34,856 nucleotides of DNA from Candidatus Pacearchaeota archaeon (GTDB lineage: Archaea; Nanobdellota; Nanobdellia; Pacearchaeales; UBA284). A model generated the notes under the pieces. It had not been told where the DNA came from. It did no database searches and saw only the letters and a program-made list of their open reading frames with translations. How positions within the stretch are numbered: position 1 is the stretch's first letter; every line of letters starts with the position of its first letter. Below are positions 1-34,856 of this stretch, piece after piece. A program made the translations under genes and the position numbers. Where the stretch lies: contig JAPLYB010000035.1 of NCBI GenBank assembly GCA_026395795.1, forward strand, positions 1 to 34,856. Direction: 5' to 3'.

Positions 1-141
1 ATATAATCACAATCTTTCACAAGCTTTTGAAAAACGAAGAAATTGATAAATGGGTGAAATGGTTCAATGAAGAGAGATTTAACAACGGAATTAAAGATTT
101 TCCTGCAAATCTTTATGTTAAGTATTAAGGTTTACTTAACA
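1..141 (+). mobile_element. IS 3' end, left contig terminus (copy 1 of terminal inverted repeat)
   Basis: Bases 1-141 are an exact reverse complement of 34716-34856, and the match stops at 142. The segment holds the last codons and stop of a probable transposase, then a short tail ending GGTTTACTTAACA, which is probably the outer end of the insertion sequence because flanking sequence diverges directly after it. Both copies point their transposase 3' ends into the window. The exact 141-base length equals the largest default k-mer of the MEGAHIT assembler, so the contig probably breaks at a multicopy IS. The family cannot be named from this fragment. Confidence 0.75.
3..128 (+). CDS. Probable transposase, C-terminal fragment (5' end outside window)
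   Basis: An open frame enters from the left edge and ends in TAA at 126-128, giving 41 residues. The sequence is rich in Trp, Lys and Glu (…DKWVKWFNEERF…) and ends NLYVKY. This resembles the tails of archaeal DDE-type transposases, but no catalytic residue lies in the visible part. The same 41 codons recur at the other end of the window on the opposite strand, which supports a multicopy mobile gene. Transposase is an inference from the repeat context and residue style. Confidence 0.5.
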   Translation: MITIFHKLLKNEEIDKWVKWFNEERFNNGIKDFPANLYVKY

Positions 142-193
142 GTTTAACTACCATATAGTTACATGATAAACCAAAAATAAAAAAGAATTTTAT

Positions 194-1618
194 CTAAGCT
201 TCTGTCCAAGTTGCATTTCTTTGAGCAATGATTTGATAAGCTTCTCCAGGATTAATAAGGAAATCTGCTTCTCCACCCAACATAATATACTGACAAGTTT
301 CCTTGCTATATTCAACACTTTGTGTTAAAGGATTCCACCAAGATAATCTTTGAGTTTGGTCTAAAATAAGGTTTCCTCCACTATCAGTTATATTGCATAA
401 ATTACTTGCATTTGTCATATTAGTATCCAAAGTTAAGGAAACATAATTATAATTAAAATCACCACTTTTTTTGAAACCAAAAGTAACCGCACTCGGAACC
501 TCCCCTGCATAAGACAGCGTGACGTTAGAACCCGGCGTCGCTCCACTTACAGAAGTAAAATAAGGTTTTCCTCTGTCTAAGTTAAATGAACCAATAACAA
601 TCGGTGCTCCTCCCCCTTGTATGCCTTCTGCAGAACCATAATATTTTTGGTCACTAGAATTCCATCTTGAAACATAATCTATTCCAGCAAGGTTTAATAA
701 ATCTCCAGATGTATCAATCCCTTCTTCATTTCCAATAAAATCTAAGTCAGTAAACCAATTTATACTGGTATTCTCTGCTGTGGCTATAAGCTCCTGTTCA
801 AAAATAACCGAATCATCACTCCCCATTTCATAATAAACAGAATAGTTTCCTAATTCACAAAAAGAAGGAGCAGATGCATTTCCTATTCGATACACAAGAC
901 AGCCAGACTCAGTGCAATTTGTCCATAGCTCCTCTAGATAAGTACAATTAGTTGTATACCATCCTTCTGATCCAGTTCCTATAAAGCAGCAATATGGGGG
1001 TTCTATTGTAAAATACTCATCTATAGGTGTAGTAGTATAATTAAAAGGATAACCTTCTGGACAACTTATCACATCTTTTAAATCAGTAACTGGATTAGTA
1101 CAAAAATCAATCCATGATCCGGGTCCTTCAATGTGTGAAAGGTTAGTAGGAATACATTGTGGTTTGCAATCTCCCAGTATTGGAATTACTCCTTTTTGTT
1201 TTCCATGTTTTATATCTAAAGTAAAATTCAAAAAAGCAAATAGTGGCGAATCGCCTGAAATGATGGTGTATTGTTGCCCGTTAGGTATCTCTACTGGAAT
1301 TATCGTGCCATTAGGTTGCCTTATACTAAAATTTGTTCTTAAAATTTGTGCTTTCCAATCTGGATTATTCTGTACAAGAGACCAGCTTACATTATAGTTG
1401 CCATCACTTATTTTTTCAAATGATGTATTTATTTCAGGATAACTAGGATATTCTTCAGGAGTTTCCCCTTCTCCAAATATTGGTTTCCCACTAATACCAA
1501 AAAATTTTAAAACAGGATTCAATATCCCCCCTTCCATAAAAATTAAAACTGAAACTAGCCCCAATAGCAATACAAGAACAATTACAACTGTTAAACTTTT
1601 TGAAAATCCCTTCTTCAT
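194..1618 (-). CDS. Membrane-anchored extracellular protein, unknown function
   Basis: Not recognised as a named family. The 474-aa protein starts MKKGFSKSLTVVIVLVLLLG, a short basic stretch and a hydrophobic segment (about residues 8-28). The KKG before the hydrophobic run could be a class III (pilin-like) signal site, or the segment may be a plain anchor. The rest looks exported: many Asn-X-Ser/Thr sequons and about a dozen cysteines, several in pairs near residues 150-240. The C-terminal 100 residues look like a beta-sandwich ending in a W…NPGEAYQI pattern seen in surface proteins. Its ATG overlaps the TGA of the upstream gene by 4 bp (ATGA), so the two are co-transcribed and probably work together at the cell surface. 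Confidence 0.8.
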   Translation of the reverse strand: MKKGFSKSLTVVIVLVLLLGLVSVLIFMEGGILNPVLKFFGISGKPIFGEGETPEEYPSYPEINTSFEKISDGNYNVSWSLVQNNPDWKAQILRTNFSIRQPNGTIIPVEIPNGQQYTIISGDSPLFAFLNFTLDIKHGKQKGVIPILGDCKPQCIPTNLSHIEGPGSWIDFCTNPVTDLKDVISCPEGYPFNYTTTPIDEYFTIEPPYCCFIGTGSEGWYTTNCTYLEELWTNCTESGCLVYRIGNASAPSFCELGNYSVYYEMGSDDSVIFEQELIATAENTSINWFTDLDFIGNEEGIDTSGDLLNLAGIDYVSRWNSSDQKYYGSAEGIQGGGAPIVIGSFNLDRGKPYFTSVSGATPGSNVTLSYAGEVPSAVTFGFKKSGDFNYNYVSLTLDTNMTNASNLCNITDSGGNLILDQTQRLSWWNPLTQSVEYSKETCQYIMLGGEADFLINPGEAYQIIAQRNATWTEA

Positions 1619-2118
1619 TTTTCTTTTAAATTCTTTTCATTTTTAAATTCTTGCTTTCTTTTTAAAAGACAGATTATAAATATAATTAATAAAATAATTA
1701 TTAGAATAGTTAGTATAATGGTAACAAAGTTAATTCCAGAAGAACTTAATTGAACACTAGGCACTTGATCACTCCCATTTGATGTTAGAGCAATAGAAGC
1801 GCTTACATTATGACCCCCTTTAACAATATTGATATAAGCAACATCACCAACTTGCCATTCTGTACCACAATTTCCAATATCTTGAGCATACCAATTAGGC
1901 AGTCTAGAATTGCCACTTGTTCCAATAGTATCTGTCAAATTGCAATAATTATCTGTTCCCCTAAAAACCATGATAGTGACAATGGCCCCCTTTACAGATG
2001 TTCCGTCTTCGGCATTTTGAACATAACCTAGAATCCCATGTTGTAAACTAGCAGAAACAATTGGTAAAGTTAGTATTAATGCAAATAAAGCCAAAAAACA
2101 CGTCTTTTTGATTGCCAT
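1615..2118 (-). CDS. Secreted, C-terminally anchored Ig-like protein, unknown function
   Basis: The 167-aa protein has a Sec signal peptide (basic MAIKK, hydrophobic residues 7-22, cleavage near VSA-S). A beta-rich domain follows that resembles carboxypeptidase-regulatory-like folds (HGILGYVQNAEDGTSVKGA…). A transmembrane helix lies at about 129-151, with a Lys/Glu-rich cytoplasmic tail. It contains two paired-looking cysteines and several glycosylation sequons. The topology is outside domain, one helix, short inside tail. It is the first gene of a two-gene unit with the 474-aa protein downstream (4-bp overlap). The partner and role are unknown. Confidence 0.8.
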   Translation of the reverse strand: MAIKKTCFLALFALILTLPIVSASLQHGILGYVQNAEDGTSVKGAIVTIMVFRGTDNYCNLTDTIGTSGNSRLPNWYAQDIGNCGTEWQVGDVAYINIVKGGHNVSASIALTSNGSDQVPSVQLSSSGINFVTIILTILIIILLIIFIICLLKRKQEFKNEKNLKEK

Positions 2119-2465
2119 CTTTTTGATGTTTTATTTAAAACAACCATCTTTTTAAATCTTTTTAAAAAATAAACTTTTTTAAATCTTTTAAATTTAAAAA
2201 CTTAATTAAGAGAATACATGCCCCTCATCATCCAGCCAATTTCATATTTAATCTAAAACGCTTTTATCTTGATTAATACAAGTTAATTCGTTCATGATTC
2301 ATTAAGATCTAATGTCTCCTTCTCTATCATAGGTTATTGAATAGAACAACATCAAATTTCATTGTGCTAAAAACAGACATCTTCTTTTTCGGCATCCCAA
2401 AAATGCGTAGCATTTTTCATGATTTTAAGATTTTATCTACCACCAACAAGTGACTAATAGGAAAG
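2119..2465. other. Intergenic region with divergent promoters and one hairpin element
   Basis: No convincing gene on either strand. It separates two divergent exported-protein genes. It is very AT-rich near 2120-2210, the promoter side of the minus-strand gene. It also holds hairpin element F at 2366-2420, listed separately. Confidence 0.6.
2366..2420. repeat. Multi-hairpin palindromic element F (short member)
   Basis: It starts TGCTAAAAAC, like other members of the family. It contains an imperfect A5/T5 hairpin, a CGGCATCCC linker, then a perfect hairpin AAAAATGC-GTA-GCATTTTT, and ends at CATGA. It is the shortest of six similar elements in the window (see elements A-E). Confidence 0.55.
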
Positions 2466-2473
2466 TTTAAATA
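2466..2473 (+). promoter_or_regulatory. TATA box of the exported T9SS-tail-like protein
   Basis: TTTAAATA is centred about 26 nt upstream of the ATG at 2495. This fits a leaderless archaeal transcript and favours the second in-frame ATG (2495) over the first (2480). Confidence 0.55.
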
Positions 2474-2494
2474 TTTCTTATGTTTCTATTCCTT

Positions 2495-3439
2495 ATGTTA
2501 GAAAAATTAATAAAAACCTTGGTAGTTGCAGCAGGAATTACTTTAGCAAGTTTAGGTTTAGTGGGTAAAGCAAATGCTTCTCCAATTGTAGCATATGTTC
2601 ATCCTCCAAAACTAGGGGCGCAAGTCACTCTCATTCCAGACGATAATTCAGATACTGTTAAAGTAGAAGTTGGGCTAGGTAATTTTTTTTGGTGGGATAC
2701 AGAACTGTTTAATCCAAAATTGAAAAAAGGACAGAGGATTTATATTGCAATCGATAGTGGAGCGATTCATTTTGAAACTTCATATTTGATAGATACAATT
2801 GGCCTTGAAGGTTCAAATTTTCCACAAGATGGGTATCTTTCTCCAAAGACAAACAAAATGTCTTTGTCTGTTCGTGAAATGTTAGGAACTCCTTTAGGAG
2901 TTCCAGATACACCGGGCTGGGCATATTTCTGGATGGGAAAACAACCCTCAAAAAGAGAATCAGTGCAAGTTGGAAAATGGTACCAGGATTCAACATATCA
3001 CAAAGTTTTTGTGGGAATAGAGCCAGACTCTTTAATAGAAGACGGGGACTGGTTTCATTATCTCGTAAAATTCGTTAAAGGCGATACCCCTGACGATACT
3101 ACTTTTCAAAGGCTAGATTCTTTCGAATATAATAAAGAATTTGATGGAAATGCGAGATTAGTAGATACCGTTCATTTAGACACCATCCTCCCAGGTGCAG
3201 TTAAGGAATATCCTGAATATGAAATTCCAATTGGAAACAGAACAAAATCTTTGCAATCAATAGTTTCAAGTCAACAATATATTCAAGATTTAGTCAGGCA
3301 AGGTAACGAACTTTATGATTTATCTGGAAGAAGAGTAGACGGGGATGTGGCAAAAGGAAAAAAACTTAAAAAAGGAATTTATTTTTTAAAAGGAAAAGAT
3401 GAAGAAGAATCTGCAAGAAGATTTTTGCTTATAAGATAA
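2495..3439 (+). CDS. Secreted protein with type IX-like C-terminal sorting motif
   Basis: The open frame begins at 2480, but the TATA spacing points to the ATG at 2495 (MLEKLIKTLVVAAG…). This gives a clean Sec signal peptide with cleavage near ANA-S. The mature part (about 290 aa) is Asp/Trp-rich with no family I recognise. The last 43 residues run ELYDLSGRRVDG…KKGIYFLKG…RRFLLIR. This matches the pattern of bacterial type IX (Por) sorting domains: YDLSGR+V, then GIYFL, then a basic F-L-I-R end. Type IX secretion is not established in archaea, so the tail may be a borrowed domain or one with another anchoring role. No partner gene is adjacent. Confidence 0.8.
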   Translation: MLEKLIKTLVVAAGITLASLGLVGKANASPIVAYVHPPKLGAQVTLIPDDNSDTVKVEVGLGNFFWWDTELFNPKLKKGQRIYIAIDSGAIHFETSYLIDTIGLEGSNFPQDGYLSPKTNKMSLSVREMLGTPLGVPDTPGWAYFWMGKQPSKRESVQVGKWYQDSTYHKVFVGIEPDSLIEDGDWFHYLVKFVKGDTPDDTTFQRLDSFEYNKEFDGNARLVDTVHLDTILPGAVKEYPEYEIPIGNRTKSLQSIVSSQQYIQDLVRQGNELYDLSGRRVDGDVAKGKKLKKGIYFLKGKDEEESARRFLLIR

Positions 3440-3625
3440 TTTTCGTCATATTTAAACACACATTCAAGCTGAACTACATTCTTCTTTCTAATAATACAAT
3501 CAGGGCGTGCAATTCTAATCCATTATCCTAAAAACAAATTCATACCAATATTAAATGCCATAACAACAATATAAAAAAAGTGTAGTGCCTAAATTAAAAG
3601 GAATATTATTCACGGGCAAGTGTAT
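3440..3625. other. Short AT-rich intergenic region
   Basis: I see no gene or clear structured element here. It lies between the ends of two convergent genes and probably contains their terminators. Confidence 0.5.
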
Positions 3626-3784
3626 TTAACTCAACTGAGAATCAATAACTACATTCTGCTGTTTGCTCCATTCTTTATCAGAATGGGTTTTAACATAATT
3701 TGCCCAAAATTTTACAAAATTAAGCCTATCTTGATGATTAATCTCTTTTTCTCTTTCAAGTTCTTTTAAATCAAATTTTTTCAT
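3626..3784 (-). CDS. Small protein paired with nucleotidyltransferase (possible TA partner)
   Basis: This 52-aa frame starts at an ATG overlapping the TGA of the upstream nucleotidyltransferase gene (ATGA, 4 bp), so the two are translationally coupled. The sequence is highly charged and helical: MKKFDLKELEREKEINHQDR, then LNFVKFWANYVKTHSDKEWSKQQ. The pattern, an amphipathic helix followed by W…Y…HSD+EWS+QQ, looks like the small partner found with archaeal AbiEii-like nucleotidyltransferases. It has no signal peptide or metal motif. Overlap, composition and context make it credible. Whether it acts as antitoxin or co-factor is inference. Confidence 0.7.
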   Translation of the reverse strand: MKKFDLKELEREKEINHQDRLNFVKFWANYVKTHSDKEWSKQQNVVIDSQLS

Positions 3785-4359
3785 TGTATCTCTTTAAATT
3801 TATCATTTACTTTTAATAAATCAATAAATCTGATTAACTCCTCTTTATTAATTTTTTCCTTGAATAATTCGTAAATGTGTTTTGCATCTTCTAAATCTTT
3901 TTCAGTTCCAAGGAAGAGTTTGTATGCTATCTGAATTTCTATAGGGGATATGAAGATAATTTTATCTTTGATTATAACTTTTAACTTATTTTTTAAAGAA
4001 TATTCATCTAGATAATTCTTAATTGTCTTAAATTCTACATTTGGCATTGGAACTTTTTTGAAAAACCTCAATGCATGTTCTTTCAAAGAATCAAATGCGT
4101 CTTTAATATTATTTTCATTTAAACATTCAAAACCACCAGAGTTTATCCTACCCCAAATAGATGAAAATTCACTAAAATCCATTTTTGGAACTAGAAGATC
4201 AACATCTTCTGTTGCTCTTGATCTTCCTAATAAAATAGCCACATAGCCAGAAATTATTACGTAATTATCTAACAATTTAACAAAGTCTAAGACAAATTTA
4301 TCTAGCTTGCTTAATTCTCTATCACAAATTATCTCTTTTTTTTCTGGAAAATATTCCAT
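3781..4359 (-). CDS. AbiEii-like nucleotidyltransferase (putative toxin-type NTase)
   Basis: Nucleotidyltransferase fold. The glycine-rich motif at residues 38-54 reads SGYVAILLGRSRATEDVD, with the metal-binding aspartates at 52 and 54 inside the G-x-A…GR.RxTxDxD signature shared by AbiEii/MNT-type enzymes. A second block, IQIAYKLFLGTEKDLEDAKH, matches the helical region of these proteins. At 192 aa it is a complete single-domain form. It overlaps the 52-aa gene downstream by 4 bp, giving a two-gene cassette with the look of a toxin-antitoxin module, between an exported-protein gene and scpA. A likely TATA (TTTTATATT) precedes the ATG. Toxicity and substrate (nucleotide transfer to tRNA or protein) are inferences. 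Confidence 0.8.
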   Translation of the reverse strand: MEYFPEKKEIICDRELSKLDKFVLDFVKLLDNYVIISGYVAILLGRSRATEDVDLLVPKMDFSEFSSIWGRINSGGFECLNENNIKDAFDSLKEHALRFFKKVPMPNVEFKTIKNYLDEYSLKNKLKVIIKDKIIFISPIEIQIAYKLFLGTEKDLEDAKHIYELFKEKINKEELIRFIDLLKVNDKFKEIQ

Positions 4360-4452
4360 ATATCAATTAAACATGAAGAATATAAAAACCTTTGTTTAGA
4401 TTATCGGTTGTATGTCCTTCCTTCAAGAAGATAGCCTTTTATGCTCCGTTTC

Positions 4453-4511
4453 TTTAGCAAAGTTATGAGACCAGAGAAAGTTATAACTTTACAAAATGGC
4501 TCAAAGCTAAA
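4453..4511. repeat. Nested inverted repeat between NTase and scpA
   Basis: The contiguous arm TTTAGCAAAGTTAT (4453-4466) is complemented in two parts: ATAACTTT (4483-4490) and GCTAAA (4506-4511). It lies just past the scpA stop, so on the minus strand it could fold as a 3'-end structure of the scpA transcript. Function unknown. Confidence 0.35.
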
Positions 4512-4522
4512 CGAACAGCAAT

Positions 4523-5467
4523 TTATTCTTTAGTCTCTTCATCAGGCATTTCTCCACCCATAACACCTTCTTTATCTTTCTCTAAATCTTCATTCAGATT
4601 AGAGAGACTGATGTCTTCTGGATCACTTGACCCCTGTCTTTTCATATATATTTCGAGATCTGCAAAAGGAGCTTGCTGCTCAAGCCAGATCTTCTTTTGA
4701 TGGTCAAGATGGATTAAGGACAGAAAAACAGGAATTCTCTCATTTTTATCCTGACTTACAACAATATCGCTGAACGTGATTTTTTGCGTCTTTTTGCTTG
4801 AAAAAAGATTTTTTATCTTTGCGAATATCTCTCTAATCCTTGTTGTTAAGTTAAAAGTAAATCTTGGAAAGACGGCAAAACCAATCTCTCTTCTTAATTT
4901 ACTTGAAGAGAGCGTTCTCTTGATTCTTCTTTGTTCTGTATTAATTGCTTTTTCAAGAGCATTCATTAACTCTGGAAGAGTAAGCTTTCTTGCTCTTGGC
5001 AAAGGCGTTCTAGGTACAAGTATGGGAATTTCGTCTTCATCTAATAGAATCATCTGAGAAGGATTGATTATTTCTGTTCTAAGCTTCTTCTTCGCAAAAA
5101 GTATATCATCTAAATCCCCTATACTCTCGCGCAATATCTCGGACTTAATTCTCAATAGAATAGCAGCAGCAAGCAAGACCTTGCTTGAGATGAAGAATGC
5201 TCCTTCTCCTAACTCTTGCAGTTCCTTAATCTTCTCAACATATTTTTGCGCCAGAACAGCAAGGTCAATATCCCAAGGATTTAGCTGCTCTGTTTTTATC
5301 AAATCGAATATAATCGCCTGCCAGCTAAGTTCTCTAGAAACAAGAAGATCATAAAGCTGTTCTTGTCCAACTTTATTCCCCTTGCCCCCATTTATGCTTA
5401 TCTTAGAGCTATCATTAGAATTATTATGCACCTCCTTCAAAGGAAAACTCTCTTTTTCTTCTCCCAT
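4523..5467 (-). CDS. scpA: Segregation and condensation protein ScpA (kleisin)
   Basis: ScpA is the kleisin subunit that bridges SMC heads and binds ScpB to organise and segregate the chromosome. The N-terminal domain is clear: YDLLVSRELSWQAIIFDLI, the LNPWDIDLAVLAQKYVE block, then the helical FFISSKVLLAAAILLRIKSE (about residues 42-115). A winged-helix C-terminal part is expected near residues 215-275. The 314 aa are longer than the usual 230-260, mainly through a Ser/Asn/Lys-rich N-terminal stretch and an acidic tail. ScpB is encoded separately about 8 kb away on the same strand, so the pair is split in this genome. No SMC gene lies in the window. Confidence 0.9.
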   Translation of the reverse strand: MGEEKESFPLKEVHNNSNDSSKISINGGKGNKVGQEQLYDLLVSRELSWQAIIFDLIKTEQLNPWDIDLAVLAQKYVEKIKELQELGEGAFFISSKVLLAAAILLRIKSEILRESIGDLDDILFAKKKLRTEIINPSQMILLDEDEIPILVPRTPLPRARKLTLPELMNALEKAINTEQRRIKRTLSSSKLRREIGFAVFPRFTFNLTTRIREIFAKIKNLFSSKKTQKITFSDIVVSQDKNERIPVFLSLIHLDHQKKIWLEQQAPFADLEIYMKRQGSSDPEDISLSNLNEDLEKDKEGVMGGEMPDEETKE

Positions 5468-5543
5468 CTTTTAGTTACACTTGGTTAATTTATTAATATT
5501 CCTATGATAGAAAAATTTAAACAAACAATCTCTTTTCTCAAAG

Positions 5544-6071
5544 TTAAAAGTCAAGAGTAATGCTTCTATCTCTCTTTATTCTCTCCCAAATAATTCTAAA
5601 CCAAGGGGTGTATTTCTCTGGATTTTTTGTTATATCCATGTCAAGCATCTCTAATGAAACCCATTTATAATCCGAAACCTCCTCTTTGTTTATCTTTGGT
5701 TTAGAATCACTGTATCCGATGAAAACATGATCAATCTCATTTTCAGTTAGATTGTCAAAACTCACCTTATAATGGAACACAAAAATTTCTTTCAGTTTGC
5801 AAACAAGACCCATTTCTTCTTTTAATCTTCTTTTCGTAGCAGAATCCAAAGATTCATTCGGTCTGGGATGACTGCAGCAGGCGTTGCTCCAGAGCCCCCC
5901 GCAATGATATTTGGATAACGCTCTTTTTTGTAATAGCATCTCGTTCTTAGAATTAAAAACGAGGATAGAAAATGCTCTATGCAAAATCCCTTTTTTATGC
6001 ACCAGCAACTTTTCTCCAACACCTCCTGGTTTATCATGCAAATTGACAAGAATGACCCCTTCTTTATTCAT
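5544..6071 (-). CDS. idi: Isopentenyl-diphosphate delta-isomerase, type I
   Basis: Interconverts IPP and DMAPP, the entry point to archaeal isoprenoid lipids. It is the Nudix-fold type I enzyme: HRAFSILVFN (His31), the NACCSHP motif with the catalytic Cys (65/66), the modified Nudix helix RRLKEEMGL (Glu85/86), and ENEIDHVF with Glu112 and His115. The 175 aa are a normal length. Many archaea use the unrelated FMN-dependent type II enzyme, so a type I copy here is worth noting. It is divergent from an operon containing a prenyl synthase, and the promoters share about 140 bp (a TATA-like ATTAATAAATTTA lies near 6100-6112). Confidence 0.92.
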   Translation of the reverse strand: MNKEGVILVNLHDKPGGVGEKLLVHKKGILHRAFSILVFNSKNEMLLQKRALSKYHCGGLWSNACCSHPRPNESLDSATKRRLKEEMGLVCKLKEIFVFHYKVSFDNLTENEIDHVFIGYSDSKPKINKEEVSDYKWVSLEMLDMDITKNPEKYTPWFRIIWERIKRDRSITLDF

Positions 6072-6211
6072 TTTTGGATTGATGTTGTTTGAATAATCTT
6101 TCTCTATTAATAAATTTATCTCTTAGAGCATCGAGGGTGAGAAAAGTTTATAAGTCGATAGAAGACAAGTATTTTGATTTAGAGACTTCTAAATCACGGG
6201 GATATGCAAAA

Positions 6212-6907
6212 ATGTCTACCAATAAATTTAACTTTGGGAAACTAAAGGGAAAGGTCCAATTTGAAAAGAACCTTGTTTATTGTCGTAGAGGCTTAAATGA
6301 ACTTTCATTGAACATCAATAATGCATGCCCGAATTCATGCGTTTTTTGTATAAGGGACCGAGATGCAGGATGGGGAGTTTCAAACCTGTATTTATTAAAA
6401 GAACCCACTGTAAAAGAAATAACAAATGCATTTGATTCTGAAACTAAGAAGATAAGGGATTCAGGAGTTAAACTAACTAAAGTTAAGATTTGTGGTTATG
6501 GTGAACCAATGCTGCGATTTCATGACCTTTTTCCGATTTTGGCGCATATAAAACACACAAATCCCCGCGCCTTAATCCAGCTCACAACTACCGGCTGGCC
6601 ATTCTTCCGATATTTTTCTAAGGATATCTCAAAAATAAAAGATCTTAAAAATGGGGGTTTAACAGATGTTTATCTCAGTATAAGCACACCAAATAAAGAA
6701 GTTTATAAAAAGATAGTAAGGCCAGGAATTGACAATTATGACCCGCTTGCATTTGATGACACTATTCGTTTTTGCATTGCTGCAAGAGATGTAGGACTTA
6801 AAGTTACACTTGGTTTCATTGATATTGCTGGATTGAAAGAAAAAGATGCAAAAGAATTTGCAGAAAAATTAAACGTTAGTTATAAAATAAGGAAACTTGA
6901 AAAATGA
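6212..6907 (+). CDS. Radical SAM protein (TatD-linked type)
   Basis: The radical SAM cluster motif is CPNSCVFC (CX3CX2C) in NNACPNSCVFCIRDRDAG. KICGYGEPMLR (the GE motif) and LTTTGWP, then VYLSISTPN, follow as in small radical SAM enzymes of the TatD-associated group. The open frame extends upstream to 6089, but that part overlaps the idi promoter. A TATA (GTTTATAA, about 6145-6152) and a GGGGAT ribosome site favour the ATG at 6212 (MSTNKFNFGKLKG). The domain is short (231 aa) with no SPASM extension. It is the first of four tightly packed genes, and its last codons overlap the Nudix gene by 4 bp. The reaction is unknown. Confidence 0.8.
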   Translation: MSTNKFNFGKLKGKVQFEKNLVYCRRGLNELSLNINNACPNSCVFCIRDRDAGWGVSNLYLLKEPTVKEITNAFDSETKKIRDSGVKLTKVKICGYGEPMLRFHDLFPILAHIKHTNPRALIQLTTTGWPFFRYFSKDISKIKDLKNGGLTDVYLSISTPNKEVYKKIVRPGIDNYDPLAFDDTIRFCIAARDVGLKVTLGFIDIAGLKEKDAKEFAEKLNVSYKIRKLEK

Positions 6908-7356
6908 GAACTTACATAAGAGTTGGCGCGATAATGTTTTATAAGGATAAACTTATAACAACGCGAATGCGAAAAGGCGATTCTGTTTATCATGTTTTGC
7001 CTGGTGGGGGTGTTGAAGACAACGAAACAATTTTAGAGGCGATTAAAAGAGAGGTGAAAGAAGAATTAAATCTTAAGATTGTTAATTTAAGATTAGTCTA
7101 TATTAGAGAACTAAACCTTGGGGATAAAGGTAGGGGGATGGAACTTTATTTTTATGTGGATACATACAAAGGAATCCCTAAAAAAGGATTTGATCCTGAA
7201 ATAAAAGACGCGTTATTAGAGGAAATAGATTTTCTTGATTTAGATGAATTAACTAGTCTTGTTTTTCATCCGAAACAACTGATCGGGGTTCTAAAAGAGG
7301 ATAAAGAGGCAAATTTTAATGAAATCAGACATTTAGGGTTACACAATTATCCTTAA
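6904..7356 (+). CDS. Nudix hydrolase
   Basis: Hydrolyses nucleoside-diphosphate-linked compounds, often to clean up or convert activated metabolites. The Nudix box starts at Gly35 (GGVEDNE, then 7 residues, then REVKEELNL) and matches GX5EX7REUXEEXGU, except that the last Gly is Asn56. Substrate cannot be read from the sequence. It overlaps the radical SAM gene by 4 bp and is 1 bp from the prenyl synthase gene, so it belongs to that operon. Its neighbours make an isoprenoid diphosphate or a dNTP plausible substrates (inference). Confidence 0.85.
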   Translation: MRTYIRVGAIMFYKDKLITTRMRKGDSVYHVLPGGGVEDNETILEAIKREVKEELNLKIVNLRLVYIRELNLGDKGRGMELYFYVDTYKGIPKKGFDPEIKDALLEEIDFLDLDELTSLVFHPKQLIGVLKEDKEANFNEIRHLGLHNYP

Positions 7357-7357
7357 A

Positions 7358-8356
7358 ATGGAATACCAAAATTTAGAAAAAGAATACAATAAGATTTTTA
7401 ATGAAAAAGTTTTGCCTTTTATAAACAAAAACATAAAAAAAGATTTTTGTTCTAATCCAGTGTACTATCTTCTAGAAGGACTTCAGATTAATAGGTTTAG
7501 AAGCGCTCTTCCGATTATCCTTGCAAGGGAATATGGAAAGGATGAGGAGAATATGTTAGCCCTCTCTGCATTTTGTGAACTAACATTTACTACAGCAATG
7601 GCGCAAGATGATTATTATGACGGAGATGAAATAAGAGAAGGACTTGTTGCAGTCCATAAACTCTTTGGTTCCAATGAGACTCTGCTCTCTTGCGATTATA
7701 TAAACCACAAATGTATTTCTCTTTTAAGTGACTATTTGCTTAAACATAACATCTCAGATTCTAAACGCAATAGAATCCTCAACATCGCAAATGAAGGGAT
7801 GAAATTATGGTATCTTAGCGTTCTAATGGAACTGAACTCTAAAAAAGATTTATTTTTAGTTGAAGAGGAATATCTAAGACAACTATATCTAAGCAAAACC
7901 ATCCATGGGAGAATGCTCCTTGAATGTACCTTCCTTATGATCCAGGATGAAGAAAAGATTATAGAACTTATCAAAAGATATAGCGAGCATCTTGCTATCG
8001 CAGGACAATTAAAAAATGATATCTATGATTTTACGAAACACCAAAAATACAGGGGATTGTCTGATTTAAGGCAAGGACATATTACCTGGCCGTTGTACAT
8101 CCTAATCAAATCCTTAGATGATTCTGAAAAAGGAGAGTTTTCGAGAAATTTACAAAACAAAAATTATGAAAATCTAATCAATTTATTCAAACAAAAAAAA
8201 GTGATAGAAAAAACACTTGAACTAATCAATTTTCATGTTGAGAAAGCGAAGGAAATCATAAAAGACAACATAGATGACTTTCCCAAGAATGTATCAGAAC
8301 TGTTAAATTTATGGGCCGAAGGAAACAGAAACTTTTCCAAAGAGCCCAAACTATGA
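7358..8356 (+). CDS. Isoprenyl diphosphate synthase (polyprenyl synthetase family)
   Basis: Adds IPP units to an allylic diphosphate, making C15-C25 chains for membrane ether lipids. The first aspartate-rich motif is AQDDYYDGDE (DDxxD at 84-88). The second is weaker, GQLKNDIYDF (NDxxD at 220-224), followed by SDLRQGHITWPLY, matching the KDxxxGKxTxP region. The 332 aa are normal. The altered second Asp motif and absence of the usual FQ before it make it a divergent member, and product length cannot be predicted. It is third in the radical SAM-Nudix-IPPS-kinase operon with 1-bp gaps on both sides, and faces idi. Confidence 0.82.
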   Translation: MEYQNLEKEYNKIFNEKVLPFINKNIKKDFCSNPVYYLLEGLQINRFRSALPIILAREYGKDEENMLALSAFCELTFTTAMAQDDYYDGDEIREGLVAVHKLFGSNETLLSCDYINHKCISLLSDYLLKHNISDSKRNRILNIANEGMKLWYLSVLMELNSKKDLFLVEEEYLRQLYLSKTIHGRMLLECTFLMIQDEEKIIELIKRYSEHLAIAGQLKNDIYDFTKHQKYRGLSDLRQGHITWPLYILIKSLDDSEKGEFSRNLQNKNYENLINLFKQKKVIEKTLELINFHVEKAKEIIKDNIDDFPKNVSELLNLWAEGNRNFSKEPKL

Positions 8357-8357
8357 A

Positions 8358-8972
8358 ATGGTCAATATCATAACTTTTGAAGGAGTTGATTATTCTGGAA
8401 AAACAGCAACAATTCAATACATGGCCCAAGATCTCCTAAAAGGTATGCAAGTCACTTTTAATACCGGGCCGATTTATCCTGTAGGATTAACTGCAAAATT
8501 ATTGACGGCAATTAATAATGCAGATAATCGGGAAAGGGAATTTCTTTATACTATGGCATTCGCTTTAGATTCGACGGAACATGCTAAAAGACGCCCATCA
8601 GATGAAAGGATAATTATTCAAGATAGGTATTGGCCAAGTGTCGTTTCTTATGGGAGATTTTTAAATGGGGTAGGTTCAGTTCATTATGGTAGAGAGTTTA
8701 GACAATTATTCATCCAACCAGTTGTAACTGTCTATCTAACCTGCTCTCATGACACTAGAATAGAAAGAAGTAAGCACAGAGAAAGAAAGTCTCATTTGGA
8801 TCAATTTTTATTAGATCATGAGGAAGAGTTTGATCGATTGGAAGAAGAAACAAAAAGATCCTTATCTGGCCTACCCAATTTATTAAGAATTGATACAACC
8901 CACAAACCGATTGAACAGGTCGCTGCTGAAGTTCAAGATTATCTTGGAAGATTAGGTTTGCTTACGGCATAA
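8358..8972 (+). CDS. Thymidylate-kinase-like P-loop kinase
   Basis: P-loop NMP kinase of the dTMP kinase type. ITFEGVDYSGKT (Walker A at 9-16) matches the FEGxDGSGKT of Tmk with one Gly changed to Tyr, and IIIQDRYWPSVVSYG (Asp89-Arg90-Tyr91) matches the DRY…S dTMP-binding block. A basic RSKHRERKSHLD segment is the likely lid. The 204 aa are a normal Tmk length. It is the last gene of the four-gene operon, 1 bp after the prenyl synthase. Tmk is the simplest reading. A divergent kinase serving the pathway of the operon is possible. Confidence 0.72.
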   Translation: MVNIITFEGVDYSGKTATIQYMAQDLLKGMQVTFNTGPIYPVGLTAKLLTAINNADNREREFLYTMAFALDSTEHAKRRPSDERIIIQDRYWPSVVSYGRFLNGVGSVHYGREFRQLFIQPVVTVYLTCSHDTRIERSKHRERKSHLDQFLLDHEEEFDRLEEETKRSLSGLPNLLRIDTTHKPIEQVAAEVQDYLGRLGLLTA

Positions 8973-9151
8973 ACTTTCTTTGCTCCCCATTATCTTGAGA
9001 GAATTTAGACCGTCTTCTCTTGCCGTATCCGCATTCAGGCTGCAAAAAGGTGCCATAAAAAGAGTCATAAAAACAAATAAATACTGCATAAATAGTAATT
9101 ATTTAGTTAATAGAAATAGTTGTCACTACACAATTACTAATAACCGAAAAG
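8973..9151. other. AT-rich gap after the kinase gene
   Basis: No supported gene. A 61-codon frame at 8980-9165 lacks family features and runs into the promoter of the RNA candidate. The 3' end of the four-gene operon lies here. Confidence 0.5.
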
Positions 9152-9159
9152 TTTATAAA
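9152..9159 (+). promoter_or_regulatory. TATA box of candidate RNA gene
   Basis: TTTATAAA preceded by a purine-rich CCGAAAAG (BRE-like). No coding frame follows. The predicted start of transcription (about 9177-9183) is at the edge of the hairpin-rich stretch. Confidence 0.45.
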
Positions 9160-9174
9160 CTATAGAGTAGTGCA

Positions 9175-9440
9175 TATATTATCACCTCTTTTTCCCCAGG
9201 AGAGGCTTGAGAGCAACTCTATTTTGATCGCTTGAGAGCTTCTCCGAGGGTTTCATCAGATAAGACGAAAGTATATTTTTTTCGAAAATTTTATCGACGA
9301 TAAACCTATTAGGCAAAAAAGAGCATGAAAAGAGATAATATGTTAAGCAGGGTTAATTGGGCGCAATAGCCTATTCCCCCCAATGCTAGTAACTTATCAG
9401 AACGATGAGTGAGAGCAAAGGAATAGCATATATTCTATCT
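9175..9440 (+). ncRNA. Candidate structured non-coding RNA, unidentified
   Basis: A non-coding stretch richer in G+C than its surroundings follows a good TATA box and ends near a hairpin (GAATA-GCATA-TATTC, 9421-9435) with a T-rich tail. Visible stems: CCTCT/AGAGG (9185-9189 with 9201-9205), TTTATCG/CGATAAA (9290-9304), ATTGGG/CCCAAT (9356-9361 with 9379-9384) enclosing AATA/TATT. The word CTTGAGAGC occurs twice (about 9206 and 9231). The length of 250-270 nt would suit an SRP or RNase P RNA, but I do not find the SRP helix 8 motif or the RNase P P4 motif. No identity is assigned. Confidence 0.4.
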
Positions 9441-9544
9441 TTTATATTTCTTAAATTAACCTTACAAAAAAGATTTAGAAACAACGTCAAAAATTTCTTA
9501 TGTTGAGACCCAGATAATAAAGTATTCGTAAAAACTTAGAAGTA

Positions 9545-9736
9545 TTAGATATCAACCATGCATTTCACGTTTTCTAAATCAAAGCAAGGATCACAGCTGA
9601 AATATCTTTCCTTATGTTCTTGCTCATTATCACGAAAATAATCTGGTGGTGAGAGTGTAGTCTTAAATCTAAAAGCAAATACATATGCCACAAGCAAAAA
9701 TAACAAAATTGTGATAATCCAGAGATTTATTAACAT
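9545..9736 (-). CDS. Small membrane protein with Cys pair, hypothetical
   Basis: A 63-aa frame with one N-terminal transmembrane helix (residues 2-22), then a polar tail containing SCDPCF and KC, three cysteines that could bind metal or form disulfides. It lies 45 bp downstream of the eS31 gene on the same strand, at the end of that cluster. No ribosome site is visible before the ATG. It may be a real small gene or a chance frame; the clean helix and start favour real. Confidence 0.45.
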   Translation of the reverse strand: MLINLWIITILLFLLVAYVFAFRFKTTLSPPDYFRDNEQEHKERYFSCDPCFDLENVKCMVDI

Positions 9737-9781
9737 TTTTTAATAGAAATTTTTATTATTTTTATGATTTATTTTTAAAAA

Positions 9782-9973
9782 TCACCTTGTGAAGTCGGTG
9801 TAATGACACTTTCCACAGTATCTTCTATCTTTGTTTTTTGATTCTGCTAAAAAAATCCCTGCTCCGCATCTTGGACAGAATTTTGCAGTTCTTTCAATAG
9901 TATCCCCTTTGATAACATACTTCTTCCATCTCTCACTTGTATTCTTCTTTCCTTTTTCTTTTTTGTCTACCAT
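9782..9973 (-). CDS. rps27ae: Small ribosomal protein eS31 (S27ae)
   Basis: Zinc-ribbon protein of the small subunit. FCPRCGAGIFLAES…RRYCGKCHYTDF gives the C-x2-C…C-x2-C set, and the upstream WKKYVIKGDTIER block is standard. The 63 aa are a normal archaeal length without ubiquitin. It is next to eS24, Spt4 and Rpo7, the conserved archaeal cluster. Its upstream region holds palindromic element A (9998-10052), 25 bp before the ATG. Confidence 0.95.
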   Translation of the reverse strand: MVDKKEKGKKNTSERWKKYVIKGDTIERTAKFCPRCGAGIFLAESKNKDRRYCGKCHYTDFTR

Positions 9974-9997
9974 GTTCGTGTTAATTGTTAATGTTTA

Positions 9998-10052
9998 TGC
10001 TAGAAAAAGTCTTGCTTTTTCTGCATGTCGAAAATCCCCTGATTTTCGTCAT
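9998..10052. repeat. Multi-hairpin palindromic element A
   Basis: It starts TGCTAG. Hairpin 1 is AGAAAAAG…CTTTTTCT, the linker is GCATGT, hairpin 2 is CGAAAATC-CCCT-GATTTTCG, and it ends CGTCAT. Read on the minus strand it is the leader of eS31, and the loop shows AGGGG, a possible weak Shine-Dalgarno-like run. It belongs to the same family as elements B-F. Confidence 0.65.
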
Positions 10053-10077
10053 AATATAAATTTTAATTTTTTTAGTG

Positions 10078-10091
10078 ACGACAACGTTGTC
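10078..10091. promoter_or_regulatory. Palindrome with ACGACAACGTT word, upstream of eS31
   Basis: GACAACGTTGTC (10080-10091) is a perfect 12-bp palindrome. The 11-mer ACGACAACGTT (10078-10088) recurs at 10468-10478 upstream of eS24, about 50 bp before that ATG. Paired occurrence before two ribosomal protein genes suggests a regulator site or RNA feature. Function is unknown. Confidence 0.35.
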
Positions 10092-10139
10092 TTGAATGAT
10101 TAATGTTTATTATAATTCCTTTAATTTAACTATATAGAT

Positions 10140-10418
10140 TTAAGCTGCAGCTCCCGGTGTTTTCTTTTCTTTCTTCTTTGGTTCAAACTTTTTTAATGAT
10201 TCAGCAGAATCGTAGACATAAGCAATAACATCTGATTTGTTTGACCCGAATTTTTGATAAATATGTTTTACAACAATCAACTCTTTCTCTTTCTTAGTCA
10301 AACTTGCAAGCTCCTCTTGGATTTTTGCATTTGAAGGCGTAATTTTTTCTTCAGCAATCGCATGAATCTCTTCTCTTTCTACGAGAGGTTTTTTTTCTTG
10401 TTTTTCTATTTTTATCAT
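10140..10418 (-). CDS. rps24e: Small ribosomal protein eS24
   Basis: The 92-aa protein follows the eS24 pattern: an N-terminal IEKQEKKPLVEREEIHAIAE strand-helix, TPSNAKIQEELA, then VVKHIYQKFGSNKSDVIAYVYDSAE and a KKFEPKKKEK basic end. It belongs to the conserved archaeal group with Spt4, Rpo7 and eS31. The gap of about 110 bp upstream and an ACGACAACGTT word suggest its own promoter or leader. Confidence 0.95.
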   Translation of the reverse strand: MIKIEKQEKKPLVEREEIHAIAEEKITPSNAKIQEELASLTKKEKELIVVKHIYQKFGSNKSDVIAYVYDSAESLKKFEPKKKEKKTPGAAA

Positions 10419-10467
10419 GTTTCGATTTTATAATAATTTTATTAGCTTTATTTATTTTTATTTGATT

Positions 10468-10478
10468 ACGACAACGTT
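10468..10478. promoter_or_regulatory. ACGACAACGTT word upstream of eS24
   Basis: Identical to the 11-mer at 10078-10088 upstream of eS31. It lies about 50 bp before the eS24 ATG in very AT-rich sequence, where such a GC-containing word stands out. Confidence 0.3.
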
Positions 10479-10528
10479 ATTTTTTGATTAGGACTTATTT
10501 TATTTATATTATTGACTTTTTTAGTGAT

Positions 10529-10720
10529 CTATCTTATCTTTAAAGCGTATGTTCCTTTTTGTTTAACTGCTAGTTTTTGTGCGATTTCACTTTTCTCTGG
10601 ATTAATTATTATTGCTTTTCCTTTCCAACTATCTATCAACTGTGTTCCTTTACAAAGTGGACAAGTTGTTCCGGACTCAACTATTATCTTACAGCTTTTA
10701 CATGCTTTTAATTTTGCCAT
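10529..10720 (-). CDS. spt4: Transcription elongation factor Spt4 (RpoE'')
   Basis: Partner of Spt5 (NusG-like) on elongating RNA polymerase. Zinc ribbon ACKSCKIIVESGTTCPLCKG (C-x2-C…C-x2-C), then the Spt4 core SWKGKAIIINPEKSEIAQKL and YALKIR. The 63 aa are a normal archaeal length. It begins 1 bp after the Rpo7 stop, so the two are co-transcribed as in most archaea. Confidence 0.95.
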   Translation of the reverse strand: MAKLKACKSCKIIVESGTTCPLCKGTQLIDSWKGKAIIINPEKSEIAQKLAVKQKGTYALKIR

Positions 10721-10721
10721 T

Positions 10722-11345
10722 TTATTTTTTCTTCTCCTTCTTTTCTTTCTTCCCTTTTCCCTTTTCTTCTTTTACAGAGGTTCTTGCAAGTTTATCAGCC
10801 ATTGTCTTTGCTCTCTTCTTCTCATCTTGTATCCATTCTAACTTTCCTAGACCTGGCTGTCTCATTGTCAATCCGATTTTTGGGGGCATTGTCCTAAAAC
10901 TGATTGCAACTACCCTCGCTAAACATTGATCTCCTTTCTTTAATACTCTCTTTGTATTCTTTCCAGTTAGCGTTCCTGTCTTTGAGAAATTAACATAATC
11001 TTCCATGGTTTGGCTTATATGTATCATTGCATCAAAAGGCCCGATCTTAATGAATGCTCCAAAGTTCGTTATTTCCATTACTTCTCCGTACACTGGTTCA
11101 TGCAACATTGGTTTGAAAACAAGCAATTTGAATTCAGACTCATAATAAGCAGCAGCATCACTTGGGATTAAGATTCCATCACCAACATTTAATATGTCTA
11201 AAACAGCTATTACAGACCCTAAGTCTTCGTCGATGTAATCCTCATAAACTTTTTCAAGTTGTTTTTTGATCGATTCTTTTACAGGAAGATCAAACAATTT
11301 GGGTTCTACTCGAACATGATCTTTTACAGTCATTATATAAAACAT
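10722..11345 (-). CDS. rpo7: RNA polymerase subunit Rpo7 (RpoE')
   Basis: Stalk subunit of RNA polymerase, binding nascent RNA with Rpo4. N-terminal RNP-like domain (VKDHVRVEPKLFDLPVKES), then an S1 domain from about residue 80 (PVYGEVMEITNFGAFIKIGP, MIHISQTMEDYV). A very basic, Lys/Glu-rich C-terminal tail (about residues 185-207) extends past the usual end. The first ATG fits the family start (MFYIMTVKDHVRV). The leader, about 115 bp, carries a long hairpin at about 11398-11430. Confidence 0.93.
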   Translation of the reverse strand: MFYIMTVKDHVRVEPKLFDLPVKESIKKQLEKVYEDYIDEDLGSVIAVLDILNVGDGILIPSDAAAYYESEFKLLVFKPMLHEPVYGEVMEITNFGAFIKIGPFDAMIHISQTMEDYVNFSKTGTLTGKNTKRVLKKGDQCLARVVAISFRTMPPKIGLTMRQPGLGKLEWIQDEKKRAKTMADKLARTSVKEEKGKGKKEKKEKKK

Positions 11346-11462
11346 TTTTATCTACTTCAGACTAGTCTTTATACGTAAGTGATAAAATTTACATTTAAAA
11401 ATCTTTGTTTTTCCAGATGAAAGATTTTTAAGTGTTCTATTACAAAGAGCATTGTAGCTCGC

Positions 11463-11846
11463 CTATCTTTCTTCAAGATATTTCTTCTGTCTTATCATAA
11501 GCACATTAAGTCCTTCTTTCTTAAGTCTTTTTATAAGTTCTTTGTCCATTGTCCCGACAATTGCGGTTTTCTTTTCTTTCATCCCTAACTCAAGAACAGC
11601 GTCATCTGCCTTGCTGTCAATATCATTAACAAACTTCACTTTCTCTCCAATCTTTTCTAAGAATTGTAATGCAATACCGGCCCTTTCTCTATCAACAACT
11701 TTTTCACCTTTACTTTTGCTTAAAACAACAAGTTCAGCAAGAACTTGTTTAAGCAATAATATTTCTTTATAGTTCTCAATCTTGTCAAGTAATTTGAACC
11801 TAACAAGATAAATCAGAAAATTCGTATCTGGGATGATTCTGTTCAT
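11463..11846 (-). CDS. PIN-domain nuclease, Fcf1/Utp24-like
   Basis: PIN RNase fold: RIIPDTNFLIYLVRFKLLD with the first catalytic Asp, QVLAELVVLSKS with the second acidic residue, then DSKADDAVLELG and AIVGTMDKELIKRLKKEG with the last Asps. Archaeal versions of this protein often sit beside rpo7 and are likened to eukaryotic Fcf1, an rRNA-processing nuclease. The open frame extends upstream to 11894, but a TATA (TTTATATA) 26 nt before 11846 and the family start (MNRIIPDTN) set the start there. It differs from VapC in that the RelE/DUF2683 pair next to it is a separate unit. Confidence 0.85.
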   Translation of the reverse strand: MNRIIPDTNFLIYLVRFKLLDKIENYKEILLLKQVLAELVVLSKSKGEKVVDRERAGIALQFLEKIGEKVKFVNDIDSKADDAVLELGMKEKKTAIVGTMDKELIKRLKKEGLNVLMIRQKKYLEER

Positions 11847-11867
11847 GAATGGGATAACAAAAAAGAA

Positions 11868-11875
11868 TATATAAA
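11868..11875 (-). promoter_or_regulatory. TATA box of PIN-domain gene
   Basis: TTTATATA on the minus strand, centred 26 nt before the ATG at 11846, so the transcript is likely leaderless. It is back to back with the TTTAAATA promoter (11906-11913, plus strand) of the DUF2683/RelE unit. Confidence 0.6.
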
Positions 11876-11905
11876 TGTTAATGAAAAGCCACACTATTCG
11901 AAAGG

Positions 11906-11913
11906 TTTAAATA
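11906..11913 (+). promoter_or_regulatory. TATA box of the DUF2683/RelE module
   Basis: TTTAAATA preceded by CGAAAGG (BRE-like), about 50 nt before the ATG of the antitoxin gene. It leaves a short leader. Confidence 0.5.
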
Positions 11914-11961
11914 TAATGTTTTGTTATAGATTATAATTAAAGATAATAAAATATAATCAAA

Positions 11962-12195
11962 ATGGTACAAAGTCTAATAAACATGAACGAGAGAGAAGAT
12001 CGAGTTTTGAATATGGTAAAAGCAAAATTTGGGCTTAAGAATAAGAGTGAGGCTGTTGCTTTGATTACAAGGACATATGAAGAAAGTTTTCTTGAACCAG
12101 AGCTTAGACCAGAGTTTATAGAGAAGATGAAAAAAAGAGCAAAAGAGCCTGCTGTAAAGGTTGATGATTTTAAAAAACATTTCAACTTAAAATAA
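11962..12195 (+). CDS. DUF2683-type antitoxin
   Basis: The 77-aa protein begins MVQSLINMNEREDRVLNMVKA, then KFGLKNKSEAVALITRTYEE and LEPELRPEFIEKMKK. This is the DUF2683 pattern known in archaea, a ribbon-helix-helix-like N-terminal part and a C-terminal tail that wraps a RelE toxin. The toxin gene follows after 9 bp. It would repress its own promoter and neutralise the toxin (established for such pairs, inferred here). Confidence 0.85.
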   Translation: MVQSLINMNEREDRVLNMVKAKFGLKNKSEAVALITRTYEESFLEPELRPEFIEKMKKRAKEPAVKVDDFKKHFNLK

Positions 12196-12204
12196 TCTTT
12201 TAAA

Positions 12205-12465
12205 ATGTATGGTTTGATGATAAGAAAAGAGGTAGAAAAAATTTTCTTCAAAATTGCAAAAAAGAATCCTAAAAATCTTGAATTTATCCGCAAAAAAATT
12301 GAAGAGATAAGAAATAGTCCTCAACACTACAAAAATCTTAAAAGTCCAATGCAGCATTTAAAAAGAGTTCAGATTGGTCCTTATGTTTTAACCTTTTCTG
12401 TTGATGAAAATACAAAAATCGTAACAATCGAAGATTTTGATCATCATGATAAGATCTATCAATAA
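12205..12465 (+). CDS. relE: RelE/ParE-superfamily toxin
   Basis: The 86-aa protein has the RelE fold signature: MIRKEVEKIFFKIAKKNPKN, LKSPMQHLKRVQIGPYVLTF, SVDENTKIVTIEDFDHHDKIYQ. The basic strand (KRVQIGPY) and C-terminal Tyr are typical of mRNA-cleaving RelE proteins, which act on translating ribosomes. It is the second gene of a two-gene module with the antitoxin upstream. Active toxicity is not proved by sequence. Confidence 0.85.
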   Translation: MYGLMIRKEVEKIFFKIAKKNPKNLEFIRKKIEEIRNSPQHYKNLKSPMQHLKRVQIGPYVLTFSVDENTKIVTIEDFDHHDKIYQ

Positions 12466-12476
12466 TCATTTTATTT

Positions 12477-12932
12477 TTATTTTTTCAGAAATGCTTTAAT
12501 CATATCCGCCTTCTCTATCATTCCCAACTTTCTGTACGCTTCTTCTTCTGCCCTTAACGATAAACAAGGAATAATCATTCCATTAACCTTTATTTTTAAA
12601 GGAGCTTTGTTCACAATAATATAAGTCCCGTGATTATACTCGCCGCAAATAAGAAATTTAACACCATAAACATGCATAAAAAACTCTTTTGCTTCTCCAT
12701 TATCCCGCTCTTCAGTCTCAATATGTTTAAACTCAGAGAATAAAAAAAGGAATTTTTCAAGATCCTCGTGCCCGAAAACAATCCCGATATGAGATGGATT
12801 CATATCAACTCCTTGCAATGTGCAGTTACTAGATCCAGTTAGAAACCATTTTATATCAGAATTATTAAGTCTTGAAGCAACAACTTTCAGTGCTTCAATA
12901 AATTTTTCATTTAACATTTTTAAAAATTTCAC
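12477..12932 (-). CDS. Nucleotidyltransferase-like protein with degraded active site
   Basis: The fold is that of small archaeal nucleotidyltransferases: IKWFLTGSSNCTLQGVDMNP, a GS motif followed by the place where two metal-binding aspartates are expected (family PxDIDI). Here the sequence reads PSHIGI, so both aspartates are replaced (His48 and Gly50), and the enzyme is probably inactive or has another role. The later part (about 70-151) keeps the VKFLICGEYNHG and EEEAYRKLGM features of the family. A GTG start at 12932 overlaps the scpB stop (GTGA), suggesting coupling. An ATG at 12917 is the alternative start. Confidence 0.7.
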   Translation of the reverse strand: MKFLKMLNEKFIEALKVVASRLNNSDIKWFLTGSSNCTLQGVDMNPSHIGIVFGHEDLEKFLFLFSEFKHIETEERDNGEAKEFFMHVYGVKFLICGEYNHGTYIIVNKAPLKIKVNGMIIPCLSLRAEEEAYRKLGMIEKADMIKAFLKK

Positions 12933-13525
12933 TCTTTTTTCACTTCAACATTTCCCTTTTTCTCTTTATCAAGGCTAAAATAATTATAAAAATCTTCTGA
13001 TAAAGAAAGTTCAACTGTTCTGCTGCATTTCTTTCCTTTCACAAGGCCGACTTCCATCATGTGTTTGATGTGATTATATGCTTTATTCCCTCTGATTCTC
13101 ACAATAGAAGATTGTTTTATTGGCTGTTTGTATGCAATTATTGCCAGGGTTTCTTGTTCAGCTTTGCTAAACTCTGCTTGTCCCGTAACAATCTTATTGA
13201 TTAAGTTATGATACTGTTGTTTGACATCCATCTTATAGAAAGACTGCCCCTCAACATCTCTTTTATGTACAACAATTGCACTCTCTCCTGTTCCATATTT
13301 CTTAATGAGCTTTTCCATTAACACCTTAACAGTTATTGGATTTATGCTAGTAAATTTAACAATTTCATCAGTATCTAAGAACCTAGCTGATAAAAATAAA
13401 GTTGCTTCTATTCTCTGCAGATTCTCTTTTTCAGTAACAGAGTCAGAGTCTTGAAAAAGCGAGCCAGTATTTCCACCACTCGACTTAACCTCTTTCTCAA
13501 TTCTCTCAATAATCTCTTTTTCCAT
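12929..13525 (-). CDS. scpB: Segregation and condensation protein ScpB
   Basis: Winged-helix partner of ScpA in the SMC complex. The first winged helix (about 40-110) has RIEATLFLSARFLDTDEIVKF. The second (about 125-185) has the ScpB core EFSKAEQETLAIIAYKQPI, QSSIVRIRGNKAYNHIKHM and a VELSLSEDFYNYF end. The open frame reaches 13537, but a TTTAAG box about 24 nt before 13525 favours the ATG there (MEKEIIERIEKEV). The family start is variable. Downstream, the NTase-like gene overlaps by 4 bp, and scpA is on the same strand at 4.5-5.5 kb. Confidence 0.9.
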   Translation of the reverse strand: MEKEIIERIEKEVKSSGGNTGSLFQDSDSVTEKENLQRIEATLFLSARFLDTDEIVKFTSINPITVKVLMEKLIKKYGTGESAIVVHKRDVEGQSFYKMDVKQQYHNLINKIVTGQAEFSKAEQETLAIIAYKQPIKQSSIVRIRGNKAYNHIKHMMEVGLVKGKKCSRTVELSLSEDFYNYFSLDKEKKGNVEVKKE

Positions 13526-13559
13526 AATCCTAAGCATACAATAAAGCTTAAATAATTTT

Positions 13560-13865
13560 CTAGAACTCTTTTTTCTGCCGGCTTTTCATTTCCTCAATCT
13601 TTTTTCTTACTTCTACTGGCAGATCTATATCATAAATCTTTGAAAGAACGAGTAAGTCTAACATAGATTGAGTTATTTCTTCTATGAGGTTGTTGTGATC
13701 ATACTTCCTCATTTTAAGGTTTTTGTTTACCAGTTGTCTTGCTATCTCTCCAATTTCTTCAGAAAGATGCATGAAAACAAGCTCCGGGGTCAGCTCTGAC
13801 CCAAGCTCAGACACTCTCTTCTTTTGAAGTTTGTAAATTTCATCGCTTAATTCTAGGATATCCAT
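13560..13865 (-). CDS. MazG-like NTP pyrophosphohydrolase
   Basis: Single-domain MazG-like protein of about 101 aa. The metal motif EEIGEIARQL (Glu36, Glu37, Glu40) is intact. The second half reads EEITQSMLDLLVLSKIYDIDL with Asp70 kept but Ser at the usual first Glu of ExxD (residue 67). These enzymes hydrolyse (d)NTPs to monophosphates for pool clean-up. It is upstream of scpB on the same strand, about 35 bp away, possibly with its own promoter. A second MazG-like protein lies at 16182-16529. Confidence 0.8.
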   Translation of the reverse strand: MDILELSDEIYKLQKKRVSELGSELTPELVFMHLSEEIGEIARQLVNKNLKMRKYDHNNLIEEITQSMLDLLVLSKIYDIDLPVEVRKKIEEMKSRQKKEF

Positions 13866-13940
13866 TTTATGGTGGATAATGGACAGCGGTTCAATTTAAA
13901 TAATTTTCTGATTGGAAATACAATTCTGCAATTCAAAAAT

Positions 13941-13948
13941 TTTAAATA
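13941..13948 (+). promoter_or_regulatory. TATA box of tRNA-Gly
   Basis: TTTAAATA is located about 25-30 nt upstream of the first base of the tRNA (13972), the usual archaeal spacing. Confidence 0.65.
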
Positions 13949-13971
13949 GCCCTTGCGTCTAATTTTCACAT

Positions 13972-14043
13972 GCGCTGTTAGTATAGTGGTTAGTATGCGA
14001 CGTTGCCAACGTTGCGACCCGGGTTCGAATCCCGGACGGCGCA
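13972..14043 (+). tRNA. trnG: tRNA-Gly (GCC anticodon)
   Basis: 72-nt cloverleaf. Acceptor GCGCTGT pairs with ACGGCGC, discriminator A, no encoded CCA. The D arm is GTAT-AGTGGTTA-GTAT. The anticodon arm is CGACG-TTGCCAA-CGTTG, giving GCC (Gly). The T arm is CCGGG-TTCGAAT-CCCGG. No intron. Its own TATA box is at 13941. Confidence 0.97.
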
Positions 14044-14123
14044 TTCAACTTCTTGACATTTTGTACTTAATCTGAACAATTGATTATAGCACTATTATAT
14101 ATAGTTCAAATTATTAAAGGGTA

Positions 14124-14252
14124 ATGATAAAAACATGTAAAACTTGTGAAAAGCCTTTCAAGGATAAACAAGATATGCACCTTGAAAAAAAAGTTGGCGG
14201 AGATTTTTATCTTTGCAGCAGCTGTTTTTTAAAAAAGATTTATTCAGGGTAA
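14124..14252 (+). CDS. Small zinc-finger protein (42 aa), unknown
   Basis: A 42-aa frame with two CxxC knuckles: Cys5/Cys8 (KTCKTCEKP) and Cys31/Cys34 (YLCSSCF), 22 residues apart, a zinc-ribbon layout. An AAAGGG site lies just before the ATG, and a TATA (ATTATATATA) lies about 30 bp upstream. No family name. Its position directly after tRNA-Gly may be coincidence. Confidence 0.6.
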   Translation: MIKTCKTCEKPFKDKQDMHLEKKVGGDFYLCSSCFLKKIYSG

Positions 14253-14342
14253 TTGAAATAAACCTTATAGGGAAACTACGACAATAAAGAAAGCTCAGCC
14301 GATGACAGAAATATTTATATCTATCTCTAAACCCTCTTTTTA

Positions 14343-14921
14343 ATGGAAATAGAAATTCGAGCATTCATAAACAATATTGAAGATTTTAAGAAAAAAATTC
14401 AAGAAGTTGGTGGCGAATTTGATTCTGAGAAACATATTATTGATTATTGGTTCTGTCCAAAAGACAACACCTGTTTTGAACAAGCCCAGCAGCACAAACC
14501 TGGTTCTTATGCATTGAGAATAAGAAAGAAGTTGAAAAATGGTCAGGAGATAGTCGAGTTCAATTGCAAGGTTTTGGAGAAAGAAGGAGACCATAATGCG
14601 TTTCATGAACACGAAACAACAGTCGGGAGTTTTGAACAGACAAGACAAATCCTCGAGAAGATGGGCTTTAAAGTTTTTTGTATAATAGACAAGAACAGAA
14701 CAACTTACAAATTAGATCACTGTAAGATAAATATAGAAGACATAAAGGGTTTTAAACCAGCAGTTGAGTTAGAGATCATTTCTGATTCTGAAACAGAGAA
14801 GCACAGAAGTTATTTGAAAGATCTCCTAAACAAACTAGGAATAGAAGAAAAAGATAAGATAGAGAAGAGCATAACTTTTGTTTACATGGAACAGTTCTCA
14901 TTCAAAAATTTGAATTGCTGA
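14343..14921 (+). CDS. CYTH-domain protein (CyaB/ThTPase-like)
   Basis: CYTH proteins form a metal-dependent tunnel that binds triphosphates (class IV adenylate cyclase or thiamine-triphosphatase activity). The N-terminal ExExK-type signature is present as MEIEIRAF, with Arg in place of the Lys. The strand motifs YALRIRKKL, EFNCKVLEKEGD, FCIIDKNRTTYKLDHCKINIEDI and the acidic VELEIISDS complete the barrel. The 192 aa are normal. The reaction cannot be assigned. A TTTATATCT box 20-30 nt upstream suggests its own promoter. Confidence 0.88.
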   Translation: MEIEIRAFINNIEDFKKKIQEVGGEFDSEKHIIDYWFCPKDNTCFEQAQQHKPGSYALRIRKKLKNGQEIVEFNCKVLEKEGDHNAFHEHETTVGSFEQTRQILEKMGFKVFCIIDKNRTTYKLDHCKINIEDIKGFKPAVELEIISDSETEKHRSYLKDLLNKLGIEEKDKIEKSITFVYMEQFSFKNLNC

Positions 14922-15032
14922 CTCTTTCTCTTCAAAAAGTATTTAAATGCCTTCTGTTTTATATAAAAGTTAGATGGAGTCAGTCTGATTGTAAAGGGAT
15001 AATCTAAAAAATTAAAAAGAGGATACTAAAAA

Positions 15033-15533
15033 ATGGCAGAGTTGGGACCAGTATTTGCGGGAAAAGTATTTCATACAGGCATCTTTGATTTTAAAGAGCT
15101 ATACAAATTTTTATATGAATGGTTGAAAGATTATCAATATTTTATAATAGAGAAGAAATATTCTGAGAAAATTAAATCAGATGGGAAAGAGATTGAGATG
15201 GAATGGATGAATCTCAGGAAGATAAGCGACTATTTCAGATTCAGAATAAGGATGATTACCAGAGTAACAAAGATGGTGAGTGTCGAAGTACAAGAAGAAG
15301 GTGTTAAGACCACAAAAGATAAAGGAGAAATAGAGATCAAATTCGAAACTTATCTAGAAAAGGATTATGAAAACAGATGGGAAGAGAATGCAGTCTTCAA
15401 ATTCTTAAGGGGGATGTATGATAAATATATCATAAAGAGCAGAATCGAGTTTTATGAAGATAAATTAAAAGATGAAACAGATGAGTATATCAATCAGATT
15501 AAAGCGTTTTTAGTTCTTGCAGGAAAATATTAA
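15033..15533 (+). CDS. Conserved hypothetical protein
   Basis: Not recognised. The 166-aa protein is alternating beta and helix, soluble and highly charged (Lys/Glu-rich). It begins MAELGPVFAGKVFHTGIFDF and contains WLKDYQYFIIEKKYSEKIKS and RFRIRMITRVTKMVSVEVQE, ending QIKAFLVLAGKY. No metal or nucleotide motif is visible. It has a TTTAAATG promoter (about 14942) and an AAAGAGGA ribosome site before the ATG, so translation is leadered. Confidence 0.7.
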   Translation: MAELGPVFAGKVFHTGIFDFKELYKFLYEWLKDYQYFIIEKKYSEKIKSDGKEIEMEWMNLRKISDYFRFRIRMITRVTKMVSVEVQEEGVKTTKDKGEIEIKFETYLEKDYENRWEENAVFKFLRGMYDKYIIKSRIEFYEDKLKDETDEYINQIKAFLVLAGKY

Positions 15534-15673
15534 CTTTTTGTACTTTTGATAAGAATTCTTAATAAATCTTTTAAAATAAAGTGCTAGGTTTATTTTAGAT
15601 ACCTATTACTTTATCACAATCATCTTTTTATATAAGTGTTGTATAGTAACAAATAGCATCAAAACCGTCTAAA

Positions 15674-16177
15674 ATGAGGTCTAAAGATTCAAAAACAAGA
15701 AGACCAGAAAAGGAAGAGTACTACATGTCAATTGCAAGACAAATTGCTCAGAGAAGTACTTGTATAAGGCGGAGATATGGTGCAGTCATTGTCAGAGAGG
15801 ATAATATTATAGCAGCAGGTTACGTTGGTTCTCCAAGAGGTACACCGAACTGCATAGATCTTGGAACTTGTATACAAGAAAAAGGAAAGAAAGAGGATCA
15901 GAGTAATTGTCGAGGTGTTCATGCTGAAATCAATGCTATAATCAATGCTGCAAGAGCAGGCACAAGCGTCCTTAATGGCGTTATGTACCTTTATGGAGAA
16001 GATAAAGATGGAAATGTTATCTATGGAAAACCATGCAAACTATGCAGGCGAGTAATTGTTAATGCGGGCGTAACCGAAGTTGTAATGCCTGGAGAAAAAG
16101 CATTCAAAAAATACCGGGCAGAGTACTGGGTTAAAGAATCTCAAAGAGATCCTTTTGCAGATGCTCTAGAAAGTTAA
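15674..16177 (+). CDS. dCMP deaminase
   Basis: Converts dCMP to dUMP for thymidylate synthesis. Zinc deaminase motifs: RGVHAEINAI (His-Ala-Glu) and GKPCKLCRRVIVNAG (PCxxC). An N-terminal YYMSIARQIAQRSTCIRRRYG block and NIIAAGYVGSPRGTPNC match the family, including the extra zinc-side Cys/His set of dCMP deaminases. The 167 aa are normal. It converges on a MazG-like gene 5 bp away. Together with the Tmk-like kinase at 8.4 kb it indicates a dUMP-to-dTTP route. Confidence 0.9.
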   Translation: MRSKDSKTRRPEKEEYYMSIARQIAQRSTCIRRRYGAVIVREDNIIAAGYVGSPRGTPNCIDLGTCIQEKGKKEDQSNCRGVHAEINAIINAARAGTSVLNGVMYLYGEDKDGNVIYGKPCKLCRRVIVNAGVTEVVMPGEKAFKKYRAEYWVKESQRDPFADALES

Positions 16178-16181
16178 TTGT

Positions 16182-16529
16182 TTATTTTCTGATTAATTTG
16201 TTTTCTTCTTTCTTGTGATTATATTTCTCTAGAATTTCTTCTTGAACCATGTTAAATGCATCTTCAATATCAATATCGAGCTGATTTGCAAGCCTGCATA
16301 ATGCAAAGAACAAGTCACCAATCCCATCTTTGAATATTTCTTTATTTTCTCTAACAAACCTTATTCTCTCTTTCTCAGATTTATACCTCAGATATTTAGA
16401 CATCTCTATGAGCTCTTCATGTAAATGATCAAACTTATCGACATTTGGGATGTCCTTCCATCTATTTCTATCAGAAAAATATTTTACGAGTTTTTGAGCT
16501 CCCTTTATTGTCAGAATCCTGTCTTCCAT
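16182..16529 (-). CDS. MazG-like nucleotide pyrophosphatase
   Basis: The 115-aa MazG-like protein has KFDHLHEELIEMSKYLRYKS (Glu38, Glu39, Glu42) and KDGIGDLFFALCRLANQLDID (Asp68, Asp72; family EEIGD/DEIGD). Such proteins remove non-canonical or excess dNTPs. It is convergent with the dCMP deaminase, 4 bp between stops, suggesting a functional link in nucleotide balance (inference). Confidence 0.85.
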   Translation of the reverse strand: MEDRILTIKGAQKLVKYFSDRNRWKDIPNVDKFDHLHEELIEMSKYLRYKSEKERIRFVRENKEIFKDGIGDLFFALCRLANQLDIDIEDAFNMVQEEILEKYNHKKEENKLIRK

Positions 16530-16573
16530 AGAATGGCAAACGTTCCAACCTTATAAAAACTATTGAAATAGAT

Positions 16574-16948
16574 TTATTTCAATTCAGAAATTCTTTTACT
16601 AAGTTTTTCTAAAACACCGTGTGTATCCCCATAGACATCTTGACCTGGTCTGCTTGATTTCAAACTGATGAGGTCTGTGTCTAAATCAAATGTATTTGTT
16701 TTAGAACTGCTGATATTCAAAGAAGTTAGTGGATCTACCTGTGGCATGATGCTCACAAGATGAATAAGTTCTTCATGAGCAGAATTAACCAGCGTTCTGG
16801 CTTTGAGGATTAATTCATGTTTCATTTTTATTTCATTTTGCGTCCTAAAAGCAGAATCTCTAAGATTAAGTACAGCATTTTTAGCTAATTTGCCATTCTC
16901 TTGAATGTCTTTCAAATCATTTGTTTCTAATCTTATAAAAACCGACAT
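16574..16948 (-). CDS. Unknown coiled-coil-like small protein behind hairpin leader
   Basis: The start is the ATG at 16948; an in-frame TTG at 16954 is less likely. A strong AGGAGGT Shine-Dalgarno lies 9 nt upstream, inside the last hairpin of element B. The protein (124 aa) is helical and polar (FIRLETNDLKDIQENGKLAK, FRTQNEIKMKHELILKA), with a Ser/Thr/Asp-rich middle and a final helix. It has no known motif. The gene at 17113-17679 is upstream on the same strand and also coiled-coil, so the two may act together. Confidence 0.65.
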   Translation of the reverse strand: MSVFIRLETNDLKDIQENGKLAKNAVLNLRDSAFRTQNEIKMKHELILKARTLVNSAHEELIHLVSIMPQVDPLTSLNISSSKTNTFDLDTDLISLKSSRPGQDVYGDTHGVLEKLSKRISELK

Positions 16949-17052
16949 GCTCAAAAACCTCCTGTTTTTGGCACACTTGAAAATCTTCTGATTTTCTGTG
17001 TGCAGGAAATGTAATTTCCTAGCATACCAAAAATATTCTTATTTTTTAGCAT
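16948..17052. repeat. Multi-hairpin palindromic element B
   Basis: It begins ATGCTC and ends TTTAGCAT. Between lie AAAAACCTCCTGTTTTT, a GCACAC/GTGTGC stem (16971-16976 with 16998-17003) enclosing GAAAATC-TTCT-GATTTTC, GGAAAT…ATTTCC and AAAAATATTCTTATTTTT. On the minus strand it is the 5' leader of the downstream gene. The loop of its last hairpin carries the AGGAGGT that probably serves as ribosome site, so folding could control translation. Confidence 0.65.
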
Positions 17053-17112
17053 TTTTTTTATGTTAATCTAATTTATCCTTTATTTAATTACTATTTATAC
17101 TCTTAAACTATT

Positions 17113-17679
17113 TTATCCTTCAACATCAGACAAATTCTTGCTTATATCACTAATCCTATCTTTTAAGTCCTCTAAATTGCTCTTAGATTCTGCTATTTCT
17201 TCATTTTCTCTTTCCTTGATTTTTTCAAGTTGAGAAACAATTCCCTCTAACTCTTCAAGTCTTTTCTGGATGTTTTCAATTGATTCAACAACCTGTTTGA
17301 AGTTGTCGATTTTAATAAAAATTTGTTTTTCTTTTGGAACTCTCTCTTTTGGCGTATCATTTGCCATTTTTTTTGAAAATTTTTTTTCAAGTTCGTCCAT
17401 ACTAACTTTTGGATCAGGATTTGGTTCAGATTGCGTGTCAATTGGAGGAATTGAGCTCGAGAAATCAGATGTTTCATCCGCATATCCTTTCATGCCACTT
17501 ACTTTTGGAAGGTTGGTTGAAGAAATCCTATCTGAAATTATCTGTTTTTTACCGAATCCCCTCTTGTCATCAAAATCTAAATCTGTGTCAAGAGGCTTAA
17601 CCCTGCCCTTAATCTCGCTTACTTCTGGGTGTTCATAAAAAGGAGGCTCTATCACCCGTTTTTTCTTTTTCAGTAACAT
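17113..17679 (-). CDS. Coiled-coil hypothetical protein
   Basis: 188 aa, not recognised. The N-terminal half is basic and disordered (MLLKKKKRVIEPPF…). From about residue 118 there is a heptad-rich Leu/Ile/Glu/Lys helix to the end (VVESIENIQKRLEELEGIVS, LEDLKDRISDISKNLSDV), giving a coiled coil of about 65 residues. No membrane segment or signal peptide. It lies upstream of the gene at 16574-16948 and divergent from TFE. A TATTTATATG box lies 30-40 nt before the ATG. Confidence 0.7.
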   Translation of the reverse strand: MLLKKKKRVIEPPFYEHPEVSEIKGRVKPLDTDLDFDDKRGFGKKQIISDRISSTNLPKVSGMKGYADETSDFSSSIPPIDTQSEPNPDPKVSMDELEKKFSKKMANDTPKERVPKEKQIFIKIDNFKQVVESIENIQKRLEELEGIVSQLEKIKERENEEIAESKSNLEDLKDRISDISKNLSDVEG

Positions 17680-17768
17680 TTTCGCTTATTTTTTGATTTT
17701 TTGTTTAAAGTCCGAGCATATAAATACTTTTGTAGTAACTATCTCATTACAACTTAAAAAATCAAAAA

Positions 17769-17792
17769 ACAGAAGATATAAATATTTTCTGT
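17769..17792 (+). promoter_or_regulatory. TFE promoter: TATA box inside an inverted repeat
   Basis: TATAAATA (17777-17784) is flanked by inverted arms ACAGAA (17769-17774) and TTCTGT (17787-17792). It lies about 35 nt before the tfe ATG. The symmetry suggests a repressor or autoregulatory site, but arms this short can arise by chance. Confidence 0.4.
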
Positions 17793-17814
17793 TCCTAACT
17801 CTAATGAAGAAAAG

Positions 17815-18576
17815 ATGAATAAGAAAGACGAAATAACGATTTCCTTGCTAAAAGATGTCATACGAAAGATCGCTGGCAAAAACACCGAAGAGGTTGTGGA
17901 TATTCTTTATGATAAGCAGAATGTCAACGAATTTAAGATTGCAGAGAAATTAAAAAAGAGCATAAATGAAGTAAGGAACATTCTTTACAAAATCTCCTCA
18001 TTCAACATCATTTCATCAACTAGAAAGAAGGATAAGAAAAAAGGGTGGTACACCTATTTCTGGACATTGGATGTAGACAAGGCATTAGAGACCTTAAGAA
18101 AATTAAAACAAAATGAGATAGATGTGTTTGAACATGTTGTTAAGAGCAGGAAGACAAAAAATTTCTATGTTTGTGAAGCAGATGGCATAGAGATGTCAGA
18201 GGAAACAGCTTTGTTGCATAGCTTCTTATGTCCAGAGTGTAATGAACTAATGCAGCCAGTTAATGAAGACAAAAAAGTAAAGGAGATGGCTGTGAGAATT
18301 GAAAACTCTAGAAAAGAAGTTGCGATTATACAAAAAGAATTAGATGCTATCCGCGTGATTTCTTCAAAAGCAGCTGTGAGAAAGGATAAAAGGGAGAAAA
18401 AGAAAGAAAAGATTAAGAGAGCGACTGCAAGAAAAGTCAAAGCTTTAGAAAGAGTAAGATCTAACCCCCAGCTTAAAAAACCAAAACTAGTAAAACATGC
18501 TAAAAACATCAAGAAAAAATTAAAGCTAAAAATAAAGCATGCAAAGAAAAAATCAAAAGCTAAAAAAAAGAGATAA
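17815..18576 (+). CDS. tfe: Transcription factor E alpha subunit (TFE)
   Basis: Helps open promoters with TBP and TFB. The N-terminal winged helix (about 10-90) reads LKDVIRKIAGKNTEEVVDIL and KIAEKLKKSINEVRNILYKI, then GWYTYFWTLDVDKAL, all typical. The C-terminal zinc ribbon is altered. Archaeal TFE has two CxxC pairs. Here the first reads C120-E-A-D, with one Cys missing, while the second (CPEC, 139-142) is intact. The last 85 residues are strongly Lys-rich (KKKLKLKIKHAKKK), well beyond the usual 170-190 aa. Zinc binding may be weakened, and the tail may bind DNA or RNA (inference). Confidence 0.9.
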   Translation: MNKKDEITISLLKDVIRKIAGKNTEEVVDILYDKQNVNEFKIAEKLKKSINEVRNILYKISSFNIISSTRKKDKKKGWYTYFWTLDVDKALETLRKLKQNEIDVFEHVVKSRKTKNFYVCEADGIEMSEETALLHSFLCPECNELMQPVNEDKKVKEMAVRIENSRKEVAIIQKELDAIRVISSKAAVRKDKREKKKEKIKRATARKVKALERVRSNPQLKKPKLVKHAKNIKKKLKLKIKHAKKKSKAKKKR

Positions 18577-18744
18577 TCTCCTTTTTCTTATAGGAATTGA
18601 TTAAATTTATTAATCCAAATTCTTTATATACCCTATAATGGCATCAATATAAGAACTCCTTTAATGATAAAAGTAAGGTCACATCGATAACATTATAATA
18701 TAATTAAAACCAATATACAGATAAATATAAACCTTAAAAAATAA

Positions 18745-18858
18745 ACACGCTTGAAAATGCGAGAAAATGAACACATTTTCTGCATGCTCAGAAATGCAAA
18801 GCATTTCTGGACACAGAAAATTCGCAAATTTTCAAGCGTGTCAAAAATTAAAAATTTT
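18745..18858. repeat. Multi-hairpin palindromic element C (cruciform-like)
   Basis: An outer stem of 18 pairs, ACACGCTTGAAAAT-GCGA (18745-18762) with 18822-18841 and a 2-base bulge, encloses GAAAATG-AACA-CATTTTC (18763-18780) and AGAAATGC-AAA-GCATTTCT (18790-18808). The linkers are TGCATGCTC and GGACAC. It predicts a multi-way junction in DNA or RNA. It ends just before the rhomboid ATG (18864), so it is also the leader of that gene. Confidence 0.75.
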
Positions 18859-18863
18859 TAAAC

Positions 18864-19628
18864 ATGGCAGAAGGATTTTCCTACAAATTTTCTTATGATT
18901 CTAGCCCTTATATTAGACATGAGAAGAAGCCAAAACTTGGAATATCCATAACTCTTCTTCTAGTCATTATTACTGTTGCAATTTTTCTTGTCCAGAATAT
19001 TGTTGATTACACAACATTAGACAAACAAACAGGAGTTGGATGGTTTACTAGAACTTTTGGATTGATTCCAAACGACGTTCTTCATGGAGAACATGTTTGG
19101 AGTATTTTTACAAACATTTTCTTGCACGCCCCTCTTTGGGACGGAGGCCTGTTTCATATTGCAGCAAACATGCTTTCCCTAGTATTTCTAGGATCTTTTT
19201 TAGAAAGATTGATAAGCAAGAAAAAACTTTTTTGGATTTACATTATATCGGGGATTGTAGCTTCGCTCTTTTTCATCATTCTCGCATCTTTATTCGGATC
19301 AACAGCACTAGGAGCAAGATTATTCGGAAGCCCCAATGTTCTAGCTGTTGGTGCTTCTGGTGCGATTTTTGGTTTAGCAGCAGTTCTCATGATTTTAACA
19401 CCAAAAGTTCCAGTTTATATCTTTTTTATTCCAATTGCTATGCCTCTTTGGGTTGGAATGTTAATTATGCTGATTGGTTTATGGGCTGTATCAGCAGTTG
19501 CAGGACTGCCGATAGGAAACTCAGCTCATTTAGGGGGTTTCATTGCAGGCCTCTTTTATGGGATCTATCTAAGAACAAAATATCCTAAGAAAGTTGCTTT
19601 AATAAGGCAGGCATTTCATAAGAATTAA
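18864..19628 (+). CDS. Rhomboid intramembrane serine protease
   Basis: Six-helix membrane protease that cuts transmembrane segments. The catalytic Ser165 lies in VGASGAIFG and the His222 in NSAHLGGF. A HIAANMLSLVFLG motif (His98, Asn102) precedes them, as in active rhomboids. The 254 aa have an N-terminal cytosolic part (1-27) and helices from about residue 28 to 235. A hairpin element (C) forms the leader, and its last hairpin ends a few bases before the ATG. The HIT-like gene follows 31 bp later. Confidence 0.92.
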   Translation: MAEGFSYKFSYDSSPYIRHEKKPKLGISITLLLVIITVAIFLVQNIVDYTTLDKQTGVGWFTRTFGLIPNDVLHGEHVWSIFTNIFLHAPLWDGGLFHIAANMLSLVFLGSFLERLISKKKLFWIYIISGIVASLFFIILASLFGSTALGARLFGSPNVLAVGASGAIFGLAAVLMILTPKVPVYIFFIPIAMPLWVGMLIMLIGLWAVSAVAGLPIGNSAHLGGFIAGLFYGIYLRTKYPKKVALIRQAFHKN

Positions 19629-19659
19629 AGAATAATTAAATAAAAAAAGAGAAATAGAA

Positions 19660-20109
19660 ATGAAAAATGAGATAAAAAGAGAAATAAAAATTCTTTTTCC
19701 AAACGAAAATATTTTTGAAGGAAAAAATTTCGAAGTTCATCAAGATAGAGAGTTTCCAATCTTGGGATTTTTTATTCTTGTTCCTAAAAGAAAAATAAAG
19801 ACAATTGCAGATTTTACAAAAGAAGAGTCAATAGAATTTATTGATACATTAGTCAAAATAAGAAAAGCGATGAAAATAATATTAAAAATTAAAGAAGTAT
19901 TTTTTTATCAGAATGAAGATACAAGACATAACTTTCATGTTTGGATTTTTCCCAAATATTTATGGATGAAAGATTTCAAAATGCAAGCAACTCCCGCAAT
20001 TCCTTTTCTAAAACATTCCCTAAAATATCTTTCTAGTAAGAAAGATATAAAAAAAGTTAAAACCACTGCTAAAAAAATGCATGATTACCTTTCAAAACAG
20101 TTTTTATAA
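19660..20109 (+). CDS. HIT-like protein
   Basis: 149 aa with FYQNEDTRHNFHVWIFPKYLWM. The histidine triad reads H90-N-F-H93-V-W95, so the third His of HxHxH is Trp, which would affect nucleotidyl hydrolysis. The FILVPKRKI strand and helical arms fit the HIT-like fold. It lies 31 bp after the rhomboid gene, with a GAGAAATAGAA stretch before the ATG. Likely a nucleotide-binding protein with reduced or altered activity. Confidence 0.75.
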   Translation: MKNEIKREIKILFPNENIFEGKNFEVHQDREFPILGFFILVPKRKIKTIADFTKEESIEFIDTLVKIRKAMKIILKIKEVFFYQNEDTRHNFHVWIFPKYLWMKDFKMQATPAIPFLKHSLKYLSSKKDIKKVKTTAKKMHDYLSKQFL

Positions 20110-20220
20110 TCTTTTTTAATATATACTGTAATAGCTAATAATTTTTAAAACGTGAATTCTAATTTTAATTAGACACTCAAAAAATGTGCCCGTTTTGACA
20201 ATGCGACGACTAGTGATAAA

Positions 20221-20427
20221 ATGTCTAATAAAATTGAGAGAATTAAAAGAAGAGAAATAGTTCTAGAAGGATTAATAGATCAAGGGCAGGCATATTGTAT
20301 GCGTCATGAAAGGCCCATTACAAAGTTTGATGTTACAGAAAATGCTTGTTACAATGGAGACCATGGATCCCGTTGGTGCCAACATTTCAGGAGACTTGGC
20401 AGATATCCGTTAGAACCATCGCGATAA
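20221..20427 (+). CDS. Small Cys/His-rich protein, hypothetical
   Basis: 68 aa with Cys26, His29, Cys43, His48, Cys53 and His55 spaced as a possible zinc site (QAYCMRHERP, NACYNGDHGSRWCQHF), after a basic helix (IKRREIVLEG). The stop overlaps the convergent nreA gene by about 18 bp. No family is recognised. The metal-like spacing and a clean start suggest a real gene. Confidence 0.5.
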   Translation: MSNKIERIKRREIVLEGLIDQGQAYCMRHERPITKFDVTENACYNGDHGSRWCQHFRRLGRYPLEPSR

Positions 20428-21639
20428 TTTTTTTTGTTCTTTTGAATGTTTTAATAATATACTTTTTTCTGTAAAAGAAGAAACGGGAAGTTTAATTCGG
20501 GTTTGGGCATCTTTAAAAGCTTCATTAATCGTATTAAACTTTTTAGGAGTTTCTTTAAAAACTCCCCTCATCAATTCACGGAGTATACCTACGCCGCATG
20601 GGCAAAAATACTCTGGCCTTATTTCTCTAAAAACAAGAACAGTTGCTTGCCTCTTTGTTTTTTCAAGATATTCTGTTATAGGCAGTTTAGCTGCGTAATA
20701 CCCCCCTGTAACATTATCTGCATATGTTTTTCTTCCTTGAAAGAATTCGTAGTCTTGCCAAGTTGCTGGATCTTTTTCAAGATTCACTCCCTCACCGAAA
20801 TAACCTTGATTTGAGATTTCAATGATCTCATAGCTCCAACAACCGGGAATAAGAAAGACTTCATAATAGTTCCCCAAATAATTTCCACTAAAAAGCAAAA
20901 CTTCTGAAATCTGCTGGTAGTATCTTATTTTTTCCAGCAAGAGTTTTGATATTGTATCATCTGTTGCAGTCACAGCCCATCTTGTTGGGACCAGCCTTCT
21001 AGATGTTCTCTGTCCAAGCATCCCTGCACTAAGAACTTTTATTATGTGGCTCACTTTAATCTGAGAGGTATATAGCTCTTGAATTGCAGTTGTTACTTTA
21101 ACATCTGTATCATTTGCAAGATAATCTACCTTTCTTTCAATCTTTGGATTTGATTCTATCTTCGCATTCTTAAGGGGAGCGGGATTTCCGATCATTGCAA
21201 CAGAGGCATTCAAATCCATCTTGACAACAGGTTTCTTAAACAATTCAAAACTTGCATCAACTGGTTTTTCAGCCAATGCAATCTCCTGCATAACATCAAT
21301 AAATCTTGATCTTTGTGCATTTGATTCAGTTAGTTTAATATTAGAAACAAATCTTGAATAGATCATTCTTGACCTAAATCCTAAGATATCCTGGATGCTT
21401 GCCCCATTCTCATGCCAGGATTCAGGCAAACTCATGTATTCAGTATCTCCAAATTCGTTTGGAGAAAGAATTCCAGTGTAAACATATGGGTAATTAAATT
21501 TTCCAACAAAAATTTCAGGAGGCGAGCTTCCAGAAAACTCTTTTTCCACTTTTGGTTGATATTGCTTAAGCTGGATTAATATTTTGCAAGGTCCGCCGCA
21601 CATTCCCCTTCCCTTACATCTTAAACATAAGTTTGACAT
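20410..21639 (-). CDS. nreA: DNA repair protein NreA
   Basis: Archaeal DNA-damage repair protein. The N-terminal zinc region is LCLRCKGRGMCGGPCKIL, then KFNYPYVYTGILSP and the conserved core RSRMIYSRF, GQRTSRRLVPTRWAVTATDD, CWSYEIIEIS and LPITEYLEKTKRQATVLVFRE. The final residues QKKLSRWF form a PCNA-interacting (PIP) motif (Q-x-x-L-x-x-W-F). The open frame extends to 21654, but the ATG at 21639 (MSNLCLRCKGRG) is the family start. It is preceded by a GAGG site in the loop/arm of an AAAAAC…GTTTTT hairpin. Confidence 0.93.
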   Translation of the reverse strand: MSNLCLRCKGRGMCGGPCKILIQLKQYQPKVEKEFSGSSPPEIFVGKFNYPYVYTGILSPNEFGDTEYMSLPESWHENGASIQDILGFRSRMIYSRFVSNIKLTESNAQRSRFIDVMQEIALAEKPVDASFELFKKPVVKMDLNASVAMIGNPAPLKNAKIESNPKIERKVDYLANDTDVKVTTAIQELYTSQIKVSHIIKVLSAGMLGQRTSRRLVPTRWAVTATDDTISKLLLEKIRYYQQISEVLLFSGNYLGNYYEVFLIPGCWSYEIIEISNQGYFGEGVNLEKDPATWQDYEFFQGRKTYADNVTGGYYAAKLPITEYLEKTKRQATVLVFREIRPEYFCPCGVGILRELMRGVFKETPKKFNTINEAFKDAQTRIKLPVSSFTEKSILLKHSKEQKKLSRWF

Positions 21640-21667
21640 TTTTAAAAACCTCAATTCCCTGTTTTTT
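21640..21667 (-). promoter_or_regulatory. nreA leader hairpin with ribosome-binding site
   Basis: On the minus strand AAAAAC…GTTTTT encloses GAGG a few bases before the ATG at 21639. The shape matches the last hairpin of element B (AAAAAC-AGGAG-GTTTTT before ATG). It may mask the ribosome site when folded. Confidence 0.4.
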
Positions 21668-21780
21668 ATTATTTTTTATAATAATTTCTGAAACAACAGT
21701 ATAAAATAACGAAAACTATAATAATCTTTCTTATAGTCTACAACAATAAACCTTTTTAATGCTCTTTTCGTTTGGAAAAA

Positions 21781-22242
21781 ATGTTACCTGATCTTGGAAT
21801 GAGTATAGAAGGCATAGCAAAAATTATTGCTGCAGAGGATATGGACTATGGAGAAGGCAGAACAGAAGGGGGGGTGACGATATATCTTCCCTTTAGAAGT
21901 CAGGAATATACCGACGAATATCAAGTTATGATGGGACTTGTTCATCTAGTAGCAAGATACATGCAAGAAACCCGAAGACAAACCTGGGATTATGGAGAGA
22001 GGGATGCTGAAAAAGGGATTGTTTGTGGAGAGAGTCCAACAACAGGCGGGCTAGCCATCTATGATACTAGTAAGGGTCAAATGAAAGAAGATGGTCTTCA
22101 TTTCTTTTTAAACAAAACAGGTGGTAAGAGGGGCGTTTCGATTGGATGGAAAGGGGGGATGGTTCTTGATGACCAGCTTATTTCACTCCTTTCCAAAGAG
22201 TTATGTGATTGGTTAAAGCAACAATTAAAAAAAGATTCTTAA
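21781..22242 (+). CDS. Unknown YGEGR-family protein, paralogue 1
   Basis: Not recognised. 153 aa from the ATG at 21781, chosen over an in-frame TTG because a TTTTTAAT box lies 24 nt upstream, fitting a leaderless start. Shared with the protein at 24525-25082: YGEGR, GVTIYLP, WDYGERDAEKG, VCGESPTTGG, KT and VSIGWKGGMVLDDQL. The alternating small, acidic and aromatic motifs look like a compact alpha/beta binding domain. It has no signal peptide or membrane helix. Two copies within 3 kb imply recent duplication or two subunits. Confidence 0.7.
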   Translation: MLPDLGMSIEGIAKIIAAEDMDYGEGRTEGGVTIYLPFRSQEYTDEYQVMMGLVHLVARYMQETRRQTWDYGERDAEKGIVCGESPTTGGLAIYDTSKGQMKEDGLHFFLNKTGGKRGVSIGWKGGMVLDDQLISLLSKELCDWLKQQLKKDS

Positions 22243-22289
22243 TCTACGAAATGGATAGACACAAAGCATTTCTCTATTGATTCATTGTT

Positions 22290-22478
22290 CTATTTATTTA
22301 AATCACTTATCCCAAGAATCAAGAAAAGCAAGCCGAATAAAACAAGAATGACTACAACTGCCCCGCCGATAAAAACAAGAGTTGCTTTTCCAAGTCCAGG
22401 TATCCAATTGAATATTGCTGCTAAAATAGGTACAGCCAATAAGATAAGTCCCAGCAAAATTTCAATGAATTTATTCAT
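22290..22478 (-). CDS. Small two-helix membrane protein, hypothetical
   Basis: 62 aa, almost entirely two transmembrane helices (about 4-26 and 33-56) with a short WIPGLGKA turn. The TATA TTTAAA (22502-22507, minus strand) is 26 nt before the ATG, a leaderless promoter. That supports a real gene. Role unknown. Confidence 0.7.
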   Translation of the reverse strand: MNKFIEILLGLILLAVPILAAIFNWIPGLGKATLVFIGGAVVVILVLFGLLFLILGISDLNK

Positions 22479-22520
22479 AAAACATTCAATGAACTAAGAT
22501 TTTTAAAGCTTTTCAATAAG

Positions 22521-22528
22521 TATTTAAG
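22521..22528 (+). promoter_or_regulatory. TATA box of MFS transporter gene
   Basis: TATTTAAG lies about 33 nt before the ATG at 22558. It is back to back with the TTTAAA box of the small membrane protein on the minus strand (22502-22507). Confidence 0.5.
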
Positions 22529-22557
22529 ATACAATGGCTATTTTTTGAAAAGGAAAA

Positions 22558-23757
22558 ATGTCTCAAAACAAAACAGGGTCAAAAGTAAAGAAGACATTCT
22601 ACAGCATGGGTTTTGTTAACGGAATCAGAAGAGCTGTGATGGTTTCATTGGCGATTCTGTATTTTATTTCAGTTGGTTACAATGTTATTGAGGTTACATC
22701 TCTGTTTGCAATCTCAACAATTATAATGATTCTTTTTGAGATTCCAACTGGTGCATTTGCAGATCACTTTTCAAGAAAAAAATCAATTGTCATGTCTTTT
22801 ATCTTGTTAGGAATAGCTTTTTTCGGATTATTCATATTCAGGAATTTTTGGTTGCTCGGAATTTCATGGATTTTGGGGGATATTGCATGGACATTTCAAT
22901 CAGGAACAGCGAGTGCTTGGGTAGTTGATAAATTAAAATATGGAAAAAATAAGAAAAATTTAGCCACTTTGTTTGCAAGAGCTTTTTTCTTTGTTCAAAT
23001 CGGGCTAATTATTGGCGGACTTGTGGGTTTTATTCTGGTTTCAGTTCAATTCAGATTTGTTTGGTTAGCAGTCTCTTTAACGAATTTGATCATGGCCGTA
23101 ATACTATCAAAGTATATAGAAGAGGATAAAGTAAAATCAGCTAAGTTTGAGTTTGGTATAATCTCTGGATCATTCATAAAAGCAAAACAAGCAATTGTAT
23201 TCCTGTTTAATAAACAAAATAAACAAGCAAGAGGAGTAACCCTAGCCCTGTTCCTAGGCACCATTGCTACCGCTTCTTTCTTTGTTGAATATCCGTTGAT
23301 TTTGTCAAATCTTGGATTAAGTCCCAGTCTAGTTTCTGGCTTATTTGCTTTGGTGGGCATTCTGGTTTTATTCGCACCATTTTTAGGGGAAAAAACAGCA
23401 CATAAATTTGGTTTCAAAAATTTCCTAGGAATCTCTTCAATCATCCTTGGAATTGCGATAATTTTAATGGGGTTGTCTCAATCTCTTTTATTTGCAATGA
23501 TATTCTTAGTTGTAATCAGAATAAGTTTAGATGCAACAGATGCAATCCATGAATCGGCTTTCCAGCATTCAATTCCTTCAAATTGTAGAGCAACTCTCGG
23601 ATCTGCAACGAGTGTGGTCTGGGGAGTTGCAAATTCACTTGCCGTTTGGGCAATTGGATTGGTGATAACTTTTGTTGGTTTGGGTTACGCTGCTATAGTC
23701 AGTGGGATTTTTGCAGTATTAACAGCAATAACTTACTTTATGACCTTAAAAAAATGA
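22558..23757 (+). CDS. Major facilitator superfamily transporter
   Basis: A 399-aa integral membrane protein with about 12 helices. The MFS motif between helices 2 and 3 reads GAFADHFSRKKSIVMSF. The two six-helix halves are joined by a charged stretch near residues 188-225 (KYIEEDKVKSAKFEF, KAKQAIVFLFNKQNKQAR). Substrate cannot be read; the sequence resembles small-molecule or drug efflux members. It appears monocistronic. Confidence 0.88.
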   Translation: MSQNKTGSKVKKTFYSMGFVNGIRRAVMVSLAILYFISVGYNVIEVTSLFAISTIIMILFEIPTGAFADHFSRKKSIVMSFILLGIAFFGLFIFRNFWLLGISWILGDIAWTFQSGTASAWVVDKLKYGKNKKNLATLFARAFFFVQIGLIIGGLVGFILVSVQFRFVWLAVSLTNLIMAVILSKYIEEDKVKSAKFEFGIISGSFIKAKQAIVFLFNKQNKQARGVTLALFLGTIATASFFVEYPLILSNLGLSPSLVSGLFALVGILVLFAPFLGEKTAHKFGFKNFLGISSIILGIAIILMGLSQSLLFAMIFLVVIRISLDATDAIHESAFQHSIPSNCRATLGSATSVVWGVANSLAVWAIGLVITFVGLGYAAIVSGIFAVLTAITYFMTLKK

Positions 23758-23812
23758 TTATTGGTCAGTTTTTGTTCAAAAGCTTTAAAAACAATGTTTT
23801 CATAACAAAATC

Positions 23813-24343
23813 ATGAAATCATACTATAATCATTTACGTGAAGCATTCAAACAAAAGGCTCCAGCGGAATGGCAAGAGCTGTTGACAAGATGGCGAAACT
23901 CAAATGCAATAGTCAAGGTTCAAAGACCATTCCGACTGGATAGGGCTCATGCTCTTGGTTACAAAGCAAAGAATGGAATTATTGTTGCTAGAATTCGCGT
24001 GATACGAGGAGGAAGAAAGAGACCAACAAGATCTGCAGGAAGAAGAAGCAAGAGACAAACCATAAGAAAGACATTGATGATGAATTATCAAGCAGTTGCA
24101 GAACAGAGAGTTCAAAGAAAATTCGTAAACCTTGAAGTTCTTAATTCATATTATCTAGCAAAAGACGGAAGACATTTCTGGTTTGAAGTCATTCTAATTG
24201 ATCCTTGCGCACCAGAAATCATTTCAGATAAAAGACTTAATTGGGTTTGCACAAACAAAAATAGAAAGAGAGCATTAAGAGGATTAACAGCATCATTCAG
24301 AAGATCAAGAGGATTACTAAAGAAAGAAAAGAAAGGAAACTAA
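23813..24343 (+). CDS. rpl15e: Large ribosomal protein eL15
   Basis: Strong match to archaeal eL15: WQELLTRWRNSNAIVKVQRP, RLDRAHALGYKAKNGIIVAR, RVIRGGRKRPTRSAGRRSKR and LRGLTASFRRSRGLLKKEKK. The 176 aa are slightly short of the usual 190-200. A TTTAAA box lies 28 nt upstream, so the transcript is near leaderless. In many archaea it precedes the RNase P/exosome genes, which are not here. Confidence 0.95.
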   Translation: MKSYYNHLREAFKQKAPAEWQELLTRWRNSNAIVKVQRPFRLDRAHALGYKAKNGIIVARIRVIRGGRKRPTRSAGRRSKRQTIRKTLMMNYQAVAEQRVQRKFVNLEVLNSYYLAKDGRHFWFEVILIDPCAPEIISDKRLNWVCTNKNRKRALRGLTASFRRSRGLLKKEKKGN

Positions 24344-24344
24344 A

Positions 24345-24464
24345 ATGCATGAACTTCATTTTGGGGCTGTATCCAATAGTGAAAGAACAAAAGTTTTGAA
24401 TGGTTTAAATTCTAGATTAAGTATTAAAAAAATTCGGAATAACTCCGATTCAACCTCCTGTTAG
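24345..24464 (+). CDS. Small ORF after eL15 (uncertain)
   Basis: A 39-codon frame starts 1 bp after the eL15 stop (MHELHFGAVSNSERTKVLNG…). No motif. The end of the frame overlaps a hairpin CGGA-ATAAC-TCCG (24435-24447) followed by a C-rich stretch. It may be a coupled small gene, a decayed neighbour, or only the eL15 3' region. Confidence 0.3.
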   Translation: MHELHFGAVSNSERTKVLNGLNSRLSIKKIRNNSDSTSC

Positions 24465-24524
24465 ACCGCGATAATTCATTACAATAAAGCTTTTAACTTA
24501 AAAATTCCCCAGAAATCATAGAAG

Positions 24525-25082
24525 ATGTTATATCAATACAAAAGAGATCTTTCAAAAGTACTCGATGGAGATAGAATTTTTTATGGAGAAGGCAGAGGCG
24601 AGACAGGGGTTTGTTTGCATCTTCCTTTAGTGAATCATGTTGCAGGCGGGGCTCAAGGAGAGGATCACGCATTGATGGTTACTCTTGCAAATAATCTTAT
24701 TGAATACTTAATGTACAAAAGACAAAGAAAAGGTCCAGAAGAATGGGATTATGATGCAGATAAAGCAGGCGAGACATATGCTGTTTGCGGAGATAATCCA
24801 ACTACTTCAGGAATAGTTGTTTTTGACAGAAACTATGAGGGCGGATCAAAACTTCAGGTTATTTTAGATAAAACATTCGGTGCAAATGAAATTTCAATAA
24901 AATGGAAAAGCAACATGGTTGGTGATGAATTTCTCTTGAACGATTATCTAGAGTATCTAAAACAAGCTCTTGCAACTGGAGAACTTTCTAAGTCAGAGCT
25001 TTCTGAAACAGCTGCACCCGCTCAATCAGGACATTTTCAATCAATATCTTCATCTTCTTTGCAAAAAAAGTTGGGAAATTGA
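24525..25082 (+). CDS. Unknown YGEGR-family protein, paralogue 2
   Basis: 185 aa, not recognised, clearly related to the protein at 21781-22242. Shared blocks in order: YGEGRGETGVCLHLP, YLMYKRQ…WDYDADKAGE, VCGDNPTTSG, LDKT and ISIKWKSNMVGDEFLL. It adds a Ser/Ala/Gln-rich C-terminal tail (about 155-185), absent from paralogue 1. The conserved charged and aromatic residues, with no membrane segment, suggest a cytoplasmic binding or enzyme domain. Confidence 0.7.
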   Translation: MLYQYKRDLSKVLDGDRIFYGEGRGETGVCLHLPLVNHVAGGAQGEDHALMVTLANNLIEYLMYKRQRKGPEEWDYDADKAGETYAVCGDNPTTSGIVVFDRNYEGGSKLQVILDKTFGANEISIKWKSNMVGDEFLLNDYLEYLKQALATGELSKSELSETAAPAQSGHFQSISSSSLQKKLGN

Positions 25083-25142
25083 AGAGCAACTGATGAAGTT
25101 CATTGCAGTAAACTTTATATACTTCTGGCCATATTAAGAGTG

Positions 25143-25322
25143 ATGGTACAATTACAATGTCAAAAGTGTAATTACAAATTTGAGACTGCAAGAAAACCGA
25201 GTGAAATTCGAGCCTGTCCTTATTGTGGAACAGTTGGAAGTGTAAGAGAAATTCCTAATGCTTCAGATCTATTAAGAAATGCGGACGTAGATGAAGCCAG
25301 ATCATTCAGAAAAACAGCATAG
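25143..25322 (+). CDS. Small zinc-ribbon protein
   Basis: 59 aa from the ATG at 25143; TTTATATA (about 25113-25120) lies 26 nt upstream and supports this leaderless start over the in-frame GTG. Zinc ribbon: LQCQKCNYKFETARKPSEIR, then RACPYCGTVGSV (CxxC…CPxCG). Similar small ribbons occur in archaeal transcription or regulatory proteins. A charged tail (DLLRNADVDEARSFRK) follows. Confidence 0.75.
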   Translation: MVQLQCQKCNYKFETARKPSEIRACPYCGTVGSVREIPNASDLLRNADVDEARSFRKTA

Positions 25323-25399
25323 TTTCTTTTTGTATGAACTTAATCTTTCAAAATCTTTCTAATAGGTAAATATTCTCACGAGATGTTCATGGATTCGAC

Positions 25400-25840
25400 T
25401 TACTGCTTCTTATCCTTTACTAGATTTTTTAGTTCACTTAACTCTATTGGTGCGTAATCAGTTTTTTCAACACTTACATTTATTCCATTAAAACTTTCTT
25501 TATCATGAATATGCCCGTGAATATTAATAAATCCAACTGAAATTTCTTCTTTTGATAGTGGGCGATGGCTAAATATGAATTTATCAATTCTTAAGCTACC
25601 ATTCATGATTAGAAAGTCTGCTCTTCTGGTTGTTTTACGCTAGAAAAACGGGAATTCGCTCGGAAATCAAGGAAGATTTCCGGCGTGCAGAAAATTTTTT
25701 GAATTTTCTAGCATTTCTGCGTACCAAAAATCTTCTGATTTCCTAGAAAATTATAAATTTTCTGGACACTAAAAATTCTCTTAATTTTTAAGTGTTTTAG
25801 CATGATTAAAATGATTGTCTGAAGTTATAAAAATTTTCAT
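25400..25840 (-). pseudogene. Calcineurin-like phosphoesterase, split by palindromic element D
   Basis: The gene begins at 25840 with MKIFITSDNHFNHAKTLK, the SDxHFxH start of YfcE-like metallophosphoesterases, then stops at 25781. After 25639 a second piece reads …ADFLIMNGSLRIDKFIFSHRPL, then INIHGHIHD and SVEKTDY, the C-terminal metal-binding part. The middle third (GD and GNHD motifs, about 75 residues) is absent. In its place lies element D (25639-25803), full of stops. Both halves are in the same frame relative to each other. The product would be inactive. The longest open remnant is the 68-aa frame at 25400-25606. Confidence 0.8.
25639..25803. repeat. Multi-hairpin palindromic element D (inside phosphoesterase gene)
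   Basis: It begins GCTAGAAAA (25639-25647), paired exactly with TTTTCTAGC (25704-25712), enclosing GGAAATC-AAGGAA-GATTTCC (25662-25681). Then come AAATC-TTCT-GATTT, AAAATTATAAATTTT and ACACTAAAAATT…AATTTTTAAGTGT, ending TTTTAGCATG. The GCTA/TAGC ends match other members. Its position between two coding halves of one gene suggests it arrived by insertion. Confidence 0.75.
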
Positions 25841-25861
25841 TTTTTATAAGATAATTTATAT

Positions 25862-27127
25862 TTATTTTTCTAAAATCCATTTCCAAACAGGTTTAACTTT
25901 GATTATTTTGTCTTTTATTTTAATTTCATCTTCTTGATCATCTGTTAAAATTAATCCCTCTTTTAGTTTAAATTTTTCTAAAGCTTTAACTAAGCCATTT
26001 ATCTCTCTGTCTCTATTCTCCTTATTTAAATCATAACAAACTTGAATTGCTTCTGAAATTTTGGTCTTTTCTTTTACTAAAAAATCACATTCTTTTTTTT
26101 CACAGAAATAATAGATATCATTATTTCTTCTTTTTAGTTCAATAGCAACTAAATTCTCTAAAAGTTTTCCCCTATCTTCTGAAAACTTGAAGCCAATTGT
26201 GGTAATAAACCCGTTGTCTATACAATAAACTTTTCGAGGGTTTTGTATTTGTTTCTTGACAGCGTAATCAAATTTATTCAAGAAAAAAACTAAAAAAGAA
26301 TTTTCAAATGAATTTAAAATATTCTTAATTGTTGATAGATTTTTTATTCCTGTAAGTTCTGAGATATTCCTGCTACTCGTTAAACTAGCTGGATTAGAAA
26401 GCAGAAATAATCCAAGTTCTTTTATTTCTCTTTCTTGTTTGCTGAATTTTTTAATTATATCTCTATACAAAATCTGGTTATAAAGCTCAGAGATAATGAG
26501 TTTATTTCCTGTAACAACTCTTTTTGGGAAACCACCAATCTCTAAAAATTCTTTGAATTCTCTCCTTATTATTGATTGCGTTTTTAGGTCTAATTTCCAA
26601 TCTTTAATATTTACTTTTTTGAAACTTAAAAATTCAATGAAACTAAAGGGGGTGAGCCATAAACTTACAGATCTTCCAGTAAGTGTGCTTGAAATCTCTT
26701 TGCTTGACAACTTAGAATTTGAACCAGTTATGAAGAGAGGATATATATTTTTTATTCTATCTATCCATTTTTCCCATTTGTCAATTTCTTGAATCTCATC
26801 TAAAAACAAGAAGCAACTTTTTTTGTAATTATTTTCTTCAAGAAAATCAATTATCTTCTGAAAATCATCTATTGTAAAATTTGTTAGACTATCGTCATTG
26901 AAATTTATATAAAAAAAGTTTTTTTCATCTAATTTAAGCTCTTCTTTTATTAATCTTAAAAGGATAGATTTCCCACACCTTCTAACACCAGTTATGATTA
27001 TCGGCATTTTTAGGGCAAGTGTTTCAATTGCTTCTTTTGTGAGTGTTCTTTTTACCAATTCTATTTTTTCTTCTTCTAACTGCTTTTGCTGTCTAAAAAA
27101 AATTGTGTAAAGTTCTTCTCTTTTCAT
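25862..27127 (-). CDS. AAA ATPase of the AAA_14/DUF4143 type
   Basis: 421 aa. Walker A IITGVRRCGKSILLRLIK (Gly47-Ser54), Walker B SCFLFLDEIQEIDKW (about 104-118), sensor FITGSNSKLSSKE, and the TGRSVSLWLTPFSFIEFLSF block lead to a C-terminal DUF4143 domain (VYCIDNGFITTIGFKFSEDR, ENLVAIELKRR, CDFLVKEKTKISEAIQVCYD, a nuclease-like fold). Common, often mobile family of unknown role in archaea. A leaderless TATA (TTTAAA, 27151) and two operator-like repeats lie upstream. Element E lies beyond them. Confidence 0.9.
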   Translation of the reverse strand: MKREELYTIFFRQQKQLEEEKIELVKRTLTKEAIETLALKMPIIITGVRRCGKSILLRLIKEELKLDEKNFFYINFNDDSLTNFTIDDFQKIIDFLEENNYKKSCFLFLDEIQEIDKWEKWIDRIKNIYPLFITGSNSKLSSKEISSTLTGRSVSLWLTPFSFIEFLSFKKVNIKDWKLDLKTQSIIRREFKEFLEIGGFPKRVVTGNKLIISELYNQILYRDIIKKFSKQEREIKELGLFLLSNPASLTSSRNISELTGIKNLSTIKNILNSFENSFLVFFLNKFDYAVKKQIQNPRKVYCIDNGFITTIGFKFSEDRGKLLENLVAIELKRRNNDIYYFCEKKECDFLVKEKTKISEAIQVCYDLNKENRDREINGLVKALEKFKLKEGLILTDDQEDEIKIKDKIIKVKPVWKWILEK

Positions 27128-27150
27128 AGTTCTTTTAATAAATTGAAGTT

Positions 27151-27156
27151 TTTAAA
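27151..27156 (-). promoter_or_regulatory. TATA box of the AAA/DUF4143 gene
   Basis: TTTAAA on the minus strand, centred 26 nt upstream of the ATG at 27127, predicting a leaderless transcript. The operator copies begin 11 bp further upstream. Confidence 0.6.
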
Positions 27157-27166
27157 TCTTTCTAAA

Positions 27167-27187
27167 GTGATACACTTTTTGTATCAC
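27167..27187. promoter_or_regulatory. Operator-like inverted repeat, copy 1
   Basis: GTGATAC-N7-GTATCAC, a perfect 7-bp inverted repeat with spacer ACTTTTT, next to the BRE/TATA of the ATPase gene. An identical copy lies at 27200-27220, 33 bp further (three helical turns). This is the expected shape of a dimeric repressor or activator site, such as the ATPase system's own regulator (inference). Confidence 0.6.
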
Positions 27188-27199
27188 TTTTTGTATTAA

Positions 27200-27220
27200 G
27201 TGATACACTTTTTGTATCAC
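27200..27220. promoter_or_regulatory. Operator-like inverted repeat, copy 2
   Basis: Identical to the copy at 27167-27187, including the spacer. A half-site-like GTATTAA lies between the two. Confidence 0.6.
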
Positions 27221-27227
27221 TTCTTTC

Positions 27228-27424
27228 TGCTAGAAAAACACAGTTTTTCTGCATGCCGAAAATGCTTTTCATTTTCGAGCATATTGTCAATAGACAATAG
27301 TTTCTATTGTGAATAGAAAGATGCTTTCACCGATGCTTGAAAACGGCGATTTTCGGCACCCCTCGTTCCGCTCAAAAACCTGGTTTTTTGGCGTGCCAAA
27401 AATCTTCTGATTTTTTAGCATGAT
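27228..27424. repeat. Multi-hairpin palindromic element E (largest, seven hairpins)
   Basis: It begins TGCTAG, ends TTTAGCATGA. In order: AGAAAAAC-ACA-GTTTTTCT (27232-27250); linker GCATGC; CGAAAATG-CTTTT-CATTTTCG (27257-27277); ATTGTC-AATA-GACAAT (27283-27298); TTTCTATT-GTG-AATAGAAA (27301-27319); a GAAAAC…GATTTTC pair; AAAAAC-CTG-GTTTTT; linker GGCGTGCC; AAAAATC-TTCT-GATTTTT. It lies between the ATPase operators and the PfpI gene. Several arms differ in sequence but remain complementary. Confidence 0.75.
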
Positions 27425-27556
27425 GAACTTCAAGGTATTCGAACTCTAATCATAAAAGATTGACACGAGCTACTTCAAACTTTTTTCTTTAGTTAATCTT
27501 CTCTAAAATCATTTTAATTTTGTATTCTTTAAAAATAATCTGTTGGAAGGGGGGTT

Positions 27557-28060
27557 TTATTTCAGTTTCTTCAGTAGTTCTATCATGAAGGCAGGGAGGT
27601 CGTCTGGAGTTCTTGAAGTTATTAAATTACCATCGACAACAACTGCTTTATCAATATACTTTGCGCCTGCGTTGATAATATCATCTTTTATTGCAATAAA
27701 GCAAGTTGCTGTTCTGCCTTTTAGAATATTTGCGCTGGCAAGAACCCATCCACCATGGCAAATTGCAGCAATTGGTTTTTTCTGTTTGTTCATTTCTGCA
27801 ACTAGCTGTAATACTTTATTATTTCTCCTCAAATAATCAGGTGCCCAGCCTCCGGGAATTACAATTGCATCAAATTCTTTTGCAGAAACATTATCAATTG
27901 ATATATCTGCCTGAATGGGATAACCATGTTTGCCTGTATATTGTACCTTTTCAATGCCAACAAGAGTTACTTTATGGTCGGCTTCTAGCAATCTGTATTT
28001 TGGATATAGTAATTCCAAGTCCTGAAAATATTTTTCACATAATACTGCAACTTTTGCCAT
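27557..28060 (-). CDS. DJ-1/PfpI family protein
   Basis: 167 aa. Nucleophile elbow AAICHGGWVLASANIL with Cys101-His102, the FDAIVIPGGWAPDYLR block and the SRTPDDLPAFM end are standard for the PfpI-type glutamine amidotransferase-like fold. An early acidic residue (Glu16/Asp14 region) can assist the Cys. Roles in the family vary (deglycase, chaperone or peptidase). A GGGGGAT site and a TTTAAATT box precede the ATG. Confidence 0.9.
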   Translation of the reverse strand: MAKVAVLCEKYFQDLELLYPKYRLLEADHKVTLVGIEKVQYTGKHGYPIQADISIDNVSAKEFDAIVIPGGWAPDYLRRNNKVLQLVAEMNKQKKPIAAICHGGWVLASANILKGRTATCFIAIKDDIINAGAKYIDKAVVVDGNLITSRTPDDLPAFMIELLKKLK

Positions 28061-28272
28061 ATCCCCCTAATATTTTTGAGAATTTAAACTTTTCTACAAA
28101 ATTTTCTCTGACTTTCTGGGTGAGAGCAAAGATAGAGGGGTCAAAAGTCGCTGGTGTTGGATTTTTAACTATTCGTATCCCGCGCCTGCGGGCGTGGGGT
28201 GTGCTAAGCAAGATAATGGGCTACCCAACCACACAAACAAAAAAAGAAAAAAATGTTCTGGATCCTTGAGCT
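28061..28272. other. Intergenic GC-rich patch with hairpin
   Basis: No coding gene supported. Position about 28180-28200 holds CCCGC-GCCT-GCGGG, a strong hairpin, inside an outer GTTGG/CCAAC closure spanning about 80 bp. The minus strand is faintly tRNA-like, but I find no cloverleaf. It may be a transcript end for the membrane-protein genes upstream. Confidence 0.4.
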
Positions 28273-29028
28273 CTATTCTGCTTCAACACATTCCTTATCG
28301 ACGCATCTTGGTTCAGGGGATTGTCTGCATAAATCAATCACATCTCCGCATTCTGCAGAATAATAATTCATTCTATCATAGAATCTGCTTGAATTCTCTT
28401 CTTTGTTAATATAGTGATAACAGCCAAATTCAATGTACGGACCAGCAAGGGGCAGGGTTTCGCAATCAGAATCAAGATTACAGTAATTTGCATTTTGCAG
28501 GTCTGTATCAATTTGATCATAAAGATTAGAACAATTAGCACCTGACAACACCTCTTTTGGTATGTAAGAAGTATACACCGTCTCTGTCCTAAACGGAAGG
28601 TATTCTGCAACAGCATAAATATAATTTGGGTCATTCTTAGAGATTTCTACTGCTTGTATCAATCCTAGCTGAGGTTCTACTGTTAATGTCAGATTAATTT
28701 TACCTTCTTTAATTTCTTGCAGGGTTTTTGCTAAAAGTGCAAGCTCGACTTCTTTAGATTCATTGATTATCTCTTCATATAACTCTCCATCAACCACATA
28801 AACATTTGCTAAGTGTACTTCTTTCAGATTATCAGCGTCAGAAGAATTTTCATCTGCGTAAACTTTGATTGTGTTCGGTTTCTCATAGGTGATTATTTTG
28901 TCTGAATCACTAAACAAACACAATAAGATCGTCCCTAAAACTAGGAGGACGATGATAATCATAAAGATTATCCAGAACCTTTTTTCACCTTTACTCTTCT
29001 TCTTGTTTTTATTCTTTTGTCTTTTCAT
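28273..29028 (-). CDS. Membrane-anchored Cys-rich exported protein
   Basis: The ATG at 29028 is chosen because it lies 2 bp after the stop of the upstream gene and starts a basic stretch (MKRQKNKNKKKSKGEKR) before a transmembrane helix. The large open frame before it lies in another gene. The outside part has a C-terminal domain with many cysteines: NYCNLDSDCETLP, FGCYHY, SAECGDVIDLCRQSPEPRC and DKECVE, a disulfide-rich module. Function unknown. Last gene of the membrane trio, probably co-transcribed. Confidence 0.8.
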   Translation of the reverse strand: MKRQKNKNKKKSKGEKRFWIIFMIIIVLLVLGTILLCLFSDSDKIITYEKPNTIKVYADENSSDADNLKEVHLANVYVVDGELYEEIINESKEVELALLAKTLQEIKEGKINLTLTVEPQLGLIQAVEISKNDPNYIYAVAEYLPFRTETVYTSYIPKEVLSGANCSNLYDQIDTDLQNANYCNLDSDCETLPLAGPYIEFGCYHYINKEENSSRFYDRMNYYSAECGDVIDLCRQSPEPRCVDKECVEAE

Positions 29029-29030
29029 GT

Positions 29031-29882
29031 TTACATTAAGACTAACAAGCCAGCTAATACCATTCCACCGATAATAAAACTCGCAATATTCATCACTATA
29101 CTTAGGATAAACGATCTTCTCAAATTTATTATCTTCTTGTTCAACCAGTAAACACAATATGCTTCAGAAACAACTGCAAACGCTTCTGCAATAATGATTG
29201 CAGATAATGCGCCTAGCAGCTGGGGCATCATTGCGAATGCTGCAAGCAATAAAAAGAAGATTAGCCACACAAGAGGAACAGATACAGTATCTGCTATCAC
29301 AACAGTCCAAATGGGTTTTTTCCATTTTTTAGTTTTTATCTTCCATTTCTTGAGAAAAATAATCAAGACAACAAGCTCTATGATTATTGTTAAAGCCAGT
29401 GCAATAAAAAAAGAAATCCATAGAGAAGAGCCCTGGTCTGAACCTGGGGGAACCTTGGGAGAAGGGTTGACTATGACTTTGTTGCTGACGTTTATATCAA
29501 CATCATAAAATAATATTGGTTCTGTCCATAAAAAATTAATCATATCAGAAGTAAAATTTTCTCCATTAAGACTGATCGACAGTTCCATTTGTTTCGGGAC
29601 CCTCTCAATTCTGTAATAGTAGAATTCGCAAATTCCATTTATGCAGAGAGCACCGTTATCATACTCACATCCCGTTTCTCTGCATGCAAGAATTCTTGCA
29701 CTAAAATTTTCTGTAATTGTTTGATTGTTATAGGTTACATGAAAATACAGGGTTGCACCAAGATGCGGACTGGTGTCTGCTGAAACCAGCATCGGCGAAG
29801 CTGTCAATAAGACTATAAAAATTCCCAGGAGCATAAGAAAAATTTTATTTTTTGACTTTTGCATTTTCTTCACCGTTTTCAT
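29031..29882 (-). CDS. Exported protein with multi-helix membrane domain, hypothetical
   Basis: Start at the ATG at 29882; the in-frame TTG at 29888 is less likely. Signal-like helix (about 12-35), an exported beta domain with cysteines (ILACRETGCEYDNGALCING, CEFYYY), then a C-terminal membrane part with about four helices (155-285). No family named. It lies 33 bp after the transglutaminase-like gene and 2 bp before the Cys-rich gene, so the three probably form one surface-linked unit. Confidence 0.75.
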   Translation of the reverse strand: MKTVKKMQKSKNKIFLMLLGIFIVLLTASPMLVSADTSPHLGATLYFHVTYNNQTITENFSARILACRETGCEYDNGALCINGICEFYYYRIERVPKQMELSISLNGENFTSDMINFLWTEPILFYDVDINVSNKVIVNPSPKVPPGSDQGSSLWISFFIALALTIIIELVVLIIFLKKWKIKTKKWKKPIWTVVIADTVSVPLVWLIFFLLLAAFAMMPQLLGALSAIIIAEAFAVVSEAYCVYWLNKKIINLRRSFILSIVMNIASFIIGGMVLAGLLVLM

Positions 29883-29914
29883 AATCAACTTAATAACCCG
29901 ATTATCATTTCATA

Positions 29915-31039
29915 TTAGCTCATCGGAACTATGTCTTCATCTCTTAATTCTTTAATGGAAATAAGCTGAGAAGTTCCGTCCTCAAAATTTCCTGAGTCAG
30001 TTTCAGCTTTATATTCTTTAAGCCCTTCTTTTTCTGCATCAAAAAAATCATAATTCTGAATCATTGTTGCTTCTAAACAGTCGATGATCTTGCCATCTGG
30101 TGAAATGTCCCAACATACAAATGCGTGACCAGGAAGAAGGACGATATAAGGGTTTATGCCTGCTGATTCCAGCGCAGATGAGAATAATACTGCGCCTTCT
30201 ATACAGTTGGCAGATGCTAAATCAATTGTTTCCTTAGGCAATTTAACTCTTTGAGATGCTTCTTCATGTGAAGAATATGCTATTGGTGTGTTTATGTAAA
30301 TAATATCATACTGCTCTTTGAGTGCAGTATAAATTGCACCAACTTGAAGATCAGTGTATGTCTGCCAATCCTCGTCTGTTTCACAGTCAGAACATTGATA
30401 TCCAGTCATCACTCTGTCTGGATGATATTCTGCACTTATTCTGATTAACTGGTCAATTTCTTCTATGTGCGGAGTTACCCAAGCACCAATCAAGTAAGAA
30501 GTGTCTATAAATTCTTCATCTTCTTCAAATCCCCAAATCATTGTGTCTTTTGAGTATAATTTTATAGGAATGGTTTCTTCATCAACACTTGTATTGCCAA
30601 CAGCCACTTTGAAATATAAATTCGCATTAGTGATCTCATTAATCTGTACAGAGGGTTTTAACAGGGGATGTTGAGAAAACACTGTTGACTCATGAGGCTG
30701 GAGCACTAAGATGTCCTTTGCTTGAGAGGTGTAATCCTGAATCTCAGAAACAAATGTCACTGTTATAGGCTTGTCCCCTTTATTTGTCAGATTGTACTCC
30801 AGCAACTGGAGATTTAAGTTAGGATATTGATTATAGACCCCGCTCATGATTGAAGGGAGGTATGTTGTTTCAAGTTCGGGAATATTTCCATCGTTTGTGT
30901 CATCAGGTGATCCAAATATGATTGCTAGAACAAATATCAAGACAATTGCAAGAAAAAAACCAGAGACTACCCATGCCCAAATAGGCCACTTCTTTTTTTT
31001 CTTCTGTCCACTATTCTCTCTCTTTCCCCTCTTTTGCAT
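29915..31039 (-). CDS. Membrane-anchored transglutaminase-like protein
   Basis: Starts with a basic cytosolic segment (MQKRGKRENSGQKKKKK), a transmembrane helix (18-42), then a beta domain and a C-terminal transglutaminase-like fold. The catalytic triad is ANCIEGAVLF (Cys279), PGHAFVCWD (His305) and IIDCLEATMI (Asp320/Glu323). It faces outside the cell and probably cleaves or cross-links proteins or peptides. TATA TTTAAA (31063-31068) is 26 nt before the ATG, inside the end of acdA, so it has its own promoter. The two membrane genes downstream are likely partners. Confidence 0.85.
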   Translation of the reverse strand: MQKRGKRENSGQKKKKKWPIWAWVVSGFFLAIVLIFVLAIIFGSPDDTNDGNIPELETTYLPSIMSGVYNQYPNLNLQLLEYNLTNKGDKPITVTFVSEIQDYTSQAKDILVLQPHESTVFSQHPLLKPSVQINEITNANLYFKVAVGNTSVDEETIPIKLYSKDTMIWGFEEDEEFIDTSYLIGAWVTPHIEEIDQLIRISAEYHPDRVMTGYQCSDCETDEDWQTYTDLQVGAIYTALKEQYDIIYINTPIAYSSHEEASQRVKLPKETIDLASANCIEGAVLFSSALESAGINPYIVLLPGHAFVCWDISPDGKIIDCLEATMIQNYDFFDAEKEGLKEYKAETDSGNFEDGTSQLISIKELRDEDIVPMS

Positions 31040-31063
31040 GTTTTTATTATACTTTCTCAGTTT

Positions 31064-32521
31064 TTAAATTTTCTTAATTTTCTCTAATACTTTGCCCATT
31101 GCTCTTGCAGCTTGTTCTGGAAATTCAAAACAAACAACACCCTTATCAGCAAGTTTTTCAGTTATGTTCGTGTAATTTCCGTAACTGCTTCTTGATGTAA
31201 CAACAACAATCGGTTTTTTCTTTGATTGATCTATCTCTGAAAGTACATCAACAATATCTTCTGTTAAAAAAGGAGTTTGATACAGCAACACAATCATAAT
31301 CATGTCAATATTGTTCTCGTTTAATAGTATAGAAGCTGCAGTTTTGTATCTTTCATTTGTCGTGTCTCCTAGAAGATCAATGGGATTTTTGATGCTTATT
31401 CCTGGAAGATTTTTTTCAAGTGTTTTTTTTGTATTTGAAGACAATTCTGCCATCGTCATATCATTCTTTATTACATTATCCGTGCTTATTATCCCATATC
31501 CCCCGCCGTTAGTTATAATCTGAATCCTTTTTCCATTTATTTTGTATTTGTCATTTAAGATTTTTTCAAAAAGTTTTGCAACACTGAACAGATCTTCTAG
31601 CATATCAACTTGAACAAGGCCTGTTTGTTTGAAGATTCCTTGATAAATCTGAGCATCTCCTGCTAAAGATCCTGTGTGAGATAAAGTGGCTTTGTTTCCC
31701 TGTTCAGTAACTCCCCCCTTAAACACAACAATCGGCTTTATTTTAGAAACTCTTTTTGCAATCTCGATAAATCTTTTTCCATTTCTGACCTGCTCTATGT
31801 ACATGCAAATAACTTTTGTGTTTTCATCTTCTGCAAGGTACTCTAAAAAATCACATTCATTCAAATTGACTGCATTCCCATAACTAATGAATTTTGAGAT
31901 TCCGTATTTTCTTTCAGCAGCCATATCAAGCAGCGTCGCTCCTAGCGCGCCTGATTGTGAGATAAATGAAATTCCCCCCTGTTCAGGTCGTTTTACTTTC
32001 TGTTTAGGTAAGAAGATTCCATCCAATTCATTGTATGAATCATAAATTCCAAGACAGTTCGGTCCGATTGCCGCTATTCCATATTTGTCAAGAGCATCTT
32101 TAAGTTTCTTGCTTAGTTCTGTTTTTCCAATTTCATCAAATCCAGAACTGATAATAACAACTCTTGGAATCCTTTTCTTTCCGCATTCAATAACAACTTG
32201 CGGAACAAAATCATTTTTAACAGCAATAACAGCGAGGTCAATTTTGTCTTCTATCTCCATAACGCTTTTATAACATTTTAATCTCATGATTTCGTCTGCA
32301 TTAGGATTGACAGGATAGACTGTCTTATTCACCATCAAGTTCCTTAAAATGATGTGTCCAATTTTATTCGGTTCTCTTGCAGCGCCTATAACCGCAATGT
32401 TTTGTGCTGTGAAGAATCCATCAATCTTCTTTTTACCAGCACTGCTGGAACCAGCAGTTCTTTTTATCACATCTTTCTTAATTTCTTTCTTAACAATCTT
32501 TTTAATTATTCTTTTTGCCAT
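31064..32521 (-). CDS. acdA: ADP-forming acetyl-CoA synthetase, alpha subunit
   Basis: Makes ATP from acetyl-CoA and Pi with release of acetate, the main fermentative ATP step in many archaea. Core: FFTAQNIAVIGAAREPNKIG, AAIGPNCLGIYDS, ISFISQSGALGATLLDMAAE, ISYGNAVNLNECDFLEYLAED and LSHTGSLAGD. The start is the ATG at 32521 (MAKRIIKKIVKKE), 7 bp after the beta stop; the larger open frame to 32578 overlaps the beta gene. It has a Lys-rich N-terminal stretch. It acts with the beta subunit encoded next to it. Confidence 0.93.
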   Translation of the reverse strand: MAKRIIKKIVKKEIKKDVIKRTAGSSSAGKKKIDGFFTAQNIAVIGAAREPNKIGHIILRNLMVNKTVYPVNPNADEIMRLKCYKSVMEIEDKIDLAVIAVKNDFVPQVVIECGKKRIPRVVIISSGFDEIGKTELSKKLKDALDKYGIAAIGPNCLGIYDSYNELDGIFLPKQKVKRPEQGGISFISQSGALGATLLDMAAERKYGISKFISYGNAVNLNECDFLEYLAEDENTKVICMYIEQVRNGKRFIEIAKRVSKIKPIVVFKGGVTEQGNKATLSHTGSLAGDAQIYQGIFKQTGLVQVDMLEDLFSVAKLFEKILNDKYKINGKRIQIITNGGGYGIISTDNVIKNDMTMAELSSNTKKTLEKNLPGISIKNPIDLLGDTTNERYKTAASILLNENNIDMIMIVLLYQTPFLTEDIVDVLSEIDQSKKKPIVVVTSRSSYGNYTNITEKLADKGVVCFEFPEQAARAMGKVLEKIKKI

Positions 32522-32528
32522 TCTTTCT

Positions 32529-33260
32529 TCATCCTTCAAACACAATTCTCGCGTCAACAACTTTTCCATCATGCTCATTTAATATGAAAGGATTAATATC
32601 AAGCTCTTCTATCTTCATGCCTTCTTTCGTCAAAGGAAGTTTGCTCACCGTAACAAGTGTTTTTTTCAACACATCGAGATCGTATTTCTTTCCTCTTGCT
32701 CCAAGCAATATTTTTTTTGATTTTAATTCATCGATCATACTTTCTGCATCTTCCATTGTAATCGGGCATGCTCTGAATGAAATATCTTTTAAAATTTCAA
32801 CAAAAATTCCTCCGATTCCAAATGCAAGAACGTGTCCAAACACATCGTCCTTTTTTATTCCGATTATTAATTCCTGCCCACTGACAAGCTCTTCAATCAT
32901 AAATTCCCTTGCTTTGAATTTGTCAGCTGTTTTTATCATACTAGAAAGTGCAGAAAAAAATTGGCTTTTATCTTGCACAAGTTTTACCGCACCTACATCT
33001 GTTTTATGAACGATATTATCAGAAACAATCTTTACAGCAGCACAAAAGTTGAATGTTTCCAGTTTCTTGGCATATTTTGCATAAATCTTTTCATTAATCT
33101 TCTTGCCTTCAATCATACCTTTTGCATCTTTCAGATCAATCATAAAGTTTCGGGGAATAGTCAAAGAAGGAGCATATTCTTTCAAAAATTCTTTTGCTCT
33201 ATATTCTGGAAAGACGATTCTAGAGTCACATCTCTTCCCTCTTTTTTCATCTCTTTGCAT
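32529..33260 (-). CDS. acdB: ADP-forming acetyl-CoA synthetase, beta subunit
   Basis: ATP-grasp subunit. VFPEYRAKEFLKEYAPS, AAVKIVSDNIVHKTDVGAVK (with the active-site His), REFMIEELVSGQELIIGIKK, FGIGGIFVEILKDISF and IEELDINPFILNEHDG are typical. The 243 aa suit the separate beta form. It is the first gene of the acdBA pair. TATA ATAAAA on the minus strand lies 26 nt upstream of the ATG, giving a leaderless start. disA is divergent on the other side. Confidence 0.93.
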   Translation of the reverse strand: MQRDEKRGKRCDSRIVFPEYRAKEFLKEYAPSLTIPRNFMIDLKDAKGMIEGKKINEKIYAKYAKKLETFNFCAAVKIVSDNIVHKTDVGAVKLVQDKSQFFSALSSMIKTADKFKAREFMIEELVSGQELIIGIKKDDVFGHVLAFGIGGIFVEILKDISFRACPITMEDAESMIDELKSKKILLGARGKKYDLDVLKKTLVTVSKLPLTKEGMKIEELDINPFILNEHDGKVVDARIVFEG

Positions 33261-33408
33261 GTTATACCCAAAATAATTAAGGTTTTATACTTTTCTATAT
33301 TTCTAATATTTTACATAAAATTATAAATACAACCTTATCCTAAAAGTTAAAGAGTTAAATTTATATTACTGTAAAAAAACACAAAAAAAGAGCAAAAAGG
33401 AGTGAAAT

Positions 33409-34668
33409 ATGTCTGATTTTAAGGATTTTAAAGAAATTATAGAAAAAGAGAGAAAAGAGAATAAAGAAGAGGGTAATAAAGAAGATAATGGGAATAACAA
33501 AGAGTCTCAGACAGTTATTCCTGCAGGTGTTTTCAAACCCCATCTGGATCTTTCAAACCTTTCTAAGATAGCCTTACCTGGATTAAACATATCCAACTCA
33601 GCAAGTTTAACAGATCTTGATAAAAAAACAATTGTCATTCAAACAAAAGAATTCTCAGATATCCTGAAAATGATTTCTTTTGGAACGCCATTAAGAAGCG
33701 CAATAGAAAAAATAGCAAAAGCAAGAACAGGGGCATTAATAGTGGTGGGAAATGAGGATGTCCTTAAACTCATTAAAGGGGGGTTTTACATTGATTGCAA
33801 GTTCACCCCAAACAGGGTTGCAGAGCTGGCAAAGATGGATGGAGCAATAATACTAAATAATAAACTATCAAGAATCTTATATGCTGCAACATTGCTTGTT
33901 CCAGACCCAGAGATAAAGACAACTGAAACAGGTTCGAGGCATCAATGTGCAGAAAGAACAGCCAAACAAACAAACCAACTGGTCATAGCAGTATCACAAA
34001 GAACAGGGAACTTGACAGTGTATTATGGAAATGTCCGATATCAGCTAAAACAATTAGAAGACCTTCTTTCAAGAACAAGAGCCACCCTGAATAATTTAGA
34101 AAAATATAGAAAAGTGGTTGACAATCTGGTTTCAAAACTCAATATGCTTGAGATAATGGGTTTCACAGAGATATATGATGTAACACTGATAATTCAACGT
34201 ATGGAGATTGTGTTAAGAATTGAAAAAGAGATAAGGAGGTATATACTTGAGTTAGGAAAAGAAGCAGGCTTTTTGGAGATGGAATTTAAAGAACTCATAA
34301 AAGACGTTGAAAAAGAGTATCTTCATATCATCAGAGATTATAAAAATAAGACTTCTGCAAAAAGAATCAGAAAATATCTCTCAGAATTTTCTTATGATTC
34401 TCTTCTAGATTTAAACAACATCTCAAAAATCTTGGGATATAGCGCAACTAGTGAGAAAATATCTGCAAAAGGTTACAGGCTTCTTTCTAGATTAAAGTCA
34501 CTTTCCCCAGTTAAAATAGAACTTTTGCTAAAGAAGTTCACATTACGAGAGATTTTTGATATGAATGCTGAAAAACTCGAAAGACAAGGTGGAATTGACA
34601 AAAAAGAAGCAACTGTCATAGTGGAAGAGATAAAAAAACTCAAGAATGAATTAATTTCTAAGTTATAA
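33409..34668 (+). CDS. disA: DisA-type diadenylate cyclase (c-di-AMP synthase)
   Basis: Makes c-di-AMP from ATP and binds branched DNA via a C-terminal helix-hairpin-helix domain. The DAC domain holds LAKMDGAIILNNKLSRILYA (DGA at 144-146) and TTETGSRHQCAERTAKQTNQ, where the family RHR motif reads RHQ (177-179). The rest follows DisA: LVIAVSQRTGNLTVYYGNVR, a helical linker, and a C-terminal RLLSRLKSLSPVKIELLLKK. A Lys/Glu-rich N-terminal extension of about 80 residues precedes it. At 419 aa it is longer than the usual 350-360. AAGGAG (33397) is a strong ribosome site. Archaeal cyclases are usually DacZ, so DisA here is notable. Confidence 0.92.
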   Translation: MSDFKDFKEIIEKERKENKEEGNKEDNGNNKESQTVIPAGVFKPHLDLSNLSKIALPGLNISNSASLTDLDKKTIVIQTKEFSDILKMISFGTPLRSAIEKIAKARTGALIVVGNEDVLKLIKGGFYIDCKFTPNRVAELAKMDGAIILNNKLSRILYAATLLVPDPEIKTTETGSRHQCAERTAKQTNQLVIAVSQRTGNLTVYYGNVRYQLKQLEDLLSRTRATLNNLEKYRKVVDNLVSKLNMLEIMGFTEIYDVTLIIQRMEIVLRIEKEIRRYILELGKEAGFLEMEFKELIKDVEKEYLHIIRDYKNKTSAKRIRKYLSEFSYDSLLDLNNISKILGYSATSEKISAKGYRLLSRLKSLSPVKIELLLKKFTLREIFDMNAEKLERQGGIDKKEATVIVEEIKKLKNELISKL

Positions 34669-34715
34669 TCCTGAGAGGAGATATTTTAACATAAGATTAA
34701 GATGATCTATCCCTA

Positions 34716-34856
34716 TGTTAAGTAAACCTTAATACTTAACATAAAGATTTGCAGGAAAATCTTTAATTCCGTTGTTAAATCTCTCTTCATTGAACCATTT
34801 CACCCATTTATCAATTTCTTCGTTTTTCAAAAGCTTGTGAAAGATTGTGATTATAT
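34716..34856 (-). mobile_element. IS 3' end, right contig terminus (copy 2 of terminal inverted repeat)
   Basis: Exact reverse complement of bases 1-141. It holds the same transposase tail on the minus strand and the same IS outer end. The repeat faces the left copy, so the chromosome segment lies between two IS copies in opposite orientation, unless the ends are an assembly artefact. Confidence 0.75.
34729..34854 (-). CDS. Probable transposase, C-terminal fragment (5' end outside window)
   Basis: Same 41 codons as at 3-128, ending NLYVKY and stop. It reads from the right edge towards the window. The N-terminal part and the catalytic residues are not in the window. Confidence 0.5.
   Translation of the reverse strand: MITIFHKLLKNEEIDKWVKWFNEERFNNGIKDFPANLYVKY

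What the first reader, a model, noticed from the sequence alone, without database searches (positions are those of the whole stretch)
9998..27424. Dispersed family of multi-hairpin palindromic elements
Seen in the sequence: at least six elements (2366, 9998, 16948, 18745, 25639, 27228) are built from the same parts. Most start GCTA(A/G)A5 and end T5AGC. They contain two to seven short hairpins with A/T-rich arms such as AAAATC-TTCT-GATTTT, whose variants (AAAATG/CATTTT, GGAAATC/GATTTCC, AGAAATGC/GCATTTCT) stay complementary, and GCATGC, GGCACAC or GGCGTGCC linkers. Varying arms that keep pairing indicate selection or a copying mechanism acting on structure. I know of no named archaeal family like it; comparable bacterial cases are REP/BIME and MITE-like elements. 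Function (mobile element, RNA structure, chromosome site) is inference.
Basis: partly seen in the sequence, partly recalled or inferred. Interest (0 to 1): 0.85.

Follow-up and report, generated by a model that had tools for sequence, protein, structure and literature searches.

The report
Mobile double-hairpin elements in tiny archaea
The hairpin clusters are copies of a roughly 54-base mobile DNA element, shared by many small DPANN-type archaea, that inserts without duplicating its target, often into other hairpins such as its own copies and tRNA introns, so that single copies grow into tree-like clusters.

Summary
All six places match a covariance model built only from copies outside the window; 442 kb of this DPANN genome hold about 60 loci. 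The unit is about 54 bp: two bulged A/T hairpins in mirror orientation, each closed by a co-varying 3-bp foot. Larger arrays are mostly units nested in units (25638-25802 resolves into three). Compensatory change is overwhelming: 22 of 22 pairs, 580 double changes against 153 in shuffles. The unit is mobile: in-frame inserts in two protein genes, and filled and empty sites in near-identical repeats, with no target duplication. Joined flanks restore a hairpin more often than chance (arms >=9: 13 of 109 against 2.3), including tRNA-intron loops, T-arm copies behind tRNA genes and older copies. It is patchy across the class. The Y1 (IS200/REP) transposase family is absent from near-complete carriers, so it is not a REPIN. 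The closest analogue is the double-hairpin elements of fungal mitochondria. The mobilising enzyme is unknown, and movement is inferred, not seen.

The parts
2364..2423 (.). decayed double-hairpin element between two divergent genes; right hairpin AAAAATGC-gta-GCATTTTT intact
   Evidence: R1 match, E 2.6e-4; sequence
9998..10051 (.). single double-hairpin unit TGC-T[AGAAAAAG..CTTTTTCT]GCA|TGT[CGAAAATC..GATTTTCG]
   Evidence: R1 9997-10052 on both strands, E 4e-8 and 6e-8
16948..17051 (.). four-hairpin composite (first-first-last-last); its left end coincides with the start codon of the minus-strand gene 16574-16948
   Evidence: aligns end to end with L010 7115-7255 and L017 12770-12905 (both reversed), whose flanks are unrelated
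16974..17024 (.). inner unit of that composite, sitting between the two hairpins of the outer unit (GCA^TAC)
   Evidence: read from the sequence and the bulge types
18746..18864 (.). composite of nested units; its last base is the A of the ATG of the rhomboid gene 18864-19628
   Evidence: long enclosing arms 18726-18765 / 18821-18860
25638..25802 (.). composite: one outer unit with two further units inside it, one in each hairpin
   Evidence: cutting out 25657-25713 and 25741-25794 leaves ACGCT[AGAAAAA-cgggaa-TTTTTCT]GCGTACC[AAAAATC-ttct-GATTTTT]TAGCAT, a standard unit
25657..25713 (.). 57-bp unit inserted in the left hairpin of the outer unit (GAATT^TTTCT), no target duplication
25741..25794 (.). 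54-bp unit inserted in the right hairpin of the outer unit (GATT^TTTTA), no target duplication
27228..27281 (.). single 54-bp unit TGC-T[AGAAAAAC..GTTTTTCT]GCA|TGC[CGAAAATG..CATTTTCG]A-GCA
   Evidence: R1 27227-27282, E 4e-10
27369..27420 (.). single unit CGC-TC[AAAAAC..]GGCGTGCC[AAAAATC..GATTTTT]TA-GCA
   Evidence: R1 27368-27421, E 3e-10

Best explanation
A non-autonomous mobile DNA element of about 50-57 bp. SHOWN: (1) Fixed grammar: XYZ-T-[~8-bp stem, A-run on the 5' side]-loop 3-6-[stem]-z'y'x' | UVW-[stem]-loop-[stem]-A-w'v'u', that is, two bulged hairpins in mirror orientation, so both DNA strands look alike. (2) The unit is present or absent precisely, end to end of the 3-bp feet, with no target duplication. 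(3) The sites are often hairpins: older copies (making nested composites), loops of tRNA introns, copies of the tRNA T-arm behind tRNA genes, and hairpins of other repeats. (4) Some loci sit exactly at a start codon (A^TG), which the element's last base A restores. (5) Copies vary but keep pairing. INFERRED: a structure-specific enzyme recognises the two mirror hairpins as single-stranded DNA, cuts at the outer ends of the feet and joins the unit into a single-stranded or cruciform target (hairpin loop, transcription bubble). Its need for hairpin shape rather than sequence, perhaps helped by hairpin-templated correction, would keep the arms complementary while sequence drifts. Hosts tolerate it where the DNA is non-coding, spliced out, trimmed off, or codes for a surface loop.
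For: Mirror bulges: among hairpins with a lower stem of >=3 bp, 24 of 33 'first' hairpins have the net 5' bulge and 29 of 36 'last' hairpins the 3' bulge; independent covariation of the feet; 22/22 pairs doubly changed. Copies are homologous: best pairs score 36-44 of ~55, shuffles at most 14; three composites at unrelated flanks. Insertion: 54 bp in an Imm5_like gene, whose removal raises the Pfam score from 104 to 119 bits with 102 residues on 102 profile positions; 17-residue insert in an NSUN-type methyltransferase absent from nine homologues. Filled/empty sites in near-identical repeats: 54 bp present in 2 and absent in 6 G227 copies; 50 bp in G174 at CGACCTAA^AGGTCG, a hairpin loop. Same-genus comparison: an element in a tRNA-Arg intron of G008, the intron missing in G004. 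Joined flanks restore hairpins: arms >=9 in 13/109 against 2.3 (maximum 5.3) with swapped flanks. tRNA 3'-end copies: 7 of 11 such tRNAs have the element inside the copy. Start codon: 9 loci at distance 0, none at 1-9 nt.
Against: No enzyme identified: the Y1_Tnp, tyrosine recombinase and reverse transcriptase families do not track the element. Movement is inferred from comparison, not seen. Hairpins are also the places where an insert is most easily recognised, and surviving sites are selected, so hairpin targeting may be overestimated; about 70% of joined flanks give no hairpin with arms of 7 or more. Precise loss rather than gain cannot be excluded at the G174 and G227 sites taken alone. 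Whether the active form is single-stranded DNA or RNA is not shown.
Confidence: 0.78

Rival explanations
1. Mobility through RNA: the unit is transcribed, its RNA inserts into single-stranded loops of other RNAs (tRNA T-loop, intron loops, 5' ends of leaderless mRNAs, its own hairpins), and the product returns to DNA by reverse transcription and recombination.
For: Targets are all plausible RNA loops or 5' ends; no target duplication; RNA intermediates were proposed for the Allomyces double-hairpin elements for that same reason (PMC2800124).
Against: The mirror arrangement of 5' T bulge and 3' A bulge is a symmetry of double-stranded DNA that RNA does not need; reverse transcriptase is not found in G012, G017, G007 or G014, which carry copies, though those assemblies are incomplete.
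Confidence: 0.2
2. A functional, vertically kept structure (regulatory RNA in 5' leaders, terminator, or cruciform chromosome site), not a mobile element.
For: Strong compensatory change; peak exactly at start codons; one orthologous copy kept between two species with compensatory changes CAGAAAT/ATTTCTG to CAAAAAT/ATTTTTG and AAAAAGC/GCTTTTT to AAAAACGC/GCGTTTTT.
Against: Insertions inside protein genes and tRNA introns, nesting, filled and empty paralogous sites; only 2 of 42 elements lie between convergent genes; no Rfam family matches.
Confidence: 0.08
3. REPIN/BIME of archaea, moved by a REP-associated Y1 transposase.
For: Inverted hairpin doublet, compensatory change and 'clover' fold resemble REPINs (PMC3116915); three Y1 genes in this genome.
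Against: Those Y1 genes carry other end hairpins. Y1_Tnp is missing from 13 of 14 further carriers, including a single-contig 100%-complete genome and the two with filled/empty sites, and from G004, G012, G013, G014 and G017. No fixed 16-mer ends or GTAG/CGTC tag.
Confidence: 0.05
4. A by-product of replication: template switching in hairpins makes and perfects palindromes, with no mobile unit.
For: Near-perfect arms; palindromic T-arm copies behind tRNA genes look like template-switch products.
Against: Does not explain homologous copies at unrelated loci, a constant unit length, or exact inserts. It may still contribute to keeping arms complementary.
Confidence: 0.06

Closest known systems
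Double-hairpin elements (DHE) of Allomyces mitochondrial DNA and similar repetitive hairpin-forming elements of sponge mitochondria
   Same: Short double hairpins, dispersed, structurally related but sequence-divergent, judged mobile, no flanking duplication (PMC2800124). From memory, not checked here: they also occur in introns, in genes and inside one another.
   Different: G+C-rich in fungal mitochondria (memory); here A-run stems, mirror T/A bulges, co-varying 3-bp feet, preference for hairpin sites, archaeal chromosomes. No sequence relation tested.
REPIN / BIME (bacterial REP doublets)
   Same: Inverted hairpin doublet, non-autonomous, intergenic, compensatory change (PMC3116915)
   Different: REPINs have invariant 16-bp ends and are tied to RAYT Y1 transposases; here the ends vary and carriers lack Y1
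Yeast mitochondrial GC clusters (GC42)
   Same: 42-nt palindromic mobile units with constrained stems that merge and shuffle (PMC4478555)
   Different: GC42 leaves an AG target repeat; here no duplication
Rickettsia palindromic elements
   Same: Palindromic inserts kept in frame inside protein genes (memory)
   Different: Longer single palindromes in bacteria (memory); here double hairpins, mostly in non-coding DNA
MITEs
   Same: Short, non-autonomous, dispersed
   Different: MITEs carry terminal inverted repeats of a known transposon and usually leave target duplications; neither was found here

Membership tests
REPIN/BIME | inverted doublet of hairpin-forming palindromes as the replicative unit | tested here: met
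   mirror bulges and two-hairpin unit
REPIN/BIME | highly conserved terminal sequence (16-mer with GTAG or CGTC tag) | tested here: not met
   ends vary: TGC, CGC, TCC, CAC and others, with co-varying partners
REPIN/BIME | REP-associated Y1 (RAYT) transposase in the genome | tested here: not met
   absent from 13 of 14 tested carriers, one of them a complete single contig; the window genome's own Y1 genes have other ends
double-hairpin elements (DHE) | two adjacent hairpins of tens of bp, dispersed, structure kept while sequence varies | tested here: met
double-hairpin elements (DHE) | no flanking target duplication | tested here: met
   DHE feature taken from PMC2800124
double-hairpin elements (DHE) | G+C-rich stems as in fungal mitochondria (feature from memory) | tested here: not met
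   stems are A/T-rich
double-hairpin elements (DHE) | common descent with the fungal elements | not testable with these tools
   too short and divergent for a homology test
MITE | terminal inverted repeats shared with an autonomous transposon | tested here: inconclusive
   no shared ends with the IS200-like genes; other transposons not surveyed
MITE | target-site duplication | tested here: not met
   exact joins without duplication
known RNA family (Rfam) | match to a covariance model above its gathering score | tested here: not met
   only tRNA-Gly in the window

The most novel reading that the evidence does not exclude
A class-wide family of mobile DNA in DPANN archaea that recognises and inserts into nucleic-acid shape rather than sequence: hairpins inserting into hairpins, moved by a structure-specific enzyme outside the Y1, tyrosine-recombinase and reverse-transcriptase families, and acting as one source of tRNA-intron sequence, tRNA trailers and 5' leaders in these reduced genomes.
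Probability: 0.45. Interest if true: 0.9.

Novelty: new variant of a known kind. Interest (0 to 1): 0.8.

Why it matters
No such family turned up for archaea in the literature searched, yet it is abundant (about 60 loci in 46% of this assembly) and widespread (30 of 141 class genomes and 78 of 194 mostly more complete genomes at E<=1e-3). It gives natural filled and empty sites for studying how short palindromes move without a visible transposase, a question also raised by the fungal double-hairpin elements. It links a mobile element to tRNA introns and tRNA 3' trailers, and it is a clear case of sequence drift under structural constraint.

Tried and rejected
Y1/RAYT transposase as mover: rejected by distribution. 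Tyrosine recombinases: nearly ubiquitous, no tracking. Reverse transcriptase: patchy, no tracking. Known RNA family: none. Transcription terminators: convergent gene pairs not enriched. Plain protein-binding palindromes: variable loop length (3-6) and bulges argue against. The first nested-insertion tests, which required A-first hosts, were not significant; the test without that restriction was. A single-hairpin pattern search is noisy in relatives (the reversed control also hits in G017), hence the covariance model. The L15e scan found no close relative with synteny, though L077 carries a copy at a start codon. A 54/108/162-bp ladder in G227 looked like repeated 54-bp steps, but only the first step is this element; the others are other palindromes or a deletion. 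A search centred on Nanohaloarchaea was not possible. Literature searches gave no archaeal match.
Full report
WHAT WAS CHECKED. The window is a whole 34,856-base contig of a 957-kb, 44-contig draft (87.5% complete). Archaeal genes (Rpb7, TFE-alpha, L15e) and the named relatives found with L15e (Pacearchaeota, Woesearchaeota and unclassified archaeal MAGs) support a DPANN archaeon; the exact order was not established. Stretches totalling 442 kb of the same genome were read.

OBSERVATION. The window has 7 hairpin clusters by a fixed rule against 0-1 in 30 shuffles; 442 kb has 50 against 1.2.

ANATOMY. Writing each copy as hairpins plus linkers shows one grammar: a 3-nt foot, one bulged base (usually T), a stem of about 8 bp with an A-run on its 5' side, a loop of 3-6, the complementary arm and the complementary foot; then the mirror image with the bulge (usually A) on the 3' side. 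The linker is typically 6 nt, the two inner feet (GCA|TGC, GCG|TGC, GGA|CGC and so on). Among hairpins with a lower stem of at least 3 bp, first hairpins carry the net 5' bulge in 24 of 33 cases and last hairpins the 3' bulge in 29 of 36. The unit is thus symmetric under reverse complement, as expected for something that acts as DNA. With loops of 4 the unit is 54 bp.

COVARIATION. The feet were not used to find the copies, yet pair in 55-80% of copies against 28-44% when partners are swapped. On 128 model matches (both strands of each locus, so not independent) 94.3% of cells pair (74.4% shuffled), all 22 pairs show changes on both sides, and 580 cells are double changes (153 shuffled, 18-73 with slid partners). 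That alignment is fitted to the structure, so the swap test is the cleaner one. One orthologous copy in two species of a related genus (73% DNA identity) shows two compensatory changes in the stems and no uncompensated one; this is a single locus.

NESTING. The long arrays resolve into units inside units. At 25638-25802, removing a 57-bp and a 54-bp unit leaves a standard unit. L018 5463 and L038 5248 hold units at the same point of a host hairpin (AGA^TTTT); L011 3836 and L012 18198 are similar. The four-hairpin composite at 16948 recurs at two other places with unrelated flanks, so composites are dispersed too.

MOBILITY. (a) L020 10788: 54 bp in frame in an Imm5_like gene; without it the Pfam score rises from 104 to 119 bits and 102 residues align to 102 profile positions. 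(b) L033 18584: 17 residues in an NSUN-type methyltransferase, absent from nine homologues. (c) G227: a dispersed repeat of about 180 bp with 6 empty and 2 filled copies differing by exactly 54 bp; G174: copies with and without 50 bp at CGACCTAA^AGGTCG. (d) G008 tRNA-Arg has the element in an intron that the G004 gene lacks. None shows a target duplication. Movement itself has not been observed.

TARGETS. Joining flanks across 109 elements restores a hairpin with arms of at least 9 in 13 cases (2.3 expected, maximum 5.3 in 20 swaps). Hosts are older copies, terminal loops of tRNA introns (five cases), and copies of a tRNA's own last 20-26 nt placed behind it, where the element sits in the T-arm copy (for example CTGGGTTCA^AATCCCAGCAGCCC); 7 of 11 tRNAs with such copies have it. 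Nine loci end exactly on the A of a start codon, none 1-9 nt away; gene starts come from a simple caller of my own, so this deserves a check with a proper annotation.

DISTRIBUTION. In the order, 22 of 55 genomes have matches at E<=0.1, up to about 50 loci, while nearly all genomes of one large family (f8) have none. In the class sample 30 of 141 and in the phylum sample 78 of 194 have matches at E<=1e-3; all carriers listed lie in the same class, but how far other classes were sampled is not shown.

MECHANISM. The mirror symmetry, lack of target duplication and preference for hairpins or A^T positions that can become single-stranded suggest joining of a single-stranded DNA unit into single-stranded DNA, as HUH-type systems do. 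This is inference. Y1_Tnp is absent from 13 of 14 further carriers including complete ones and from several order-level carriers; tyrosine recombinases and reverse transcriptases do not track the element. An RNA route remains possible.

COMPARISON. It works like REPINs and like the double-hairpin elements of Allomyces mitochondria. It fails REPIN membership on tag and transposase. It meets the structural features of double-hairpin elements that could be tested (no flanking duplication per PMC2800124) but differs in composition and host; common descent cannot be tested. Hence: new variant of a known kind, not reported from archaea in the literature searched.

Noticed in passing
window 1-141 and 34716-34856: The two contig ends are perfect 141-nt reverse complements; this length equals the k=141 of a common assembler, so it is probably an assembly-graph end at a repeat rather than a biological terminal repeat.
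   Followed up: no
window 27164-27222: Head-to-tail arms of AAGTGATACA..TGTATCACTT form another palindrome array directly left of the 27228 unit; not the same family.
   Followed up: no
L020 10220, L052 7861, L056 19447, L142 5010, L144 4889, L145 102, L160 7359, L164 about 14600: Behind several tRNA genes lies a second copy of the tRNA's last 20-26 nt preceded by a reverse complement of its T-arm, with the element inside the copy. How the tRNA-end copies arise is unexplained.
   Followed up: partly
L073, L074, L075: Three IS200-like Y1 transposase genes with their own end hairpins (CAATGAGCT..AGCTCATTG and ACTTTTTGC-ttc-GCAAAAAGT in two of them), distinct from the element family.
   Followed up: partly
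L217-L225 (G227): A dispersed repeat of about 180 bp, 90-99% identical, with its own 17-bp hairpin, carries the element; some copies have further palindromic inserts, one of them G+C-rich.
   Followed up: partly
L054 10460-10711 (G012): tRNA-Ser with a predicted 170-nt intron containing hairpin arms (AGGAAATC..GATTTCCT) around other sequence.
   Followed up: no
window 16948 and 18864; L010, L011, L014, L017, L018, L019: At nine loci the element ends exactly on the A of a start codon, which its last base supplies; whether these copies affect expression is unknown.
   Followed up: partly

Follow-up and report, generated by a model that had tools for sequence, protein, structure and literature searches.

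Rickettsia palindromic elements (RPEs) are palindromic repeats that lie in frame within unrelated housekeeping genes, and also between genes (PMC10969869, PMC3733652). They are approximately 150 bp long, and those of R. conorii end in CGTC (PMC3733652). REP units are palindromes of 20–40 nt, which form intragenic in-frame dimers in some bacteria (PMC3733652). The RAYT classes have been reported only from bacteria, and in a 2018 survey the archaeal TnpA-Y1 proteins were exclusively of the IS200 type (subclass 1.1) (PMC6006769). In archaea (Sulfolobus and haloarchaea), MITEs are known as small non-autonomous repeats (PMC10969869). No archaeal case of in-frame palindromic insertion was described in the open-access literature searched. 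Here, a hairpin array that splits a phosphoesterase gene (element D) was analyzed in the genome of a DPANN (nanoarchaeal) archaeon. We consider it likely (probability about 0.8) that element D is a copy of a non-autonomous, REPIN-like family of double-hairpin mobile elements of DPANN archaea that resembles RPEs in behavior.

The window (the whole stretch of DNA analyzed, 34,856 bp) is contig C4 of the host genome (G000; 957 kb in 44 contigs, 87.5% complete). Public records list relatives of the host as Nanoarchaeota, Pacearchaeota or Woesearchaeota, which places it among the DPANN archaea. A perfect 141-nt inverted repeat is present at its ends (1–141 and 34716–34856), possibly an assembly artefact. 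Completeness of the genomes compared was mostly 80–96%, and the absence of an element or an enzyme from any of them is therefore weak evidence. Coordinates of the features are collected in the table.

Table. Features of the window and of genome G011 referred to in the text (R1, covariance model of the hairpin unit)
Feature	Position	Strand	Basis
5' remnant of calcineurin-like phosphoesterase gene, codons 1–13, MKIFITSDNHFNH	25802..25840	-	paralogue alignment
3' remnant of the same gene, 78 codons and stop, KTTRRADFLIMNGSL...SHRPL...NIHGHIH...KDKKQ-stop	25400..25636	-	paralogue alignment
Element D, 165-nt array of about six hairpins with in-frame stops	25637..25801		absent from paralogue
Hairpin unit in element D	25656..25686	+	R1, E 0.0046
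Hairpin unit in element D	25685..25714	-	R1, E 1.3e-5
Hairpin unit in element D	25740..25767	+	R1, E 0.0027
Hairpin unit in element D	25766..25795	-	R1, E 5.7e-4
Intact AAA_14/DUF4143 ATPase gene, neighbor, outside element D	25862..27127	-	Pfam
Two-hairpin element of the family, intergenic	9997..10052		R1 matches
Element of the family with two to three hairpins, immediately upstream of a start codon on the minus strand	16946..17052		R1, 16973–17001 and 17024–17052; sequence
Element of the family, directly upstream of plus-strand gene starting at 18864	18757..18863		R1 matches, ORF
Multi-hairpin element of the family, intergenic	27227..27421		R1 matches, best E 7.1e-9
G011 gene with AGCATG start overlap, L215	8989..9231		
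G011 gene with AGCATG start overlap, L219	3637..4215		
G011 gene with AGCATG start overlap, L210	996..1349		
G011 gene with AGCATG start overlap, L222	12234..13730		

The earlier note, made from the window alone, had read the flanks of element D as two ends of one phosphoesterase, and proposed that they be compared with an intact gene. The comparison was provided by a paralogue in the same genome (contig C38; 160 aa, MKIFITSDSHFNHKNIIQYSNRPF...), which is uninterrupted and carries no element. The alignment bore out the reading: the two ends lie on either side of the element, correctly ordered and oriented and in one frame, and the gene breaks off at the ends of the element. The 5' remnant was identical to the paralogue at 42 of 44 nt, up to TTTTAATCAT (codon 13; E 2e-16), and the 3' remnant at 171 of 213 nt (80%; E 7e-54) from AAAACAACC onward, its homology starting at paralogue nt 247 (codon 83) with 79% amino acid identity over 72 aa. 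The intervening 207 nt of the paralogue (codons 14–82, 69 codons) are absent from the window copy, and 165 nt of element (55 codons' worth) occupy their place; as both numbers are multiples of three, the two gene pieces share one frame.

The loss of the middle metal motifs, also part of the earlier reading, was confirmed. GDF and GNHD are present in the paralogue and deleted in the window copy, which is left without the full set of D-x-H, GDxx, GNHD, and GHxH motifs and thus cannot work as a phosphoesterase. Element D has in-frame stops, the first directly after codon 19, and these make the window copy a pseudogene. The N-terminal piece, which had been given as 19 codons, is gene sequence in codons 1–13, while codons 14–19 (AKTLKN) are element DNA. 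The word TAAAACA near both edges, put forward earlier as a possible target duplication, proved not to be one: the right copy is mostly gene (AAAACAACC matches AAAATAACT in the paralogue), the left copy lies within the element beside the first hairpin, and clean insertions elsewhere have no target duplication.

Whether the element broke the gene cannot be shown at element D, since the gene has lost 207 nt as well, and either the insertion or the loss may have come first. The middle of the gene could have been deleted beforehand, giving a pseudogene that the hairpin array entered later or in whose scar it landed, and this order of events is a serious contender that we place only slightly short of an even chance. 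In the paralogue, the sequence AATCAT is found at each edge of the stretch that the window copy lacks (codons 12–13 and 79–80), a possible microhomology, and so a short-homology deletion could have taken place before or after the insertion; in addition, the family is enriched between genes and the intact paralogue makes the broken copy dispensable. Against a prior deletion stand the coincidence of the break points with the element ends and the entry of the family into working genes elsewhere with no deletion. The state of the 3' remnant, with 78 open codons, no frameshift, and a dN/dS of about 0.06 relative to the paralogue, also speaks against it, as it indicates recent decay, the break being recent relative to the divergence from the paralogue. 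If the deletion did come first, element D says nothing on entry into a working gene. The earlier claim that element D is direct evidence of entry was accordingly not upheld, the cause of the break being inseparable from the 207-nt loss, whereas the general claim that members of the family can invade coding DNA or take its place gained support from clean in-frame 54-nt insertions in other genes. These are the primary evidence for entry into coding DNA, and element D is supporting evidence.

An assembly chimaera at the split is hardly credible. The inverted repeat at the contig ends would favor it, as the ends may be artefactual; the gene pieces, however, are correctly placed relative to each other and lie 9 kb inside the closer end of the contig, and similar arrays are found throughout G000 and in independent genomes.

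Intact homologues of the phosphoesterase were found in many archaea and bacteria, and a contig scan for a closer orthologue of the broken copy yielded many intact phosphoesterases, none of them closer. The homologue in the related genome G011 (L005, contig C70, 1–150) lacks the first codons. Its homology runs from codon 11 and begins just past an inverted repeat of another kind (CCATAACCT...AGGTTATGG) close to the start of the contig, and this gene may be interrupted by another palindrome.

The family was first recovered by a mechanical scan for hairpins with an asymmetric internal loop. Its unit is a hairpin of about 27–29 nt with the consensus NNNC-TN-RAAAAYN-loop-NRTTTTY-K-GNNN, in which a variable outer stem of 4 bp and an A-rich inner stem are separated by an asymmetric 2x1 internal loop (TN vs G/T). 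Units are usually arranged as an inverted (+/-) pair, the two-hairpin elements being mostly 54–58 nt long; arrangements of about 100–110 nt also occur in G011, and element D is a larger mosaic than the usual pair. At least five arrays of the family, element D included, are present in the window. The right-hand 98 nt of element D (25634–25731) are 85% identical to an array on contig C39 of G000 (11545–11638), from which it follows that composite arrays are copied too. Repeated GTATCACTT / AAGTGATAC palindromes, which are unlike the family, lie at 27160–27230, beside the array at 27227–27421.

Recognisable-type units numbered 51 in 220 kb of G000. In a Markov control, 22 loosely matching hairpins were obtained, compared with 82 in the real sequence; the hairpins are thus enriched in the genome, and the arrangement at element D is more than chance. 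A calibrated covariance model of the unit (R1) was used for unit counts. Among 147 R1 matches (140 distinct), 95.6% of the stem cells were paired and 261 cells were changed on both sides, whereas slid controls had 36–63% of cells paired and at most 36 two-sided cells, and shuffles had 79% paired. The first alignment had been selected by pairing and its counts were circular; those from the 147 matches are less so, but still lean to the model.

Covariation of this strength, together with the many copies that stand just upstream of start codons, would fit hairpins that serve as structured RNA or regulatory elements (5'-UTR switches, terminators, or processing sites) and have become numerous through duplication rather than as mobile DNA. 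This origin is nevertheless very improbable. G-U pairs made up about 1% of stem cells, where selection on RNA would allow many, and their rarity suggests that selection on a DNA fold fits better than on an RNA fold. The copies also occur in both orientations and in mosaic arrays, are cleanly present or absent within coding genes, and gave no match in an Rfam search of the window, in which only a tRNA was matched.

Occupied and empty sites were compared between genomes, congeneric at the closest. In four such comparisons (one each for a Nudix-like and a ferredoxin gene, two for a diphthamide-synthesis gene), the net gain was exactly 54 nt (18 codons) each time, with neither a target duplication nor a loss of sequence. 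The strongest case is the diphthamide-synthesis-family gene (PF01866), which has a 54-nt pair at one site in G008 and at another site in G004, each site being empty in the other of these two congeneric genomes. The same stop follows 117 codons in both genomes (L154 9036–9389; L140 2994–3347); at this length, the gene falls far short of the 302 positions in the Pfam model.

In the Nudix-like gene of G000, WK and KPHTG are separated by an insert of 18 residues (CLKIKDFRHPKNAKHFLG) that G005 (68% identical) and four others lack, and the gap in the DNA alignment is exactly 54 nt; a PDB search with the protein gave no match. The ferredoxin of G000 likewise carries an 18-residue insert, placed between CCWK and DGKC, that is missing from G031 and G004. 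Two further cases in G000, neither of them exactly 54 nt, are probably insertions, judging from alignments: an RsmF/NSUN methyltransferase with 17 residues that 11 relatives lack, and a CO dehydrogenase in which about 19 residues or more have no counterpart in solved structures, as read from the alignment by eye. Candidate insertions were also found in tRNA-guanine transglycosylase, CCA-adding enzyme, Dus, a methyltransferase, topoisomerase, an HD protein, and an AAA_14 ATPase.

Units matching R1 were most numerous in G000 (117), G011 (79), G004 (35), and G008 (27), followed by G007 (9) and G047 (7), with 0–5 in the others (55 relatives searched). Across the phylum, at least 101 of 371 genomes had one or more matches at E ≤ 1e-3, the best 20 candidates per genome being scored. 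In samples of three genome sets, 16/86, 13/64, and 5/30 elements lay inside ORFs of at least 100 aa, 17 of them internally, although such ORFs cover 81–84% of the DNA; the family is therefore mostly intergenic. Three or more of the six frames were free of stops in 30 of 50 elements, compared with 43% of random 56-mers from the genome. Stop-free frames are thus only slightly commoner in the elements, and strong adaptation to coding is not supported. The apparent start codons of some G011 genes, among them those for a histone-like and an RNA polymerase B-like protein, overlap with the element end AGCATG or are supplied by it, and the N-terminal 10–20 residues of these proteins may, to go by the predicted starts, be encoded by the element.

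Three copies of an IS200-like Y1 transposase gene are present in G000 (L007, L008, and L009, on C3, C23, and C43). They share end hairpins (GAGCTCTCGCTAAG...), and the C23 copy lies near two palindromic elements. The insertion of IS200/IS605 elements gives no target duplication, and Y1 genes are found in G000, G011, and G008; the hairpin copies could therefore be MITE-like derivatives mobilized by the resident IS200-type transposases. Such a parentage is unlikely, and the resident copies were rejected as parents, as their end hairpins are unrelated to the element and no Y1 gene was matched in the incomplete genome of G004, which carries 35 units. No RAYT-like gene flanked by hairpin units was found in these incomplete genomes, G000 having only the IS200-like Y1. 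The translations of ORFs between neighboring elements were inspected by eye, and no transposase was recognized. A possible autonomous element between paired arrays (G000 C31:60660–62765) was set aside, as it contains two ordinary-looking membrane protein genes and no recognizable transposase.

The likeness to RPEs lies in the palindromic insert that is in frame in unrelated housekeeping genes, adds a short peptide, and is hosted by a reduced genome. Unlike the bacterial RPEs, the family is archaeal, and its hairpins, 27 nt long and bearing a 2x1 internal loop, form 54-nt pairs with no CGTC tag; CGTC or GACG was found near an end in only 3 of 86 G000 elements, and it is on this tag that the family is set apart from RPEs. 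With REP, REPIN, and BIME sequences the family shares inverted pairs, mosaic clusters, a mostly intergenic position, the lack of coding capacity, and a probable movement in trans. RAYT-type REP/REPIN identity was rejected, as the GTAG foot tag is absent from the family (GTAG or CTAC near the end in 6 of 86 G000 elements). The family behaves like RPEs and REPINs, and membership in either fails on the tags. Like archaeal MITEs, the elements are small and non-autonomous, but no target duplication was found and no parent transposon was recognized among the ORFs inspected; in classical MITEs, the terminal inverted repeats are longer and target duplications are the rule. The ends of IS200/IS605 elements are similar in having a hairpin with a small unpaired feature and in giving no target duplication, but their sequences are unrelated. 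Integron attC sites were also considered, but their core-site motif was not visible in the family.

If element D is a copy of a mobile double-hairpin family, the basic mobile unit would be two hairpins of approximately 27 nt each, oppositely oriented and together 54 nt long. An enzyme acting in trans would move the pair in the form of folded DNA and join ends without staggered cuts; most likely it would be a single-strand transposase of the Y1/HUH type, as for REPINs. Larger arrays, such as element D, may have arisen by repeated or nested insertion and been copied whole afterwards. Most surviving copies in genes would be those that keep the frame, as a 54-nt unit does, and element D would be a survivor that broke its gene and was tolerated because an intact paralogue exists. 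A broader proposition, that this is a new archaeal family of protein-coding double-hairpin elements, moved without RAYT, whose 54-nt size makes entry into genes survivable and which spreads 18-residue inserts through nanoarchaeal housekeeping proteins, is evenly poised between right and wrong.

Sites that are reciprocally empty in congeneric genomes, and a gain of exactly 54 nt that leaves no target duplication, make the transposition chemistry testable. In-frame palindromic insertion has hitherto been known mainly from Rickettsia and some REP-bearing bacteria, and here it involves an unrelated hairpin in DPANN archaea. The same behavior in the reduced genomes of these archaea suggests a recurrent route by which selfish DNA persists where intergenic space is short.
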